Origin: Xaviernesmea oryzae
Lineage (GTDB): Bacteria; Pseudomonadota; Alphaproteobacteria; Rhizobiales; Rhizobiaceae
Direction: 5' to 3'
Assembly (NCBI RefSeq): GCF_900177415.1
Contig: NZ_FXAF01000001.1
Coordinates: 374,501 to 438,500 of the forward strand
DNA length: 64,000 bases
In this document: positions 1 through 64,000 of the stretch, one piece after another
Layout of the letters: each line of letters starts with the position of its first letter
Numbering within the stretch: position 1 is the first letter of the stretch
Program-made: the position numbers and the translations under genes
The notes under the pieces: generated by a model
The model's database searches: none
What the model saw: the letters and a program-made list of their open reading frames with translations, nothing else
What the model was told of the DNA's origin: nothing

Positions 1-47
1 TGCTGAGAGGCGAGAAGCCGAAATATCCGGTCAATTTCAAGGGGTGA
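1..47 (+). CDS. C-terminal end of a probable D-2-hydroxyacid dehydrogenase (partial)
   Basis: An open frame entering from the left edge reads LRGEKPKYPVNFKG and ends at a TGA (45-47). The tail GEKPK-PVN is typical of the extreme C-terminus of D-isomer-specific 2-hydroxyacid dehydrogenases, which is the only basis for the family call. The next gene starts five bases later, and the GGGGTGAGG overlapping this stop serves as its ribosome site, so the two are probably co-transcribed. Confidence 0.45.
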   Translation, partial: LRGEKPKYPVNFKG

Positions 48-51
48 GGAC

Positions 52-978
52 GTGAAGGCCATTCAGTACAGCGAGCACGGCCCGGCCGAAGTCATGCATT
101 GCGTCGACCTGCCCGATCCGGTTGCCGGGCCGCGCCAGGTTCTCGTCAAGCTCGAAGCCGCAAGCGTCACGCCCTTCGACTGGAAGCTCCGCGCCGGCTA
201 CCTGAAAAGCCATTTCACGCTGCCGATGCCGAGCGTGCCCGGCCGCGACGGCGGCGGTACGGTGACTGCCGTCGGCGAAGGCACAAGTGAATTCGGGATC
301 GGCGATAGAGTTGCCGTCATGGCCGGCGTCTTCGCCCAGGGCGGCTATGCCGAAATGATCGCCGTCGACGAGAAGAATGCGGTCAAAATCCCGGACAATC
401 TGTCAACTGTCGAAGCCGTCGCACTGACCAACGCCGGCTTGAGCGCCTGGATCGCCGTGCGCACGGCTGAGGTCAAATCCGGCGACAAGGTGCTCGTCCA
501 CGCCGGTGCCGGTGCTGTCGGAGGTCTCCTCGTCCAGCTCTGCCACCATCTCGGGGCACGGGTGACCGCCACCTGCCGCTCGACCAACCGGGACTATGTG
601 CTCGGTCTTGGAGCAGACCAGGCGATCGCCTACGATCAGGAGGACTTTTCCGAGCTCCTGAAGGAGCAGGACATCGTTTTCGACCTGATGGGCGGCGACA
701 TCCACGACAAGTCCTACAAGGTCCTGAAAAAGGGCGGCCACCTCGTCTGGTTGGTGGCCGACCCGATCAGGGATCGCGGCGCCGAGTTCGGGGTAAAGGT
801 CACCCGTGCCATGGTGACCGACGACAAATCCGCGCTGCAGGCGATGATGGAGCTGGCCGGCGCCGGCGTCATCAAACCGCAGGTCGCCCGCACCATGCCG
901 CTTTTCGAAGCGGCCGAAGCCCACAGGCTGGTGGAAAAAGGCGCCATCTCCCGTGGACGCCTGATATTGGTCATGTAA
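52..978 (+). CDS. NADPH-dependent quinone oxidoreductase-like MDR protein
   Basis: A 308-residue medium-chain dehydrogenase/reductase. The N-terminal GroES-like domain carries PGRDGGGTVTAVG near residue 65 and the Rossmann domain carries HAGAGAVGG near residue 150, both typical of quinone oxidoreductases. The cysteine ligands of zinc alcohol dehydrogenases are absent, so it is probably a zinc-free NADPH reductase. I chose the GTG at 52 because GGGGTGAGG lies just upstream. It probably forms an operon with the truncated upstream gene. It ends three bases from the convergent gene at 982. The substrate cannot be told from the sequence. Confidence 0.8.
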   Translation: MKAIQYSEHGPAEVMHCVDLPDPVAGPRQVLVKLEAASVTPFDWKLRAGYLKSHFTLPMPSVPGRDGGGTVTAVGEGTSEFGIGDRVAVMAGVFAQGGYAEMIAVDEKNAVKIPDNLSTVEAVALTNAGLSAWIAVRTAEVKSGDKVLVHAGAGAVGGLLVQLCHHLGARVTATCRSTNRDYVLGLGADQAIAYDQEDFSELLKEQDIVFDLMGGDIHDKSYKVLKKGGHLVWLVADPIRDRGAEFGVKVTRAMVTDDKSALQAMMELAGAGVIKPQVARTMPLFEAAEAHRLVEKGAISRGRLILVM

Positions 979-981
979 CAT

Positions 982-1788
982 TCAGGTCCCGCTCGGGAAC
1001 AACGGTGTCTGACGGCCCTTGGCGACGAACGTTCGAAAATCCTCGATCGCACCCCCGTTGGCGAGCGCGCAGAACGGCCCGCGGCTGACTTCGATGCCGT
1101 TGATCTTCTGGAGCCGCACATCCATTTCGGCACTCTTCAGAGCCACCGCCGCCGTGTTCACCACCGGCGCATGCAGCACCTTGAACCCGTATTCGCCACC
1201 CACCAGCAGGCCGGGAAGCACGCCCGCCGGCACGACCACATCCGCCCCGTCGCGCACCAGCGGCTCCGCGCAGGCGGCGAAATTTGCAAGCATCCGCCGG
1301 CGCGCTTCGTCATCGCCCGCAAAAGCGGCACTGAAATCCGCCGGTTCGCAATTCAGGCCGGCCACATGCCGCACGCGGCTGCCGAGGCCGTAGAGATCGG
1401 CCTGTTCGTAATGCCAGACCTGGAAGACGTCGTCGAGCGTGACGAGCGCCATGCGCCGGCCGAGCCGCGCGGCATAGTGCATGCAGACCTCACCCGTGCC
1501 GATCACCGGGATCGTCAGGGCCGATTTGAGCTCGTAAAGGCCTGGATCCTGAAAATGGCCGATGACCACGGCATCATAGTCGCGGCTTGCCGCTTCCAGT
1601 CCGTTGTCGATGGCGATCGCCGCACAGCGGAATTCCGCCAGCCGCCCGAAATGCCGGTCCGGAGGACTGATGCCGAAGACATCCACCGTCGTGCCGGGTT
1701 CGGCAATGCCGTTCAGGTAGTCCGAAAGCCGCTTCATATATGCAGCGCTCGCGGTGGCGTCGATGAAGCTTTGCCAGAAGATGCGCAT
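982..1788 (-). CDS. Asp/Glu/hydantoin racemase-family protein without the catalytic cysteines
   Basis: A 268-residue protein with the two-lobe layout of the Asp/Glu and hydantoin racemase superfamily. The first catalytic site, normally a Cys before FxDPGL, reads IGHFQDPGL with His78. The second, normally a GC(A/T)G motif, reads VVPAGVLPG with Ala188. Both cysteines of the two-base racemisation mechanism are therefore replaced, and racemase activity is unlikely. A lyase, isomerase or decarboxylase role is open. It is transcribed away from the MarR gene at 1886 across a 97-bp divergent gap that carries a weak copy of the window's operator. Confidence 0.65.
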   Translation of the reverse strand: MRIFWQSFIDATASAAYMKRLSDYLNGIAEPGTTVDVFGISPPDRHFGRLAEFRCAAIAIDNGLEAASRDYDAVVIGHFQDPGLYELKSALTIPVIGTGEVCMHYAARLGRRMALVTLDDVFQVWHYEQADLYGLGSRVRHVAGLNCEPADFSAAFAGDDEARRRMLANFAACAEPLVRDGADVVVPAGVLPGLLVGGEYGFKVLHAPVVNTAAVALKSAEMDVRLQKINGIEVSRGPFCALANGGAIEDFRTFVAKGRQTPLFPSGT

Positions 1789-1840
1789 TGTCCCCTCATT
1801 CGTTCACTTGTTCGCGCGAATTCGTTCTCGTCAAAACATG

Positions 1841-1856
1841 AATTTAAGGCTTTACT
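1841..1856. promoter_or_regulatory. Weak copy of the 16-bp operator upstream of the MarR gene
   Basis: AATTTAAGGCTTTACT sits 30 bp before the MarR start codon in the divergent gap 1789-1885. It keeps the left half TTTA, the purine after it and the outer AxT of the consensus A[T/G]TTTA[A/G]nnnTAAA[A/C]T, but mismatches two positions of the right half. It could be an autoregulatory site for the MarR gene at 1886, but on its own it is not significant. Confidence 0.3.
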
Positions 1857-1885
1857 CCCGGCACTGAAATAGCCCGGAGAACCGC

Positions 1886-2428
1886 ATGACATCGCCGACC
1901 ACGCCCGAAAATCCGCTGAACGACGCGAGCGTCGAATTGTCGGAAGCGGCGCTCACGGAATTCGAGTGGTCATTGTGGCGGATTTCCGCAGCCTTCCTGC
2001 GCTGGCAGTCGGAATGCTCGAGCGAACTTGCCGGCGCCGGCCTGAGCGGCCTCGATACCGCCATCCTGCACACGATCCGTTATCGCAACAAGCCGAAAGG
2101 GCTGGGCGAAATCTCCCGCCTGCTCGGCCGTGACGACACCGCGAACATTCAATACGCCATCAAGAAGCTGCAGACCCTGCAGCTCATCGAACGCGTGAAA
2201 GGCAGGTCTCGCAAGGACACGCTTTATACACCCACCCGCAAGGGCACCAAGCTCACCCAGGATTACCGGGCACTGCGGCGGCACCTGCTGGTATCGCTGA
2301 TCCAGAAGATGGATCATGCGGAAAAGGGGCTCGGCGACGCGACGGAGATGCTGGAACTGCTGACGAGCTTCTACGACACCGCAGCCCGCCGCGTGGCGAG
2401 CGGCTCTCATCCGGTCGAACGCTCCTGA
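1886..2428 (+). CDS. MarR-family winged-helix regulator
   Basis: A 180-residue protein with a MarR-type winged-helix core: GLSGLDTAILHTIRY, the helix LGEISRLLGRDDTANIQYAIKKL, and a wing ending SRKDTLYTPTRKGTKL. The start at 1886 has CCGGAGAA upstream. Its 3' end overlaps the 3' end of the convergent cyclase gene by 22 bases. It lies next to the ligase/thiolase/cyclase operon and is one of three MarR genes in the window. By position it is my first candidate for the protein that binds the 16-bp operators, which is inference only. MarR proteins of this kind usually repress and respond to an aromatic acid or its CoA ester. Confidence 0.85.
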   Translation: MTSPTTPENPLNDASVELSEAALTEFEWSLWRISAAFLRWQSECSSELAGAGLSGLDTAILHTIRYRNKPKGLGEISRLLGRDDTANIQYAIKKLQTLQLIERVKGRSRKDTLYTPTRKGTKLTQDYRALRRHLLVSLIQKMDHAEKGLGDATEMLELLTSFYDTAARRVASGSHPVERS

Positions 2429-3198
2429 ACGAGCGCCAGCACGCGCAGCGGGCTGCCCGATCCGTTCTGGATCTTCAACGGCGCGGACACGATCACCGCT
2501 CCGCTCGCCGGCAGTTGGTCCAAATTAGCGAGGCACTGCAGCCCGTATCGCCCTGCACCATGCAGATAGTGATGCGCTGGATAAGGTGGTGAGAAATGCC
2601 CGGCCTGCCCGGCATCCGTGCCGATCGTCTCGGTTCCGAAGCCTATGATTTCCCGTTCTCCGACCAGGAAGCGCATCACCTCCGCATCCGGCCCCGGCGT
2701 ATGGGCGCCATCGGCCAGCAGGTTCGCGTAGGCTGCACCCGTTTTCTTCGACCAGTCGGTGCGCAACAGCACCCAGGATCGCGGTGGAATGCGGCCATGC
2801 TTCTTTTCCCATTTGGCCACGTCCGCGACGGTCAGCAGGAAATCCGCATCTTTGGCCGCTTCGGCGGAACAGTCGATCACACAGGCGGGCGCGATCATGT
2901 CGGACGGCGGCAGCGTGTCGACGGAATTGAGCGGCAGGTCGCGGCCCGTATACCAGTGAATTGGCGCGTCGAAATGCGTGCCCGTGTGCTCGCCGAAGGA
3001 AAGATTGTTCCAGTACCAGGCAGGCCCGGCCGCATCGTAACGGGAAATCCGCTCCATGCGGAACGGCGCCGACTGGCCGAGCTCGGGCGGCATGACGATA
3101 ACCGGAAAATCCGGCGAGAGCGTGTGGGTAAGATCGACGACGCGGATCTGTCCGCTCGCCAGCGCACCCGCGAAGGTGGCGAGGATGTCTCCGTTCAT
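2407..3198 (-). CDS. Cyclase-family metal hydrolase, isatin-hydrolase-like (copy 1)
   Basis: A 263-residue member of the cyclase family (PF04199; kynurenine formamidase, isatin hydrolase). The metal-binding motif HxGTHxDxPxH is intact as EHTGTHFDAPIHW, and GTDAGQAG and NLDQLP match the second cyclase at 19065. I place the start at the ATG 3196-3198, which overlaps the stop of the upstream gene as ATGA; a longer open frame runs upstream but only as a shadow of that gene. It is the last gene of the minus-strand operon 8165 to 2407. Proposed reaction: hydrolytic opening of isatin or a related cyclic amide to the amino acid. Kynurenine formamidase activity is the main alternative. Confidence 0.8.
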   Translation of the reverse strand: MNGDILATFAGALASGQIRVVDLTHTLSPDFPVIVMPPELGQSAPFRMERISRYDAAGPAWYWNNLSFGEHTGTHFDAPIHWYTGRDLPLNSVDTLPPSDMIAPACVIDCSAEAAKDADFLLTVADVAKWEKKHGRIPPRSWVLLRTDWSKKTGAAYANLLADGAHTPGPDAEVMRFLVGEREIIGFGTETIGTDAGQAGHFSPPYPAHHYLHGAGRYGLQCLANLDQLPASGAVIVSAPLKIQNGSGSPLRVLALVQERSTG

Positions 3199-4442
3199 TG
3201 GCCTACCTCCCGCTCGACCGCCTTCGGATTGTCGAACAGCCGCGCCTCGATATCCTTGGCGACATCGCCGACATAGATGTCTTCCAATCCGCGCTTCAGC
3301 CCGTCCATGATGGCATCGGCCAGAACCTTCGGCGCCACTTTGGGCGGCGGCACGGTCTGGAACCATTCCGTATCGAGCGGCCCGGTGAAAGCGTTGATCA
3401 CTCGCACGCCGCCCTGCCGAAGCTCGCTCCGCAGCCATTGCGACAGCGAAAGACAGGCTGCATGGGCGGCAGAATGCACGCCGAACTGCGGCACGTTGCT
3501 GAGCCCATGAACCGAAAGTACGTTGACCCAGGCAACGGCTCCAGTCTTGCCGTCAGCGCCGCGCGACCGCATCACTGGTCCGAAGGCCTGAGCCAGCCGC
3601 ATGAGCCCCATGGCAGTATGGTCCATTGCTTCACGCGCGGTATTGATCGCCCCGGCGTTGAAGAGATGTGTGGGCCGCACATGGTCGGCGGTGTTGATCA
3701 GGATTTCCACCTTGGCACCGATATCCATGGCAAGCTCCTGAATCGAGCGTTCGCTGGTCAGGTCCAGGTCGACGATCTCGACGCCCTCGATCGCTTCGAG
3801 TGCCTTCTGCTCTTCGAATGGTTTCCATCGGTCTGCCACACCGACGAAGACCTTCGCGGCGCCCGCTTTCTTCAACGCAATCGCCAGCGCCACGGCGACA
3901 GGACTGCGGCCGTCGGTGATCAACACCCGCCGGTATTTCGGATCGGCGGTCATTTCCCGCCATTGAGGATCGTCTTCCATATCGGGCGTCTCCGAAACGG
4001 GTCTGGCGAAGAGCACGGCCTGGCCGACCCGGTCGAGCTGCAATGACAAGGAGAGCTGACTGCCCGGCCCGCCGCAATCGCCATGCAGATGTACGACCGC
4101 GCTTGGCCCGCAATCGAGCCGCACGAGACCGGTGCGCCAGGGCATGTGCTCGCGAAAATAAGGATCGCCGGTCACCTCGATCCGGGTTTCCGAAAGCAGC
4201 ACCCCGCCTGTCGGCGCGTCCTTGAACGGCAGGTCGGCAGAAAGACAGTTCGGGCAGGCTTCGCGAGCGGGATAGGTATATTGCCCGCATTCGCCGCAGC
4301 ATTGCAGCATGAAGCGGCCCGCCGCCGCTGCAAGTGTCAGCCCATGCGCCTTATGGCTGCGGGAAGCAGGCGGCAGGAGCGGCTGCCTCGTTCGGACGAG
4401 CGGGTTCTTGCGGTTTGGTTTTGGGAGCGGTTCGGTCATCAT
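3195..4442 (-). CDS. DUF35 (zinc ribbon/OB fold) fused to a degenerate SDR domain
   Basis: A 415-residue fusion. Residues 45-150 form a DUF35 rubredoxin-like zinc ribbon (C49-GE-C52 and C63-PN-C66) with an OB fold, the usual partner of acyl-CoA thiolase-like enzymes. Residues 170-400 follow the SDR fold, but the glycine-rich TGxxxGxG reads TDGRSPVAV, NNAG reads NTAD, and YxxxK is replaced by His323-x3-His327 (HSAAH). Cofactor binding and reductase activity are therefore doubtful; BbsC of the benzylsuccinate pathway is a known inactive SDR subunit. ATGA overlaps join it to the thiolase gene upstream and the cyclase gene downstream. Likely role: obligatory partner of the thiolase-like protein. 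Confidence 0.75.
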   Translation of the reverse strand: MMTEPLPKPNRKNPLVRTRQPLLPPASRSHKAHGLTLAAAAGRFMLQCCGECGQYTYPAREACPNCLSADLPFKDAPTGGVLLSETRIEVTGDPYFREHMPWRTGLVRLDCGPSAVVHLHGDCGGPGSQLSLSLQLDRVGQAVLFARPVSETPDMEDDPQWREMTADPKYRRVLITDGRSPVAVALAIALKKAGAAKVFVGVADRWKPFEEQKALEAIEGVEIVDLDLTSERSIQELAMDIGAKVEILINTADHVRPTHLFNAGAINTAREAMDHTAMGLMRLAQAFGPVMRSRGADGKTGAVAWVNVLSVHGLSNVPQFGVHSAAHAACLSLSQWLRSELRQGGVRVINAFTGPLDTEWFQTVPPPKVAPKVLADAIMDGLKRGLEDIYVGDVAKDIEARLFDNPKAVEREVGQ

Positions 4443-5614
4443 GCCCTCGCCAGGATGGCGGCCGCCGAGGCAAGCCCGCGGTCGTAATTGATCATGCCGA
4501 AACCGGAAACGAGACCGAGCTTCGCGCCTTCGACTTGCGTGCCGCCGGCAACCCCGAGAAGCTGGCGCATCGCTTCGGTGATACCCAGATGCCCACCGGC
4601 CGCACCTGCCTGGCCGACGGAAAGCTGACCGCCCGACGTGTTGTGCGGAAAGGAGCCGTCGATGGTAAACGTGTGCTGCCGCACGAAATCCGGACCTTCG
4701 CCCTTGGCGCAGAACCCGAGATCTTCGAACTGCATCATCGAAATCACCGCATAGTCGTCATAGGTCTGGACGAAATCCATATCATCGGGTTTGACATCCG
4801 CCATGCCGTAGAGTTCGTCGCGATCGATCACCCAGCCGCCGCGCACCTGCACAGGGTCGCCCGGAAAGGCATTGTGCCGCTCGATCACCGAGAGAAGCCG
4901 CACGAAAGGCAGCCCGAGCGAGGCCGCGGTCTCCTCCCGCATAACCAGAAAAGCCTCGGCACCGGCACAGGGCATGACGCAGTCGAACAGATGGAAGGGC
5001 TCGGCGATCGGCCGCGCCGAGAGATATTGCTCCAGCGTCAGCGGCTTCTTCATCAGGGCATGCGGGTTCTTGAGCGCATTGTCGCGCTGAGCGACGCAGA
5101 GCTTGCCGAAGTCCTCGCGCGTCGCCCCAAAGGTATCCATGTAATGCCGGGCGATCAGCGCGAAGCTCGCATTCGGCCCGCCGGCGCCATAGGGGTAAGA
5201 CGCATCCTGGGCGAAGCGGGAGAAATTGGCGAGTGTCTTCCGGAACGTATCGACTTGGTTGGTATCCGCCGCGACGCAGGCAACGATATCCGCATCACAC
5301 GCCTGCACGGCCCGGGCAGCACGGCGGATCGACACGATGCCGGAGGCGCCACCCATCGGCACGTGGTCGAGATGGCGCGGCGTGAGACCGAAATGCTGGG
5401 TTAGCGCGATGGCGCTGTCCGGCCCCATCGTGAAGCTCGACACCGAAAAGCCGTCGAAATCCCTATGGCTGACGCCCGCGCCTTCCGCCAGCGCCCTGAG
5501 CGCCTTGCCCATCCACCAATGCGCGGTCTCGATGGAATAGCGCTGGTAAGGCACCGTCACCGGCACCGCCAGCACTACGCCATCGTAAGATTGCCGCGCG
5601 CGGGAAAGGATCAT
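4439..5614 (-). CDS. Thiolase-superfamily protein lacking thiolase catalytic residues; candidate retro-aldolase
   Basis: A 391-residue thiolase-fold protein (SCP2/lipid-transfer type). The start is the ATG at 5614, which overlaps the Ohr stop. The nucleophilic Cys is replaced by Ala90 (MGGASG), the His of the GHP motif is lost (LSVGQAGAAGG, residues 331-341), and the C-terminal Cys motif reads LVSGFGM. All three thiolase catalytic positions are gone. A tyrosine-rich TYDDY at 284-288 lies where steroid side-chain aldolases (Ltp2, Sal1) place a catalytic Tyr. Those aldolases need a DUF35 partner, and the next gene encodes one. Proposed activity: retro-aldol cleavage of a beta-hydroxyacyl-CoA. 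A non-catalytic role is the alternative. Confidence 0.75.
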   Translation of the reverse strand: MILSRARQSYDGVVLAVPVTVPYQRYSIETAHWWMGKALRALAEGAGVSHRDFDGFSVSSFTMGPDSAIALTQHFGLTPRHLDHVPMGGASGIVSIRRAARAVQACDADIVACVAADTNQVDTFRKTLANFSRFAQDASYPYGAGGPNASFALIARHYMDTFGATREDFGKLCVAQRDNALKNPHALMKKPLTLEQYLSARPIAEPFHLFDCVMPCAGAEAFLVMREETAASLGLPFVRLLSVIERHNAFPGDPVQVRGGWVIDRDELYGMADVKPDDMDFVQTYDDYAVISMMQFEDLGFCAKGEGPDFVRQHTFTIDGSFPHNTSGGQLSVGQAGAAGGHLGITEAMRQLLGVAGGTQVEGAKLGLVSGFGMINYDRGLASAAAILARA

Positions 5615-6039
5615 CAGGCGACCGTCAGCCTCACGTCGACATTGCCGCGGGTGGCATTGGAATAGGGGCAACGCTCATGCGCGCCGGCGACGATCTCTTC
5701 CGCCACGACGCGATCCACACCGGGCAGGGACGCGACGAGTTCGACCGCGAGCGCGTAGCCGACCGGCACCGGACCGATCCCCACCTTGGCGGTAATCGAG
5801 GCATCGTCCGGCAACGCGATCTTCCTGTTGCGGGCAACGAGTTTGACCGCCCCGAGGAAGCAGGCTGCATAACCGGCGGCAAAAAGCTGCTCCGGATTGG
5901 TGCCTTCGCCGCCCGGTCCGCCAAGCCCCTTCGGGACGGAAAGATTGACAGAAAAACTGCCGTCGAGGCTCTGAGCTTTGCCTTCTCGTCCTCCATGGGC
6001 GGTAACGGCAGTCTCGTAGAGAATCTTTTCCGGGGTCAT
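5614..6039 (-). CDS. ohr: Organic hydroperoxide resistance protein (Ohr/OsmC family)
   Basis: A 141-residue OsmC/Ohr protein. Both redox cysteines of the thiol-dependent hydroperoxide reductase are present: AACFLG near residue 60 and HERCPYSN near residue 121. I chose the ATG at 6039 over one four codons upstream because GGAGG lies six bases before it. The stop overlaps the thiolase start, and 71 bp separate it from the ligase gene upstream, so it may be read from the ligase promoter or its own. Its place inside a catabolic operon suggests protection against peroxides formed by the flavin oxygenases of the pathway. Confidence 0.85.
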   Translation of the reverse strand: MTPEKILYETAVTAHGGREGKAQSLDGSFSVNLSVPKGLGGPGGEGTNPEQLFAAGYAACFLGAVKLVARNRKIALPDDASITAKVGIGPVPVGYALAVELVASLPGVDRVVAEEIVAGAHERCPYSNATRGNVDVRLTVA

Positions 6040-6110
6040 GCAAGCCTCCATATAAGAATTTTAGCTTTGATTTCTCATATATCAAACAATGTTGGAGCGC
6101 GAAAGCCGCG

Positions 6111-7727
6111 TCAGCCTGTCTTGCGGATCGAAGCTTTCAGCTTGCGCAGGTCGATCGCCGAACCGTCTTCGACCGCCTTGGCGGCCATCGCTTTGATCTC
6201 GCCGCGCTGCAGTTTCTGGGTGGAACTCACCGGCAGCCTGTCGATGAAGACGACGTAACCGGGAAGCTTGTGATAGGCGATATGGGTGCTGGCCGCATCG
6301 ATGATCCGCTTCGCCCTCTCCCTCGGTTCGCCCAATTCCGCCGCCTCGTTTTCGACAACGAAGGCGAAGACTTCTTCGCCGCGCAACTCGTCCGGCACCG
6401 GCGTTACGGCGGAGGCCTTCACGCCCGGGTCCTTGGCAAGGGCTGCTTCGACTTCCAGAACGGCGATATTCTCGCCGCTGCGGCGGACGATGCTCTTCTT
6501 GCGGTCGAAGAAATAAAGAAGCCCCTTGTCATCGGCATAGACGACGTCGCCCGTATGGAACCAGCCGCCTTCCCAGGCTTCCTCCGTCGCCTTCTCGTCT
6601 TTCAGGTAGCCGCTGAAGAACCCGTCGCGTGGATTTTCCCCCTTGGCACGCACCAGAAGTTCGCCCGGCTTGCCGAGTTCGACATCGTTACCGACGTCAT
6701 CGACGATGCGGAAATCCATGCCGGCGCGCGGTCGGCCGATGCAGCGCAGCCCAGGCGTATATTCATCCGCCGCCGTCGTCGTCACGGCTCGGCCGCCGGT
6801 CTCCGTCATCGCCCAGGCCTCGACGATGGGAATGCGATAGCGCTCCTCGAACTCGATCTTGTGCCGCGCATCGACGCCCGGTCCCAGCGCGAATTTCACC
6901 CGATGCGTCCGCTCCGCCTCGACGACTGGAAGCTGGAGCAGGATCGCGGGGATGACGCCGAGACAGTGGACGATGGTCGCGCCGGAATCGGCGATCGAAT
7001 CCCACCAGGAGCTTGAATGGAAACGGTCAAGCGGCACGATCGCGCCACCCTTCATGATCATGCCGACGGCGGTGCAGCCGAGCGCATTCATGTGGAACAT
7101 CGGCAGCGGCGTCAGCGCCACTTCAGCCCCCTCGCTCATTTGCGCGATACCGCCTTGGGTCGTGTACCATTCGGCGACGGTGACGAAGTAAGCGTTGGAC
7201 AGAATGCAGCCTTTCGGCTTGCCGGTGCTGCCGGACGTGAACAGCAGCGCACATTCCTGTTCGGGCCCGCCCGGACGCGCCTCGTGAGGCTCCGGAGACG
7301 ATGGAATGTCGTCGCCAACGGCGATTACCGTTACTTTTTCCGGGCTGATATCCCGCAACTCATCCAGCCGTTCCGCCACCACGACCATCAGCGGCGCCTC
7401 GGCCATGTCGAGCTGAAAGAGCAGTTCGTCCCGGCGAAGGTCCGGATTGATCGGCACGATCGAAACGCCGATCGCATTCAGCGCCAACCAGTAGTCGAAG
7501 AACTCGGGCCGGTTTTCGAGGAGCAGCGCCACTCGCGATCCGATCCCGTATCCGGCCTCCGCAAACCTCCACTTCAGGAGGCCGGCGCGCGCGAAAACCT
7601 CGCCGTAGCTGTAACGGAAACCGTCAGATGCATATGGCAGCTTGGCGCTCTTCGGTGCAATCAGCATGGGCGCATCCGGATTTTTCAGCGCCCGATGCTC
7701 GAAGAGCAGATAGGGAGAATGCATCAT
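6111..7727 (-). CDS. AMP-forming acyl-CoA ligase, aromatic or indolic acid type
   Basis: A 538-residue ANL-superfamily ligase that activates a carboxylic acid to its CoA thioester through an acyl-adenylate. Visible motifs: LLFTSGSTGKPKG (P-loop), AWAMTETGG, GGWFHTGD, the hinge FFDRKKS and the catalytic lysine region STQKLQRGE. The start at 7727 is preceded by AAGGACGAGAG. Nine bases separate it from the SRPBCC gene, so it is the second gene of the operon. The substrate is not determined by sequence. From context I favour an indolic acid (indoleacetate or its oxidised form) or 2-aminobenzoate. Confidence 0.85.
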   Translation of the reverse strand: MMHSPYLLFEHRALKNPDAPMLIAPKSAKLPYASDGFRYSYGEVFARAGLLKWRFAEAGYGIGSRVALLLENRPEFFDYWLALNAIGVSIVPINPDLRRDELLFQLDMAEAPLMVVVAERLDELRDISPEKVTVIAVGDDIPSSPEPHEARPGGPEQECALLFTSGSTGKPKGCILSNAYFVTVAEWYTTQGGIAQMSEGAEVALTPLPMFHMNALGCTAVGMIMKGGAIVPLDRFHSSSWWDSIADSGATIVHCLGVIPAILLQLPVVEAERTHRVKFALGPGVDARHKIEFEERYRIPIVEAWAMTETGGRAVTTTAADEYTPGLRCIGRPRAGMDFRIVDDVGNDVELGKPGELLVRAKGENPRDGFFSGYLKDEKATEEAWEGGWFHTGDVVYADDKGLLYFFDRKKSIVRRSGENIAVLEVEAALAKDPGVKASAVTPVPDELRGEEVFAFVVENEAAELGEPRERAKRIIDAASTHIAYHKLPGYVVFIDRLPVSSTQKLQRGEIKAMAAKAVEDGSAIDLRKLKASIRKTG

Positions 7728-7736
7728 CTCTCGTCC

Positions 7737-8165
7737 TTATGCTCGCTCAAGCAGGCCCTTGATCAGGAACATCTCGGCCTCGTGAATCGTGCCGAACTGG
7801 ACCCACTCCGCATCCGTCTGCGTCTCCAATCGCCAGGTGAGCAGTGTCACCACGCACTTATCCGGCCCCATGCGCAGCAACTCACCCGGAATGACCCGCG
7901 ACATATTGCGGAACTGCATGGCCTCCTTGGAGCCGCCGACCTCGTAGTCCACCTGGAAGCGGGCCCGGTCGACATTCAACCGTACGAATGTCTGCTTGCC
8001 GGTGAATGTTGACGTGCCGCAGAAAAGTCCTGGCTCCACCTCGGTTCGGTTGAGGCTGCCCCAGGCCCACTGTCCCTGTTTCAGCCCGTCCGACATGAGC
8101 TCGAAAGCGGCCGCCGCCGGACGCTCCACCATGATACTGCTGGAATGGCAATGCGGATCGATCAT
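7737..8165 (-). CDS. SRPBCC-family small-molecule-binding protein
   Basis: A 142-residue START/SRPBCC-type protein with the family's opening pattern MVERPAAAAFELMSD (beta strand, then helix) and a strand-rich middle. I start it at the ATG 8163-8165, 46 codons inside the longest frame, because AAGGGGAGT precedes it and the upstream part overlaps the promoter and operator. It is the first gene of the minus-strand ligase operon. Proteins of this fold bind or cyclise aromatic or polyketide ligands. A role as cyclase, hydratase or carrier in the pathway is possible but not shown. Confidence 0.7.
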   Translation of the reverse strand: MIDPHCHSSSIMVERPAAAAFELMSDGLKQGQWAWGSLNRTEVEPGLFCGTSTFTGKQTFVRLNVDRARFQVDYEVGGSKEAMQFRNMSRVIPGELLRMGPDKCVVTLLTWRLETQTDAEWVQFGTIHEAEMFLIKGLLERA

Positions 8166-8206
8166 GAGACTCCCCTTGAACCGATGGAAGCTTTTCTCCA
8201 AAAGAC

Positions 8207-8222
8207 ATTTTAAGCATAAAAT
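8207..8222. promoter_or_regulatory. 16-bp operator over the -10 box of the ligase operon promoter
   Basis: ATTTTAAGCATAAAAT is an inverted repeat with one mismatch at the centre. It covers the minus-strand -10 (TATGCT), so bound protein would block RNA polymerase. It differs from the operator at 44211 only in its three central bases. Confidence 0.65.
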
Positions 8223-8387
8223 AACAGGAAAGGACGTCAACGGATTTTTACGAGCGGGGCGTCTCGGATGCCGCCGCAAGATTGCTGGCTGACGAACTTT
8301 CAACTTTCCGTTGGCGCGAAAAGCCTTGGCTTTCCGGCCTTTCCGCTCACCTGGAACGCCCTGGTTTTCAATTTTGAACCATCCGAA

Positions 8388-8403
8388 ATTTTAGGCTTGA
8401 AGT
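8388..8403. promoter_or_regulatory. Imperfect operator at the ABC importer 1 promoter
   Basis: ATTTTAGGCTTGAAGT matches the 16-bp consensus except at two right-half positions. It overlaps the candidate -35 TTGAAG of the plus-strand promoter 145-180 bp before the binding-protein gene. Confidence 0.45.
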
Positions 8404-8569
8404 AATTTATACCTCGTTCTACCATCCCCTCAATTGTTATGGGGACTGCCGCAAAGAACGGCATCGGACAAGACTATCAGAAGCCCCTGGCAGGATTGCA
8501 GGCTTGTTTTCAGAAAACCGCCGCAGGTCCGTCGGCTTTGTGCCGATGGAAAGAACCAGAGGGATCGCC

Positions 8570-10105
8570 ATGACTTTCGAAATCGACCGCAGAAATCTCC
8601 TGCAGATGCTTGGCCTTGCCGCCGTCGGCGGCTCGGTGCTCTCGCAGGCCACCTTTGCCTTTGCTCAAGGCTCCGACAACGTCACCATCGGCTGGCCCAG
8701 CGACGTCCCGTCCTGGGACCCGAACCTGCGCTTCGTTCCGGATGCGCAGCCGATCTTCAAGCTGGTCTTCGATCAGCCGCTCGATCAGGCGCCCGACCTG
8801 AAGCTCGTTCCCAATCTCATCACCAAATGGGAACTGCAGCCGGATGGCCTCTCCATGCCCTTCGAGATCCGCAGCGACGTGAAGTTCCACAATGGCGACC
8901 CTATGACGATGGAGGATTTTAAGTACACCTTCGTCGAGCGCATCAAATCGGGCCTGAAGCTCGATATCGCCAACTCCTGGCGGACGCTGACCGATATCGA
9001 GATCACCTCGCCGACGTCAGGCGTCATGAAGTTCTCCGCTGCTACTCCGACCGCCCCGCAATGGCTTGCTTTCCTTGGCAGCTATCTCGTGCCGAAGAAA
9101 TATGTCGAATCCGTCGGGCCGGAAGAATTCGCCAAAAAGCCGGTCGGCACCGGGCCCTACAAGCTCGTCGATTACCAGATGAACTCGCGCATCGTGCTCG
9201 AACGCAACAACGATTATTTCGGCGCCAAGCCGAAGATCAAGCGCGTCACGATCGACATCATCAAGGATCCGTCCGCCCGCACTGCCGCCATCCAGTCCGG
9301 CCAGGTGGACCTAACCGTCAACATTCCGGTTCGCGAAGCCGAACGCCTCGGCAAGACCGAAGGCCTGACGGCCGAGATCAACCCTTTCACCCGCCTGATC
9401 CTGCTCCAGATGCGCAATGACATGGGTTTTACCGACAAGGCCGTTCGCCTTGCCGCCCATCATGCCATCGACAAGGCCGCACTCTCCAAAGCCTTCTACG
9501 GCGGTGCCGCCGTTCCGCTCTCCATTCCGGCCACGCCGGGCACGCCGGGTTATATCGAGGACTACAAGTTCTCCTACGATCCGGAACTCTCGAAGAAGCT
9601 GCTGGCCGATGCCGGCTACACGGCCGAGAAGCCCGCGACCTTCACGCTGGCAGCCACCAACGGCCAGTTTCCGAGCGATTTCGATATCGCCCGCGCTCTC
9701 GTCCAGATGTGGCAGAAGGTCGGCCTGAAAGTCGAGCTGCAGCAGATCGAATATTCGAAATATTTCGAGCTGAACCGCGGCGGCAAGCTGCCGGAAGCAA
9801 CCCTCTACAGCTTCGACAACGCCACCGGCGACCCGGAGATCTTCTCCGGCTATCTCATGAATCCGAAGATGCCGTTCGGCGCGTGGAAGGGTCAGGAAAT
9901 CGGCGACAAGATCCTCAAGCTATTTGTCGAACCCGTCTATGAGAAGCGCATCGCCGGCTACAAGGACGTGGCCAAGGAAGCCGTCGAAACGGGCGCCAAC
10001 ATTCCGATCCTGCAGAGCGTCCAGACACTGGTGCGCAAGAAGAACCTCAACTACGTCAAATACGGCAATGCCTGGGTTCTCGGCAGCACCATGTCCTGGT
10101 CATAA
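8570..10105 (+). CDS. ABC importer 1: family-5 solute-binding protein
   Basis: A 511-residue periplasmic binding protein of the dipeptide/oligopeptide family (SBP_bac_5). The N-terminus DRRNLLQMLGLAAVGG resembles a twin-arginine signal, with cleavage likely after FAFA. The family pattern VKFHNGDPMTMEDFKYTF is clear. I chose the ATG at 8570, 22 codons inside the frame, because AGAGGG precedes it. It heads the operon to 13927. A strong hairpin follows the stop. Members of this family bind peptides but also opines, sugars and aromatic compounds. The nearby catabolic genes make an aromatic conjugate plausible but unproven. Confidence 0.88.
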   Translation: MTFEIDRRNLLQMLGLAAVGGSVLSQATFAFAQGSDNVTIGWPSDVPSWDPNLRFVPDAQPIFKLVFDQPLDQAPDLKLVPNLITKWELQPDGLSMPFEIRSDVKFHNGDPMTMEDFKYTFVERIKSGLKLDIANSWRTLTDIEITSPTSGVMKFSAATPTAPQWLAFLGSYLVPKKYVESVGPEEFAKKPVGTGPYKLVDYQMNSRIVLERNNDYFGAKPKIKRVTIDIIKDPSARTAAIQSGQVDLTVNIPVREAERLGKTEGLTAEINPFTRLILLQMRNDMGFTDKAVRLAAHHAIDKAALSKAFYGGAAVPLSIPATPGTPGYIEDYKFSYDPELSKKLLADAGYTAEKPATFTLAATNGQFPSDFDIARALVQMWQKVGLKVELQQIEYSKYFELNRGGKLPEATLYSFDNATGDPEIFSGYLMNPKMPFGAWKGQEIGDKILKLFVEPVYEKRIAGYKDVAKEAVETGANIPILQSVQTLVRKKNLNYVKYGNAWVLGSTMSWS

Positions 10106-10127
10106 GCTGCCTGAATGAAATCTCGAG

Positions 10128-10149
10128 GGGTCCGGATGCGTCCGGACCC
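10128..10149 (+). terminator. Intercistronic hairpin after binding protein 1
   Basis: GGGTCCGGA, loop TGCG, TCCGGACCC, then TTTCCC: a perfect 9-bp stem between the binding-protein gene and the first permease gene. It probably acts as a partial terminator or mRNA stabiliser, giving more binding protein than membrane subunits. Confidence 0.7.
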
Positions 10150-10180
10150 TTTCCCTGACATCGTGATACGGGGCAAACGC

Positions 10181-11197
10181 ATGTTTGCGACCATTGCCAA
10201 GCTCTTGGTAAAGCGCGTCCTCACCGCGATACCGATCCTGCTCATTGTTTCCGCGCTTCTCTTCTGTATCCTGCGCATCCTCCCGGTCGATCCGGCCGCC
10301 ATGTCGCTGCCGCCGAATGCGACCGTGGAGGAAGTCGAGGCCATGCGCACGGAGATGGGTCTCGATCGGCCGCTCTACGAGCAATACGGCATCTGGCTCG
10401 GCAAGCTGCTTGAGGGCGATGTGGGCCGCTCCATTCACTTCCGACAGGATGTGACGTCGCTGATCGGTTCGACGCTGCCCGCCACCATCGAACTTGCGGT
10501 CATTGCCATGGTGGTCGCCACCATCTTCGGCCTCGCCGGCGGGCTTTTCCTCTTCTATGTACGCGGTACCCGCGCCGAAGCCGTGATGGACTTCTTCTCC
10601 ATTCTGCTTCTCTCGCTGCCGGAATTCCTCTGGAGCCTGTTCCTTCTGCTGATCTTCGGCGTGTTCTTCGAGGTGCTGCCCTTCACCGGGCGGCTGAGCC
10701 CCGGTTTTGAACGTCCCGTCGTTACCGGTTTTCTGCTGATCGACAGCCTTGTCACCGGCAATATCTCGACCTTCTTCAACGCCCTGCAGCACATGATCCT
10801 GCCATGCCTGGCTCTCGGCATCGCGCTCTCGCCCTCACTCATGCGCGTGCTGCGGTCGAGCCTGCTCGATGCCTATCAGGACGACTATATCCAGCAGGCG
10901 CGGCTGCGAGGTCTCTCCGAAAAGCGCATCCTGATCCGCCATGGCCTGAAGAACGCCATCCTGCCGACATTGAGCCTCATGGGCGTGCAGTTCGGCTTCC
11001 TGTTCGGCGGCACGCTTCTCGTCGAGATCATCTACTCCTATCCGGGCATGGGCAACCTGATGGTCGATGCGATCCGCAACGCCGACCTGCCGATCATCCA
11101 GGGTGCGGGGCTGACCTATTGTATCGCCGTTCTGGTGATTAGCATCGTGGTCGACAGCCTCTACCTGATCCTCAACCCGAAACTGAGGGTGCGCTGA
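10181..11197 (+). CDS. ABC importer 1: DppB-type permease
   Basis: A 338-residue inner-membrane permease with about six hydrophobic segments, an N-terminal TM helix followed by a periplasmic loop, and the EAA region RLRGLSEKRILIRHGLKNAILP that contacts the ATPase. I use the ATG at 10181 because the earlier in-frame codons lie inside the intercistronic hairpin. It is one base from the next permease gene. Confidence 0.88.
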   Translation: MFATIAKLLVKRVLTAIPILLIVSALLFCILRILPVDPAAMSLPPNATVEEVEAMRTEMGLDRPLYEQYGIWLGKLLEGDVGRSIHFRQDVTSLIGSTLPATIELAVIAMVVATIFGLAGGLFLFYVRGTRAEAVMDFFSILLLSLPEFLWSLFLLLIFGVFFEVLPFTGRLSPGFERPVVTGFLLIDSLVTGNISTFFNALQHMILPCLALGIALSPSLMRVLRSSLLDAYQDDYIQQARLRGLSEKRILIRHGLKNAILPTLSLMGVQFGFLFGGTLLVEIIYSYPGMGNLMVDAIRNADLPIIQGAGLTYCIAVLVISIVVDSLYLILNPKLRVR

Positions 11198-11198
11198 C

Positions 11199-12056
11199 AT
11201 GCGACCGCTTCCGCTCTGGCTGAAATCCGGCCGTGTCCAGACCGGCCTCGTCATCATCTTCATCCTTGCCGTCTGTGCGATCTTCGCGCCCCATCTGGCG
11301 CCGAACGATCCGAACGAGCAGAACCTCTTGAGCATCCTGACGCCGCCGGCCTGGGCGGACGGTGGTGACTCCATGTTTCCGCTTGGTACGGACAGTCTCG
11401 GCCGTTGCATCCTGTCGCGGCTGATCTACGGTGCCCGGGTGGCGCTGACTGTCGCTTTCACCGCCTCCATCGGTGCCATGATCATCGGCGCGTTCTTCGC
11501 CCATATCGCCGGTTATTTCGGCGGCTGGGTCGACTGGCTGATCGGCCGTGTCGTCGAAATCTGGCTTTCCTTCCCGCCGGTCATCCTCTCTCTCATCCTC
11601 ATGGTCGGCCTCGGCACGGGCCTGCGCAATGTCGTGCTGGCGATCATCCTGGTCGACTGGACGCGCTTCTGTCGCGTGCTGCGAAGCGAGGTGATCGTCC
11701 TGCGCCGGCGCGACTATGTCGCTGCCGCCCAGCTCGTCGGCTTCTCCCACTGGCGGACCATCACCCGTGAAATCCTGCCCGGCACGCTGCCGCTGCTCAT
11801 CACCCTGATGAGCCTGGAAATGGGCGTTGCCGTCATCGTCGAGGCGATCCTCTCCTTCGTCGGCATGAGCGTCGGCTCGGAAACCGCCGCCTGGGGCCAG
11901 ATGATCGCCGATGCCCGCCAGAACATCTACGAAGCCCCGTTCAACCTGATCGCACCGATCTTCGCGATTTTCTTCGCGGTTTTCGGCTTCAACATCTTGG
12001 GCGACGGATTACGCCGCACCCTCGATACGCGCCTCACGCAGACGGAGCGCACCTGA
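11199..12056 (+). CDS. ABC importer 1: DppC-type permease
   Basis: A 285-residue permease of the DppC type. The PLGTDSLGR motif near residue 65, the repeated TM helices and the EAA loop around AAQLVGFSHWRTITREILPG fit the family. The stop overlaps the ATPase start (TGATG), so translation is coupled. It pairs with the preceding DppB-type subunit. Confidence 0.88.
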   Translation: MRPLPLWLKSGRVQTGLVIIFILAVCAIFAPHLAPNDPNEQNLLSILTPPAWADGGDSMFPLGTDSLGRCILSRLIYGARVALTVAFTASIGAMIIGAFFAHIAGYFGGWVDWLIGRVVEIWLSFPPVILSLILMVGLGTGLRNVVLAIILVDWTRFCRVLRSEVIVLRRRDYVAAAQLVGFSHWRTITREILPGTLPLLITLMSLEMGVAVIVEAILSFVGMSVGSETAAWGQMIADARQNIYEAPFNLIAPIFAIFFAVFGFNILGDGLRRTLDTRLTQTERT

Positions 12057-13927
12057 TGACCAATTCCCTTGGGCCTATCCTCTCCGCACATAACCTCTGC
12101 GTTGAATCGCTCGGCGGGAAGGAAAGCTTTCCGGTCCTGACCGATCTCAACTTCTCGCTCCAGCCAGGCAAGATCCTCGGCCTCGTCGGAGAATCCGGTG
12201 CAGGCAAGTCGATGATCGGCCGCACCATCTCGCAATATCTGCCGAACGGTTTCGCGGTCACCAGGGGCACGCTGGAATTCGACGGCGAAGACCTGGTAAG
12301 CATGGCGCCGGAACGCCGCCGCAGCCTGCTCGGCCGCGACATCGCCTTCATTCCCCAGGAACCGCTTTCAGGCCTCAACCCGGTCTTGAGCGTCGGTCAG
12401 CAGATGAAGGAGCATTTGCTGCGCATCGGCCTTGCCCCCGGCGAGAACTGGCGCGAACGGGCTCTGAAGGAATTCGAAGCGGTGCATCTGCCGCATGGTG
12501 CAGCGCTGCTCGATAAATATCCGCACCAGCTTTCCGGCGGCATGTGCCAGCGCATCCTCATCGCCATGGCCTTCGCCAGCCGCCCGCGCCTCCTCATTGC
12601 CGATGAGCCGACCACCGCACTCGACGTGACGATCCAGGCCCGCATCGTCAAGCTCATTGCCGAAATGCAGAAGCGCGACGGCACGGCGGTGATCTTCATC
12701 ACTCACGACCTGCGGCTGGCCTCGCAGATCAGCGACGAGATCATGGTGCTTTATGCCGGCCGCCCGGCCGAACGCGGGCCTGCAAAACAGCTGTTCTCTG
12801 CACCGGCACATCCCTATACGCGCTGTCTGCAGCTCGCCAACCCGACGATCAGCGGCCCGCGCCGCGGGCTCTTCATCCTGCCGGAACGCATGCCGGGCCT
12901 GCGCGTCCTGAAGGAGTTGAAAGGCTGCCGCTTTGCTTCACGCTGCCCGAATGCAGTCGAGGCCTGCACCGAGAGCGAGCCGCCGCTTGCCGATATCGGG
13001 CCGAACCACATCGCCGCCTGCATCCGTACGGAGAAGACGCCGGAGATCGTGCCGCCGCCGCTGGCTCCCGGCCGCCAGGCCACATCGGCCAAAGCGCATC
13101 TGCTGGGCGAAAAGCTTACCAAGGCCTATACGACCGCCTGGAGCCCCTTCGCCCGGCGCAGCAGCTTCAAGGCGGTCAACAGTGTCGATTTCACCCTCGG
13201 CGAGGGCGAATTCGTCGGGATCGTCGGCGAGAGCGGCAGCGGCAAGAGCTCGCTCGCCCGCCTGGTCGTCGGCCTCGATACGCCGACCGAGGGCAGGATC
13301 ACGCTCGCCGGCCGCGACGTGACGGCAAACGGCAATGTGGAAAAGGCCTATCGCCGGGAATATATCCAGATGGTGTTCCAGGATCCGCAATCGGCGCTCA
13401 ACCCGCGACGGCGGATCGGCAGCATCGTCACCCAAGCGAACGAGGCGACCGGCCTTAACAACGACACCCGCGAGCGCATGGAGCGCGCCGCCGAGCTGCT
13501 GAAGGAAATCGGCCTGCCGCCGGATGCGGCCATGCGTTTTCCCTCTCAGCTTTCCGGCGGCCAGAAACAGCGCGTCAACATCGCCCGCGCGCTCTGCACC
13601 CTGCCGCGCATTCTCGTCGCCGACGAGATCGTCTCCGGCCTCGACGTCTCTGTCCAGGCCCAGCTTCTCGATCTGCTCCTGAAGCTGCGCGACGAACACG
13701 GCTTCTCGATGCTGTTCATCTCGCACGACCTTTCGGTGGTGCGCTATCTCTGCGATCGGGTCATGGTCATGTATCGCGGCGAAGTGGTCGAAAGCGGCAA
13801 AACGGAAACCGTTTTTGCCGATCCGCAACATCCCTATACCCGCAGCCTGCTGGCGGCCGTGCCGCCGGACGACGTCAACATGGAATGGTCGCCGGTTCTT
13901 TCGGAGGCGAGCTATCAGGTCGAGTAG
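12056..13927 (+). CDS. ABC importer 1: fused DppD-DppF double ATPase
   Basis: A 623-residue cytoplasmic ATPase with two complete ABC domains. The first has Walker A GESGAGKSM near residue 45, signature LSGGM and Walker B LLIADEPTT. A cysteine-rich oligopeptide-transporter extension (CRFASRCPNAVEAC) follows near residue 290. The second has GESGSGKSS near 390, LSGGQ and ILVADEIVSG. Separate DppD and DppF genes serve the other three importers here, so this fusion marks importer 1 as a different lineage. Confidence 0.9.
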   Translation: MTNSLGPILSAHNLCVESLGGKESFPVLTDLNFSLQPGKILGLVGESGAGKSMIGRTISQYLPNGFAVTRGTLEFDGEDLVSMAPERRRSLLGRDIAFIPQEPLSGLNPVLSVGQQMKEHLLRIGLAPGENWRERALKEFEAVHLPHGAALLDKYPHQLSGGMCQRILIAMAFASRPRLLIADEPTTALDVTIQARIVKLIAEMQKRDGTAVIFITHDLRLASQISDEIMVLYAGRPAERGPAKQLFSAPAHPYTRCLQLANPTISGPRRGLFILPERMPGLRVLKELKGCRFASRCPNAVEACTESEPPLADIGPNHIAACIRTEKTPEIVPPPLAPGRQATSAKAHLLGEKLTKAYTTAWSPFARRSSFKAVNSVDFTLGEGEFVGIVGESGSGKSSLARLVVGLDTPTEGRITLAGRDVTANGNVEKAYRREYIQMVFQDPQSALNPRRRIGSIVTQANEATGLNNDTRERMERAAELLKEIGLPPDAAMRFPSQLSGGQKQRVNIARALCTLPRILVADEIVSGLDVSVQAQLLDLLLKLRDEHGFSMLFISHDLSVVRYLCDRVMVMYRGEVVESGKTETVFADPQHPYTRSLLAAVPPDDVNMEWSPVLSEASYQVE

Positions 13928-13955
13928 CTTCGCCCCGGGGTGACCGCCTTATCGT

Positions 13956-14660
13956 TCAGGGCCGAATAATCCGCGTCTCCATCGGATAATGGGAATTGCC
14001 GCCTTCGAAGGGCGGAAAGGTCTTGAAATCCTCGCGCATGGCGATGCGCGCCGGCGATTGCAGTGCCATCTGCAGCGCTGCCGGGCTGTCGAACATTACC
14101 CGGTTTCGCTGCATGTGGTTGATCCGTTCCCACGGCAGGAAACCGCACCAGTCGATGCGCGACAGCACCTCGATCTGCCGGATGCCCGGAAAGGTCCGCA
14201 TCACCTGAGGATGATGGCTGACATAATGGTGCATCCAGACGTTCAGGTCCTCGGCCGGCCCGGTATAATGTACGACGTAGGAGCAGGGATTGCCGTTCTT
14301 TTCGACATCGAGCTTGCCGTCGCCGACCGGAAAAGGCCGCACATACATGGCCTGCTGCGTCGCCCTGGCACCGCGGATGCTGGAGAGCACGCCGGAAGCC
14401 GCGAGCTGCTGCAGATGGCCCGCCGGCGCCATGGCGTCCTCAAGCTCGGTCAGCTCGTTGAAATAAAGTTGCATGCCGAAGACCGGCGGCAGTTCCTTCG
14501 CATTGAACATGTCGTCGGTGGTCTCGGGCGTATAAAAATTCGCCGATGTAAGCCCCGGTGTCAGTCTGACGATCTCCGCAACTGTCTCGACATCCGCCTC
14601 GCTCACGGCAAGCTGGCTGCCGTCGGTGTTCTCAAAGAAGGCGAAATAGGCAAAACGCAT
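13956..14660 (-). CDS. EthD-like dimeric alpha/beta-barrel protein, function unknown
   Basis: A 234-residue cytoplasmic protein. The second half (about residues 125-215: VVHYTGPAEDLNVWMHHYVS, then MRTFPGIRQIEVL) resembles the EthD/ferredoxin-like alpha-beta barrel fold, and the first half looks like a diverged copy. The family includes small proteins in aromatic and ether breakdown, often monooxygenase partners or ring-rearranging enzymes. It faces the amino acid importer across a 361-bp gap that contains the only perfect copy of the 16-bp operator, so it probably belongs to the same regulon. It ends 28 bases from the convergent ATPase gene. Confidence 0.55.
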   Translation of the reverse strand: MRFAYFAFFENTDGSQLAVSEADVETVAEIVRLTPGLTSANFYTPETTDDMFNAKELPPVFGMQLYFNELTELEDAMAPAGHLQQLAASGVLSSIRGARATQQAMYVRPFPVGDGKLDVEKNGNPCSYVVHYTGPAEDLNVWMHHYVSHHPQVMRTFPGIRQIEVLSRIDWCGFLPWERINHMQRNRVMFDSPAALQMALQSPARIAMREDFKTFPPFEGGNSHYPMETRIIRP

Positions 14661-15021
14661 GGCTGGATTTCCTGCTTTTCTAAGGTCGCAACGCTTGGGC
14701 GGCGGCCTCGTTCCCCGATCGATTGGCTCACTATCGGACCATAGCCGAGGAAAAACAAGTTTAGGCCTAAACTATTTTTACAATGCGCTTTACCGCCGGT
14801 AACACCCATGTGGGACATGATTTAAGCTTCAATCTTTTCGCTTGAAACCGGCCGGATTTTGCATCACGATCCCCTCCAAACGCGTGTTGAAAGAGGATAT
14901 GGAACGCTTGCGGCATCGCTCTTAGGGGAGAGCCCGATCCTGTTCATTCCATTCATCGCCAAGAAGAAAGAACAGATTGATCGGGAGAGAGCCTCCGGTC
15001 ACGAACAGAGGGAACGAAATC
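14661..15021. other. Divergent control region with a perfect operator
   Basis: A 361-bp gap between the EthD-like gene and the amino acid binding protein gene. It holds the palindrome at 14758-14773 and a weaker match, GATTTAAGCTTCAATC, at 14819-14834. No convincing -35/-10 pair or small gene was identified. Confidence 0.5.
14758..14773. promoter_or_regulatory. Perfect 16-bp palindromic operator
   Basis: AGTTTAGGCCTAAACT is a perfect inverted repeat, 98 bp upstream of the EthD-like start and about 250 bp upstream of the amino acid binding protein start. It is the best symmetric member of the four-site set (8207, 14758, 35404, 44211). Confidence 0.7.
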
Positions 15022-15825
15022 ATGACCATGACCCTTTTCCGCCGCGCCTTCATGGGCCTTGCGGGCGCTGCCGCCTTGTCCCTTGCGGGCGCCGGCCTCG
15101 CATCCGCCGAAGCGCTCGTCGTCGGCTCCTATCCGAGCAACCCGCCCTTCGAATACAAGACAGCGGACGGCAAGTTTGAGGGCTTCGAGGTCGATATCGT
15201 CAATGAGGTAGCCAAACGGCTCGGCATGACGGTCGAAATTTCCGACCTCGGTTTTCAGGCTCTGTTCGCCGCCGTCTCCTCCAGGCGCATCGACGTGGCG
15301 ATCTCCTCCATCACCATCACCAAGGAACGCCTCGCCAGCCAATCCTTCACCCAGCCCTATTATGATTCCGACATGGGTATCGCCACCCGCAAGGAAGCGA
15401 ACCTTTCCGCGGTCGAGGATCTGAAAGATAAGGTCGTCGGTGTGCTGGCTGGCTCCACCGGCGACAAGTGGAGCAAGGACAACCAGGCGAAATACGGCAT
15501 CAGCGAGATCAAGAGCTACAATGCCCAGCAGGACCTGCTGATGGATCTCTCCGCCGGCCGCGCCGACGCTGCCGTCAGCGACGTTCCCGGCATGGAATAC
15601 GCTTTCCTCAAGATGAAGGACCTCGCCGTCAAGGTTCGCATCAAGACCGGCGAACAGTATGGCCTGATGATGAGCAAGGACCATCCGCTGCTTGCCAAAG
15701 CGAACGATGCTATCACCGCGATGAAGAAGGACGGCACGCTCGCGGCCATCCACAAGAAGTGGTTCGGCAGCGATCCGGCCGCTGGCTCCGCCTCCGCCGT
15801 GGAACAGCCCCTGCCGAAACCCTAA
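15022..15825 (+). CDS. Polar amino acid ABC importer: solute-binding protein
   Basis: A 267-residue periplasmic binding protein of the polar amino acid type (SBP_bac_3). The Sec signal peptide runs to ASA near residue 30. Family patterns: PPFEYKTADGKFEGFEVDIV, and TITKERLASQSFTQPYYDS. I start at the ATG 15022, which has GAGGG upstream, rather than 15 codons earlier. The ligand is unknown. Its promoter region carries the pathway operator, so it may take up an aromatic amino acid or an auxin-type acid. Confidence 0.85.
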   Translation: MTMTLFRRAFMGLAGAAALSLAGAGLASAEALVVGSYPSNPPFEYKTADGKFEGFEVDIVNEVAKRLGMTVEISDLGFQALFAAVSSRRIDVAISSITITKERLASQSFTQPYYDSDMGIATRKEANLSAVEDLKDKVVGVLAGSTGDKWSKDNQAKYGISEIKSYNAQQDLLMDLSAGRADAAVSDVPGMEYAFLKMKDLAVKVRIKTGEQYGLMMSKDHPLLAKANDAITAMKKDGTLAAIHKKWFGSDPAAGSASAVEQPLPKP

Positions 15826-15854
15826 GCCGGCTACCGGTCGCTTCCACTTCAATC

Positions 15855-15878
15855 ATGCCGGCCGGCGACGGCCGGCAT
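15855..15878 (+). terminator. Intercistronic hairpin after the amino acid binding protein
   Basis: ATGCCGGCCG, loop GCGA, CGGCCGGCAT, running into TTTT: a perfect 10-bp stem between binding protein and permease genes. It should reduce transcription into the permease or protect the binding-protein mRNA. Confidence 0.75.
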
Positions 15879-15903
15879 TTTCATGACCCATAGGCAGACG
15901 GAC

Positions 15904-16578
15904 ATGACCCTCCTTGAAACATTCTTCAATCTCGAAGTCCTGGGCCTCTCCTTTTTCCCGCTCTTGCGCGGATTGGTGAACACCTTCCTGCTCGGCATCG
16001 CCGGTATCGGTTTCGGCATTCCCTGCGGCCTGGTGATCGGGCTGCTGCGTCTCTACGCCCCAAAGCCGGTGCGCTACCTTATGGTGCTCTATATCGACAT
16101 ATTCCGCGCCGCGCCCATGCTGGTGGTGCTGATCATGATCTATTACGCGCTTCCCTTTGTCGGCATCCGGCTTTCTTCCTGGACCTCCGCGGGGCTCGCT
16201 TTCTCGATCGTCATGGCCGCCTATTCGGCCGAGGTCTTCCGCTCCGGCATCGAGAGCATTCCGAAGGGCCAGTTCGAGGCCGCCTCCGCCCTCGGCCTTC
16301 CTTTTCTCGTGACGCTCCGCAAGGTCGTGCTGCCGCAGGCTATCCGCATCGTCATCCCGCCGATGACCAACAACTGCGTCTCGATGTTCAAGGATACGTC
16401 GCTCGCCTCGACGGTCGCCCTTCCTGAACTCCTGAAGGAAGCGACCGATGCCCAGGCGCTGCACGCCAATCCGACGCCGCTGATCGGCGCGGCGCTGATC
16501 TACATCGCCTTCCTCTGGCCGATGGTGCGGCTGGTCAGCCTACTCGAAAAGAAATTCAACAAGGAAAAGAAACGGTAG
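15904..16578 (+). CDS. Polar amino acid ABC importer: HisM/HisQ-type permease
   Basis: A 224-residue permease with the HisM/GlnP pattern: LLRGLVNTFLLGIAG in TM1, RAAPMLVVLIMIYYALP, and EAA loop region EAASALGLPFLVTLRKVVLPQ. The ATG at 15904 is preferred; one seven codons upstream is also possible. No cognate ATPase gene and no second permease follow, because the next gene is MarR on the other strand. The importer must borrow an ATPase from elsewhere or be incomplete. Confidence 0.85.
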   Translation: MTLLETFFNLEVLGLSFFPLLRGLVNTFLLGIAGIGFGIPCGLVIGLLRLYAPKPVRYLMVLYIDIFRAAPMLVVLIMIYYALPFVGIRLSSWTSAGLAFSIVMAAYSAEVFRSGIESIPKGQFEAASALGLPFLVTLRKVVLPQAIRIVIPPMTNNCVSMFKDTSLASTVALPELLKEATDAQALHANPTPLIGAALIYIAFLWPMVRLVSLLEKKFNKEKKR

Positions 16579-16586
16579 TTCGAGAA

Positions 16587-17102
16587 CTATTCGAAGACGG
16601 CGCCGGAAAGATGATTGCTCGCGGAATTCTTCACCGCTCCGATTTCGGACCAGAGTGCCGTAATCATGTGCGGATCGACATCCGCCATCATCTCCTGCAG
16701 CCAGCGTTCATGGGCAGCAGCCATCGCGGCAAAAAACGTCGTGCCATTCTCGGTAAGCTTCGCGACGGTAACGCGTCGATCGCCGTCCGGCGTCACCCGC
16801 TGGACATAACCATCCGCTTCCAGCCGCTCGACAAGGCCGGTGACATTGCCGTTCGTCACCATGGTGCGCTTCGAAAGCTCTCCGAGGCGCAGGCCCTCCT
16901 TCTCGCGGTAGAGCTGCGCCATCAGATCGAATTGCGGCAGCGTCGCGCCGAATTCGGTTCTCAGCCGCCGGCGGATTTCCTGGCTGATCAGCTTGGTGGT
17001 CGAAAGCATGCGCAACCAGAGACGCAATTCGGGCTTTGAGCGCCCCTGCGCTCCATGCACGATGATCTCCAGATCGACGTTGATCGCTTCCGCCTCTGCC
17101 AT
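16587..17102 (-). CDS. MarR-family regulator
   Basis: A 171-residue MarR protein: the recognition region LGELSKRTMVTNGNVTGLVERLEADGYV followed by the wing DRRVTVAKLTENG is canonical, including the DxR basic wing tip. I start at the ATG 17102 (AGAGG upstream), 19 codons inside the frame. It lies directly downstream of the CrtI-like flavoprotein gene on the same strand (69 bp gap), with an inverted repeat at 17147-17160 that may be its own operator. Probable repressor of the flavoprotein/cyclase cluster. Confidence 0.85.
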   Translation of the reverse strand: MAEAEAINVDLEIIVHGAQGRSKPELRLWLRMLSTTKLISQEIRRRLRTEFGATLPQFDLMAQLYREKEGLRLGELSKRTMVTNGNVTGLVERLEADGYVQRVTPDGDRRVTVAKLTENGTTFFAAMAAAHERWLQEMMADVDPHMITALWSEIGAVKNSASNHLSGAVFE

Positions 17103-17146
17103 TCCGAATGCAGCCTCTTTCGCTGAGAAAGCTCTAAAAGCTGATA

Positions 17147-17160
17147 TTTGAAATGTCAAA
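17147..17160. promoter_or_regulatory. Inverted repeat upstream of the MarR gene
   Basis: TTTGA-AATG-TCAAA, a perfect 5-bp inverted repeat with a 4-bp spacer, 45-58 bp before the MarR start codon. Short A/T-rich repeats with TTGA/TCAA arms are common MarR sites, so autoregulation is plausible. Confidence 0.4.
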
Positions 17161-17171
17161 GGTTCGTGCGC

Positions 17172-18749
17172 TCAGCGCTTGCCGGCCAGCATTTTCGCCA
17201 GCATGAAGCCCGAACCGGCCCCCGTGCCCGCTCCCGGCCACGTGGAGGCGCCGCAGAGATAGAGCGACTTCACCGGCATCCTGTAACGCGAATAGCCGGC
17301 GACCGGCCGGAACAGGAAATTCTGGTCGAGATGGTGACTTCCCGAAAGATTGTCGCCGCCGATGAGGTTCGGGTTTTCCCGCTCAAGATCGAGTGGCGAG
17401 AAGACTGCCCGGCCGAGGATTTTTGCTTTCATGCCGGGCGCGTAACCCTCAAGGATATCCAACGCGCGATCCGCATAAGCTTCCTTGACTTCATCCCAGT
17501 CCGTGCCCGCGATCACGCCCGACGCGTCACCGCGGATCTCCGCGGGCAGCACGCGCACTTGCACCCAGAGCACGTGTTTGCCTTCCGGCGCCCGGGAGGG
17601 ATCCAGCACCGTCGGCTGGCCGATCACCAGCGCCGGCTCGGTCGGCAGCAGGCCGGCCATGGCCTCGGAATAAACCCGCGACATCATGGCGAGATCAGGC
17701 GCCACGTGCACATAGGCGAAGCTCTTCAGAGCCTCGCCAGCCTTCCAGTCCGGCAGGCCCTCCATCGCCAGATGGATCATCATCGTACCCGGGCCGGCGC
17801 GGAAATTCGCAATTCTGCGGTCGAAAGCCTCACGTGCCGGATCGGTGTCGACCAGCTTGCCGAAGAGCAGTTTGGGATGTGCGTTGGAAATGACCGCCTT
17901 GCGCGCAGCGATAACCCGACCATCTGCGAGCCTTACGCCGGTTGCCCTGCCGCTCGACACCTCGACCCTCTCCACCGGCGTGCCGAGCAGCAGTTCGCCG
18001 CCCTTGGCCTTCAGGAGCCCCGTCATGGCCTTGACGATGGTGTCGGCGCCGCCCTGGCCGATCACCATTCCAAAAGCCTGGTTCGCCATGCTTTCGAGAT
18101 AAGGAAAGAGCGCACCGCCCGCGACATCCGGAGCGAAATCGAGATGCAGGCCCCAGGCGCTCATCATCGCCTTGACCTTGTCGTTCTGGAAACGGGCGTC
18201 GAGGAAATCCCGCGGCGAGGCGAGCAGCATGCGCGCCGTGTCGTAGAGCCAACCGCTTCCCTTCTCCCGCCAGGCTTTCCAGACCACTTTCGCGGCGGCA
18301 AGAGAGGGCATGGGCGAACCGAGCAATCCAAAGATATGCGGTGCATCGGCCCCGAACTCGGCAAAAAGCTTCCGCCATGCAGCGGCGTCCGCGGAAGAGA
18401 TCGCGGCGATTGCGCCGGCGGTTTCCTCGATGTCGGTCGAGACACCCAGACAGGTCCCGTCCCGGAAGACGCTGGCGAAGCAATGCTTGGCCGGAACAAG
18501 GCCAAGCCCATGGCTGATCAGCTCTTCCTTATAGGCTGCAAAAAACGGCGAACCGGCGAACATGGAGAGATTCATGGCGGCGAAATCGTGCCGGAAGCCC
18601 GGCAGCGTCAATTCGCGGGTCTTCACCGCGCCGCCCGGCTCGTCCCTGCCTTCGATCACCGCCACCGACCAGCCTTGCGCGGCGAGATGGATAGCCGACG
18701 CGAGTCCGTTATGGCCGGCTCCGATTACCACCGCATCATAGGCTGTCAT
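17172..18749 (-). CDS. CrtI/phytoene-desaturase-like FAD oxidoreductase (copy 1)
   Basis: A 525-residue flavoprotein. The N-terminal dinucleotide fold VVIGAGHNGLASAIHLA, then EGRDEPGG, and the C-terminal FAD motif LCGASTWPGAGTGAGSG are those of the CrtI-like NAD(P)/FAD oxidoreductases. I start at the ATG 18749 with GGGGGACGAGG upstream. It is clearly paralogous to the protein at 19912 (shared RAPEGK and LLPxEP blocks). It is transcribed divergently from the isatin-hydrolase-like gene. Such enzymes desaturate or oxidise hydrophobic substrates. A dehydrogenation in indole or oxindole metabolism is possible but speculative. Confidence 0.8.
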   Translation of the reverse strand: MTAYDAVVIGAGHNGLASAIHLAAQGWSVAVIEGRDEPGGAVKTRELTLPGFRHDFAAMNLSMFAGSPFFAAYKEELISHGLGLVPAKHCFASVFRDGTCLGVSTDIEETAGAIAAISSADAAAWRKLFAEFGADAPHIFGLLGSPMPSLAAAKVVWKAWREKGSGWLYDTARMLLASPRDFLDARFQNDKVKAMMSAWGLHLDFAPDVAGGALFPYLESMANQAFGMVIGQGGADTIVKAMTGLLKAKGGELLLGTPVERVEVSSGRATGVRLADGRVIAARKAVISNAHPKLLFGKLVDTDPAREAFDRRIANFRAGPGTMMIHLAMEGLPDWKAGEALKSFAYVHVAPDLAMMSRVYSEAMAGLLPTEPALVIGQPTVLDPSRAPEGKHVLWVQVRVLPAEIRGDASGVIAGTDWDEVKEAYADRALDILEGYAPGMKAKILGRAVFSPLDLERENPNLIGGDNLSGSHHLDQNFLFRPVAGYSRYRMPVKSLYLCGASTWPGAGTGAGSGFMLAKMLAGKR

Positions 18750-19064
18750 CCTCGTCCCCCTCAGTTTCTTATTTATCCATATGCATACATTTTCCCCAAA
18801 ACACATCAAGAGCCTCAGGTAGCCCGCGGGCGCGCGACCGTGTCATGGCGGCAGATACTTCGCGTAGCTATGCACCGGCTTCAGGCGAATTCCGCTCCTT
18901 CTTCGGTCCGGTTCAGATGGGCAGAAATTGCAAAGAGAAGCTCCGCCGGATTGCTTGCATCCTCATATTTTCTGCAATAGGCTTCGCTATCGGTAAGCGG
19001 CACCCGGAGAGGAAACCGGCTGTCGCCCGGCTTACGAAACCGGTCATTCAAGGGGAACCTGATC
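18750..19064. other. Divergent control region, flavoprotein 1 / isatin-hydrolase-like gene
   Basis: A 315-bp gene-free gap. It contains TATGCATA at 18780-18787 in an A/T-rich stretch 31 bp upstream of the flavoprotein start. The part near the cyclase start is GC-rich with no clear promoter. Open frames across it on either strand lack ribosome sites. Confidence 0.5.
18780..18787. promoter_or_regulatory. TATGCATA palindrome shared with the iorA promoter region
   Basis: TATGCATA within ATCCATATGCATACA. The control region of iorAB and importer 2 carries ATGCTTATGCATATT (30011-30025), which agrees at 12 of 15 positions. The same regulator may bind both, but the core is short. Confidence 0.35.
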
Positions 19065-19850
19065 ATGTCTTCCAACGCTCTTTCCAGTCTTGCTTCTGCT
19101 CTTCTTTCCGGCTCGGTCAAGGTGGTCGACCTGACGGCGCCGCTTGGTCCGGACACCCCCGTCCTCTACCTCCCGCCGCAGTTCGGCAAGAACACGCCGA
19201 AGGTCGCCGTCCACACGATCTCGGCCTACGATCAGGACGGCCCCTTCTGGGCTTGGAACTGGCTGGAACTCGGCGAGCATACCGGCACCCATTTCGACGC
19301 GCCCTGTCATTGGATCACCGGCAAGGACAATCCGAAGAACACGACCGATACCATTCCGCCGCAGAACTTCGTCGCTCCCGTCAACGTCATCGACCGCTCC
19401 AAGGAGGCCGCCGAAAACCCGGACTACCTGCTGACCGTCGAGAGCATCAAGGAATGGGAAGCCGAGCACGGCGAAATCGAAGCCGGCACCTGGGTGCTGA
19501 TGCGCTCCGACTGGTACAAGCGCAACGGCTCCACCGAAACCTTCCTCAACGCGGACGAGAACGGCCCGCACTCTCCGGGCCCGACCGCCGAGGCGATCGA
19601 ATACCTGTTGTCCAAGGGCATCATCGGCTGGGGTCAGGAAACGGTCGGCACCGACGCAGGTTCGGCCGGCGGCATGAACCCACCCTTCCCCGCGCACAAC
19701 CTCATGCACAAGAACAACAAGTATGGTCTCGCTTCGCTCTCGAACCTCGACCAGCTTCCGCCGAAAGGTGCCGTGCTGATCGCCGCCCCGCTCAAGATCG
19801 TCAAGGGCACCGGCTCGCCGGTCCGCGCGCTGGCGCTTATCGCCGGCTGA
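19065..19850 (+). CDS. Isatin-hydrolase-like cyclase-family enzyme (copy 2)
   Basis: A 261-residue cyclase-family protein. The metal motif is intact (EHTGTHFDAPCHW), and blocks such as PVNVIDRSKEA, LNADENGPHSPGPT, GTDAGSAGG and PPFPAHNL are, from memory, very close to the characterised isatin hydrolases of Labrenzia, which use manganese to hydrolyse isatin to isatinate. The start at 19065 has GGGGAA upstream. A terminator-like hairpin follows. It sits between two CrtI-like flavoproteins and near two MarR genes. I rate isatin as the likely substrate; another cyclic imide or N-formylkynurenine is the alternative. Confidence 0.85.
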   Translation: MSSNALSSLASALLSGSVKVVDLTAPLGPDTPVLYLPPQFGKNTPKVAVHTISAYDQDGPFWAWNWLELGEHTGTHFDAPCHWITGKDNPKNTTDTIPPQNFVAPVNVIDRSKEAAENPDYLLTVESIKEWEAEHGEIEAGTWVLMRSDWYKRNGSTETFLNADENGPHSPGPTAEAIEYLLSKGIIGWGQETVGTDAGSAGGMNPPFPAHNLMHKNNKYGLASLSNLDQLPPKGAVLIAAPLKIVKGTGSPVRALALIAG

Positions 19851-19857
19851 GCCTTCC

Positions 19858-19883
19858 GGGCCGGATCGCTCGCGGTCCGGCCC
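19858..19883 (+). terminator. Hairpin with T-run after the isatin-hydrolase-like gene
   Basis: GGGCCGGA ... TCCGGCCC with a 10-base loop that can add three inner pairs, followed by TTTCT. It fits a Rho-independent terminator, or a partial one, before flavoprotein 2. Confidence 0.75.
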
Positions 19884-19911
19884 TTTCTGTATCCGGCGGA
19901 GAGAAGGCGGC

Positions 19912-21501
19912 ATGGCGGATTTCGATTACATCATCGTCGGCAGCGGCATCAACGCGCTGGTCGCCGCCGCCATGCTCGGCAAGAAGGGCAAAAAGGTCCT
20001 TGTCCTGGAGCGCAACGACCGCATCGGCGGCTGCCTCCATACGGAAGAGATCACCGAACCCGGCTTCGTTCACGACGTGATGGCGACCACGATGGTGCTC
20101 TTCCTCACCTCGCCGGCCTATGGTGCGCTCGGCAAGGATCTCGAAGCACGCGGCCTCGAATTCGCCCATGCGGACCTGCCGACAGGCGTGCTGCGGCCCG
20201 ATGGTTCGTCGGTCATCCTTTCAAAGGACCGGCAGCGCAATATCGCAACCTTCGAGGCTCTGGCGGCGGGCGACGGCAAGACGTTCGACAGGGAAATGAA
20301 CCTGCTCGGAGCGGATGCCCCCTTTCTTTTCTCGCTGCTCGGCGGCGCGCTCTGGTCCGGCACGACCTTGAGAACCGTCGCCAGGCAGGGCTGGAGCAAA
20401 GGCCTGCGCCGGCTTGCCGCCTGGTTCGGCGACGCGTTGACGCCGGCGCGCGGCTATCTCGAAACCACATACGAATCGGATGCTACTCATGCCCTTTGGG
20501 CTCCATGGGTGCTGCATTGCGGACTTTCGCCGGAAAGCGCCTATTCCGCCGAAATGGTCAAAGTAATCGGTTTCGCGGTCGAGCTTGCCGGCTGCCCGAT
20601 CGTCAAGGGAGGTGCGGTCAATCTCGTCAAAGCCTTCGAGCGGCTGATCGCCGATCAAGGTGGCGCGGTCCGCACCGGCGCCGATGTCGAACGCATTCTC
20701 TCCGGCGCCGGGGACAAAGCCGCCGGCATACGGCTCTCGGGTGGCGAAACGATCGACGCAGCATCGGGGATCATCTGCTCCACGACGCCCCACCAAATCT
20801 ATGACCGACTGCTCAAGGATTGGCCGCAGCCCGCTCCGGAAGAAATCCGCGAAGGCGTTGCCCGCTACCGCTACGGCAAAGGCAACATGCAGATTCATTA
20901 TGCCCTTTCCGCGCCGCCACGCTGGAAGGGTGATCCGGAACTGGGCAAGGTCGCGCTCCTGCATCTGACGCCGGGCCTCGATGGCGTTTCGCGCGCCACC
21001 AACGAATGCGAACGCGGATTGCTTCCTGCCGAACCGACGGTCTGCGTCGGCCAGCCGGCGAGCTTCGACTCATTGAGGGCGCCGGAAGGAAAATCGATCC
21101 TGTGGCTTCAGCTTCCCGAAGCACCGCGCTTCATCAAGGGCGATGCCGCCGGCGAGATCGAGATACCGGCCGATGGCCGATGGAGCGAGGACGTGCGCGA
21201 GCGCTATGCCGATCGGATAGAGGCGCTGCTCGCCCACCACATCGAGAACTTCTCGGAGATAAAACTTGCCCGCCGGGCCTATTCGCCCGCCGATCTCGAA
21301 GGAATGAACATGAACCTTGTGGGTGGCGATCCCTATGGCGGCTTCTGCGGCTTGGACCAGTTTTTCCTCTGGCGGCCCTTCAAGTCGTCTGTTAACCACC
21401 GCACCCACGTGCCGGGCCTTTACCATATCGGCGCCTCGACCCATCCGGGACCGGGGCTCGCGGGCGGCTCCGGCTTTCTGCTGGCATCGTCGCTGCGCTG
21501 A
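19912..21501 (+). CDS. CrtI/phytoene-desaturase-like FAD oxidoreductase (copy 2)
   Basis: A 529-residue paralogue of the protein at 17172. FAD-binding motifs: IVGSGINALVAAAML, VLERNDRIGGCLH near residue 35, and GASTHPGPGLAGGSG near the C-terminus. The start has GAAGG upstream. A hairpin separates it from the cyclase gene, and the MarR gene follows after 32 bp, so the three probably form one unit with read-through. Two diverged copies around one cyclase suggest either successive oxidations or a hetero-oligomer. The substrate is unknown. Confidence 0.8.
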   Translation: MADFDYIIVGSGINALVAAAMLGKKGKKVLVLERNDRIGGCLHTEEITEPGFVHDVMATTMVLFLTSPAYGALGKDLEARGLEFAHADLPTGVLRPDGSSVILSKDRQRNIATFEALAAGDGKTFDREMNLLGADAPFLFSLLGGALWSGTTLRTVARQGWSKGLRRLAAWFGDALTPARGYLETTYESDATHALWAPWVLHCGLSPESAYSAEMVKVIGFAVELAGCPIVKGGAVNLVKAFERLIADQGGAVRTGADVERILSGAGDKAAGIRLSGGETIDAASGIICSTTPHQIYDRLLKDWPQPAPEEIREGVARYRYGKGNMQIHYALSAPPRWKGDPELGKVALLHLTPGLDGVSRATNECERGLLPAEPTVCVGQPASFDSLRAPEGKSILWLQLPEAPRFIKGDAAGEIEIPADGRWSEDVRERYADRIEALLAHHIENFSEIKLARRAYSPADLEGMNMNLVGGDPYGGFCGLDQFFLWRPFKSSVNHRTHVPGLYHIGASTHPGPGLAGGSGFLLASSLR

Positions 21502-21533
21502 AGACGCGGCGGCCTGAGACATAAAGAGGGCTT

Positions 21534-22043
21534 ATGGCAGAACGGTTTTCAGGCGTGGTGCTGCGCCGGCATCAGGAAGGCGATCAGGTGGACCGTCCGA
21601 CCATGGGCGAGATCGGCCTCAACCATTTTGCGCCCTACCTGATGAACCGCATCATCGCCCGCTGGAACTCCAACATGGCGGAGGAGCTGCGGGAATACGA
21701 CCTGTCGACTGCCAAGATGCGTACGCTCGCGGTCTTGAGCGTCTCCGCTTCGCTCACCATCAACGAGCTCTCGGTCTTCGCCGTTATCGAGCAATCCACC
21801 ATGAGCCGAACGCTCGATTCACTCGAGGAACAGGGCTACATCCGCCGCACGCCGCGGCCGGAGGACATGCGGATCCGCGATGTGACGATCACGGAAGAAG
21901 GGCGTACGGCCTTCGCGCGCTTCTGGCCGGCCATGTACGATTCGCTCTTGAGGATGTTCGACGGCATCGACGAAGAGGAATATCGCGCCTTCACCGGCAC
22001 GCTCCACAAAATTCTCGTCAACATCCGCAAGCACGAGATCTGA
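21534..22043 (+). CDS. MarR-family regulator
   Basis: A 169-residue MarR protein with helix LTINELSVFAVIEQSTMSRTLDSLEEQGYI and wing RPEDMRIRDVTITEEG. The start at 21534 has GAGGG upstream. It is the last gene of the cyclase/flavoprotein 2 unit. It differs in length and sequence from the MarR proteins at 1886 and 16587, which implies a different ligand or operator. It ends about 60 bp from the convergent acvB gene. Confidence 0.85.
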   Translation: MAERFSGVVLRRHQEGDQVDRPTMGEIGLNHFAPYLMNRIIARWNSNMAEELREYDLSTAKMRTLAVLSVSASLTINELSVFAVIEQSTMSRTLDSLEEQGYIRRTPRPEDMRIRDVTITEEGRTAFARFWPAMYDSLLRMFDGIDEEEYRAFTGTLHKILVNIRKHEI

Positions 22044-22102
22044 AACATACCGCCGGGCACGGGAGACGCTCCGGGCGACCTGCGAAGAAGAAACCAAAGC
22101 GT

Positions 22103-23467
22103 CTATTTCAAGCGTCCCTGCAGGCTGTCGCGAATCCGCTTGCCGAGCGCCTGATAGTTCTCATCGAAATGATGTCCGCCGTCGATCGGTACGACCTCGA
22201 CGCCGCGGTCCTTGAGCATGGGGCAGGGATCGTCATCCTCATCCGTGCCGTAGACGCATTGGATGAGCTTCGGATCGATCTTGGCGATATCGTTCATGGG
22301 ATCGCCGCCCCCGCCGTCCGAGGCGACGCCGAGCCAGCCGGTGACGGAGATTTCATAATCCACCTCATGGGACAGGCCGAGCAGCGTGATCTGCTTCACT
22401 CTGGCTTTGTCGGCGGCCGGCAGGAGATTGTAGGTTGCAGGTATCACGTCAGCGCCGAACGAATAACCGATCAGCATCACGTTCTCGACCCCCCAATGGC
22501 GCCGGTAGTGCTCGATGATCTTCGCGAGATCGTCGGCAGTTCCCTGCGGCGTGCGCTCGGACCAGAAATAGCGCAGCGAATCTACTCCGACCGTCGGAAT
22601 GCCCTGGGATTGCAGGTAGCCGCCCACTTCGCTGTCGAGGTCGCGCCAGCCACCGTCGCCGGAATAGATGACCGCCATGGTGTTCATGGCCGGCTTGGCG
22701 TCGAGAACCGTGAGCGGCAGGTCGAGCGGCTGGCTGTTCTGGCCCGCAGCCGCAATATGCTCCAGGAGGACCCGGGACAATGCCGCATCCGGTGTCTCGC
22801 CGGAATCCACAAGCTCCACTTCCGGATGTTCCTGCTTCAGGCGCTGGCCGTGCGCCTTGCCGGCAGCGTCGCCGGAAATGGTCGAGACGATCGTCACGGC
22901 AGCAGGGAGGGCCCCGTCGTCGAAGCCGTAAACAATCCGGTTGCCGACCACCTGCTTCGAAGCCGGCGTGCAGAGCTCCTTGGTAAGCGGAATTCCCGCC
23001 AGCGGATCGACTGCGATCGCTTCGCCGATCGTCGCATTGGGACTCTGGGAGATCATCGCCAGCGCCAGAGCGCCACCCTCTCCGATGCCGGCAACGATCG
23101 GGTGCCGGTAGTTCGGGTTGCCGATCCGCCGCTGCACCTGCTGAGACACGTCCTCGATGTCGGAGACCATGTAGATGCAATCGCCGTCATCGGCGGCAAG
23201 CGACTTGATGTAGCTGGGAAAGTCGATGCCGACGACGGCGGCGCCCGCATTCTGCAGCGCCTGGGCCTGCGTCTCCTCCTCGGCGCCCCAGCCCTGCGCA
23301 TCCGAAATCAGGAAAACGATGCCCTGCAGATCGTTGCCGTTGTTCGGCAGCATGATGTGCGGCGACGGGATCATGCCCGTCTGATAATCCTGCTGCTGGG
23401 CAGCAGCCATCACGGTCCAGAACAACAGACCCGCAAGCACGATGCAAAAAGACCGCAGAGACATCAT
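22103..23467 (-). CDS. acvB: AcvB: periplasmic VirJ-type lysyl-phosphatidylglycerol hydrolase
   Basis: A 454-residue exported protein: signal peptide to AAAQ near residue 24, then two VirJ-like alpha/beta-hydrolase domains. The C-terminal domain has the nucleophile elbow IGYSFGAD and a late His in DGGHHFDE. The N-terminal copy has GIGEGG in place of GxSxG and is probably inactive. In Agrobacterium, AcvB hydrolyses lysyl-PG made by LpiA; in Rhizobium tropici the pair (lpiA-atvA) serves acid tolerance. Its start overlaps the lpiA stop, so the two are coupled. Confidence 0.9.
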   Translation of the reverse strand: MMSLRSFCIVLAGLLFWTVMAAAQQQDYQTGMIPSPHIMLPNNGNDLQGIVFLISDAQGWGAEEETQAQALQNAGAAVVGIDFPSYIKSLAADDGDCIYMVSDIEDVSQQVQRRIGNPNYRHPIVAGIGEGGALALAMISQSPNATIGEAIAVDPLAGIPLTKELCTPASKQVVGNRIVYGFDDGALPAAVTIVSTISGDAAGKAHGQRLKQEHPEVELVDSGETPDAALSRVLLEHIAAAGQNSQPLDLPLTVLDAKPAMNTMAVIYSGDGGWRDLDSEVGGYLQSQGIPTVGVDSLRYFWSERTPQGTADDLAKIIEHYRRHWGVENVMLIGYSFGADVIPATYNLLPAADKARVKQITLLGLSHEVDYEISVTGWLGVASDGGGGDPMNDIAKIDPKLIQCVYGTDEDDDPCPMLKDRGVEVVPIDGGHHFDENYQALGKRIRDSLQGRLK

Positions 23468-26046
23468 TTACCGACCACTCCTCTCAAGCCGCCGCCGATC
23501 AGAAGCGTCGCGTCCATCATCACGATGGCGGGGCTGACGCCGCCCGCCACAGCCAGATAACGCGGCTCCCAAATGGGATTGAACTTCGACTTGAAAGCCT
23601 TCAACCCTTTGAAATTGTAGAACCGTTCACCATGCTCGAACACCACGCTGCCGATCCGGTCCCAGGCGAGCGCCGCCTCGCGTGTGGACATGCCGGAAAG
23701 CGGCGCCATGCCGAGATTGAAACGTGCATAACCGGCATCGCGAAGATATTCCATGATCTTCACGAATAGAAAGTCCATCGAGCCTTTCGGCGCATCCGGC
23801 AAGAAGCGCATCAAATCGACGGTTCCCTCCTGTTTCGTATCGGTGACGCAAAGCGTTGCGAAGGCGACGATCTGTCCCGCCTTGCGCAGAATTGCCACCG
23901 GCTGGGAAGCGACATAATCGTCCCGGAAGGCACCCAGCGAAAAGGTTTTTTCGCGCGTATCATGCTCGGCGAGCCAGGCGTCGGAAACCCGCCTCAGCTC
24001 TTCGATCGACGCCATCACGTCAGGCGGATCGACGATGGAAAACTCCAGCCCCTCGCGCACGCCTTTGTTGAGCGCCTGGCGAAGCCCGGCGAGGCGCCCG
24101 CCCTTGAGATCGAAGCGTGAGAGATCGACGATCGCCAGTTCGCCGAGTCTGAAGGCTCTCAACCCAGCATCGGCGCAATGGGAAAGAAGGCCGGGCGATA
24201 TCTGGTAGAAGACCGCCCGCCCACCCTGCGCGCGCGCCTCCTCGACGAAACGCCAAACGAGATCGGCCATTTCTTCCTGTGGTCCTACCGGATCGAAAAG
24301 CGCGATCCACGAACGGCCCTGGATGCCGTACATGATGAAAGCCTTGCCGCTGTCGGAAAACATCAGCCGCTTGTCGCCCATTCTGACAAGGTTGGCGTCG
24401 GCATTGCCCTGCGCCATCGCAATCTCGATCGCCCGGTCGAGATCGCCGGAGGTCGAAAGCGGCGAACGGCGGACAGCCGGCCGCAGCAGGCTGAAAAGCG
24501 AGATGCTTGCCGCAAAGATCGCCAGCCCCAGAACGGCACGCAAACCGCGGGGCGCTTCCTCGGAGAATTCGAACTGCCACCAGAGCTGATGGCTATATTC
24601 CACCTCGCGGTAGACGAAGAGCAGCACGGTGACCGCCGCAGCCACGATGATGAACATTGCCGCAATCCAGCTCGGCGTCAGCACCTGGCCGAACAACGAC
24701 GCGCGACGGTCGAACTGCTTTGCGCTGAGAAAAAGGCCTGCCAGAAGGACGATGAGAAACGCTGCCTCGAAGGGGGCGATCGCGCGCACGAAGGCGAAGA
24801 CGAGCGCCAGCGCGCTGCAGATCATCCCTGTCCACCAGGCCCCGTCCAATCGTGCACCGATCCCGCGTGCTGCGACGAACAGGATGAGGCCGAGAATGCT
24901 GGAGATGAAATGCGCGCCTTCCACGAACGGCAGCGGCAGATAGCCGGAAAGGAAATCGAGGTCGGAATCCGGCGTCGGCGTCACGCTGGAAAAGATCAGC
25001 ATGGCACCGGCGATGATCGCGAATGTCGCAAGCAGCGGCGGTGCAAGCCGGAATTCCAGTTTTCGAAGCGTCGAGGCGACCGGATGATGGGCAAGCTGGC
25101 GGATTTCGACGCCGATCACCACCAATGTCGCGATGAGCAGCGGTAGTACGTGATAGATGACACGGTAGAGAACCAGGCTGCCGAGTACCTGATCGATGCT
25201 GACCGTATTGCCGAGGGCTGCGACGATCACCGTCTCGAAGACGCCGAGGCCGGCCGGCACGTGGCTCAGCACGCCAAGGCCGACAGCGGTAGCATAGATC
25301 GCCAGGAAGGACGGCCAGCCGATCTCCGTCTGTGGCAGGAGGACGTAAAGGACGGATGCCGAGGCTGCGATGTCGAGCGCCGTGATGAGGAACTGCTGCG
25401 AAGACGTGCGGGTATCCGGCAGACGGATGCTCAACCCGCCGACCGAGATCGTCCGCCCGTCTCGTCCGAGGATCACCAGGGCGGAAAGCACCACGATGAT
25501 CAGGATCGCTCCGGCGCGGACCCAGCCGCCCTCTATTCCCAGGATTGCTCCGATTCTCGGCGCGGTGACGAGGGAGGCAAGCGCGGTGACGGAGAGCAGC
25601 CCGAGGCCGAAAGCCAGCGTCACGAAGGCGATGACCCGGCCGACATCGTCCGGCGAAAGGCCGAGCCGCGAATACGCCCGGAAACGTATGGCACCACCGC
25701 TCAATGCCCCGAAACCGGCCGTGTTGCCGACCGCATAGGCGCTGAAAGCCGTCATGGCGACCGGCACGAAAGGCAGCGACCGGCCGATATAGGTGAGCGC
25801 GTTCACGTCGTAGCCGACGAGGGCGGCAAAACTCAATGCGGTGAAAAAGACGGCAAGACCGATCGAAGACCAACGTGTATTGCCAAGTGCTTCGATCACA
25901 TCGTCATAGCTCACCTCGGTGGTCAGATCATAGATCGCAAACGTGGTGAATGCGAAAACCGCCAGCATCGCCAGAGCGATGAGGTAAGGGCGGTACGCCT
26001 CAAGAAGGTCTCGAAAGCGGCTAGGCTGACGATCCGTTGTTTCCAT
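23464..26046 (-). CDS. lpiA: LpiA/MprF: lysyl-phosphatidylglycerol synthase and flippase
   Basis: An 860-residue membrane protein: an N-terminal run of about 14 hydrophobic segments (flippase domain, residues 1-520) and a C-terminal soluble DUF2156 GNAT-like synthase (about 540-860) with the typical RFNLGMAPLSGMS and FNFKGLKAFKSKFNP-type block near the end. It transfers lysine from Lys-tRNA to phosphatidylglycerol and flips the product, lowering membrane charge under acid or peptide stress. It forms an operon with acvB. Its 93-bp upstream gap separates it from iorB. It has no evident link to the catabolic genes around it. Confidence 0.93.
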   Translation of the reverse strand: METTDRQPSRFRDLLEAYRPYLIALAMLAVFAFTTFAIYDLTTEVSYDDVIEALGNTRWSSIGLAVFFTALSFAALVGYDVNALTYIGRSLPFVPVAMTAFSAYAVGNTAGFGALSGGAIRFRAYSRLGLSPDDVGRVIAFVTLAFGLGLLSVTALASLVTAPRIGAILGIEGGWVRAGAILIIVVLSALVILGRDGRTISVGGLSIRLPDTRTSSQQFLITALDIAASASVLYVLLPQTEIGWPSFLAIYATAVGLGVLSHVPAGLGVFETVIVAALGNTVSIDQVLGSLVLYRVIYHVLPLLIATLVVIGVEIRQLAHHPVASTLRKLEFRLAPPLLATFAIIAGAMLIFSSVTPTPDSDLDFLSGYLPLPFVEGAHFISSILGLILFVAARGIGARLDGAWWTGMICSALALVFAFVRAIAPFEAAFLIVLLAGLFLSAKQFDRRASLFGQVLTPSWIAAMFIIVAAAVTVLLFVYREVEYSHQLWWQFEFSEEAPRGLRAVLGLAIFAASISLFSLLRPAVRRSPLSTSGDLDRAIEIAMAQGNADANLVRMGDKRLMFSDSGKAFIMYGIQGRSWIALFDPVGPQEEMADLVWRFVEEARAQGGRAVFYQISPGLLSHCADAGLRAFRLGELAIVDLSRFDLKGGRLAGLRQALNKGVREGLEFSIVDPPDVMASIEELRRVSDAWLAEHDTREKTFSLGAFRDDYVASQPVAILRKAGQIVAFATLCVTDTKQEGTVDLMRFLPDAPKGSMDFLFVKIMEYLRDAGYARFNLGMAPLSGMSTREAALAWDRIGSVVFEHGERFYNFKGLKAFKSKFNPIWEPRYLAVAGGVSPAIVMMDATLLIGGGLRGVVGK

Positions 26047-26139
26047 TTCAATTGCCGATGCTGAGAAGCTGCGCGTATAGATTTTGATCGGAAGCGCAGC
26101 AAAAGCAACGGGATCGCGGCGTAAATGTGTCTGATATGC

Positions 26140-27687
26140 TTAAAGCGTCGCCACCGTCTTGAGCGCGCCGTCGAGAGCGATGCCGCTTTCATCGAGAAGT
26201 GCCGCCTGCCGCAGGCGTTTCATCCAGGCTGCACCGTCCTCACGATCCTGTAGTGCGGTCAGTGCCGACATAACACGATCGAACTTCGAAAGACCGCGGG
26301 CATGCGTGTCGGAATAGCCTTTCACCAGCCGGCGGTTATTGATCACCTCGACCGCGAGATCGTAGTTCCGCGGCAGAAGAGAGGCGGCCGCATTGAGCCA
26401 GGCTTCCCGATGTTCGGTCTCGCGCATATGCCGCAACGTGCCGCGGCGCGTGCGGCGCAGCGCCGCGAGCGTATAAAGCGTCAGGAACCAGAAAAGGGTG
26501 CCCGTCTGCACCCGCCGGCCCTTGTTGATGCGGCGGTCGAGCCAGGCGAAAAGCTTCGGACGGTTTTCGACCCAAAGGCCGAGACCCCTCGGCAACGTGC
26601 CGCAGACCTCCTCCATACGCGGATGCATGTATTCGGTCATATAGAGGATCTGATCCTGCTTGACGCCGACCTCCTTGCGGACGCGATCGAAGCGCGAGCC
26701 GCGCGTCTTCAGGTCGGCGACGCGAATGACATCGTCATAGGCCATGGCCACAGCTACATATTTCGCCGATTGAACCGTAAAGGCATAATCCCTTTCCTCA
26801 CCGCCATTGGCGCGGTCGAGGGCGAGAAGCTTGCCGACGCGGTCGAGATATTCGGCGGCATAGGCCGGGTCCTGAAAATCGGTAAGCTTCTTGATGCCGG
26901 CAAAAAGCAGCGGCCAGGCCGCTTCCGGAAACTCGGCGCGCAGGCGGTGCACCAGCCGGTCGAGCTGCGGATGGCCGGCGGTTTCCGGCATGGCGTCGAA
27001 GCGTTTCGGCGGTGAGGCGGCGATTTCCTCGCGCGGCTTGGCCTTCGCACGGTCACACGCCGCATTGAAGGCCTTGAGACTCGGCTCGACGCCCTTCCCG
27101 CCACCGCGGATCGTCGCCTCGAAGGCCTCCTTGGAAAAGGGCAGCACCTCGGCCGCGGCAAGCGCTCCGAACATCGACGCGGAGATGACGCTGCCGTTCT
27201 TCAGCGCCAGGGTATCCATGTCGAAGGCGATGGTGCGTTTGGCCGCGAAGTCCGTGGCGCCGACCACCACAGTCGGATCGCCCGTGCCGTCGCCCGGCTT
27301 TTCCTTCTCCCCGACCGCGAAGGAACGATGGGTCGAAGCGATCAAGGTCGTCTTGTCGGGCGTGACGAGGCCGCGCAGCACGGAGCGCCCGGCTTCCATC
27401 AGTTCGGCGGCGAGCACGACATCCACGTCGCCGGGCGTCGGCATCAGCGAAAAGATCGGCGAGACGCCGTCCCTGGCAGGCAGCATCTCGATATAATAGA
27501 TCGTCGCGCCGGTGCGCTGGGCCACGCCCGGCACGGAAGTCGATTGCGCCATCCAGCCCTGTTTTTCGGCAAGGCCGACGATCCAGTCGGCGAGCACCCC
27601 GCCCCCCTGCCCACCCATGGCGAGAACGGCGAGCGTGAGCGGCTTGTCCGAGGCAATCAATGTCTTCGGGTTTACGGTCTCGTTCAT
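26140..27687 (-). CDS. iorB: 2-oxoacid:acceptor oxidoreductase, IorB-type subunit
   Basis: A 515-residue protein of the long IorB type. Residues 20-210 are the pyruvate:ferredoxin gamma domain (AMGGQGGGVLADWIV, GVAQRTGATIYYIEM), followed by a DUF6537-like C-terminal extension. I start at the ATG 27687, ten bases after the iorA stop with GAGGG upstream, rather than at an overlapping upstream codon. With IorA it would oxidatively decarboxylate an aromatic 2-oxoacid to the acyl-CoA. Candidates are indolepyruvate (to indoleacetyl-CoA) and isatinate (to 2-aminobenzoyl-CoA). Confidence 0.85.
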   Translation of the reverse strand: MNETVNPKTLIASDKPLTLAVLAMGGQGGGVLADWIVGLAEKQGWMAQSTSVPGVAQRTGATIYYIEMLPARDGVSPIFSLMPTPGDVDVVLAAELMEAGRSVLRGLVTPDKTTLIASTHRSFAVGEKEKPGDGTGDPTVVVGATDFAAKRTIAFDMDTLALKNGSVISASMFGALAAAEVLPFSKEAFEATIRGGGKGVEPSLKAFNAACDRAKAKPREEIAASPPKRFDAMPETAGHPQLDRLVHRLRAEFPEAAWPLLFAGIKKLTDFQDPAYAAEYLDRVGKLLALDRANGGEERDYAFTVQSAKYVAVAMAYDDVIRVADLKTRGSRFDRVRKEVGVKQDQILYMTEYMHPRMEEVCGTLPRGLGLWVENRPKLFAWLDRRINKGRRVQTGTLFWFLTLYTLAALRRTRRGTLRHMRETEHREAWLNAAASLLPRNYDLAVEVINNRRLVKGYSDTHARGLSKFDRVMSALTALQDREDGAAWMKRLRQAALLDESGIALDGALKTVATL

Positions 27688-27697
27688 CGCCCGACCC

Positions 27698-29851
27698 TCA
27701 ATCCGCAAAGACGACGCGGCCGGCGGCGCGGCGGGCCTGCAGCCAGCCGATCACCGCATTGCGCACACGGGAGACGAACCTGTCCCAGCCGGTCGGGTTA
27801 TGGATGACATCGGCGCGATAGAAGGACGGACAGAGGATCGCCGCCTCCGAAACCTCGCCGCAATTGCCGCAGCCGACGCAGGAATTGTCGATCGCTGCGA
27901 CCGGATCGTCCTTGAGGGGATCGTCGGTGTGTTTCACCGAAAGCGACGGGCAGCCGGAGAGCCGGATGCAGGCATGATCGCCCGTGCAGACATCCTCGTC
28001 CACACCGAAGCGCTCCTTCACCATGCGCTGGCCGTCCTTCACCGCCTTGGCGAATTGCGGCTTCACGCGGCGCTGCTTGTTCAGCATGCACTCGGAAGAG
28101 GCGACGATGATCTTCGGGCCCTTTTCCTTGCTCGTCAGCGCTTCCTTCAGCGTGTCGCGCATCTTCGCGACATCATAGGTGCGGTCGATCTGGCGCACCC
28201 AGGTAGCGCCGATGCCCTTCACCGCATTGACGATCGTATTGTTCGTCTTTCGGTTCGGGTTGTTGGCACGCGAGGACATGATGTCTTGCCCGCCCGTCGC
28301 CGCCGAATAATAGTTGTCGACGACGAGGATGACGCCGTCCTGCTTGTTGAAGACCGCATTGCCGACCGATGTCGCAAGGCCGTTGTGCCAGAAGCCGCCG
28401 TCGCCCATGACGGAGATCGACCGCTTTCCCGCTTCCACATTGAAAGCCGAGGCGGACGCCGGGCCAAGGCCGTAGCCCATGGTCGTGCCGCCGATATTGA
28501 ACGGTGGCAGGATGGAGAAGAGATGGCAGCCGATATCGGCGGAGACGTGGTGTTCGCCGAGCTCCTTCTCGACCAGCTTCATGGCCGCAAAGATCGGCCG
28601 CTCGGGACAGCCCGTACAGAAACCGGCCGGACGTGCCGGCACCACTTCGGCAAGCGCCTTCACCTTCGGATCGTTGAGGATCGGCGTCGGGTCCGGCACC
28701 GGCGGCTGGTTGCCGAGCAGCATCCGGTCGTACATCTCGATGAAGGCCTTCAGGCCCTTCATCATGATAGGGGCGGTATACTCTCCGCCGAGCGGCAGTA
28801 TGTCCTTGCCGTGTACCTTGGTCTGGATGTCACGGCGGCGCATCAGCGTGTGAAGCGACTGTTCGATATATTCCGGCGCCCCCTCTTCCACCATGATGAC
28901 GGCCTTCTTGCCGATGCAGAAGTCGACAACCTCGTCGTCGACCATCGGATAGGCAACGTTCATCACATAAAGCGGGATCGACGAATTGCCGTAGACATCC
29001 GCAAGGCCGAGCTGCTGCAGGGCGCGCATGACGCCGTTGTACATGCCGCCCAGCATGACGATGCCGATCTCGCCTTCTTCCGGACCGAAGAACTCGTTGA
29101 GCTTTCTCTCCTTGATGAAATTGACGGCAGCCGGCCAGCGGCGCTCCAGCTTGTCCTTTTCATGGATGAAGTTCGCCGGCGGCAGCACGATGCGGTTGAC
29201 GTCGCGGACTGGATTCTCCAGCGCCTGCTTCAGCGTATAGGCAGGACGCTTGTTGTCCTTGGCGACGAACTGGCCGTGCACATGGCAGGCGCGGATGCGC
29301 ACTTCCAGCATGACCGGGGTGGATGAGGCTTCCGAAAGCTCAAACCCGTCTTCCACCGCCTTGACGATCGACGGCAGGTTCGGACGCGGATCGAGGAGCC
29401 ACATCTGTGACTTCATGGCAAAGGCGTGGGATCGCTCCTGCATGATCGAGGAGCCCTCTCCGAAGTCCTCCCCGAGGATGATCAGCGCGCCGCCGTTCAC
29501 GCCACCGGAGGAAAGGTTCGAGAGCGCATCCGACGCCACGTTGGTCCCCGCAGTCGACTTCCAGGTCACGGCGCCACGCACCGGATACATGACGGAGGCG
29601 GAGAGCATGGCGGCAGCGGCGGCCTCCGACGCCGAGGTCTCGAAATGCACGCCGAGATCCTCCATCACGTCCTTGGCGTCGGCCAGCACGTCCATCAGGT
29701 GCGAGATCGGTGAACCCTGGTAGCCGCCAACGTAGGAAACCCCGGATTGGAGCAGCGCCTTGGTGATTGCGAGGATGCCCTCGCCACGGAAAATCTCGCC
29801 TTCCCCGAGCTTCAAATCTTCCACTTCACGGGCAAAAGATCGTTCGGCCAT
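27698..29851 (-). CDS. iorA: 2-oxoacid:acceptor oxidoreductase, IorA-type TPP/FeS subunit
   Basis: A 717-residue protein. It has an N-terminal pyrimidine-binding domain (GYQGSPISHLMDVL), a central CTGCPERP, the TPP motif GDGGFWHNGLATSVGNAVF with VVDNYYSAATGG, and a C-terminal cysteine region. One FeS cluster motif, CVGCGNCGEVSEAAILCP, has four Cys; the other, CTGDHACIRLSGCP, has three Cys and a His, unlike standard CxxCxxC motifs. The start at 29851 has AAGGGGAA. It heads iorAB and faces importer 2 across a 329-bp gap. The position, between an isatin hydrolase and a 2-aminobenzoyl-CoA operon, suggests isatinate as substrate. Confidence 0.87.
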   Translation of the reverse strand: MAERSFAREVEDLKLGEGEIFRGEGILAITKALLQSGVSYVGGYQGSPISHLMDVLADAKDVMEDLGVHFETSASEAAAAAMLSASVMYPVRGAVTWKSTAGTNVASDALSNLSSGGVNGGALIILGEDFGEGSSIMQERSHAFAMKSQMWLLDPRPNLPSIVKAVEDGFELSEASSTPVMLEVRIRACHVHGQFVAKDNKRPAYTLKQALENPVRDVNRIVLPPANFIHEKDKLERRWPAAVNFIKERKLNEFFGPEEGEIGIVMLGGMYNGVMRALQQLGLADVYGNSSIPLYVMNVAYPMVDDEVVDFCIGKKAVIMVEEGAPEYIEQSLHTLMRRRDIQTKVHGKDILPLGGEYTAPIMMKGLKAFIEMYDRMLLGNQPPVPDPTPILNDPKVKALAEVVPARPAGFCTGCPERPIFAAMKLVEKELGEHHVSADIGCHLFSILPPFNIGGTTMGYGLGPASASAFNVEAGKRSISVMGDGGFWHNGLATSVGNAVFNKQDGVILVVDNYYSAATGGQDIMSSRANNPNRKTNNTIVNAVKGIGATWVRQIDRTYDVAKMRDTLKEALTSKEKGPKIIVASSECMLNKQRRVKPQFAKAVKDGQRMVKERFGVDEDVCTGDHACIRLSGCPSLSVKHTDDPLKDDPVAAIDNSCVGCGNCGEVSEAAILCPSFYRADVIHNPTGWDRFVSRVRNAVIGWLQARRAAGRVVFAD

Positions 29852-29922
29852 GGCAGTTCCCCTTTTGCCTTTTCGGCTTCAAGCCATAAACATTTGCAAA
29901 AGCATATTTTCCACCTCATGCG

Positions 29923-29938
29923 TTTGTCAATTCACAAA
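29923..29938. promoter_or_regulatory. MarR-like near-palindrome upstream of iorA
   Basis: TTTGTCAATTCACAAA: arms TTTGT/ACAAA around AATT, one mismatched pair in 16 bp, about 72-87 bp upstream of the iorA start codon. The TTG-N10-CAA spacing is common in MarR operators. Confidence 0.45.
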
Positions 29939-30008
29939 TGGCTGCGGAGATGCCTGGCCTATCGCAGCCTTCCGGGGAGCCTCTTCAGAAGTTTCTAAGA
30001 ACCATTTT

Positions 30009-30024
30009 ATATGCTTATGCATAT
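30009..30024. promoter_or_regulatory. ATATGC-N4-GCATAT inverted repeat
   Basis: ATATGCTTATGCATAT: perfect 6-bp arms with a 4-bp spacer, midway between iorA (157 bp) and importer 2 (156 bp). It includes TATGCATA, as at 18780. Position and symmetry fit an operator acting on both directions. Confidence 0.45.
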
Positions 30025-30101
30025 TATTTGGATGAACTGCCGCAAGAATCTCTCGCTTTGGTTACAAATAACCCTTGCCGCCGTTCAGCACTTATTTTAA
30101 C

Positions 30102-30116
30102 GTTCAACCATTGAAC
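30102..30116. promoter_or_regulatory. GTTCAA-CCA-TTGAAC inverted repeat upstream of importer 2
   Basis: Perfect 6-bp arms with a 3-bp spacer, 65 bp before the binding-protein start. It may be a second operator or a short mRNA leader hairpin. Confidence 0.4.
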
Positions 30117-30180
30117 AAACGAGCCTGACACGGACCGCCTGTCCGCAAGTTTGGCCGAGTGGGAACAATGGAGTTGGATC

Positions 30181-31716
30181 ATGATGACGCTCTCCCGGCG
30201 CCAGGCCTTGAGCCTGGGCGCGGCCACCTTTCTGACAGGCGTATTTTCCGGACGTAATACAGTTTTCGCGCAGGACAGTTCGACGCTGACCATCGCCTAC
30301 AACGTCAACCTGCCGTCCTTCGACCCGACGGTCGGCCCCTCTGCCGTCAATCCGACGATCCAGGCGATCTACCGCTCGGTCTTCGACCAGTTCATCGGGC
30401 AGGGTCCCGACCTGTCCTTCCAGCCGGGACTTCTCACCGCCTGGGGCTGGAACGACGACAAGACGCAAGTCTGGATGGACGTGCGCGAAGGTGTCAAATG
30501 GCATGACGGCTCGGATTTCACGCCGGAGGACATCGTCTGGTCGCTGGAGCGTGCCGCCAGGCAGGAAACAGGCAATCCGATCCAGTTCGTCTGGTCGACC
30601 GCCGGCAATTACAAGATCGACGGCAAGCGCATCACCGGAGAGGTGAAGCAGTTCGACCCCACCTTCTTCAAGTGGATGGCCTTCCTCACCGGCTACGTCA
30701 TGCCGAAAGCCTATTATGAGAAGGTCGGCGCGGAAGGTTTTGAGAAGAAGCCGGTCGGCACCGGGCCCTACATGTTCGACGCCTATGAAGGAAACGCCTT
30801 TCTGCGGCTCAAAGCCAACCCGAATTATTTCGGCGGCAAGCCGGCCTTCGACACCGTCGTCTTCAAGTTCGTGCCGGATGCAACGAGCCGAGTCGCGGAA
30901 ATCGAATCCGGCTCTTCCGACATCACGCTGGAGATTCCCTATGAGGAATATGATCGCCTGAAGGAAAAGGCGGGACTGAAGGGCGTTGCAGCGCCGATTT
31001 CCGACATCGGCATGATCTTCATCAACAATGTCGATGCGATGCTCGACAAGAACGTGCGTCTCGCCGCCCATCACGCCATAGACAAGAAAGCGATCGTCGA
31101 CCGGCTGCTGAAGGGCTACGGTGTGCCGATCGACACGCTCGAGGCGCCGGAATACGACGCCTATGATGCCTCGATCAAGGTCGGCTACGACCAGGCGAAG
31201 GCAAAGGAGCTCCTGGCCGCATCCGGTTATTCCACCGATAAGCCGGCAAAGTTCAAGATCCAGACGACGCGCGGCTTCAAGCCGAAGGATTACGAAATGA
31301 TCCAGGCGATCGTCGGCATGTGGCGCCGCGTCGGAATCGAGGCGGAGATCGAGGTCTACGAGATCGCCAAGCATTACGAGCTGCGCGCCGCCGACCAGCT
31401 GGCACCGGCCGCCTTCTACAACTGGGGCAATGCGATCGGCGACCCGACCACCTCGACCGGGTTTGCCATGTTCGGTCCCTCGCCGCACTCGGTCTGGAAC
31501 ACGGACGATCTCGACAACATGATCATGCCGCTCTGGGGTGAAAAGGACGAGAAGAAGCGCATCGACGGCTGGAAGGCGGTCAGCAAATACATCGCCGAAC
31601 AGGGTTACGTGATCCCGCTTCTCCAGTACGTCCAGCCGATCGTCTACAAGGACAAGCTGAAGGTCGTGCCGAACGTCTCCGGCGCGCTGCAGCCGACCTT
31701 GGTGTCGAAGGCCTGA
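30181..31716 (+). CDS. ABC importer 2: family-5 solute-binding protein
   Basis: A 511-residue SBP_bac_5 protein with a twin-arginine-like signal (SRRQALSLGAATFLTG) and predicted cleavage near VFA/QDS. Core motif: VKWHDGSDFTPEDIVWSLER. I start at the ATG 30181 with GGAG eight bases upstream. It heads importer 2, divergent from iorAB. It is the closest relative in the window of binding protein 1 (same length, same C-terminal layout VxPLLQYVQP and VPN). Confidence 0.88.
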   Translation: MMTLSRRQALSLGAATFLTGVFSGRNTVFAQDSSTLTIAYNVNLPSFDPTVGPSAVNPTIQAIYRSVFDQFIGQGPDLSFQPGLLTAWGWNDDKTQVWMDVREGVKWHDGSDFTPEDIVWSLERAARQETGNPIQFVWSTAGNYKIDGKRITGEVKQFDPTFFKWMAFLTGYVMPKAYYEKVGAEGFEKKPVGTGPYMFDAYEGNAFLRLKANPNYFGGKPAFDTVVFKFVPDATSRVAEIESGSSDITLEIPYEEYDRLKEKAGLKGVAAPISDIGMIFINNVDAMLDKNVRLAAHHAIDKKAIVDRLLKGYGVPIDTLEAPEYDAYDASIKVGYDQAKAKELLAASGYSTDKPAKFKIQTTRGFKPKDYEMIQAIVGMWRRVGIEAEIEVYEIAKHYELRAADQLAPAAFYNWGNAIGDPTTSTGFAMFGPSPHSVWNTDDLDNMIMPLWGEKDEKKRIDGWKAVSKYIAEQGYVIPLLQYVQPIVYKDKLKVVPNVSGALQPTLVSKA

Positions 31717-31729
31717 GATTGAAGTCCCT

Positions 31730-31750
31730 CTTCTCCCCAACGGGGAGAAG
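31730..31750 (+). other. Intercistronic hairpin after binding protein 2
   Basis: CTTCTCCCC, loop AAC, GGGGAGAAG: a 9-bp stem between the binding-protein stop and the permease start, with no T-run. Sequences of this form recur between genes in Rhizobiales genomes, so it may be a dispersed repeat acting as an mRNA stabiliser. Confidence 0.6.
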
Positions 31751-31758
31751 GAGTTCTA

Positions 31759-32766
31759 ATGATCGCCGTATCCATCCTCAACCGACTGATCATGGCCGCC
31801 GTGACGCTGTTCGGCGTCGCCGTGATTGTCTTCATGCTGCTGCGAGTCGTGCCGGGCGACCCGATCGCCATGATGATCGCGCCGGGCGCAAGCCCAGCCG
31901 ATATCGCCGCGTTGCGTGCCAAATACGGCCTTGACTTGAGCCTGCCGGCACAATTCGGCGTCTGGCTGCAAGCGGTGCTGGTCGGAGATTTCGGCACCTC
32001 GATCTCGCTCCGCCGTGACGTTCTGGAACTGCTGCTGGGGCGTCTGCCGGCGACGCTGGAGCTCGCCTTCGCAGCCCTGATCGTCGCGATCCTGATCGGC
32101 GGTACTGTGGCGGTCACCGGCACGCTCTTCCGCCGCACGCCGCTGGAACCGGCGATCGATGCCACCAACGGCGTGCTGCTCGCCGTGCCGGATTTTGTCT
32201 GGGCGCTCGCGCTCGTCCTTGTGCTGGGCGTCTTCATTCCGGTCTTTCCGCTTTCCGGCCGCGTCGATCCGACGTTCTCGATCGATTTCCTCACCTCCTT
32301 TTACCTGCTCGAAAGCCTGGTTCGCCTGCGCTTCGACGTTTTTCTCGATGTCGCGGCCCATATGGTCATGCCGGTGCTGGCGCTCGCCCTGCCGCTCGCG
32401 ACCGTCATCACCCGCATCCTCAAGGAAGCCCTGCTGGAGGCCATGGTGCAGGACTACGTTCTGCTGGCTCGACTGAAGGGCATGTCGGAATTCCGGCTGG
32501 TGCTGCAGGAAGCGTTGCGAAACGCCGTCGGCCCCGCCCTCTCGCTCACGGGTGTGCAGTTCACCTTCCTTGTCGGCGGCACTGTCATCGTCGAGCGCAT
32601 CTTCGCCTATCCCGGCATCGGCAACATGGCGATCGACGCGGTGATCAACCGCGACTTGCCGCTGATCCAGGGCTTGGTCCTCGTCTTCGGCGCGATATTC
32701 ATCGTCATCAATCTCGCCGTCGATCTTCTGGCCGCCGCACTCAATCCGAGGCTCCGCCATGGCTGA
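31759..32766 (+). CDS. ABC importer 2: DppB-type permease
   Basis: A 335-residue permease with the DppB layout (RVVPGDPIAMM near residue 35, several TM helices, EAA loop LKGMSEFRLVLQEALRNAVGP). The start is just after the hairpin with AGAAGGAG upstream. It overlaps the next gene by eight bases. Confidence 0.88.
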   Translation: MIAVSILNRLIMAAVTLFGVAVIVFMLLRVVPGDPIAMMIAPGASPADIAALRAKYGLDLSLPAQFGVWLQAVLVGDFGTSISLRRDVLELLLGRLPATLELAFAALIVAILIGGTVAVTGTLFRRTPLEPAIDATNGVLLAVPDFVWALALVLVLGVFIPVFPLSGRVDPTFSIDFLTSFYLLESLVRLRFDVFLDVAAHMVMPVLALALPLATVITRILKEALLEAMVQDYVLLARLKGMSEFRLVLQEALRNAVGPALSLTGVQFTFLVGGTVIVERIFAYPGIGNMAIDAVINRDLPLIQGLVLVFGAIFIVINLAVDLLAAALNPRLRHG

Positions 32767-33655
32767 GCCCGTCACCATCGCCGTGCCGACGACGAAACCT
32801 TACCGCGCACCATCACGGCTGAGGAGCTTGCTCACGGAGCCGAAGGTGCTGTTCGGCGGCGGCTTCATCCTGCTCCTGATTGTCATCGCGATCTTTGCAC
32901 CGTTCATCGCACCAAAAGACCCGCTGGAACAGGACCTCATGCTGGGCTCGCTGCCGCCCGCTTGGCTCGAGGGCGCCGAACCCGGTTACTATCTCGGCAC
33001 CGACGACCTTGGCCGAGACGTGCTCTCCCGCCTGCTTTACGGCAGCCGGATCGCCTTGCTTGTCGCCTTCGTCTCCGCAAGCCTTGCCGCGCTGATCGGC
33101 ACGGTCCTCGGCCTGCTCGCCGGCTGGTATGGCGGCTGGACGGACCGGATCGTGTCGCGGATCGTCGACATCTGGATGGCCTTCCCGCCCGTTCTTTTGT
33201 CGATACTGCTCGTCGCGGTCTTCGGCTCCGGCGTACATTCGGTCATTGCCGCGATCGTCATCATCGACTGGACCCGCTTCTGCCGCGTTGTGAGGGCCGA
33301 GACGCTCGCCCAGGCACAGCTCGATTATGTGACCGCCGCCCGCACCGTCGGCTTTCCACGCATGACAATCCTGACTCGCGAAATCTTTCCGAATATCGTT
33401 CCGGTGCTGATCGCATTGGTCAGCCTTGAAATGGGTATCGCCGTCGTGGTCGAGGCCATTCTCTCCTTTGTCGGGCTTTCGGTCTCATCAGATACGCCGA
33501 CCTGGGGCGGCATGATCGCCCAGGGGCGTCAACTCATCCATCATGCCTGGTGGCTGTTGGTGGCACCGCTCGCCGTGCTCTTCGCCACGGTGCTCGCCTT
33601 CAACCAGCTCGGCAGCGGCCTGCGCCGGGCGCTCGATCCGGTGCTGAGACGATGA
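32759..33655 (+). CDS. ABC importer 2: DppC-type permease
   Basis: A 298-residue permease with YLGTDDLGRDVLSR, six TM segments and EAA loop AARTVGFPRMTILTREIFPN. The start overlaps the DppB gene, and its stop overlaps the start of the ATPase gene as ATGA. It is close in sequence to the DppC of importer 1. Confidence 0.88.
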   Translation: MAEPVTIAVPTTKPYRAPSRLRSLLTEPKVLFGGGFILLLIVIAIFAPFIAPKDPLEQDLMLGSLPPAWLEGAEPGYYLGTDDLGRDVLSRLLYGSRIALLVAFVSASLAALIGTVLGLLAGWYGGWTDRIVSRIVDIWMAFPPVLLSILLVAVFGSGVHSVIAAIVIIDWTRFCRVVRAETLAQAQLDYVTAARTVGFPRMTILTREIFPNIVPVLIALVSLEMGIAVVVEAILSFVGLSVSSDTPTWGGMIAQGRQLIHHAWWLLVAPLAVLFATVLAFNQLGSGLRRALDPVLRR

Positions 33656-34511
33656 CGGAAAACCTGCTCGCCGTGACCGGTCTTTCAGCCGTCTCCGACC
33701 GGGAAGGCGGCATGCCCGTGCTGCGCGATGTCGGTCTGACGCTGAGGCAAGGCGAAGTGCGCGGCCTCGTCGGCGAAAGCGGCGCCGGCAAGTCGACCAT
33801 TGCGAAAGCGATTCTGGGCATATTGCCGCGCACAGTCCGTATCACCGGCGGCCGGATCGACTTCAAGGGCCGCGGCCTGCTGACGATGAAGCCGCCGGAG
33901 CTGCGCAGCATCATGGGTTCGGAAATCGCGCTGATCCCGCAGGATCCGCAGACATCCCTCAATCCCGCCCGCCGCATCGGCGCTCAGCTTGCCGACGGCC
34001 TGAGGCTGAAGCGAGGTATGTCGGCCAAGGCAGCCGAAGTCCGCGCGCTGCAACTGCTCGCCGACGTGCAGATCCGCGATCCCGACCGGGTGATGAGAAG
34101 CTTTCCGCACGAGCTTTCCGGCGGCATGCGCCAGCGCGTCCTGATCGCCGCCGCCTTTGCCGTCGATCCGCTGCTCGTCGTTGCCGATGAGCCGACCACC
34201 GCTCTCGACGTGACGGTGCGAAGGAAATCCTCCGCCTCATCCGGCGGATGCAGGAGGCGCACGGCACCGGCGTGCTCTTCGTCACCCACGACCTCGGCAT
34301 CGTCGCGCAGATCTGCGACAGCGTCACGCTGCTCTATGCCGGTAAGGTCATCGAGGAAGGCCCGGTGCGCACCGTGCTCGAAAGCCCGAAACATGATTAC
34401 ACCAGGGCGCTGATCGCCGCCGGACCGCGCTACGACCGGCCCGATGCCGGGCTGGAGCCGGTGCCGGAAGCGGTCTTTCACGAGCTTCGCCGGGAGATCG
34501 GGATCAGCTGA
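33652..34511 (+). pseudogene. ABC importer 2: DppD-type ATPase broken by a frameshift
   Basis: The frame opening at 33652 gives a normal ABC ATPase with Walker A GESGAGKST, signature LSGGM and Walker B LLVVADEPTT through ALDVTV, then changes into meaningless sequence. The reading frame beginning RLIRRMQEAHGTGVLFVTHDL continues in another frame from 34221 to the stop at 34511. The break is at 34219-34220, where GTGCGAAGGAAATC looks like GTGC(AGGC)GAAGGAAATC with four bases lost. This is either a real mutation disabling importer 2 or an assembly error. The H-loop and C-terminus lie after the break. The downstream ATPase gene is intact. Confidence 0.85.
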
Positions 34512-35338
34512 TGGAGAGCAACCTTCTCACCGCCACCGGCATCGAAGTCACCTATGGCAAGCGTGCCGCCCTGTTCGGCGCCAAGCCGGCGACCCCGGTC
34601 CTGCAGGGCATCGACATCCGTATCGGCCGCGGCCAGACGGTCGGCATCGTCGGCGAATCCGGCTCGGGCAAGACGACGCTCGGCCGCGCTCTGCTGCGCC
34701 TCGTCGATGTCTCCGCCGGCAACATCGTTTTCGACGACAAGGACATCACCCACATCCCGGAAGGCGAGATGCGGCGGCTGCGCCGGCGCATGCAGATGAT
34801 CTTCCAGGATCCGATGGCCTCGCTCAATCCGCGCCATACGATCCGCAGCATCCTCACCGGCCCTCTTCTGCTCCATGAGCTCGCGAGTGATACGGCGTCA
34901 GCGCTTGAGCGGGTGAAGTCTGTTCTCGATCGCGTCTCCCTGCCGATCGCGTGCCTCGACCGTTATCCCCATGAGCTCTCCGGCGGCCAGCGACAGCGCA
35001 TCGGAATTGCCCGTGCCGTGCTGATGCAGCCGGATTTCGTGCTGGCCGACGAGATCGTCTCCGGCCTCGACGTCTCCACCCAGGCCCAGGCGTTGAAACT
35101 GCTGAAGGAGCTGTCCCGCGAGCTCGGACTTGCCATGGCATTCATCAGCCATGATCTCTCTGTCATCCGCGCCGTCTGCGACTATGTCTATGTATTGCGG
35201 GTTGGAAGGATCGTCGAAGAAGGTCCCTGCGAGCAGGTTTTCGCAAACCCTTCCGCCGCCTATACCCGCGCGCTTCTGGATGCCATTCCGCTTCCCGAAT
35301 ACGATCCGGGCTGGCTGGAGCGAAAAAGCGAAGCGTGA
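34511..35338 (+). CDS. ABC importer 2: DppF-type ATPase
   Basis: A 275-residue ABC ATPase: Walker A GESGSGKTT, Q-loop region MIFQDPMASLNP, signature [13 protein letters not shown], Walker B FVLADEIVSGLD. The start overlaps the stop of the broken DppD frame (TGATG). It is shorter than the other DppF proteins here and lacks the cysteine-rich C-terminal extension. It is the last gene of importer 2; the monooxygenase promoter follows. Confidence 0.88.
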   Translation: MESNLLTATGIEVTYGKRAALFGAKPATPVLQGIDIRIGRGQTVGIVGESGSGKTTLGRALLRLVDVSAGNIVFDDKDITHIPEGEMRRLRRRMQMIFQDPMASLNPRHTIRSILTGPLLLHELASDTASALERVKSVLDRVSLPIACLDRYPHELSGGQRQRIGIARAVLMQPDFVLADEIVSGLDVSTQAQALKLLKELSRELGLAMAFISHDLSVIRAVCDYVYVLRVGRIVEEGPCEQVFANPSAAYTRALLDAIPLPEYDPGWLERKSEA

Positions 35339-35378
35339 GGAGGCGGCCCGAGAAAAGCACGCCGAGGGAATTATCCGC

Positions 35379-35406
35379 TTGACGCTTCGATCGAACGCCA
35401 TATAGT
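35379..35406 (+). promoter_or_regulatory. Promoter of the 2-aminobenzoyl-CoA operon
   Basis: -35 TTGACG (35379-35384), 16-bp spacer, -10 TATAGT (35401-35406), giving a start near 35413. The boxes are near sigma-70 consensus. The layout matches the ligase operon promoter at 8240-8213 (TTGACG-N16-TATGCT), and the operator at 35404 covers the -10 and the start point. Confidence 0.7.
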
Positions 35407-35419
35407 TTAAACTTAAAAT
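35404..35419. promoter_or_regulatory. 16-bp operator at the 2-aminobenzoyl-CoA operon promoter
   Basis: AGTTTAAACTTAAAAT shares its right half (TAAAAT) with the sites at 8207 and 44211 and its left AGTTTA with the site at 14758. It lies across the -10/start region, so the expected effect is repression. Confidence 0.65.
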
Positions 35420-35451
35420 AATGAACGACAGAACGTCAGGAGGACTAGGAT

Positions 35452-37800
35452 ATGCGCATCGTCTGTATCGGTGGTGGTCCCGCAGGTCTTTATTTCGCGC
35501 TCCTGATGAAGAAGTTTCATCCCGAGCATTCCATCTCCGTGATCGAGCGCAACCGGCCCTATGACACGTTCGGTTGGGGCGTGGTTTTCTCCGACGCGAC
35601 CATGGTTTCCATGCGGGCCTGGGATCCCGAAAGTGCGGTCGAAATCGAGGATGCTTTCAACCACTGGGACGATATCGAACTGCTCTTCAAGGGCACGCGC
35701 CAGCGCACATCCGGTCACGGCTTCGTCGGCATCGGCCGCAAGAAGCTGCTCAACATCCTCCAGCGCCGCTGCGAAGCGCTCGGCGTCGAACTGGTCTTCG
35801 AGACGGAAGCCGACGGCGACACCGATTATCCGGATGCCGATCTGATCATCGCCTCCGACGGCTTCAACTCGAAGATCCGCAACCGCTATCCGGAAGTCTT
35901 CGAACCGGATCTCGTCGTCCGCCCCAATCGCTACATCTGGCTCGGCACCAACAAGCTCTTCGACGCCTTCACCTTCGATTTCCGCAAGACGGAACACGGC
36001 TGGTTCCAGGCGCATATCTACAAGTTCGACGAAAAGACCTCGACCTTCATCGTCGAGACGACTGAAGAGGCCTACGAAAAGCACGGCCTCGGTGAAATGG
36101 ACCAGCAGGGCTCGATCGAGTTCTGCCAAAACCTCTTCTCGGAAGTCCTCGAAGGCGCCGAGCTGATGACCAATGCGCGCCACCTGCGCGGTTCCGCCTG
36201 GCTGAACTTCAACCGCCTGATCTGCGGCAAGTGGAGCCATTTCAACGGCAATTCGCATGTGGTCCTGATGGGCGACGCCGCCCATACGGCGCATTTCGCG
36301 ATCGGTTCCGGCACCAAGCTCGCGATCGACGACGCGATCGAACTGACGAACCAGTTCAACAAGCTGGGGCATACGAAAGACAAGATTCCGGCGGTCCTTG
36401 AGACCTATGAGGAAATCCGCCGCGTCGATGTCGCCCGTATTCAGAACGCGGCCCGCAACGCCATGGAGTGGTTCGAAGTCGTCGGCCAGCGTTATGCCGA
36501 TACGCTGGAGCCGGAACAGTTCATGTATTCCATGCTGACCCGCTCGCAGCGCATCAGCCACGAAAACCTGCGCCTGCGCGATCCGAAATGGCTTGAGGGT
36601 TACGAGCGCTGGTTCGCGAAGAAGAACGGCCTCGATGTCAGCGGCAACGGCCGCACCCTGCCGCCGATGTTCACGCCCTATTCGCTGCGCCAAACCCACC
36701 TGCCGAACCGCATCGTCATGTCGCCGATGGCCATGTATTCCGCCAGGGACGGCCTGCTGGACGATTTCCATCTCGTCCATCTCGGTTCCCGGGCGCTCGG
36801 CGGTGCCGGCCTCGTCTTTGCGGAAATGACCTGCGTCTCGCCGGATGCGCGCATCACGCCCGGCTGCCTTGGCCTCTGGAACGGCGAACAGGCGGCGCGC
36901 TGGAAACGCTTCATCGACTTCGTGCATGAAAATTCCGCCGCCAAAGTAGGCATCCAGCTCGGCCACGCCGGCCGCAAGGGCAGCACCAAGGTTGCCTGGG
37001 AAGGTATCGACCAGCCTCTGGAGGAGGGCGGTTGGCCGCTGATCTCTGCTTCGGCGCTTCCCTATCTCAGGAACAGCCAGGTCCCGAAGGCGATGGATCG
37101 CCAGGATATGGACAGAGTGAAGGCCGATCACGTCCGGGCCGCCAGATATGCCGCCGAAGCCGGTGCCGACTGGCTGGAGCTGCACTGCGCCCATGGCTAT
37201 CTGCTGTCGAGTTTCCTCTCGCCGCTAACGAACATCCGCACGGACGAATACGGCGGCAGCCACGAGAACCGCGCCCGCTATCCGCTGGAAGTCTTCAAGG
37301 CGATCCGCGAGGTCTGGCCGGAAGACAAGCCTATCTCGGTGCGCCTCTCCTGCCACGACTGGTTCGAGGGCGGCAACACGCCGGAAGACGCCGCGCTCTT
37401 TGCCGGAATGTTCAAGGAGGCCGGTGCCGACCTCATCGACTGCTCGTCCGGCCAGGTGTGGAAGGAAGAAAAGCCGGTCTACGGCCGCCTCTTCCAGACG
37501 CCCTTCTCCGACAAGATCCGCAACGAGATCGGCATTCCGACGATCGCCGTCGGCGCGATTTCGGAAGCCGACCACGCCAATTCGATCATCGCCGCAGGCC
37601 GCGCCGATCTCTGCGCCGTCGCCCGTCCGCATCTGGCCGACCCTGCCTGGGTGCTGCACGAAGCCGCCAAGATCGGCCTGACGAACATTCCGTGGCCGAA
37701 GCAGTATTATTCCGGCAAATCGCAATACGAGACCAACCTCGCCCGTGCCGCGGCAGCGGCTGCCGCTCCGGCGCCCGGCCCGACGGTGGTGGCGAAGTAA
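35452..37800 (+). CDS. 2-aminobenzoyl-CoA (or salicylyl-CoA) monooxygenase/reductase
   Basis: A 782-residue two-domain flavoprotein. Residues 1-400 form an FAD aromatic hydroxylase ([15 protein letters not shown], later [14 protein letters not shown]). Residues 405-770 form an Old-Yellow-Enzyme-type FMN domain ([35 protein letters not shown]). This architecture and size are those of 2-aminobenzoyl-CoA monooxygenase/reductase of Azoarcus, which hydroxylates and reduces the ring to a non-aromatic aminocyclohexenone-carboxyl-CoA. Databases also label the family salicylyl-CoA 5-hydroxylase. AGGAGG precedes the start. It heads the operon to 43965. The RidA and beta-oxidation genes behind it favour the amino substrate. 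Confidence 0.88.
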
Positions 37801-37809
37801 GGACGCGTC

Positions 37810-38607
37810 ATGGGTGAAGCGATTCCTGCCAGGCTTTCCAGTCGTCATGCCCTCGTCACCGGCGCGGGATCGGGGATCGGCGCGGCGATCGCGACGGCAC
37901 TCGTCGAGGCCGGCGCACGCGTGACATTGGCCGGCCGCCGGGCCGAGCCGCTCGAAGCGCTGGCGAAGGCGCTCGGAGCCGACAGCGCCTGCGTTGCGGA
38001 TGGTTTCGACGTGACCGACGAGATCGCCATAGACAATGGCTTGAAAACCGCCCGTTCCGCTTTCGGCCCGGTCGACATTCTCGTCAACAATGCCGGCGAA
38101 GGCCCGAGCGCTCCCTTTGAAAAGACCTCGCCCGACATGTGGAACCGGGTGATCTCCGTGGACCTCACCGGCGTCTTCCTGGTGAGCCAGGCCGTGCTCC
38201 CGGACCTCAAGGCCTATGGCGCCGGAGCCCGCATCATCAATATCGCCTCCACTGCCGGGCTGACGGGCTATGCCTATGTCTCGGCCTATGTCGCCGCCAA
38301 ACACGGCGTCGTCGGCCTCACCCGGTCGCTGGCGCTGGAGCTCGCGAAAACAGGCATCACCGTCAATGCCGTCTGCCCCGGCTTTACAGATACGCCGCTG
38401 ATCGCCCGCTCGATCGAAACGATCGTCGCGAAGACCGGGCGCACGGCCGAAGAAGCATTGAAAGAATTCACCAAAAGCAACCCGCAGGGACGGCTGGTTA
38501 AGCCGGAGGAGGTCGCGGACACGGTTCTGTGGCTGGCATCACCCGGAGCGGCATCGATCACCGGACAGGCAATCGCCGTTGCCGGGGGAGAAATCATGGC
38601 AGGCTAA
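37810..38607 (+). CDS. SDR-family oxidoreductase
   Basis: A 265-residue classical short-chain dehydrogenase with all motifs: TGAGSGIG near residue 18, NNAG near 95, Ser in NIASTAG, and YVAAK. It is probably a 3-hydroxyacyl-CoA or cyclic ketone dehydrogenase acting on the ring product. It is the second gene of the operon, nine bases after the monooxygenase, with GGACG upstream. It contrasts with the degenerate SDR domain at 3195. Confidence 0.88.
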   Translation: MGEAIPARLSSRHALVTGAGSGIGAAIATALVEAGARVTLAGRRAEPLEALAKALGADSACVADGFDVTDEIAIDNGLKTARSAFGPVDILVNNAGEGPSAPFEKTSPDMWNRVISVDLTGVFLVSQAVLPDLKAYGAGARIINIASTAGLTGYAYVSAYVAAKHGVVGLTRSLALELAKTGITVNAVCPGFTDTPLIARSIETIVAKTGRTAEEALKEFTKSNPQGRLVKPEEVADTVLWLASPGAASITGQAIAVAGGEIMAG

Positions 38608-38646
38608 CGGCCGGCATGATCTTGGTACGAAAGCTGGGAGATCAAG

Positions 38647-39093
38647 ATGGAACTGGAAAAGGGCATCACCAAGAACGGTAGCGGATATAACGGCACCACC
38701 TGGAACATCCTCGGCCAGGTCTACTTTCCGAAGGCGGTCTGCGACGACACCTTCGCTTTTGAGACCAACAGCCTGCCGGGACAATTCGTGCCGGTGCATA
38801 TCCATCCGACCCAGGACGAGTTCATCCTTGTGCAGGAGGGCGAACTCGATCTGAAGCTCGACGGCCAATGGGTCAAAGCGAAGGCCGGAGATCTGGTCCG
38901 CATGCCGCGCGGCATTCCTCACGGTTACTTCAACAAATCCGACAAACCGTGCCGGGCGCTCTTCTGGGTCTCGCCGGCACGCAAGCTCCCGCAGCTTTTC
39001 GGAGAGCTGCACGACATGACCGACGTGGAGGAAATCGTGAAGGTTTCCGCTGCGCACGAGGTGGATTTCCTGCCACCCGCGGCCAACGACTAA
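38647..39093 (+). CDS. Small cupin-domain protein
   Basis: A 148-residue single cupin with HIHPTQDEFILVQEGE and GDLVRMPRGIPHGYFN, so the His-His-Glu-His metal set is present. It is too short for gentisate dioxygenase. It may be an isomerase, a dioxygenase or a binding protein for a pathway intermediate. GGGAGATCAAG precedes the start. It belongs to the monooxygenase operon. Confidence 0.75.
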   Translation: MELEKGITKNGSGYNGTTWNILGQVYFPKAVCDDTFAFETNSLPGQFVPVHIHPTQDEFILVQEGELDLKLDGQWVKAKAGDLVRMPRGIPHGYFNKSDKPCRALFWVSPARKLPQLFGELHDMTDVEEIVKVSAAHEVDFLPPAAND

Positions 39094-39156
39094 TACACGG
39101 AAGACGCGTTCCGGCCACCTGACAAGGCGGCCGGCCGGTGACGGGAGGAAACGAGC

Positions 39157-39999
39157 ATGAGCGACGTGATGAGAGAAATGAAACGCAGCTTTCGCGATTA
39201 CCAGCCCAGGCATTTCCTCTGGGAAGTGAGTGAAAACGACCGTGTCGCGACGATCCGCCTTAACCGGCCGGAGCGCAAGAACCCGCTGACCTTCGAAAGC
39301 TATGCGGAACTGCGCGATCTCTTCCGCGATCTCGTTTATGCGTCCGATATCCGCGCCGTCGTTCTGACCGGTGCAGGCGGTAATTTCTCCTCCGGCGGCG
39401 ACGTCTTCGAAATCATCGAGCCGCTGACCCATATGGCGATGCCGGACCTGCTCGCATTCACGCGTATGACGGGAGATCTCGTCAAGGCGATGCGGAAATG
39501 CCCGCAGCCCGTCGTGGCCGCCGTCGACGGCGTCTGCGTCGGCGCCGGCGCGATCCTCGCCATGGCCGCGGACATGCGGCTGGCAACACCGGAAGCGAAG
39601 ACGGCGTTTCTCTTCACCCGTGTCGGTCTGGCCGGCGCGGATATGGGCGCCTGCGGGATCCTGCCGCGCATCATCGGCCAGGGCCGCGCCGCCGAGCTCC
39701 TCTTCACCGGCCGCTCCATGAGTGCCGAAGAGGGACGGACCTGGGGCTTCTACAACGCCCTGCACGCAGCCGAAAAGGTCGAGACGGAGGCGGTCAAGCT
39801 CGCTCATTCGCTGGCCGACGGCCCCTGGTTTGCGCATACGATGACCAAGACCATGCTGAACCAGGAATGGGCCATGGGGATCGACGAAATGATCGAGTCG
39901 GAAGCCCAGGCCCAGGCCGTCTGCATGGCGACCAAGGATTTCCGTCGCGCCTTCGAAGCCTTCGCCGAGAAACGCAAGCCGGTCTTCGAGGGCAACTGA
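39157..39999 (+). CDS. Enoyl-CoA hydratase/isomerase family protein
   Basis: A 280-residue crotonase-fold protein: [17 protein letters not shown] (oxyanion hole) near residue 70 and [20 protein letters not shown] near 125. GGGAGGA precedes the start. It probably hydrates a ring-derived enoyl-CoA or hydrolyses a cyclic 3-oxoacyl-CoA to open the ring; the family does both. Its stop overlaps the acyl-CoA dehydrogenase start (TGATG). Confidence 0.88.
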
Positions 40000-41174
40000 T
40001 GGCGGCCGCGACCAACCTCAAAGGTCCAAGCCGGGATTTCCTGGACTGGCCGTTCTTCGACGAGAGCCATAAGGCACTCGCGGGAAAGCTCGATGCTTTC
40101 GCGGCGTCGGGCGCGCTTTCGGCCATCGACCATTCGGATACGGACGGCGCCTGCCGATCGATAGTCAAGGCGCTTGGAAAAGCCGGACTGCTGGACGCCG
40201 CGACCGGCGCCGGCGGCAAAGAACCGATCGATTCCCGCGCCGCCTGCCTCACCCGCGAAACGCTCGCCTGGCATGACGGGCTCGCCGACTTCGCCTTTGC
40301 CATGCAGGGTCTCGGCACCGGCGCGATCGGTCTCTCCGGATCGAAAGAGTTGCGCCGCACGGTGCTGCCGAAGGCGCAGTCCGGCGAATGGATTTCCGCA
40401 TTCGCGCTATCCGAGAAGGAAGCCGGCTCGGATGTCGCAGCCATGGCCTGCGCCGCGTGCAAGGACGGCGACCACTATATTCTCGATGGCGAAAAGACGT
40501 GGATTTCCAACGGCGGCATCGCGGACGTCTATACCGTCTTCGCCCGCACCGGCGAGGCACCGGGCACGCGCGGTATTTCCGCCTTTGTGGTATTCGCCGA
40601 CGATCCGGGCTTCTCGATCGCCGAACGGATCGACGTGATCGCCCCGCATCCGCTGGCGACGATCCGCTTCGAGAATTGCCGCATCCCCGCTTCGCGCCTG
40701 CTTGGCAGCCCCGGCGAAGGCTTCAAGATCGCGATGCGGACGCTTGACATCTTCCGCGCTTCCGTCGCCGCGGCGGCCCTCGGCTTTGCCAGACGCGCGC
40801 TGGACGAAGCGGTCGTTTATGCCAAGGCGCGGCCGATGTTCGGCAACCACCTTTCCGACCTGCAGCTCACCCAGGCCGCCTTCGGAGACATGGCCGCAGA
40901 GATCGATGCCGGCGCGCTGCTCACCTACCGTGCGGCCTGGCGTCGCGACGTGCAGGGTCTGCCGACCACCAAGGAAGCCGCCATGGCCAAGATGGTCGCG
41001 ACCGAAAATGCCCAGGCCGTCATCGACCGCGCCGTGCAGATCTTCGGCGGCCGCGGCGTGAAGAGCGGGGAGATCACCGAGAGCCTCTATCGCGAAATCC
41101 GGGCGCTGCGCATCTACGAGGGCGCGACCGAGGTGCAGAAGCTCATCATCGCCCGCGAACTTCTGAAGGCGTGA
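39999..41174 (+). CDS. Acyl-CoA dehydrogenase
   Basis: A 391-residue flavoprotein with [30 protein letters not shown] and the C-terminal [18 protein letters not shown] whose Glu fits the catalytic base of this family. I start at the ATG 39999, coupled to the hydratase stop; the frame extends upstream only as a shadow. It would desaturate the saturated or ring-opened acyl-CoA of the pathway, passing electrons to ETF. Confidence 0.9.
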
Positions 41175-41181
41175 GGCGATC

Positions 41182-41613
41182 ATGGCTTACACCACGTCCC
41201 GCCACTTGAACTTCGGAGATTGCGACCCTTCCGGCATCGCCTACTTCCCGTCCTATCTCAACATTCTCGTCGGGGTTTACGAGGAGTTCTTCAGGGCGAT
41301 CGGCTTTGCCTGGCCGGAAATGATCAACGAACGGAAAATCGGTCTTCCGACCGTGACCCTGGATCTCACCTTCAAAAGTCCCGGCTTTCACGGCGACATG
41401 ATGAATTTCACCGTTAGGGTCGTCCGGATCGGCAACAGCTCGGTTGACCTCGAACACGAGGTAAAGGCGGGCGACCGGTTGCTCTGGACCGCGAAGCAGC
41501 GATTGGTCGCCACCTCCCTCGAGACACACAAGGCCTGTCATTGGCCGGACGATATGCGCGCAGCGCTCACACAGCATTTGGAGAAGAAAGATGCACATGA
41601 TTCTGCAGCCTGA
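41182..41613 (+). CDS. 4-hydroxybenzoyl-CoA-thioesterase-type hotdog protein
   Basis: A 143-residue hotdog-fold thioesterase with GDCDPSGIAYFPSY, the Asp-containing signature of 4-hydroxybenzoyl-CoA thioesterases. It probably hydrolyses dead-end aromatic CoA esters such as 2-aminobenzoyl-CoA to recover CoA, as proposed for similar genes in CoA-dependent aromatic pathways. It overlaps the RidA gene by 23 bases. Confidence 0.85.
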   Translation: MAYTTSRHLNFGDCDPSGIAYFPSYLNILVGVYEEFFRAIGFAWPEMINERKIGLPTVTLDLTFKSPGFHGDMMNFTVRVVRIGNSSVDLEHEVKAGDRLLWTAKQRLVATSLETHKACHWPDDMRAALTQHLEKKDAHDSAA

Positions 41614-41986
41614 AGGCTGGGCCAAACCGATCGGTTACGCCAACGGCGTCGCCGCCACCGGCCGCCAGGTCTTCGTCGGCGGGCAGATCGGCTGGAACGC
41701 TGAGTGCCGGTTCGAAACCGACGATTTCGTCGGCCAGGTCCGTCAGACGCTTTCCAACGTCGTGGCCGTGCTTGCCGAAGCCGGCGCAGGGCCGGAACAC
41801 GTCACCACGATGACCTGGTATTTCACCGACAAGGCCGAATACCTCGATAATCTGAAGGGCATTGGCCAGGTTTACCGCGAGATCATGGGCAAGCATTTCC
41901 CGGCCATGGCCGCCATGCAGGTCGTGGCGTTGGTGGAAGATCGTGCCAAGATCGAGATCCAGGCAACCGCCGTCATTCCGGATTGA
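41591..41986 (+). CDS. RidA-family imine/enamine deaminase
   Basis: A 131-residue RidA/YjgF protein with GRQVFVGGQIGWN, the VRQTLSNVVAVLAEAGA helix and MTWYFTDK. The canonical substrate-binding Arg near residue 105 is not obvious, so this may be a subfamily variant. RidA proteins hydrolyse reactive enamines or imines to ketone and ammonia. The monooxygenase/reductase product from 2-aminobenzoyl-CoA is itself an enamine, so removal of the amino group here is a natural role. Dedicated placement in the operon supports this. Confidence 0.8.
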   Translation: MHMILQPEGWAKPIGYANGVAATGRQVFVGGQIGWNAECRFETDDFVGQVRQTLSNVVAVLAEAGAGPEHVTTMTWYFTDKAEYLDNLKGIGQVYREIMGKHFPAMAAMQVVALVEDRAKIEIQATAVIPD

Positions 41987-41991
41987 AGACC

Positions 41992-43965
41992 ATGAGCGAG
42001 ACGACCGCATTTTCGTCAACGGTTTCGGCCCCAAACTCGGTTAAAGCCAGTAACGGGATCCTGATCGTCACGATCGACAATGCCCCGGTCAACGCGACAT
42101 CCGCGGATGTCCGCACCGGGCTCGAACGTGCGCTTTCCCATGCGGAAGCGGCAGCCGATGTGACGGGCGTCGTCATCACCGGCGCCGGCAAGACCTTCAT
42201 CGGCGGTGCGGATATCAAGGAATTCGGCAAGCCGGCCATCGAACCGACGCTGCCGGCCGTCATCGAAAAGATCGAGGCTCTCTCCAAACCGGTCGTTGCG
42301 GCGCTGAACGGCGTTGCACTCGGCGGCGGACTGGAATTGGCTCTTGCCTGCCACCATCGCGTTGCTTCCGCCGCTGCCCAGGTCGGCCTGCCCGAGGTGA
42401 AGCTTGGCATCGTACCGGGCGCCGGCGGCACGCAGCGTCTGCCGCGCCTGATCGGCATACCGGCAGCGCTCGATCTCATCGCCTCAGGCCGCTCCGCGAA
42501 GGCCGAAGAGGCCCTCTCGCTCGGTATAATCGACGAAATCGCCCAGAGTGACCTTTTGGAAACTGCCGTTTCGGCTGCGCGGAAGCTTGCCGGCAAACCG
42601 CTCCGCCGCACGGGCGGACTGACCGTCGCCACAGCCGATCCGGCCGAAATCGAAAAGGCCTCGGCAAAGATCCTTGCCAAGTCACGCGGCCAGAAAGCAC
42701 CGGCCGAAGTCGTGCGGCTCGTTACCTCTTCGACGCGTCCCTTCGCTGAAGGCCTGGCGGACGAGCGCGCCACATTCCTCGCGCTCCGTGACAGCCGCGA
42801 GGCCGCAGCGCTCCGCCATGTCTTCTTTGCTGAACGGGAAGCCTCCAAGGTCGAGGGTCTGGAAAGCGTTGAGGTCCGCCCGGTCTCGACAATCGGCATA
42901 TGCGGTCTCGGCCTGATGGGAAGCGGCATCGCGGTCGCGGCGCTTGGCGCCGGATATACGGTCATCGGCCTCGACCAGACGCCGGAAGCCGCCGAAAAGG
43001 GACGGGAACGCATTATCGGCCTGCTGGAACGCAACCTCGCATCCGGCCGCCTCGATCAAACCGGGTTCGAAGCCCGGAAGGCCAAGCTTTCAGCGACCGC
43101 GTCGGATGCCGATCTCGCTCCCTGCGACCTTGTCATCGAAGCGGTTTTCGACGACCTCGCCGTCAAGACCGAACTCTTCCGGCGGCTCGATAAAGTCGTT
43201 CGGCCGGATGCGGTACTGGCGACCAATACAAGCTACCTGAACCCCGACGACATCGCTGCTGCCACCGCTTACCCGGGCCGCGTGCTGGGCATGCACTTCT
43301 TTTCGCCCGCGCATGTCATGCGGCTCATCGAAGTCGTCCGTTGTGCGAAGACTGCACCGGATGTGTTGGCGACCGGGCTCGCCGTCGCCAGGAAACTGCG
43401 CAAACTGCCGGTCGTGACCGGCGTCACCGAGGGCTTCATCGGCAACCGCATATTTTCCGCCTATCGCCGTGAAGCCGAATTCCTTCTGGAGGATGGCGCC
43501 CTGCCGCACGAGATCGATGCCGCGCTGGAAGACTATGGTTTTCCGATGGGCCTCTTCGCCGTCTATGACATGGCGGGGCTGGAAATCGCCTGGGCGCGCC
43601 GCAAGAGGCAGGCAGCCACCCGCGATCCCTCGATCCGTTATGTCGAGATCGCCGACACCCTATGCGAGGCAGGCCGCTTCGGCCAGAAAGCCGGTCGCGG
43701 CTGGTACGCCTACCCGGAAGGCAAGAAGGCGATCGATCCCGAAGTGACGGCGATCATTGAAGCTGCCCGCGCGAAGAAGGGCATCACGCCGCGCACCTTC
43801 TCCAAGGACGAGATTCTCCAACGCCTGCTGAACGCCATGGCGGCGGAAGGCGAAACCTTGCTTGCCGAAGGCATCGCCGCCCGGCCCGGCGATATCGACC
43901 TTGTGATGATCAACGGCTACGGCTTTCCCGCCTACAAGGGCGGCCCGATGTTCGCCAGCAACTGA
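41992..43965 (+). CDS. Bifunctional enoyl-CoA hydratase / 3-hydroxyacyl-CoA dehydrogenase
   Basis: A 657-residue FadB/PaaH-type fusion. N-terminal crotonase domain: GAGKTFIGGADIKEFG, GGGLELALAC and GLPEVKLGIVPGAGG keep both catalytic Glu. Central NAD domain: CGLGLMGSGIAVAALGAG near residue 302, then MHFFSPAHVMRLIEVV. C-terminal 3HCDH domains follow. I use the ATG at 41992; a TTG three codons earlier is possible. Last gene of the operon; it completes beta-oxidation of the ring-cleaved product. Confidence 0.9.
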   Translation: MSETTAFSSTVSAPNSVKASNGILIVTIDNAPVNATSADVRTGLERALSHAEAAADVTGVVITGAGKTFIGGADIKEFGKPAIEPTLPAVIEKIEALSKPVVAALNGVALGGGLELALACHHRVASAAAQVGLPEVKLGIVPGAGGTQRLPRLIGIPAALDLIASGRSAKAEEALSLGIIDEIAQSDLLETAVSAARKLAGKPLRRTGGLTVATADPAEIEKASAKILAKSRGQKAPAEVVRLVTSSTRPFAEGLADERATFLALRDSREAAALRHVFFAEREASKVEGLESVEVRPVSTIGICGLGLMGSGIAVAALGAGYTVIGLDQTPEAAEKGRERIIGLLERNLASGRLDQTGFEARKAKLSATASDADLAPCDLVIEAVFDDLAVKTELFRRLDKVVRPDAVLATNTSYLNPDDIAAATAYPGRVLGMHFFSPAHVMRLIEVVRCAKTAPDVLATGLAVARKLRKLPVVTGVTEGFIGNRIFSAYRREAEFLLEDGALPHEIDAALEDYGFPMGLFAVYDMAGLEIAWARRKRQAATRDPSIRYVEIADTLCEAGRFGQKAGRGWYAYPEGKKAIDPEVTAIIEAARAKKGITPRTFSKDEILQRLLNAMAAEGETLLAEGIAARPGDIDLVMINGYGFPAYKGGPMFASN

Positions 43966-44090
43966 GCCGAGAAAATCTCCTTTAAAATAAAGCATTGAAA
44001 TTTATCGCATCTTCCCATCAACTGAAGCGAGCGGAAGGATTTCCGCTGCCTGCACATTTGCTCGCCTAAAAGAGTTTCGCTCATTTGATC

Positions 44091-44108
44091 AAACATGCTT
44101 GCATGTTT
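44091..44108. promoter_or_regulatory. AAACATGC-TT-GCATGTTT inverted repeat
   Basis: Perfect 8-bp arms with a 2-bp spacer, 173-190 bp upstream of the binding-protein gene. It may be a second operator for a different regulator. As RNA it would be a weak hairpin. Confidence 0.5.
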
Positions 44109-44210
44109 CCGGAAATCGCCTATTGTTTGCCCTAAGCCTCGCAAGTAGGCATTCAAGCAACGACAGGGAACGCTGCATGTCCGCACCTTATGAGCTTCCT
44201 TCGCACCGGT

Positions 44211-44226
44211 ATTTTAAATTTAAAAT
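44211..44226. promoter_or_regulatory. 16-bp operator before ABC importer 3
   Basis: ATTTTAAATTTAAAAT is a perfect palindrome, and the perfect symmetry extends one base each side (44210-44227). It lies 55 bp before the start codon. Only the three central bases differ from the ligase-operon site at 8207. Confidence 0.65.
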
Positions 44227-44280
44227 ATCTGGCACCGTTTGCCCCGCATTTGCATTTTCTCGTGGCGCGCTTAGGAGAGC

Positions 44281-45888
44281 ATGATGTCTTTCTCGTTTTC
44301 CGCATTCAAACGTAAGATGCTGCTGGGCACGATCGCCGCAGCCATGGCGATGCCGCTGGCCGCCAATGTTCAAGCGGCGGATTTTAAATTCGCAGGCCCG
44401 CTCGATGCCTATACGCTCGATCCTCATGCGGTCTCGAACACGCTGATTTTCGCCGTGCTCGCCAATGTCTACGAACCGCTGGTTCGCCGCGGTGCCGACC
44501 AGAAGCTGGAACCGGCGCTTGCGACCGATTGGAAGCAGGTCGACGGCACCACCTGGGAATTCAACCTCCGCCAGGACGTCAAATTCTCGAACGGCAATCC
44601 TTTTACAGCCGATGACGTGGTCTTCTCCCTGACGCGCGGCCAGGCCGGCGGCATCAAGGCCAACCTCAATTCGATAGCCTCGATCGAGAAGGTCGACGAC
44701 TACAAGGTCCGCATCAAGACCCGCGCCGTCAATCCCATCCTGCCGAACCAGATCACCAACTGGTTCATCATGGACAAGGAATGGGCCGAGGCGAACGGTG
44801 CTGTCCAGCCGGGTTCGGCCAACAACGCCACCGAGACCTTCGCCAACCGCAACGCCATGGGGACCGGACCCTTCGTCATCAAGGAACGCGATCCGGGTGT
44901 GAAGACCGTTTTCGCCACCAATCCGGGCTGGTGGGACAAGAAGACCGGCAATATCGACAACGCCACCTTCTTCGTGATCCCGAACCCTTCCACGCGCGTC
45001 TCGGCGCTGATCTCCGGCGAAGTGGACATGATCGACGGCGTGCCGCCGCAGGATGCGGAGCGCATCGAGAAGACCGATGGACTGCGCGTGCAGGCGGGCC
45101 CGGATCTTCGCACCATCTATGTCCAGCCGGATGTCGCCCGCGACAGCCTGATCTTCGGCAGCGAAAAGACCAAGAACCCGTTCAAGGACCTGAAAGTCCG
45201 CCAGGCGATGGAGCTGGCGATCGACACGGGCGCGATCCAGAAGCGCATCATGCGCAACTATTCGGTTCCGGTCGGCCTGCCGATCGGCAAGGAGATCAAC
45301 GGCTTCGACCCGGAGCTCGGCGCACCGGTCAAGCCTGACCTCGACAAGGCCAAGGCCCTGATGAAGGAAGCCGGTTATGAGAACGGCTTCTCCGTCACGC
45401 TCGACTGCACCAACGACCGTTTCATGAACGACGAGCCGACCTGCCTTGCGGTCGCAGCCTCGCTCGCCCGCATCAACATCAAGGTCGAGCCGCGCGCCCA
45501 GGCGACCAGCCGCTGGGCCACCCAGGTCAATCCGCCGGAATACAATACCAGCCTCGCTATGCTGGGTTATTCGCCCGCGACCTATGACGCCCACATCTTC
45601 CTGACCTCGATTGCCGCGACCCGCGACCCGAAAAGCGGCCTCGGCGCCTTCAACATCGGCGGTTACTCCAATCCCGAAGTCGACAAGCTGATCGACGCGG
45701 TCGGCAAGGAGACCGATCAGGCGAAGCGCACGGATCTCATCAAGCAGGCCTTCAAGCTCATCAAGGCGGACGTCGGCTTCATTCCGCTTCACCAGCTCAA
45801 CATTCTCTGGGGCGTGAAGGACAATGTCACCGTCGTGCAGCCCGCCGACCTTGCTTACCCGCTGCGCTACTTCACGGTGAAGCAATGA
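44281..45888 (+). CDS. ABC importer 3: family-5 solute-binding protein
   Basis: A 535-residue SBP_bac_5 protein with a Sec signal (cleavage near VQA/ADF) and core VKFSNGNPFTADDVVFSLTR. TAGGAGA precedes the start at 44281; the next codon is also ATG. It heads importer 3 and is expressed behind the pathway operator at 44211. Unlike importers 1, 2 and 4, no hairpin follows; the stop overlaps the M20 gene. Confidence 0.88.
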   Translation: MMSFSFSAFKRKMLLGTIAAAMAMPLAANVQAADFKFAGPLDAYTLDPHAVSNTLIFAVLANVYEPLVRRGADQKLEPALATDWKQVDGTTWEFNLRQDVKFSNGNPFTADDVVFSLTRGQAGGIKANLNSIASIEKVDDYKVRIKTRAVNPILPNQITNWFIMDKEWAEANGAVQPGSANNATETFANRNAMGTGPFVIKERDPGVKTVFATNPGWWDKKTGNIDNATFFVIPNPSTRVSALISGEVDMIDGVPPQDAERIEKTDGLRVQAGPDLRTIYVQPDVARDSLIFGSEKTKNPFKDLKVRQAMELAIDTGAIQKRIMRNYSVPVGLPIGKEINGFDPELGAPVKPDLDKAKALMKEAGYENGFSVTLDCTNDRFMNDEPTCLAVAASLARINIKVEPRAQATSRWATQVNPPEYNTSLAMLGYSPATYDAHIFLTSIAATRDPKSGLGAFNIGGYSNPEVDKLIDAVGKETDQAKRTDLIKQAFKLIKADVGFIPLHQLNILWGVKDNVTVVQPADLAYPLRYFTVKQ

Positions 45889-47054
45889 GCATTGCCGCCG
45901 GTATCATGAAGCAGGACATTACGAAGCAGCTCGCCGGACTTGTGTCCTTCCCGACGGTCAGCGCCGTTTCGAACCTCGACCTGATCAAGTATGTCGAAGA
46001 CCAGACCGCTCCCTTCGGGGGGCGCGTCCGGCGTTTTTCCAATGCCGAAGGCGACAAGGCGAATGTGCTTGTCAGCATCGGGCCGGAAACGCCCGGCGGC
46101 ATCATCTTCAGCGGTCATACCGACGTCGTACCCACCGAAGGCCAGGCCTGGACCGGCGATCCCTGGACGCTCAGGGAAGCGAATGGCCGGCTGGTCGGCC
46201 GGGGCGCGACCGACATGAAGGGATTTCTCGCCTGCTGTCTCGCCGCCGCACCCGGCATTGCGAAAAAGAACCTCAAGAAACCGATCCATCTCGCCTTCTC
46301 CTATGACGAGGAGGTGGGCTGCACCGGCGTCGGCAGCATGGCGGAATGGGTGGGACAAAGCGACCTGAAACCGCGTCTCGCCGTCATCGGCGAAGCGACC
46401 GGCATGGATCTGATCGCCGCCCACAAGGGCGGGCTGATCGGCTGGTGCCGCATCAAGGGCAAGCCGGGCCACTCTTCCCAGCCTGACCGTTACGTCAATG
46501 CGGTCATGGCTGCCGGTGACATGATCGCCGAGATCAACCGCATCCGCGAGGACATGCGCAACGGTCCGCAGTTCGAGGGGCTCGACCCGCCCTACTCGAC
46601 CATTCAGGTCAACGTCATCAAAGGCGGCCTTCACGGCAACATCGTTTCCGAAAGCTGCGAGTTCTTCTGGGAGATGCGCATCATTCCGGGCCAGAGCGAC
46701 ATGGCGGTGCTGGAGCACATGAGACGCTTCGCATCCGAACAGCTCGAACCGGCGATGAAGGCGGTCGATCCGGAATGCGGCATCGCCTTCGATGTGCAGG
46801 CGCGCATTCCCGGCCTGAAGCCGAACGACGATCCGGCACTCGACAAGGAGCTCCTGACGCTTCTCGGACGAACGGAACCTCGCTATGTTCCCTACGGCAC
46901 GGAAGCGGGTATCTTCCAGATCGCCGGCGTCCCATCGGTCGTCATCGGTCCGGGCGATATCGCCGACGCGCACCAGCCGGACGAGTCGGTTGCGATTTCC
47001 GAGCTCGAACGCTGCGTCGCCTTTCTCGACCAGCTCGGGGATACCTGCTGCTGA
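45885..47054 (+). CDS. M20-family amidohydrolase (ArgE/acetylornithine deacetylase-like)
   Basis: A 389-residue zinc hydrolase with the M20 ligand set: SGHTDVVP, GRGATDMKG, YDEEVGC (general base Glu), GEATGMD and DAHQPDES. It resembles ArgE, which removes an N-acyl group from an amino acid. It lies inside importer 3, so it likely cleaves the imported compound, for example an N-acyl amino acid or dipeptide. In this setting an indoleacetyl-amino acid conjugate is a tempting but untested substrate. The start overlaps the binding-protein stop. Confidence 0.85.
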   Translation: MSIAAGIMKQDITKQLAGLVSFPTVSAVSNLDLIKYVEDQTAPFGGRVRRFSNAEGDKANVLVSIGPETPGGIIFSGHTDVVPTEGQAWTGDPWTLREANGRLVGRGATDMKGFLACCLAAAPGIAKKNLKKPIHLAFSYDEEVGCTGVGSMAEWVGQSDLKPRLAVIGEATGMDLIAAHKGGLIGWCRIKGKPGHSSQPDRYVNAVMAAGDMIAEINRIREDMRNGPQFEGLDPPYSTIQVNVIKGGLHGNIVSESCEFFWEMRIIPGQSDMAVLEHMRRFASEQLEPAMKAVDPECGIAFDVQARIPGLKPNDDPALDKELLTLLGRTEPRYVPYGTEAGIFQIAGVPSVVIGPGDIADAHQPDESVAISELERCVAFLDQLGDTCC

Positions 47055-47064
47055 GGATTTCGTA

Positions 47065-48036
47065 GTGCTGAATTATGCCGCGTCACGGATCGTACAGACG
47101 ATCATCGTCCTGCTCGTGATCAGCTTCATCGCCTTCCTGCTGGTCGCCAATATCGGCGACCCCCTGGCGGCGCTTCTCTCCGCGGACGCGACCGTCAACG
47201 AGCGCATGGAACTGATCGCCAGGCTTGGCGTCGACCAGCCGCTAGGGACGCGCTTCCTGCATTTTCTCGGCAATCTCCTGCAGGGCGATTTCGGCATGTC
47301 CTACCGCACGCAGGATCCGGTCGCCAATCTGATCGCCGAACGCCTGCCGGCCACGATCGAGCTCGCCTTCGTCAGCCTGCTGATCACCATTCTGGTCGGA
47401 GTGCCGGCGGGCATTTACTGCGGCGTCCACCCGAATTCGCTGTTCGGCCGCTTCATCATGCTGATTTCGACGGCCGGCATCACCTTGCCGAATTTCGTCG
47501 TCGGCCTGCTGCTGATCGCCGTCTTTTCCGTGCAGCTCGGCCTGCTTCCGTCCTTCGGGCGCGGCACGGTCGTCGATCTCGGCTTCTGGACCACGGGCCT
47601 GCTCTCCGTTTCCGGCTGGCGGGCGATCATCCTGCCGGCCGCGACGCTCTCCACCTTCCAGGTCGCCTTCATCATCCGCATGCTGCGCACGCAGCTCATG
47701 GAAGTCGGCCAGAGCGAGCATATCCGCTTCGCTCGTGCCCGTGGCCTGTCGGAAGCACGCATCTGGTATGTCTACGCCATCAAGAACACGCTCTTGCCGG
47801 TCATCACCATGCTCGGCCTGCAGCTCGGCAATATCATCGCCTTCTCCGTGGTGACGGAAAACGTCTTCGCATGGCCGGGCCTCGGTTCGCTCTTCCTGCA
47901 ATCGATCCAGGCCGCCGACATTCCGGTCATCGCCATCTACCTGATCTTCGTCGGCCTGGTCTTCATGATCATCAATCTCATCGTCGAGCTGCTTTATCCT
48001 CTGATCGACGCCCGCGTGTTGAGGAGGCAATCATGA
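47065..48036 (+). CDS. ABC importer 3: DppB-type permease (GTG start)
   Basis: A 323-residue permease. The first plausible codon is the GTG at 47065, giving VLNYAASRIVQTIIVLL (first TM), with GAGG upstream; the longer open frame covers the M20 gene and is a shadow. EAA region: ARGLSEARIWYVYAIKNTLLP. The stop overlaps the next start. Confidence 0.85.
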   Translation: MLNYAASRIVQTIIVLLVISFIAFLLVANIGDPLAALLSADATVNERMELIARLGVDQPLGTRFLHFLGNLLQGDFGMSYRTQDPVANLIAERLPATIELAFVSLLITILVGVPAGIYCGVHPNSLFGRFIMLISTAGITLPNFVVGLLLIAVFSVQLGLLPSFGRGTVVDLGFWTTGLLSVSGWRAIILPAATLSTFQVAFIIRMLRTQLMEVGQSEHIRFARARGLSEARIWYVYAIKNTLLPVITMLGLQLGNIIAFSVVTENVFAWPGLGSLFLQSIQAADIPVIAIYLIFVGLVFMIINLIVELLYPLIDARVLRRQS

Positions 48037-48977
48037 CGCCTGTCGTTAACACGCCGTCCGTTCCGGCAGCACGCCGCAGCCGTCTGTCGAAACTCCTGCG
48101 CGCCATGCGCAGGGCGCCAGGCCCGACCTTCTGCGCTTTCATCATCTTCGCGCTGCTCATCTACGCATTCGTGACGCCGCTGGTCTCGCTGAACCCGTTC
48201 GAATTCTCCGGCATGTCGGTGATGGACAGCTTCATTCCACCCATGTGGATGGCCGACGGCATGCCGGACTTCCCTTTGGGCACCGACGACCAGGGCCGCA
48301 ATCTTCTGACGGCGATGGCCTATGGCATGCGCACCTCGATCATCGTCGGCTTCCTGTCGGTCATCATCGGCCTCGTGCTCGGCGGCAGCCTGGGCCTCAT
48401 CGCCGGCTTCGTCGGCGGCAAGGTGGACGCCTTCATCATGCGCGTCGCCGATGTCCAGCTCGCCTACCCGGCCCTCCTGCTCGCCATGATCATCGACGGC
48501 GCAGCCCGTGCTGCGCTGGGTGCCGAGCGCAGCGTCACGACCGCCATCACCATCGTGGTCCTGTCGATCGGCATCGCCTTCTGGGTGCAATATGCGCGTA
48601 CCATCCGCTCCTCTGTGATGATCGAACGCGACCAGGATTATGTCTCGGCGGCCCGCATCACCGGCCGCAGCAATCTTTCCATCATCGTGCTGCATATCCT
48701 GCCGAACGTCATGGCGCCGGTGCTGGTCATAGCCACCATCAACCTCGGCATCGCCATCATCACCGAAGCGACGCTGAGCTTCCTCGGCATCGGCATTCCG
48801 GTCACCTCGCCGTCGCTCGGCACGCTGATCCGCAACGGCAACAACTTCCTGCAATCCGGCGAATGGTGGATATCCGTCTGGCCCTGCCTCGTGCTCGTCG
48901 CCTTCGTCGTCTCGGTCAACATCCTCGGCGACCACCTGCGCGATGTCTACAATCCGCGACTGAGAGGCCGCTCATGA
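48033..48977 (+). CDS. ABC importer 3: DppC-type permease
   Basis: A 314-residue permease with PLGTDDQGRNLL and EAA loop AARITGRSNLSIIVLHILPN. It starts at the ATG 48033 with GAGGAGG upstream, coupled to the DppB stop. Its stop overlaps the DppD start. Confidence 0.87.
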   Translation: MTPVVNTPSVPAARRSRLSKLLRAMRRAPGPTFCAFIIFALLIYAFVTPLVSLNPFEFSGMSVMDSFIPPMWMADGMPDFPLGTDDQGRNLLTAMAYGMRTSIIVGFLSVIIGLVLGGSLGLIAGFVGGKVDAFIMRVADVQLAYPALLLAMIIDGAARAALGAERSVTTAITIVVLSIGIAFWVQYARTIRSSVMIERDQDYVSAARITGRSNLSIIVLHILPNVMAPVLVIATINLGIAIITEATLSFLGIGIPVTSPSLGTLIRNGNNFLQSGEWWISVWPCLVLVAFVVSVNILGDHLRDVYNPRLRGRS

Positions 48978-49954
48978 CGACACCGCTTCTCGACGTCCGC
49001 GACCTGACCGTCACCATCAATCGCGACGGCCACCTGATCACCGCTCTCGACAAGGTCTCGTTCTCGGTCAATCCGGGCGAGGTGCTCGGCATCGTCGGCG
49101 AATCCGGCGCAGGCAAGTCGATCACCGGCGCTGCGATCATCGACCTCCTCGTCCCGCCCCTGAAACGCACAGGCGGCACGATCACGCTCGCCGGTGAACG
49201 CCTCGACCGGCTTTCGCCGAAGGCGATGCGCAGCGTCCGCGGCGGCAGGATCGGTTTCATCTTTCAGGACCCGATGACCAGCCTCAACCCGGTCATATCC
49301 ATCGGCCGTCAGCTCTGCGACACGATCGAGGCGCATCTGAAGATCGGCGGCGAAAAGACGAAAAGGAAAGCGCTCGAATGGATCGAGCGCGTCGGCCTGC
49401 CGAACCCTGAGGTGCAGTTCAGGCGTTATCCGCATCAGCTTTCTGGCGGCATGCGGCAGCGCATCGTCATCGCGCTCGCGCTTTGCGCCAACCCGGCGCT
49501 GGTCATCGCCGACGAACCGACCACGGCGCTCGATGTCTCGGTCCAGGCGCATATCCTGCAGCTCATGCGCGACCTCCATCGCGAGAGCAGGGCAAGCATG
49601 ATGCTGATCACCCATGATCTCGGTGTCATCGCCAAGATGGCCGATCGCGTGGCGGTGCTTTATGCCGGCCGCGTAGCGGAGATCAGCACTGTCGGCGAAC
49701 TCTTCAACGCGCCGAAACACCCTTATACGCGTGGCCTGATCCGGGCCACTCCTATGCCTTCGGCCGATGGCGAAGTGCGGCTGGACCAGATTCCGGGCGC
49801 CATGCCGGGGCTTGGAGCCGTCCCGCCGGGCTGCGCTTTCAATCCACGCTGTTTCAAGGCGGAAGGCGACTGCCGCGCGGCGATCCCGCCGCTGACCACG
49901 GAGGAAAGCGCTGCGTTTTCCTGTTTCCACCCGTTGGAAAGGGAAACTGCATGA
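48974..49954 (+). CDS. ABC importer 3: DppD-type ATPase
   Basis: A 326-residue ABC ATPase: Walker A GESGAGKSI, signature LSGGMRQRIVIALAL, Walker B LVIADEPTTALD, H-loop LITHDLG, and the cysteine-rich oligopeptide C-terminus (CAFNPRCFKAEGDC). The start at 48974 is coupled to the DppC stop; an upstream in-frame extension of 243 codons is a shadow. It is intact, unlike the importer 2 homologue. Confidence 0.9.
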   Translation: MTTPLLDVRDLTVTINRDGHLITALDKVSFSVNPGEVLGIVGESGAGKSITGAAIIDLLVPPLKRTGGTITLAGERLDRLSPKAMRSVRGGRIGFIFQDPMTSLNPVISIGRQLCDTIEAHLKIGGEKTKRKALEWIERVGLPNPEVQFRRYPHQLSGGMRQRIVIALALCANPALVIADEPTTALDVSVQAHILQLMRDLHRESRASMMLITHDLGVIAKMADRVAVLYAGRVAEISTVGELFNAPKHPYTRGLIRATPMPSADGEVRLDQIPGAMPGLGAVPPGCAFNPRCFKAEGDCRAAIPPLTTEESAAFSCFHPLERETA

Positions 49955-50958
49955 GCGCACAGGATTTTCTCACCCTCAACCATGTGAGCAAGGTCTATCG
50001 CCGCAATCAGAGCCTTCTGGAGCGGTTGAAAAAGACCGATACCGGCGGCACCAAAGCGGTCAGCGACGTCAGCCTCACCGTCCGGCATGGCGAAACCGTG
50101 GGCCTCGTCGGAGAAAGCGGCTGCGGCAAATCCACGCTGGCCCGCCTCGTCTCCGGCCTCATGGAGCCGACGTCCGGCGAGATCGCCTTCCGCAAGGATG
50201 GAGCCGGAAGGACGCCGCGCCTGCAGATGATCTTTCAGGATCCCTATTCCTCGCTGAACGGCCGCTGGACGATCGAGGATATCATTGCCGAACCGATCCG
50301 TGTCCATAAGCTGCGCCGGGGCCGCGCGGCGATCCGCGCCCGCGTCGACGAACTGCTGACCCAGGTCGGCCTGTCCCCGGCGGATGCGGAGAAGTATCCG
50401 CAGGAATTTTCGGGCGGCCAGCGCCAGCGAATCTGCATCGCCCGCGCGCTCGCGGGCGAACCGGAATTCCTGATCCTCGACGAACCTACCTCGGCGCTCG
50501 ACGTGTCCGTCCAGGACCAGATCCTCAACCTTTTGCGCGACCTGCAAAAGAACCTGGCGCTGACCAGCCTGTTCATCACCCACAATCTCTCGGTCGTGCG
50601 GATCATGGCCGATCGGATCGGCGTCATGTATCTCGGCGAACTGGTCGAGGAGGCCCCTTCGGAAGAGCTCTTCCTCAGGCCCCGCCATCCCTATACGCGC
50701 CTCCTGATCGATGCGGCCCCGGATATGGATACTTCCGACCGCTCACTGCATCCGATCGCCGGAGAGCTGCCGAACCCGGCCTTTCCGCCCTCCGGCTGCC
50801 GCTTCCATACCCGCTGTCCCTTCGCCAAGGACATCTGCCGCAACACGGCACCGCCGCAGAAAACGGCCGGAACCGGCGGCATGTTCCGCTGCCATTTCGA
50901 TCTCGAACTGTCGAACGCGCAGGCTATCCCACCGGCCTCCAAGGCCAGGACCGCCTGA
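49951..50958 (+). CDS. ABC importer 3: DppF-type ATPase
   Basis: A 335-residue ABC ATPase: [35 protein letters not shown], and a C-terminal [14 protein letters not shown] extension. Its start overlaps the DppD stop. It completes importer 3; the second M20 gene follows after 18 bp. Confidence 0.9.
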
Positions 50959-50976
50959 AATTCCGAGGAAGCCCCG

Positions 50977-52374
50977 ATGACGACTGCCCCCACCCGCCAG
51001 GCGACGATCGACAAGGCTGTGGGTTATCTCGATGACGGCTCGTTAGAGGCGGCGCTCCGCAAGCGGGTAGCCATTCCATCCGCCAGCCGCGTCGCTGCGA
51101 ACAAGCCGGATCTTTGGCGCTACGTGACCGAGGATATGCAGCCCTTCTTCGAACGGCTCGGCTTCGCCACGAAGATCTACGAGAACGAGTTGGCCCCTGG
51201 CCCCTTCCTGCTCGCAGAACGGATCGAGGACCCGAGCTTTACGACCGTCCTGCAATACGGCCATGGCGATGTCGTTGCAGGACTCGATGGCCAATGGGAA
51301 GAAGGTCTCTCTCCTTTCGATATGACCGAGAAGAACGGCTCCTGGTACGGCCGCGGAACCGCCGACAACAAGGGCCAGCATGCGGTGAACCTCGCCGCGA
51401 TCGAGGCGCTGCTGGCGGTCAAGGGCTCCCTCGGCTTCAATCTCAAATACCTGATCGAGATGGGCGAAGAATCCGGCTCGCTTGGGCTGGAAGAAATGTG
51501 CGCCGCTCATAGGGATGAGCTGAAGGCGGACGTCTTCATCGCTTCGGATGGCCCGCGCCTCGCTCTCGACCGGCCGACCATTTTCCTCGGCGCCCGCGGC
51601 GGCATGTCCTTCCATCTGGAGATCAATGCGCGGGAAAGTTTCCAGCACTCAGGTAATTGGGGCGGCATCCTCTCCAATCCCGGCATCGAGCTCTGCCACG
51701 CCATCACCGCACTGGTGGACCGCGCGGGCAGGATCAGGGTACGCGAGATGACGCCCGGCTCGATCCCGAAAAACGTTCGTGCCGCGCTGAAGGATTGCAG
51801 GATCACTCCCGCTGCCGGTGACCCGCCGATCGAGCCCTGGTGGGGCGAGCCGGGGCTGACGCCGGAGGAGAAGGTCTTCGCCTGGAGTTCTTTCGAGGTG
51901 ATGGAGATGGAATGCGGCAACCTCGCCCAGCCACTCTACGCCATCCCGCCAAAGGCCCGCGCCCGCGTGCAGCTCCGCTTTCCGGTCGGCGTCGATCCGG
52001 ATGCAGTCGTCCCGGCTGTCCGCAAGGCGCTGAAGGATGCCGGTTACGACCGGGTCGTGGTCAAAGACCCGACTGACGCGATTTTCCTCGCGAGCCGCCT
52101 CGATCCGGATCATCCCTGGGTCAAACGTGTCGTCGCCTCGATCGAAACGACGCTGGGCGCTCCGCCTGCTATCTTGCCTAACTTGGGCGGCTCGCTGCCG
52201 AACAATATCTTCTCCGACCTGCTCGGCCTGCCGACCATCTGGATCCCGCATTCCTATCCCGGCTGTCTGCAGCACGCTGCGAACGAGCACCTGCCGATTT
52301 CGATCGTCCGCGAGGGACTGGCGATGATGGCGGGACTCTACTGGGATATCGGCGAGACTGGCGAAGGGGTCTGA
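50977..52374 (+). CDS. M20-family peptidase/deacetylase (second of importer 3 operon)
   Basis: A 465-residue M20 hydrolase, longer than the one at 45885 and of the carboxypeptidase/dipeptidase branch. Ligand motifs: YGHGDVV, GRGTADNKGQH, EMGEESGS, ASDGPR and a late LQHAANEH. It probably releases amino acids from the transported substrate in the cytoplasm. Two M20 enzymes in one importer operon suggest a substrate with two amide bonds or a range of conjugates. It converges on the amidohydrolase gene with 20 bp between stops. Confidence 0.85.
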   Translation: MTTAPTRQATIDKAVGYLDDGSLEAALRKRVAIPSASRVAANKPDLWRYVTEDMQPFFERLGFATKIYENELAPGPFLLAERIEDPSFTTVLQYGHGDVVAGLDGQWEEGLSPFDMTEKNGSWYGRGTADNKGQHAVNLAAIEALLAVKGSLGFNLKYLIEMGEESGSLGLEEMCAAHRDELKADVFIASDGPRLALDRPTIFLGARGGMSFHLEINARESFQHSGNWGGILSNPGIELCHAITALVDRAGRIRVREMTPGSIPKNVRAALKDCRITPAAGDPPIEPWWGEPGLTPEEKVFAWSSFEVMEMECGNLAQPLYAIPPKARARVQLRFPVGVDPDAVVPAVRKALKDAGYDRVVVKDPTDAIFLASRLDPDHPWVKRVVASIETTLGAPPAILPNLGGSLPNNIFSDLLGLPTIWIPHSYPGCLQHAANEHLPISIVREGLAMMAGLYWDIGETGEGV

Positions 52375-52394
52375 AGCCGGAACCAGCCTTTTCA

Positions 52395-53621
52395 TCACCC
52401 GCGTTTTATAAATACGCCGTCCTTCATGATCATCGGCAGGTGCGCGCCCTGTCTGGTCAGGAGCGAGATGTCCTTGAGCGGATCGCCGTCGACGACGATG
52501 AGGTCCGCGAAGGCGCCGGGCGCGACGCAGCCGATCTGCCCTTCCATCCGCAACAGCTTCGCCGCCACAAAGGTCGCCGCGGCGATCACTTCATGGGTGG
52601 GAAGAACACGGGAGCGGATGACGAATTCTTCCGACTGGTGGCGATGCATCTCGCCGAGCAGATCCGTCCCGAAAGCCATGGAGAGCCCCGCTTCGCGCAT
52701 GATCGCAAGCGATTCCATGCCGGCAAGCCGCACCGAATCCACCTTGGCGATCGATGCGGGCGGCAGGCCGAGCGCCGGACCCTCGACGCTGAGTTTCTCG
52801 TAGGTCACCAGCGTCGGCACGGCGATGCAGCCGCTCTCGACGGCGAGCTTCGCCGTCTCTGGTGCGATCAGGTTGCAATGTTCCAGTGAGTGGATGCCGC
52901 ATTCGATCGCCCGGCGGATCGCCTTGTCCGTATAAAGATGCGCAGCAACATAGGTGCCGGCATTCTCCGCCTCCTCGACGGCTGCCATCAATTCCTCGCG
53001 CGAAAAGCCGAGGAAGTGAATGGGATCGGTCGGCGAGGCGATGCCGCCATTCGCCATGACCTTGATGAAATGGGCGCCGGACTTGAGTTCCTCGCGAGCC
53101 GCTTTGCGAACCTCCGGCACGCCATCGCAGATCCGGCCGAGATTGCCGAGCGTGTGGCCGGTCTTCGGCGCCGGCGTGTCGTCATAGGGGCCGCGATAGT
53201 CGGTATGGCCGCCGGATTGGGACAGCGCCTTGCCGCAGATATTGAGCCGCGGCGTCGGCCATGGCGCTTCGGCTGCGGCCGCAGCGAGGCCGGATGTCGC
53301 ACCGCCGAGATCGCGAACGGTGGTGAAGCCGCGCATCAGCATCTCGCCCATGATCTTGAAGGCGCGCACGGTGACGACCGGATCGGGCAGCTTCGCGTTC
53401 TGGCCGAGATTGGCCATGCCGGCGATGACATGCACATGCGCATCGATGAGGCCCGGCATCAGCGTGCGGCCGGCGAGATCGATCCGCTCGGCGCTCTCGC
53501 TTCTGACCGATGGCCCCACCTCGCGAATGATATTGCCTTCGATGAGCACGCTTGCGGGCTCGCCGGCCTCGGGGCTTGTTCCGTCGACGATGCGGGCGTT
53601 TTCGAAAAGATAGGCGGTCAC
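52395..53621 (-). CDS. Amidohydrolase-superfamily protein (imidazolonepropionase/prolidase-like)
   Basis: A 408-residue metal amidohydrolase: DAHVHVIAG (HxH), Lys in FIKVMANGGI, His in AAHLYTD and LEHCN, and Asp in FGTDLLGEMH, a full binuclear metal set. This branch hydrolyses dipeptides or cyclic amides. It is the last gene of the GntR/importer 4 operon, 12 bp after the GAF gene. Confidence 0.85.
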   Translation of the reverse strand: MTAYLFENARIVDGTSPEAGEPASVLIEGNIIREVGPSVRSESAERIDLAGRTLMPGLIDAHVHVIAGMANLGQNAKLPDPVVTVRAFKIMGEMLMRGFTTVRDLGGATSGLAAAAAEAPWPTPRLNICGKALSQSGGHTDYRGPYDDTPAPKTGHTLGNLGRICDGVPEVRKAAREELKSGAHFIKVMANGGIASPTDPIHFLGFSREELMAAVEEAENAGTYVAAHLYTDKAIRRAIECGIHSLEHCNLIAPETAKLAVESGCIAVPTLVTYEKLSVEGPALGLPPASIAKVDSVRLAGMESLAIMREAGLSMAFGTDLLGEMHRHQSEEFVIRSRVLPTHEVIAAATFVAAKLLRMEGQIGCVAPGAFADLIVVDGDPLKDISLLTRQGAHLPMIMKDGVFIKRG

Positions 53622-53633
53622 GGTTGTTCCTCG

Positions 53634-54122
53634 TCAGGCGGTGGGAGGGATGTTGCCGCGGCGGGCTTCGAGGAAGGCCGGGATCAGGAGCGGCGCGAAC
53701 CGCCGCGCGATCCCGACATGCTCCTCAGTGTAGAAGAACTCCTCGTCCAGCAGATTGATCGTGCCGATCGTCTCGCCGTCATAGACGACGGGAATGTTGA
53801 TCGCCGATCCGAGCCCGAGACTTTCGATGAGTTCGTGGTCGAAGAAGGCCCATTTGATGGCCTCGCGATCGCGGCCGAGAAACGGCTGCTGCCGGCGCAG
53901 CACCAGGTCGCCCCAGGGCGTCACCCCCATCGGCTTGCGGCCGAAGACCGGGTAGACGTCCGGCATGTTTGAATAGACGCGCGCCACTTCGTCGCCGTCC
54001 TTGTAGAGCAAGGTCAGCAGTTTGTGCCCCACACGGCGGGCAAGGGCGGCATCCAATGCGTCGTAGAAGAAATTCGGCTGGCCGGGCTCGGCGAGAAGTT
54101 CGACAAGATCTTCGATCATCAT
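53634..54122 (-). CDS. GAF-domain protein
   Basis: A 162-residue protein made almost entirely of one GAF domain (VARVYSNMPDVYPV, INIPVVYDGETIGTINLLDE). GAGGG precedes the start at 54122; the second codon is also ATG. No output domain is present, so it may sense a ligand for another protein or be an enzyme of the free-Met-sulfoxide-reductase type, though the required Cys set is not evident. It lies between DppF and the amidohydrolase in the importer 4 operon. Confidence 0.75.
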   Translation of the reverse strand: MMIEDLVELLAEPGQPNFFYDALDAALARRVGHKLLTLLYKDGDEVARVYSNMPDVYPVFGRKPMGVTPWGDLVLRRQQPFLGRDREAIKWAFFDHELIESLGLGSAINIPVVYDGETIGTINLLDEEFFYTEEHVGIARRFAPLLIPAFLEARRGNIPPTA

Positions 54123-54132
54123 GAAACCCTCT

Positions 54133-55110
54133 CTAGCGATGATGGCAGGCAGCCGACTGGCCATCGGCCTTCTGTTCAAGTACCGGCTCGATCTGCCGGC
54201 AGATATCCGTCGCCAGCGGACAGCGGGTGTGGAAGGCGCAGCCGGTCGGCTTTCGCGTGGCGCTCGGAATATCGTCGCTGACAGCGCTGAACCGGTGCCG
54301 GTTGTGTGGATCGTGAGACGGTGCCGAACGCAGCAGCAGTTCGGAATAGGGATGCAGGGGCTTCGAGAAGATCGCCCTTTTCGATCCGGTCTCGACGATC
54401 TTGCCGAGATACATGACCGCCACGCGATGCGAGACGTGCTCGACCACGCCGAGATCATGCGAGATGAAGAGATACGAGAGGCCTAGTTCCTTCTGCAGAT
54501 CGGCGAGCAGGTTGAGGATCTGCGCCTGCACCGAAACGTCGAGCGCCGACACCGGCTCGTCGCAGACAATGATATCCGGTTTCAGCGCCAGCGCACGGGC
54601 AATGCCGATGCGCTGCCTCTGGCCGCCGGAGAACTGATGCGGAAAATTGTCGGCCTGATCGGCGCGAAGGCCGACCAGCGAGATGAGCTTGGCCACTTCG
54701 GCGCGCCGTTCCTCAGCCGTGCCGATCCCATGGATGTCGAGCGGCGCACGGATGATGTCGCGCACCCGCTGGCGCGGATTGAGCGAGGAGAACGGGTCCT
54801 GGAAGATGATCTGCATGCGGCGGCGATGCGACTTCGGCACCGACCGCATCTGTGTCACGTCCTCGGCGCCCTTCATCGCGATACGGCCGTCGGTGGCCTT
54901 CACCAGCCCCATGAGGGCGAGCCCGGTCGTCGACTTGCCACAGCCGCTTTCGCCGACGAGGCCCAGCGTCTCGCCGGCATTGATCGAAAAGGAGACGCCG
55001 TCGACGGCTTTCACCTCGCCGACACGCTGTTGGAGGATGCCGGCGCGGATGGCGAAATGCACCTTCAGGTTCTCGACCGCAAGCAGGGGAGAGGAGGCGC
55101 CGTCAGACAT
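54133..55110 (-). CDS. ABC importer 4: DppF-type ATPase
   Basis: A 325-residue ABC ATPase: [36 protein letters not shown], and CAFHTRCPLATDIC near the end. Three possible ATG codons lie at 55134, 55116 and 55110. I favour 55110 because GGGAG sits eight bases before it. The start overlaps the upstream DppD stop. Confidence 0.88.
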   Translation of the reverse strand: MSDGASSPLLAVENLKVHFAIRAGILQQRVGEVKAVDGVSFSINAGETLGLVGESGCGKSTTGLALMGLVKATDGRIAMKGAEDVTQMRSVPKSHRRRMQIIFQDPFSSLNPRQRVRDIIRAPLDIHGIGTAEERRAEVAKLISLVGLRADQADNFPHQFSGGQRQRIGIARALALKPDIIVCDEPVSALDVSVQAQILNLLADLQKELGLSYLFISHDLGVVEHVSHRVAVMYLGKIVETGSKRAIFSKPLHPYSELLLRSAPSHDPHNRHRFSAVSDDIPSATRKPTGCAFHTRCPLATDICRQIEPVLEQKADGQSAACHHR

Positions 55111-56104
55111 TGTCATGCTCCCAGCAGGCGGCAAAATGGCCGGGTTTCTTTTCGATGAAGGGCGGGCGCTCTTCGAGACACCGGGCCGAGGCGCCCGGAC
55201 AGCGCGGCGCGAAGGCGCAGCCCTTCGGCAGATCCCAGAGCGGCGGCACGGTGCCCGGAATATCGGTCAGCCGTTCGGAGGCTGCGTTGGGATCGCCTCT
55301 ATGCGGAACGGCGCCCATGAGGCCAATCGTGTAGGGGTGGATCGGGTTGTCGAAGAGCTCGTAGACGCTGCATTCCTCGACGCGCCGGCCGGCATACATG
55401 ACGATGACGCGGTCGGCGATCTCCGCCACCACGCCGAGATCATGGGTGATCAGGATCTGCGCCGTGCCGAGGCGTTTCTGAAGGTCGGAAATGAGACCGA
55501 GGATCTGTGCCTGAACCGTCACGTCCAGCGCCGTCGTCGGCTCGTCCGCCACGATGATCTTCGGTTCGCAGGCGAGCGCCAGGGCGATCATCGCCCGCTG
55601 GCGCATGCCGCCGGAAAGCTCGTGCGGATATTGCCGGGCGCGTCTTTCCGGGTCCGGCATCTGCACCATCTCGAGGCACTTGACCGCGCGCGCAAAAGCC
55701 TCGCGTTTGCCTGCCTTGCGATGCTGGCGGACGGACTCGGCGATCTGCTCGCCGATCGTCAGAACCGGATTGAGCGCGGTCAGCGGCTCCTGGAAGATCA
55801 TGGCGATCTTGTCGCCTCGAAAATCCTCGACATGCCGCTGGTCCATGGCGAGAAAATCCTCGCCATGGATTCTGACGGAGCCGGATGCGATGCGGGCACT
55901 GTCGGGAAGGAGGCGCAGGAGCGACAGCGCCGTCATCGATTTGCCGCAGCCGCTCTCCCCGACGATGCAGACCGTCTCGCCGGATCGCACCGAAAGGCTC
56001 ATCTCCGAGACGACGGGGAAAGAGCCCGCTTCGCCCAGGATCTCGACATTCAGGTCGCTGACGGCCAACACCGGTTCGGCTGTCTCTGTTGCCCGATTTT
56101 CCAT
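55103..56104 (-). CDS. ABC importer 4: DppD-type ATPase
   Basis: A 333-residue ABC ATPase: Walker [10 protein letters not shown], signature LSGGMRQRAMIALAL, Walker B IIVADEPTTALD, C-terminal CAFAPRCPGASARC. It starts 31 bp after the deacylase gene. It pairs with the DppF protein that follows. Confidence 0.88.
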   Translation of the reverse strand: MENRATETAEPVLAVSDLNVEILGEAGSFPVVSEMSLSVRSGETVCIVGESGCGKSMTALSLLRLLPDSARIASGSVRIHGEDFLAMDQRHVEDFRGDKIAMIFQEPLTALNPVLTIGEQIAESVRQHRKAGKREAFARAVKCLEMVQMPDPERRARQYPHELSGGMRQRAMIALALACEPKIIVADEPTTALDVTVQAQILGLISDLQKRLGTAQILITHDLGVVAEIADRVIVMYAGRRVEECSVYELFDNPIHPYTIGLMGAVPHRGDPNAASERLTDIPGTVPPLWDLPKGCAFAPRCPGASARCLEERPPFIEKKPGHFAACWEHDNV

Positions 56105-56135
56105 CCGTTCATCCCATAAAAGCGGCGGCCGATAC

Positions 56136-57086
56136 TCAGTCGGTCGCGCCCTCCATGTTGCCGACCATGTAGCCGTAGTCCCCGGACTCCACGAGGTTGC
56201 GGGAAAGGTGCTGCATGATCATGATGCCGTTTTCGAAGGGCGTCGGGATCTCTTCCAGGACCTCGAAAGTATAGGGGCTGACGACGCGTCCGAGCAGCTG
56301 ACCCTTCCTGATCAGCTCGCCGTTTGCGGGCGCCAGCGGCTCAAGCCATCCGGCCTGCGTCGGACGAATGCCGGCGATCTCGTTCACCACGACCTGCTTC
56401 GGATTGGGCTTCACGTCGCCCGGGATCACACCGAGATGGCGCAGCATGTTGAGAAGACCGGCCACTGTGCGGTCGACATAGGGGCCCTGGTCGACGATGC
56501 CGCCGCCGAGTTCCACGACCACGACCGGAATGCCGCGTTTGTCGATCGTCACCGACTTGGTCGTGCCGGAATAGACGGTCCCGTCCTTGCCCTGGACCGG
56601 ACGGTACAGAACCTTGGAACCGAAGGCGCGCGACAGCGGCTCGTCGTTCCAGATGTAGACGTAATCGACGGTCGGACGGTCGGTGCCGGAATGCAGGTCG
56701 AGGTGTATGTCGATCTTGTCGAGGAATTCGGCGGCGATCGCATGGGCAAGCTGCTGGGTGTAGTTGCCCTTCGGATTGCCAGGGAATTCGCGGTTGAGAT
56801 TCAATTCGTCGATCGGCGTGAAGCGATGGTTGACGGCAAAGGCGCGCGGATTGGCGACCGGCAACAGAAGGATGCGGCCCTTGAGCGGCTGGTCCTTGAG
56901 GATGCGGTAGAGATCGACGATCGCCTGCGAGCCGGCATTTTCGTTGCCGTGGATCGAGCCGGAGATACCGATGGTCGGGCCGTCCTCCTCGCCCACCAGC
57001 TCATGCAGGAAGAGCACGGCATCGCTGCCGTCCGCATGGGTGGTGAATTTGGGGCGGAGCTTGTTGATCGACTTGACCATGGACAT
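56136..57086 (-). CDS. Succinylglutamate desuccinylase/aspartoacylase-family deacylase
   Basis: A 316-residue M14-type zinc deacylase: zinc ligands in SIHGNENAGS (HxxE) and DLHSGTD, with NREFPG as the arginine motif. Family members remove acyl groups from amino acids or amides. It sits between the permease and ATPase genes of importer 4, so it probably acts on the imported compound. A second in-frame ATG two codons in (57080) has better ribosome-site spacing. Confidence 0.82.
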   Translation of the reverse strand: MSMVKSINKLRPKFTTHADGSDAVLFLHELVGEEDGPTIGISGSIHGNENAGSQAIVDLYRILKDQPLKGRILLLPVANPRAFAVNHRFTPIDELNLNREFPGNPKGNYTQQLAHAIAAEFLDKIDIHLDLHSGTDRPTVDYVYIWNDEPLSRAFGSKVLYRPVQGKDGTVYSGTTKSVTIDKRGIPVVVVELGGGIVDQGPYVDRTVAGLLNMLRHLGVIPGDVKPNPKQVVVNEIAGIRPTQAGWLEPLAPANGELIRKGQLLGRVVSPYTFEVLEEIPTPFENGIMIMQHLSRNLVESGDYGYMVGNMEGATD

Positions 57087-57125
57087 TTCCTTTCACTGTC
57101 ATTGTCGGTGTGATCCGAAGGATTG

Positions 57126-57971
57126 CTATTTCTTCCGGCCGGCCGCGCGGGAGAGGTGGCGCGGATCGAGCGCGTCGCGCAGGCCGTCGCCCAGCAGGTT
57201 GAAGCCGAGCACGGTGATCATGATCGTCGCGCCGGAAATGATCGCCAGCCACGGTTCGTCGCGCATGAAGCGGGTGCCGTAGGCGAGCGTCCAGCCCCAG
57301 GTCGGCGCCGGCGGCGGCAGGCCGAAGCCGAGAAAGCTCAAGGCCGATTCCGAGATGATCGCCGTGCCGAAGCCGAGCGAGGCGAGCACGATGATCGGGC
57401 CCATGGCGTTCGGCAGGATTTCCTTGACGAGGATGCGGAGCGGATGCGCACCGAGCGCCTTGGCCGCCTGCACATAGTTCTGCTCGCGCAGCATCAGCGT
57501 CGTGGCCCGCACCACACGGGCATATTCCGTCCAGGCGACGACGATGATGGCGATCGCGACATTGACGATGCCGGGGCCGAGTACCGCGACGATGGCAAGT
57601 GCCAAAACGATCGCCGGAAAGCCGAGGAAGATGTCGGTGATGCGCATCAGGACCAGGTCGGTCCAGCCGCCGAAATACCCCGCCGCCAGTCCGACCGCCG
57701 TCCCGATGATGGCCGAGGCAAAGACCGAGATGCAGGCGATCAGGAGGGAGACGCGCGCACCGTAGATCAGCCGAGACCAGAGGTCCCGGCCGAAATTGTC
57801 CGTGCCGAGCCAATGCGCCAGCGTCGGACCGGAGAAGCGGTTGCGCATGTCCATCTGCTCGATGCCGTGCGTCGAGAGATAAGGTGCGAAGACGGCGCAG
57901 ACGACGATCGCCAGCACGATGATCGCGCCGAGGATCAGGGAGATGTTGCGGAAACGCTTGGGTAATCTCAT
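57126..57971 (-). CDS. ABC importer 4: DppC-type permease
   Basis: A 281-residue permease with WLGTDNFGRDLWSR and EAA loop AAKALGAHPLRILVKEILPN. I start at the ATG 57971, four bases after the DppB stop, because the 13-codon extension upstream would overlap DppB. The ribosome site CTAGGTTC is weak. Confidence 0.86.
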   Translation of the reverse strand: MRLPKRFRNISLILGAIIVLAIVVCAVFAPYLSTHGIEQMDMRNRFSGPTLAHWLGTDNFGRDLWSRLIYGARVSLLIACISVFASAIIGTAVGLAAGYFGGWTDLVLMRITDIFLGFPAIVLALAIVAVLGPGIVNVAIAIIVVAWTEYARVVRATTLMLREQNYVQAAKALGAHPLRILVKEILPNAMGPIIVLASLGFGTAIISESALSFLGFGLPPPAPTWGWTLAYGTRFMRDEPWLAIISGATIMITVLGFNLLGDGLRDALDPRHLSRAAGRKK

Positions 57972-57975
57972 GAAC

Positions 57976-58956
57976 CTAGCCCAAACGGATGCGCGGATCG
58001 ACGGCCGCATAGAGAAGATCGACGACGAGGTTCACCAGCGCGAAGATGATCGCGAAGGTGAGCACGATGCCCTGGATGAGCGGCAGGTCGCGCTGCGAAA
58101 TCGCGGTGATGGTGAGCTGGCCGAGACCCGGCCAGGCGAAGATCGTTTCCGTCAGTACCGCGCCGCCGAGCAGCGCGCCGAAGCGCAGGCCGATGACGCT
58201 CAGCACCGGCAGGAGCGCATTGCGAAGCGCGTGGCGGATGACGACCCGTCCACGGCGCAGACCCTTTGCATAGGCGGTGCGGACGAAATCCTCGCGCAAC
58301 ACTTCCAGCATCGAGGTGCGCACCAGGCGCGAGATGATCGCTGCCGAATTGGCGGCCAGCGCCAGCGCCGGCAGGATGATGTGGGAAAGCGAGTCGAGGA
58401 ATACGCCCGGCTGACCTGTGATCGCCGCGATCAGGGCTTCGGGAAGCGGAACTCCCCTCCCGATCGATGGCAGCCAGCCGAGCGTAACGGCAAAAAGGAG
58501 CATGAGAAGCAAGCCGAGCCAATAAACCGGCATCGACACCCCGAGCTGCGCGAAGATCATTGAGACCGTGTCGATCAACGAGCCCTGTTTCGTCGCAGCG
58601 AGTACGCCGAGCGAGATGCCGATCAGACAGGCGAGGATGAGGGCGACGACCGCAAGCTCGATCGTCGCGCCGAGCCGGCCGGCGATGATCTCCGAGACGG
58701 CCTGGTTCTGGAAGATGGAGCGGCCCATGTCTCCCTGGAGAAGCGCGGCGAAATAGGAACCGAGCCGGATGTACCAGGGATCGTTGAGGCCGAGCGTAGT
58801 GCGCAGATTGTTGATCGCTTCCGCTGAGGCTTCCTGCCCGAGGAGTACGGAGGCCGGATCGCCGGGGATGAGCAGGAGCAGGCAGAACGTGACGATTACC
58901 ATGCCGGCAGCCATCGGGATCAGCAGCAGCAGACGGCGGATCACATAGCTCAGCAT
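57976..58956 (-). CDS. ABC importer 4: DppB-type permease
   Basis: A 326-residue permease with LLIPGDPASVLLG near residue 30, multiple TM helices and EAA loop AKGLRRGRVVIRHALRNALLP. It follows the M24 gene by 43 bp and heads the BC pair of importer 4. Confidence 0.88.
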   Translation of the reverse strand: MLSYVIRRLLLLIPMAAGMVIVTFCLLLLIPGDPASVLLGQEASAEAINNLRTTLGLNDPWYIRLGSYFAALLQGDMGRSIFQNQAVSEIIAGRLGATIELAVVALILACLIGISLGVLAATKQGSLIDTVSMIFAQLGVSMPVYWLGLLLMLLFAVTLGWLPSIGRGVPLPEALIAAITGQPGVFLDSLSHIILPALALAANSAAIISRLVRTSMLEVLREDFVRTAYAKGLRRGRVVIRHALRNALLPVLSVIGLRFGALLGGAVLTETIFAWPGLGQLTITAISQRDLPLIQGIVLTFAIIFALVNLVVDLLYAAVDPRIRLG

Positions 58957-58999
58957 CGGCGGCCTCTGCCTTCCATGTCGATCGATGGCGGAAAGCGCG

Positions 59000-60175
59000 T
59001 CATTGGATGACCACCTCGTCGATACGGCGCGGATAGACGGTCATGCTGTCCGGCCCGTCGGCGGTGATCAGCACGGTGTCGGCGATGCGGTAGCCGGCAA
59101 AGCCGGGCACGAAAATCGCCGGTTCGCTGGAGGTGATCATACCGGATTCGAGGACCGTCTGATCTCCGCCCTCGACCCAGGGCGGCTCATGGAACATGAT
59201 GCCCATGCCATGTCCGACACGGTGGAGCAGGTATTCGCCCATGCCGCTGTCCCGGATATAGGCCAGCGCTAGGTTGTCAGCCGAGGCGCAGGTCTTGCCG
59301 GCGATGAGCGCCGCGGTCGCCATCCGCTGCGCCTCGAAGGCGACGGCATAGTGCTCCTGCTGGACCTTCGACGGCTCGCCGATGAAAAGGGTTCGCTCGC
59401 TTTCGGCTGCCCGCCCGCCGACGCGGCAGCCGAGCGACAGAATGATGCTCTCGCCGGCTTTCACCGGATTGCCGGTCGGCATGCCGTGCGGGAAAGCGGA
59501 ACGGGCGCCGGAATAGACGAGTCCGCTTGCCAGCCCCTGGACCAGCAGGACGTCCTCATGCTCCTCGTGCATCGTCCGCATGGCATGCCGGGAGACGTGA
59601 GATTCGATCTCGACCTCGCTCGGCAGGGACCCGCCCCTGCGCATGGCCTCGCGGATCAGCTCGACCCCCACCTCGACCATCCGGTCCGAAAGGCGCGCAG
59701 CCTCCCGGTGCAGCGCAATCTCCTCCGGATGTTTCCTGAGCCGCATCTGCTGAACGATATTGCTCGGGATCACCCGCTCGGCATTCGCAAACGCTGCCTC
59801 GATCGGCTGGACACGAGCGAGCGATATGGTGTGGCTATAGGCGACTGTGCCCTTGAAGCCCGAAAAGGCGCGGCCGAGCACGTCGAACGGTTTATCGATG
59901 CCGGGAAACTCGAAATAGACGATCGGTTCCGCCGCGATCTTCTGATGCGCCGCATGCGTGCGCTCGAGCTCCGGGATCAGCAGGAAGGCATCCGTGGCAG
60001 TGATGGCGAAGACGACGGGCCGCTCGGTCGTGTAGTGCGAGAACCCGGTCGTGTAGATGACGTCGTCGTTCGAATCGAGGAGCAGCAGATCGATGCCTGC
60101 CGCTTCCATCCGGGCGCGGATTTCGCGGTGTATTTTCACATAGAAGTCCGCGCCGAGACGCTGTGAGAAAGCCAT
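59000..60175 (-). CDS. M24-family (creatinase/Xaa-Pro peptidase fold) protein with altered metal site
   Basis: A 391-residue pita-bread-fold protein with N-terminal creatinase domain and C-terminal M24 domain. Of the five metal ligands, the first Asp is Ser247 (ILSLGC), the second is Glu258 (AAESERT), and the last Glu is Ala365 (YRIADTV); His322 and Glu351 remain. Metal-dependent peptidase activity is thus unlikely. Creatinase is a metal-free relative that uses a His, and His230 (FPHGMP) is available here. It probably hydrolyses a C-N bond in a substrate of importer 4. Confidence 0.78.
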   Translation of the reverse strand: MAFSQRLGADFYVKIHREIRARMEAAGIDLLLLDSNDDVIYTTGFSHYTTERPVVFAITATDAFLLIPELERTHAAHQKIAAEPIVYFEFPGIDKPFDVLGRAFSGFKGTVAYSHTISLARVQPIEAAFANAERVIPSNIVQQMRLRKHPEEIALHREAARLSDRMVEVGVELIREAMRRGGSLPSEVEIESHVSRHAMRTMHEEHEDVLLVQGLASGLVYSGARSAFPHGMPTGNPVKAGESIILSLGCRVGGRAAESERTLFIGEPSKVQQEHYAVAFEAQRMATAALIAGKTCASADNLALAYIRDSGMGEYLLHRVGHGMGIMFHEPPWVEGGDQTVLESGMITSSEPAIFVPGFAGYRIADTVLITADGPDSMTVYPRRIDEVVIQ

Positions 60176-60210
60176 CGGATCACCCTGAGCTGCAATGTCT
60201 CTGACAGGCT

Positions 60211-60231
60211 GGGGCCGAACGCGCCGGCCCC
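60211..60231 (-). other. Intercistronic hairpin after binding protein 4
   Basis: On the plus strand GGGGCCG, loop AACGCGC, CGGCCCC: a 7-bp GC stem between the binding-protein stop (60240) and the M24 start (60175). There is no T-run, so mRNA stabilisation is more likely than termination. Confidence 0.6.
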
Positions 60232-60239
60232 GGCGAGTT

Positions 60240-61775
60240 TCAGTCCTTGAGGCCGATCAGACCGCGCATATTGCCGCGCGGTGTCGCCTGCACTTCGAAG
60301 GGCAGCTTCTTGGAATAGAAGAGCTGATAGCCCTGATAGGAGACGATGTAATAGGGCAGTTCGTCCGCAAGGATCGCGGCGGCTTTCTGGTAGGCCGCAA
60401 CACGATCCGCCTGCGCGGTTGCCGAGCGGCCCTGCTTCAGAAGGTCGTCGACGGTGGGGTTGGAATAGCCGCCCCAATTGGTCGAGCCGCCGGTGGTGAG
60501 CTGCGCGAACAGCAGCCGGTCCGGATCGACGATGTTCAGCCAGCCGAGAAGTGCGATCTGGTGCTGGCTCTTCTGGACATAATTGGCGGAGAAGGACGGC
60601 CAGTCGCTGATCTGCGTCTTCGCATCGACCCCCGCCGCCTGAAAGATCGCCTGCAGGAATTCGACCGTCTGGACACGGTTGGAATCCTCACTATGGGTCG
60701 AAAGCGTCACCGTCAGCGGTTTGCCGCCCTTGTCGAGGATGCCGTCGCCGTTCGTATCGGCCCAGCCTTCTTCCTTGAAAAGCGCCGCGGCGCCTTCGAT
60801 GTCGAAGCCGGGCTGCTTGATATCGGCGGAATAGGCCCAGGACGACGGCAGGATGATCGAGGAAGCCACCTGATCGACGCCCTGATAGATGTCGTCGACG
60901 ATGGTCTTCTGGTCGATCAGCATGGAAAATGCCTTCCGCATCTTCGGGCTGGAAAGCAGCGGATCCTTGGTATTGAAGTTCACGTAGGTGACGCCGAGGC
61001 CAGCCTGGATGGCATGGCCGAAACGGTCGTCAGCCTCAAGGCGTTTCACGTCCTGTGGCGCGAGCGGCGACTGGATGACATCGAGGTCGCCGGCTTCGAA
61101 GGCCTGGGCACGGGCGGAACCATCGCCGATGATCTTGAGGCTGACCTTGTCGGCTTTCGGCTTCTCACCCCAATAGTTCGGGTTGGCTTCGAGCTCGATC
61201 GCGCTGCCCCGCGTCCAGGAGGCGAGTTTCATCGGCCCGGCGCCGACCGGCTTCAACGCGATATCGTTTCCGCCTTCCACCAGCGCCTTCGACACGATGC
61301 CGATGTCGAGATAGCTCAGGAGCGGCGCATAGGGCGCCGACAGCGTGAACTTCACCGTCTGCGGATCGACCGCCTCGACCGCGGAGATCGGCGTGTAGAG
61401 CGCACGCATCGGCGCGTTGAAGTCCTTGTTGAGGATCGTGCTGAACGTGAAGACCACGTCGTCGGCCGTGAGCGGGCTGCCGTCCGAAAATTTCAAGTTC
61501 GGGCGAAGCTTGAAGATCCAGGTGGTCGGGTCGGGCGTCTCCCAGCTTTCGGCAAGGTCCGGTCTGGCTTCCAGGCTCGGCGTCACATGGACGAGGCCGG
61601 AATAGATGAGATCGGTGGCGCGATAGGCCGTCGTATCGCGGGCAAGCCGCGGGTCGAGCGTGCCGGCGTCCACGTCGGTGCCGATGGTCACGGTCGCCGC
61701 CTTGGCCGGAGACAGCGCGGTGAAGGAAAACCCTGCAAGCAATAGGGCCGAGGTGATCGATAATGCTTTGCTCAT
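60240..61775 (-). CDS. ABC importer 4: family-5 solute-binding protein
   Basis: A 511-residue SBP_bac_5 protein with a Sec signal (cleavage near AKA/ATV) and core LKFSDGSPLTADDVVFTFS. It differs clearly from the binding proteins of importers 1 to 3. It lies 44 bp after the GntR gene in the same direction. Substrate probably peptide-like or an N-acyl amino acid, judging by the three hydrolases in the operon. Confidence 0.88.
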   Translation of the reverse strand: MSKALSITSALLLAGFSFTALSPAKAATVTIGTDVDAGTLDPRLARDTTAYRATDLIYSGLVHVTPSLEARPDLAESWETPDPTTWIFKLRPNLKFSDGSPLTADDVVFTFSTILNKDFNAPMRALYTPISAVEAVDPQTVKFTLSAPYAPLLSYLDIGIVSKALVEGGNDIALKPVGAGPMKLASWTRGSAIELEANPNYWGEKPKADKVSLKIIGDGSARAQAFEAGDLDVIQSPLAPQDVKRLEADDRFGHAIQAGLGVTYVNFNTKDPLLSSPKMRKAFSMLIDQKTIVDDIYQGVDQVASSIILPSSWAYSADIKQPGFDIEGAAALFKEEGWADTNGDGILDKGGKPLTVTLSTHSEDSNRVQTVEFLQAIFQAAGVDAKTQISDWPSFSANYVQKSQHQIALLGWLNIVDPDRLLFAQLTTGGSTNWGGYSNPTVDDLLKQGRSATAQADRVAAYQKAAAILADELPYYIVSYQGYQLFYSKKLPFEVQATPRGNMRGLIGLKD

Positions 61776-61819
61776 GTCTGTTCCCTTTATTGTTTATGAT
61801 CCGTTCAAAGCGCCGAGGT

Positions 61820-62860
61820 TCAGCGGGTTTTGGCTCTCCGCGACGCCAGATCGGAAACCTTGGCCGGCGCATTGCCGCCGCCGGCGATCTTGTTGTGGCG
61901 CAGCTCGGCGAGCGCCGGCGCCAGAAGGTTTTCGAGGACGCCGGGATCCGGCGCATGCCGATATTCGAAGCAGCGCTTGTTCGGACCGGCGAGATCGGCG
62001 ACATGATCCGCACCGGAAGCGTAGATCACCACGTCGCAGCGGGCGATGATGTCGGGAAGGTCCTCGTCATAGGACCATGCGACGGTAATGTCCGAGATAT
62101 GCGGCGCGAATTCGCGCACGCTCGGACGCATGATGGCGATGTAGTCCTTAAGCTGGGTGACGGCCGCAACCCGCATGCGGGGATCCAGGAGAGCGAGCGA
62201 CTGGCGGGTGCGTTCGGAGGGAATGAAGCGCAACGCGAGGATGTTGGCGTCCGGCACGAGGCCGCGCAGCTCCGCCTCGCGATGCACGAAGGTGAGGACG
62301 AGATCGGCCTCGCTGCATTGCCGGCGAAAGTCTTCGCTCTCGCGAACCTGATCCACTGTCACGAGACTGATGACGTCATTCGCCGCGAATGTCGGCCGGA
62401 TCTGTTCGATATAGTCCCGCCCCGGCGCCTCGAAGATCGCGACGAAGACGACATTGAGATGGGCGCGAGGCTTTCTGAGCTTCGCCTGTGCCTGCACCAT
62501 GGATGCAAGCGTAACCGGCGAGATGCCGAGCCCCTCCGCCTTCTCCAACAGATGGTCGATATCGGCGCCGAGCGCATTTGCCGGAGCGATGCGACCGACC
62601 TGCCGGTTCGGCTCATAGACCGTGAATGCGCCAAGCCCCGGCCTGATTTCCACCAGTCCTTCGGCGCGCAGCTGCTTGTAGACCTCCGCCACCGTCATCG
62701 GCGCGATGTCGAGCTCCGCCGCAAGCTGGCGCACGGACTGCAGCTTCACCCCCTTCGGCATATCGCCGAAGGACAGCACGTAGCTCAGGAGCCCATAGAG
62801 CTGCTTGCCGACCGGAACCGGCAGAGAGCGGTCAATGCTGGAAGCGTCGATGGTGAACAT
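61820..62860 (-). CDS. GntR-family transcriptional regulator
   Basis: A 346-residue regulator. Residues 10-80 are a GntR winged helix (SVRQLAAELDIAPMTVAEVYKQLRAEGLVEIRPGLGAFT). The C-terminal 250 residues look like an alpha/beta sensor domain, which I could not assign to FCD or UTRA. I start at the ATG 62860 because the upstream extension would cover the operator-like repeat at 62863. It heads the importer 4 operon and probably controls it. Confidence 0.85.
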   Translation of the reverse strand: MFTIDASSIDRSLPVPVGKQLYGLLSYVLSFGDMPKGVKLQSVRQLAAELDIAPMTVAEVYKQLRAEGLVEIRPGLGAFTVYEPNRQVGRIAPANALGADIDHLLEKAEGLGISPVTLASMVQAQAKLRKPRAHLNVVFVAIFEAPGRDYIEQIRPTFAANDVISLVTVDQVRESEDFRRQCSEADLVLTFVHREAELRGLVPDANILALRFIPSERTRQSLALLDPRMRVAAVTQLKDYIAIMRPSVREFAPHISDITVAWSYDEDLPDIIARCDVVIYASGADHVADLAGPNKRCFEYRHAPDPGVLENLLAPALAELRHNKIAGGGNAPAKVSDLASRRAKTR

Positions 62861-62862
62861 AC

Positions 62863-62884
62863 GTGTATTACTCGATTGATACAC
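62863..62884. promoter_or_regulatory. GTGTAT-N10-ATACAC repeat upstream of the GntR gene
   Basis: Perfect 6-bp arms separated by ten bases, immediately upstream of the GntR start codon; a further CGTATCACG lies just beyond. GTnTAnAC-type repeats are typical GntR sites, so autoregulation of the importer 4 operon is likely. Confidence 0.5.
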
Positions 62885-63041
62885 TGACCGTATCACGCGA
62901 TGAGAAGATGACAAGCCCCCTGATAAAAATTTGCATATTTTAGGAGCATGCCGATTGATTGCCCCGAAATCTTCCAATTATATGGCGCATCCAACACAAA
63001 GACCACGCTAGCAGGTCGTTCCCGAAGCATGAGGTGTATCA

Positions 63042-64000
63042 ATGGATTATGTCAATCTGGGCCGCACGGGGCTCAAAGTGTCGCGCTTGGCTCTGGGTTG
63101 CATGACCTTCGGATCGAGTGGCTGGGCGCCTTGGGTGCTCGATCAGGAAGAGAGCGCCAAAATTCTCCGGCATGCGGTCGAACTCGGCATCAATTTCTTC
63201 GATACGGCGGACATGTATTCGCTGGGCAAGAGCGAGGAAATCGTCGGTAAAGTCCTGCTCGATCTCGTGCCGCGGCATAAGCTTGTCCTCGCAACGAAGC
63301 TCTACAATCCGATGAGCAGCGACGCGAATGACCGCGGGCTGTCGCGCAAGCATGTCTTCGAGGCCGTCGACGGCAGCCTGAGACGCCTCGGAACCGATTA
63401 CATCGACCTCTACCAGCTTCACCGGTTCGACTACGACACGCCGCTCGAAGAGACGCTGGACGCGCTGAACGACGTCGTACGCGCCGGCAAGGTGCGCTAT
63501 CTCGGTGCTTCCTCCATGTTTGCCTGGCAGTTCATGAAGGCGATAGGCCTGCAGCGCCAGCATGGCTGGGCGCCGTTCGTATCGATGCAGCCGCATTACA
63601 ATCTGATCTACCGTGAGGAGGAGCGGGAAATGCTGCCGCTTTGCCTCAGCGAAGGCGTCGGTGTCGTGCCGTGGAGCCCGCTTGCGCGCGGCAGGCTCGC
63701 CGGACGGGCGGACACCGACACGAAGCGAGGCCAGACCGACAACACGGCCCGCGCGCTTTATGATCGCTCCAGGGCCGCGGACGATGCGGTCATCGCAAGA
63801 TTGCGGAATGTCGCGGAGCGGCACGGCAAACCGATGGCGCAGATCGCCTATGCGTGGGTCGCGAGCCGCGCGGCAATCACGGCGCCCATTGTCGGGATCT
63901 CCCGTATCGAACAATTCGAAGATGCCGTGGCCGCGCTTGAGATCAAGCTGACCGATCAGGATGTCGCCGAATTGGAGCAGGACTATCTCCCAAAGCCGAT
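63042..64000 (+). CDS. Aldo/keto reductase (partial, runs off the window)
   Basis: An open frame from the ATG at 63042 (GAGGTG upstream) to the end of the window, at least 319 residues. The aldo/keto reductase tetrad is present: Asp and Tyr in FFDTADMYSLG, Lys in LATKLYN, and His in YQLHRFDYD. It resembles the YajO/Tas-type group. It is divergent from the GntR operon across a 181-bp gap. The substrate is unknown. Only the last few residues should be missing. Confidence 0.88.
   Translation, partial: MDYVNLGRTGLKVSRLALGCMTFGSSGWAPWVLDQEESAKILRHAVELGINFFDTADMYSLGKSEEIVGKVLLDLVPRHKLVLATKLYNPMSSDANDRGLSRKHVFEAVDGSLRRLGTDYIDLYQLHRFDYDTPLEETLDALNDVVRAGKVRYLGASSMFAWQFMKAIGLQRQHGWAPFVSMQPHYNLIYREEEREMLPLCLSEGVGVVPWSPLARGRLAGRADTDTKRGQTDNTARALYDRSRAADDAVIARLRNVAERHGKPMAQIAYAWVASRAAITAPIVGISRIEQFEDAVAALEIKLTDQDVAELEQDYLPKP

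Follow-up and report, generated by a model that had tools for sequence, protein, structure and literature searches.

Gene content and layout of the cluster

The window (the whole stretch of 64,000 nucleotides analysed) carries between 2407 and 43965 genes for an acyl-CoA ligase, a thiolase-like protein, a DUF35 protein, two cyclases, IorA and IorB, two flavoproteins, a 2-aminobenzoyl-CoA monooxygenase/reductase (ACMR) and a beta-oxidation set, accompanied by transporters and MarR regulators. Comparison with Pfam, NCBIfam and PDB agreed with the sequence-only reading on the identity and place of the genes that it had named, from the ligase to the beta-oxidation set. The three operons into which it had grouped them are too few, since strand and spacing indicate at least five transcription units. 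The grouping exceeds chance, judged by conserved order in relatives: cluster order is kept in G001, G002, G015, G022, G023 and G027, some of which lack FAD1/FAD2, importer b or the cupin gene, and in G005 the cluster is divided between two contigs.

By Pfam, ABC importer a (8504..13927, plus strand) consists of an SBP_bac_5 binding protein, two permeases and a fused ATPase. ABC importer b (30151..35338, plus strand) is also of the SBP_bac_5 type and accompanies FAD1/FAD2 in other loci. An SBP_bac_3 binding protein and permease lie at 14977..16578 (plus strand; Pfam/NCBIfam comparison). The top PDB matches of binding proteins a and b were binders of peptides, dipeptides, nickel, heme and agrocinopine, so varied a set that the cargo of the importers cannot be named from them.

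The iadFGHI-type operon and its starting substrate

The minus-strand operon at 2407-7727, hereafter entry A, corresponds gene for gene to iadFGHI, confirming the overlap with auxin-degradation loci that had been suspected from the sequence. It encodes an IadF-type acyl-CoA ligase (6111..7727; AMP-ligase by family comparison), an Ohr/OsmC-family protein (5614..6051; TIGR03561 169.8 bits, cut-off 88.85), an IadG-type thiolase-like protein (4439..5614), an IadH-type protein (3195..4442) and CYC1, an isatin hydrolase A-type cyclase and IadI counterpart (2407..3198) whose reading frame most likely starts at 3198, 3438 being too far upstream. The thiolase-like/DUF35 pair reported earlier is present, with the correction that DUF35 is only one half of the IadH-type protein: by Pfam, a DUF35/ChsH2 zinc ribbon and OB fold are followed by a degenerate SDR domain. 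IadF, G, H, I, A and B of the iad loci of Variovorax, Achromobacter and Bradyrhizobium, as described in the accessible parts of Conway 2022 (PMC9613470) and Jiang 2025 (PMC12633357), are all matched here. Named loci, those of Achromobacter and Bordetella among them, have IorA-IorB-IadD-IadE followed by the genes for the ligase, the thiolase-like protein, DUF35-SDR and the cyclase. The first half of the route is therefore not new, its outline having appeared in print as the iad pathway. In contrast to the iad loci, the present cluster has importers of the SBP_bac_5 type, lies in a genome in which no IadD-/IadE-type gene was found and also includes ACMR and a module that combines flavoproteins with isatin hydrolase B.

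In iad work, IadG is annotated as a ketothiolase and IadH as an SDR dehydrogenase, and the accessible text of Jiang 2025 (PMC12633357) itself states that the reactions of IadFGHI had been deduced from annotation. The active sites suggest other roles. In 20/20 aligned rows of the thiolase-like family, Gly replaces the nucleophilic Cys of the CxSG motif, Gln replaces the thiolase His, and YDDY stands where Ltp2/Sal aldolases carry the catalytic YDHF/YDCY. Thus two features characteristic of Ltp2/Sal are present, the catalytic YD-motif Tyr and a DUF35 partner, and the third motif residue (His in Ltp2, Cys in Sal) is Asp in all 20 rows. The steroid side-chain retro-aldolases Ltp2-ChsH2 and Sal-Shy (PMC12329534, accessible part) share with this pair the thiolase fold, DUF35 and the YD Tyr; they differ from it in that here the motif reads YDDY, DUF35 is fused to a degenerate SDR domain and the predicted substrate is indolic. 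The Tyr and Lys of YxxxK occur together in 0/20 aligned rows of that SDR domain, and its glycine motif is altered as well, whereas the window's own SDR at 37810 retains both motifs. From these residue counts, we read IadG as a retro-aldolase and IadH as its non-enzymatic partner. The thiolase-like protein fits an Ltp2/Sal-like enzyme whose products would be isatin and acetyl-CoA. The ligase would convert dioxindole-3-acetate to its CoA ester, and the aldolase (within 2407-5614) would then split dioxindole-3-acetyl-CoA by retro-aldol cleavage, assisted by the DUF35 protein with its probably dead SDR domain.

Jiang 2025 proposed instead that IadF-G-H strip the side chain reductively to dioxindole, IadH being an active dehydrogenase and isatin not a direct product. 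The accessible text (PMC12633357) reports C8H7NO2, the formula of dioxindole, and not isatin, upstream of IadI, and this compound accumulates upon iadI deletion. It would, however, equally be expected from isatin reduced by another enzyme, and the degenerate motifs of the IadH SDR domain argue against a dehydrogenase. We consider reductive removal quite unlikely.

Adjacent IadD/IadE oxygenase subunits (iacCD homologues) were the anchor of the 2022 survey, according to the accessible part of Conway 2022 (PMC9613470). Searches of the present genome with PF00866 and an IadD query found no IadD-/IadE-type gene: PF00866 gave 0 matches, with 3/14 control genomes positive, and the best matches to the IadD query reached at most 36% identity over partial coverage. 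Three Rieske alpha genes of the genome were rejected as IadD, as by eye they are without the CPHKG motif of IadD proteins. Among 297 genomes of the order, 7/14 with a DUF35-SDR gene lack IadD; IadD was found in 7 genomes and IorA in 55, the E-value limits differing between the two. Since no such gene was found, free indoleacetate is doubtful as substrate.

Free indoleacetate could nevertheless be degraded if an unrecognised oxygenase, such as the protein at 13956..14660 (minus strand) or an IacA-type flavin enzyme elsewhere, replaced IadCDE. Nothing else is missing from entry A. Among relatives, the cluster retains the protein at 13956-14660, which has no Pfam match, and a copy of the palindrome termed operator 1 (14758..14773) precedes the gene for it. 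Its predicted structure (pLDDT 83.8) resembles anthrone-oxidase-like and other monooxygenase folds, through remote matches only, including 5f9p (top five at 9-14% identity). However, its family also occurs in Bradyrhizobium loci that possess IadD, so that it is not simply an IadD replacement, and the Peripla_BP_6-type binding protein found near other IorA loci is not among the Pfam matches of the scanned window genes. Such a substitution therefore appears rather doubtful.

Isatin hydrolases and the flavoprotein module

The second cyclase, CYC2 (19065..19850, plus strand), is of the isatin hydrolase B type (4j0n, E 2.2e-124), and CYC1 matches 5nnb (E 3.9e-117). The HxG[TA]HxDxPxH metal motif is kept in both and in 50/50 rows across two family alignments, window rows counted; by sequence, both cyclases are thus isatin hydrolases, as had been proposed. 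The pocket of CYC2 retains Trp65 and Trp84 of LaIHB, with Phe63 changed to Trp. CYC1 and CYC2 are predicted to hydrolyse isatin, opening the ring to give isatinate. The Labrenzia aggregata isatin hydrolases A and B (PMC6117287, accessible part) represent the same two types with the metal motif kept; unlike them, the present pair sits with IorAB, FAD1/FAD2 and ACMR, and the main text of PMC6117287 does not contain the words 'gene cluster' or 'operon'.

Homology is the basis of all substrate assignments, and the enzymes could act on non-indolic compounds such as other aryl glyoxylates or hydroxy acids. The two isatin hydrolase-type proteins with their metal motif, the conserved tryptophans of CYC2 and the link to ACMR, which suits an ortho-amino ring, make this very improbable.

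CYC2 is flanked by two flavoproteins recognised by Pfam/NCBIfam: FAD1 (CrtO/CrtI-like, 17172..18749, minus strand) and FAD2 (CrtO-like, 19912..21501, plus strand). A predicted structure of FAD2 was set aside (8 alignment rows, mean pLDDT 35.6). Together with the dipeptide-type importer b, the flavoproteins around isatin hydrolase B likely form a second, uncharacterised entry module, entry B, which would produce isatin by oxidation of a different oxindole, perhaps 2-oxindole or a conjugate. Among 61 named IorA loci, 24 carry the IadD module, 22 the FAD module and 1 both; the two modules avoid each other.

IorAB, ACMR and the predicted link between them

IorB (POR plus DUF6537, IadB counterpart; 26140..27708) and IorA (TPP enzyme, IadA counterpart and predicted isatinate oxidoreductase; 27698..29851) are encoded on the minus strand and were identified by Pfam/NCBIfam. 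IorB exceeds the cut-off of the broader PRK08312 family (718.7 vs 348). Both iorB/iadB and iorA/iadA, which have been termed exclusive markers of iad-like operons, were found here. Among 60 relatives, IorA occurs in 10/10 genomes with a full-length DUF35-SDR match and in 8/8 with FAD2; in the 297 genomes of the order, it occurs in 14/14 with DUF35-SDR and in 7/7 with IadD.

IorAB recurs beside isatin hydrolases, ACMR or a thioesterase though entry modules vary. An isatin hydrolase lies in 42 and ACMR in 21 of the 61 named IorA loci of at least 20 kb. In the order sample, comprising 24 loci hand-picked from the 55 IorA genomes (all at least 67% identical, 7 from one genus), an isatin hydrolase is present in 19 and FAD1 or FAD2 in 18. 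A locus from another family (L178 of G294) holds IorAB, ACMR, ligases, CYC1, DUF35-SDR and the aldolase within 20 kb, with no IadD match, and in L113-L115 a 4HBT thioesterase gene lies directly 3' of IorB. The isatin hydrolase is missing from 19/61 long named loci and 5/24 order-sample loci, and 7 of those 19 as well as all 5 also have no IadD, FAD or aldolase gene. Among relatives, G052, G055 and G058 have no isatin hydrolase at their IorA loci, and G048 has it on a different contig from IorA. On the strength of the conserved neighbourhoods, IorAB is predicted to form a CoA thioester, converting isatinate to 2-aminobenzoyl-CoA by oxidative decarboxylation. In the open-licence PMC literature, we found neither a proposal of this reaction nor a tested role of IorAB.

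ACMR (35452..37800, plus strand) scored 1348 bits against PRK08255 (cut-off 1078), which NCBI names salicylyl-CoA 5-hydroxylase/oxidoreductase, and would dearomatise the 2-aminobenzoyl-CoA thioester. Downstream (37810..43965, plus strand) lie genes for an SDR, a cupin, an enoyl-CoA hydratase (ECH), an acyl-CoA dehydrogenase (39996-41174), a 4HBT thioesterase, RidA and a FadB-like protein. As in the known 2-aminobenzoyl-CoA pathway (PMC6221969, accessible part), an ACMR above its NCBIfam equivalog cut-off is thus accompanied by beta-oxidation genes; that pathway differs in its ligase, a gene absent from the window, where the predicted supply is via IorAB and the top match to the 2-aminobenzoate-CoA ligase is the entry A ligase (29% identical). 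A 2-aminobenzoate-CoA ligase-type gene is present in 33/33 ACMR genomes, including the present one, which carries it on another contig (C5); this ruled out IorAB as a substitute for the ligase. Since 19/33 ACMR genomes are without IorA and the genome has the C5 ligase, ACMR need not depend on IorAB.

The ubiquity of this ligase suits an alternative in which IorAB acts on another 2-oxoacid, for example indolepyruvate, and isatinate is decarboxylated to 2-aminobenzaldehyde and this is oxidised to anthranilate, which the C5 ligase then activates to 2-aminobenzoyl-CoA. Against this, IorA reaches 276.4 bits with the indolepyruvate ferredoxin oxidoreductase alpha family (TIGR03336), below the curated cut-off of 650.9, and IorAB stays with isatin hydrolases as entry modules change. 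A further point concerns C8H7NO3, which has the formula of isatinate. In the accessible part of Jiang 2025 (PMC12633357), C8H7NO3 builds up strongly only in strains overexpressing iadC-K2, whose background is without genes 77-53 and hence without iadA (gene 72), so that accumulation occurs where iadAB is absent. The same source reports that in Variovorax anthranilate arises from iadC-K2 without iadA/iadB, for which IorAB is therefore unneeded there, and that C7H7NO was detected, both in favour of the alternative. On balance, we judge a different 2-oxoacid substrate to be unlikely.

We favour, with moderate confidence, a catabolic funnel in which two isatin-making entry modules converge on isatinate, then 2-aminobenzoyl-CoA and ACMR; we infer every substrate and product in this model from sequence. 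The route put forward in the sequence-only reading gains support from the aldolase-type active site, the two isatin hydrolases and the IorAB-ACMR neighbourhood in several taxa; its first half was already in print as iad, its use of free indoleacetate is doubtful and it did not list FAD1/FAD2. More tentatively, with chances somewhat short of even, we propose that IorAB is an isatinate:CoA oxidoreductase linking oxidised-auxin catabolism to the 2-aminobenzoyl-CoA pathway, and that FAD1-isatin hydrolase B-FAD2-IorAB-importer is an unrecognised Rieske-free isatin route, commoner in the order than iad, that feeds rhizobia on plant-inactivated auxin or other oxindoles. The iad pathway influences plant root growth. 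If entry B is real, surveys anchored on Rieske oxygenase genes overlook much isatin-type catabolism, and bacteria may use auxin already oxidised by the plant. New here are the negative search of the genome for IadD/IadE, the altered IadG/IadH active sites, the company of IorAB, the FAD1/FAD2 module and a shared palindrome.

That palindrome, operator 1, has 4 sites in the window against 0 in 100 shuffles. Besides the site already mentioned, one lies in the stretch that separates the ligase from importer a (8207..8222; about 280 bp before importer a and 480 bp before the ligase; identical in 7/9 genomes), one upstream of ACMR (35404..35419) and one ahead of a peptide-type ABC/M20 peptidase operon (44211..44226). 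A looser form occurs at 7 places genome-wide, 5 of them inside the cluster. Operator 1 precedes ACMR in 44/52 loci and is missing in 8/52 and in 3/4 held-out loci. The pattern is AT-rich and was built from the window's own sites, and its genome-wide matches are no more than those of a reversed control pattern (5+6 vs 11+7). The IorA promoter in the window has no operator 1; it carries a second palindrome, operator 2 (TATGC-N4-GCATA, 30010..30023), which lies between IorA and importer b.

The MarR regulator at 16587..17159 (minus strand) is a candidate reader of operator 1: its relatives adjoin ACMR and, by eye, a similar gene lies in the 2-aminobenzoate-CoA ligase operon. The M20 peptidases at 45885 and 50977 bear the NCBIfam names acetylornithine deacetylase and, as a subfamily, 'hypothetical protein'; that they might hydrolyse auxin conjugates is a speculative idea. 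The MarR regulator of the isatin module (21534..22043, plus strand) is nearest to 3cjn (5.8e-41) and 7kym (3.7e-25); this one of the three MarR-like proteins was compared with the IAA-binding 3cdh, as a check for an IadR-type regulator, and matched it only at 3.2e-6.

Gene order in the window and the predicted route

The window occupies positions 374501-438500 of contig C2 in the source genome (G000:C2:374501-438500; GC about 62%), which has a size of 6.07 Mb and a completeness given as 100%. Coding regions were picked by codon preference and named from Pfam and NCBIfam, and every gene class listed by the sequence-only reading was found at the place where that reading had put it. Operon limits were inferred from strand and spacing. 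Unit 1 (2407-7727, minus strand) comprises genes for a ligase, an Ohr-like protein, a thiolase-like protein, a DUF35-SDR fusion and isatin hydrolase A, with gene ends overlapping or close. Its DUF35-SDR protein is 96% identical to a protein of Neorhizobium sp. CSC1952, and on this basis the organism is described as Neorhizobium-like. ABC importer a is divergent from unit 1, and beyond it follow, in order, a gene whose product has no Pfam match, two SBP_bac_3 importer genes, one MarR gene, the flavoprotein gene FAD1, isatin hydrolase B, a second flavoprotein gene (FAD2), another MarR gene and a VirJ/lysyl-PG synthase pair. IorA-IorB lies past this pair on the minus strand; importer b, then the 2-aminobenzoyl-CoA monooxygenase/reductase gene (ACMR, 35452-37800) with its beta-oxidation genes, lie on the plus strand.

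The pathway logic proposed earlier, in which isatin would be converted via isatinate to 2-aminobenzoyl-CoA, the substrate of ACMR, remains the best reading of these genes. What shifts is the predicted substrate, away from free IAA and towards oxidised auxin or other oxindoles. A second entry module, missing from the earlier list, likely exists.

Three neighbouring features were also observed. The VirJ-family and phosphatidylglycerol lysyltransferase-type genes (22103-26046), for which no obvious pathway connection was seen, separate the isatin-module MarR gene from IorB, an arrangement kept in seven relatives. The Ohr/OsmC-family gene within the aldolase operon (5614-6051) also adjoins this operon in a Bosea locus (L094). 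A third winged-helix (MarR-like) regulator (1886-2428) adjoins the end of the aldolase operon, and by eye a similar-looking gene flanks the module in genome G052.

Active sites and relation to iad loci

We aligned 20 IadG-type (identity at least 55%) and 20 IadH-type proteins, in each case the window protein and those of 19 loci. All 20 IadG-type proteins have Gly in place of Cys, Gln in place of His, and the motif YDDY, whereas Ltp2 has YDHF and Sal YDCY; PMC12329534 gives the YDHF Tyr as the base, and the YDCY Tyr and Cys as the catalytic residues, in retro-aldol cleavage. The Tyr and Lys of YxxxK occurred together in 0/20 IadH-type proteins. Dioxindole-3-acetyl-CoA, a beta-hydroxyacyl-CoA with a tertiary alcohol, would be the type of substrate cleaved by such retro-aldolases, and its cleavage would yield isatin and acetyl-CoA.

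Achromobacter loci L130 and L132 begin with IorA and IorB and continue with reductase, IadD, IadE (place seen in L130), ligase, thiolase-like, DUF35-SDR and cyclase, and gene order in such named loci is consistent with the iadA-to-iadI series. Conway 2022 (PMC9613470) names gene 72 iadA and treats iorB/iadB and iorA/iadA as exclusive markers of iad-like operons; Jiang 2025 (PMC12633357) reports that iadC-K2 yields anthranilate, the reactions of IadF, G, H and I being inferred from annotation. The acyl-CoA half of the proposed route was thus already known in outline and is not new.

PF00866 had no match in G000 (3/14 control genomes were positive), and the IadD protein of L132 as query found nothing above 36% identity in G000 and nothing above 38% in the 14 genomes searched. 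Among 297 genomes of the order, taken to be that of the rhizobia, DUF35-SDR was found in 14 (E 1e-90), IadD in 7 (E 1e-150) and IorA in 55 (E 1e-150). IorA was present in 14/14 DUF35-SDR genomes, and all 7 IadD genomes fell within these 14; half of the DUF35-SDR genomes are therefore without an IadD match.

IorAB neighbourhoods

A contig scan of genomes gave 580 confirmed IorA loci, of which the best 80 make up the set of named loci. Among the 61 of these best 80 spanning at least 20 kb, isatin hydrolase was found in 42, IadD in 24, FAD1 or FAD2 in 22, ACMR in 21 and DUF35-SDR in 15; 19 lacked isatin hydrolase, 7 of them also IadD, FAD and aldolase. IadD and FAD occurred together in a single locus, and importer b in 17/22 FAD loci versus 3/39 others. 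On a quick IorA tree (78 rows) labels changed 13 times for FAD, 9 for IadD and 12 for ACMR, counts inflated by the short view of 10 kb each side. A further 24 loci came from 24 of the 55 order-sample genomes, picked for contig position; isatin hydrolase was present in 19/24 and FAD1 or FAD2 in 18/24 of this set, which is all at least 67% identical in IorA, includes 7 of one genus and leaves out less similar IorA. In three of the nearer relatives (G052, G055 and G058) the IorA locus showed no isatin hydrolase.

In L113, L114 and L115 the gene directly after IorB encodes a 4HBT thioesterase (Pfam for L114) that is 31-34% identical to the one in the window. A CoA-thioester product of IorAB would agree with a neighbouring ACMR or thioesterase. 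Genes for 4HBT, FAA hydrolase and double cupin proteins lie near IorA in Bradyrhizobium loci (L101, L102, L116 and others), and a gentisate-like ring-cleavage branch is suggested for those where ACMR was not seen.

Two palindromes

Operator 2 (TATGC-N4-GCATA) occurred at 20 sites in the 1570 kb of the best 80 of 580 loci, and upstream of 19/78 IorA genes tested from them; held-out loci had 4 sites, 2 at IorA. Operator 1 (TAnTTTAAnnTTAAAnTA) occurs at 8207, 14758, 35404 and 44211, all four intergenic, as AT-rich motifs tend to be; 100 shuffles yielded none, although the motif had been built from these window sites themselves. A relaxed version matches the genome at 7 places, with no genome-wide excess over the control pattern read backwards; 5 of the 7 belong to the cluster, one of them situated 1.8 kb ahead of the window. 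Within 300 bp upstream, among loci that include some duplicates, operator 1 was found at ACMR in 44/52, IorA in 15/86, importer b in 12/29, CYC2 (isatin hydrolase B) in 4/54, ligase in 2/26, aldolase in 0/20 and module MarR in 0/31, at a background rate of 0.044 per kb. In the ligase/importer-a gap its 16 bp are identical in 7/9 genomes and conservation averages 97% versus 71% in the flanks, 19/760 windows of this gap being equally conserved. Previously unused loci, 28 in number, contained 10 sites, all of them ahead of ACMR, importer b, IorA or CYC2/FAD1; only 1/4 ACMR and 2/24 IorA genes were preceded by a site.

A 2-aminobenzoate-CoA ligase region on contig C5 (L154:9761-16682) includes, besides importer-like genes, one that by eye resembles the MarR gene at 16587-17159; operator 1 was not found there. 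The fifth palindrome (L153:10742), 1.8 kb before the window, precedes genes which by eye resemble a 2-hydroxyacid dehydrogenase and a quinone-reductase-like dehydrogenase. Behind the 44211 site lie a peptide-type ABC importer and two M20 peptidases (44281-52374), and a similar set adjoins IorA in genome G026.
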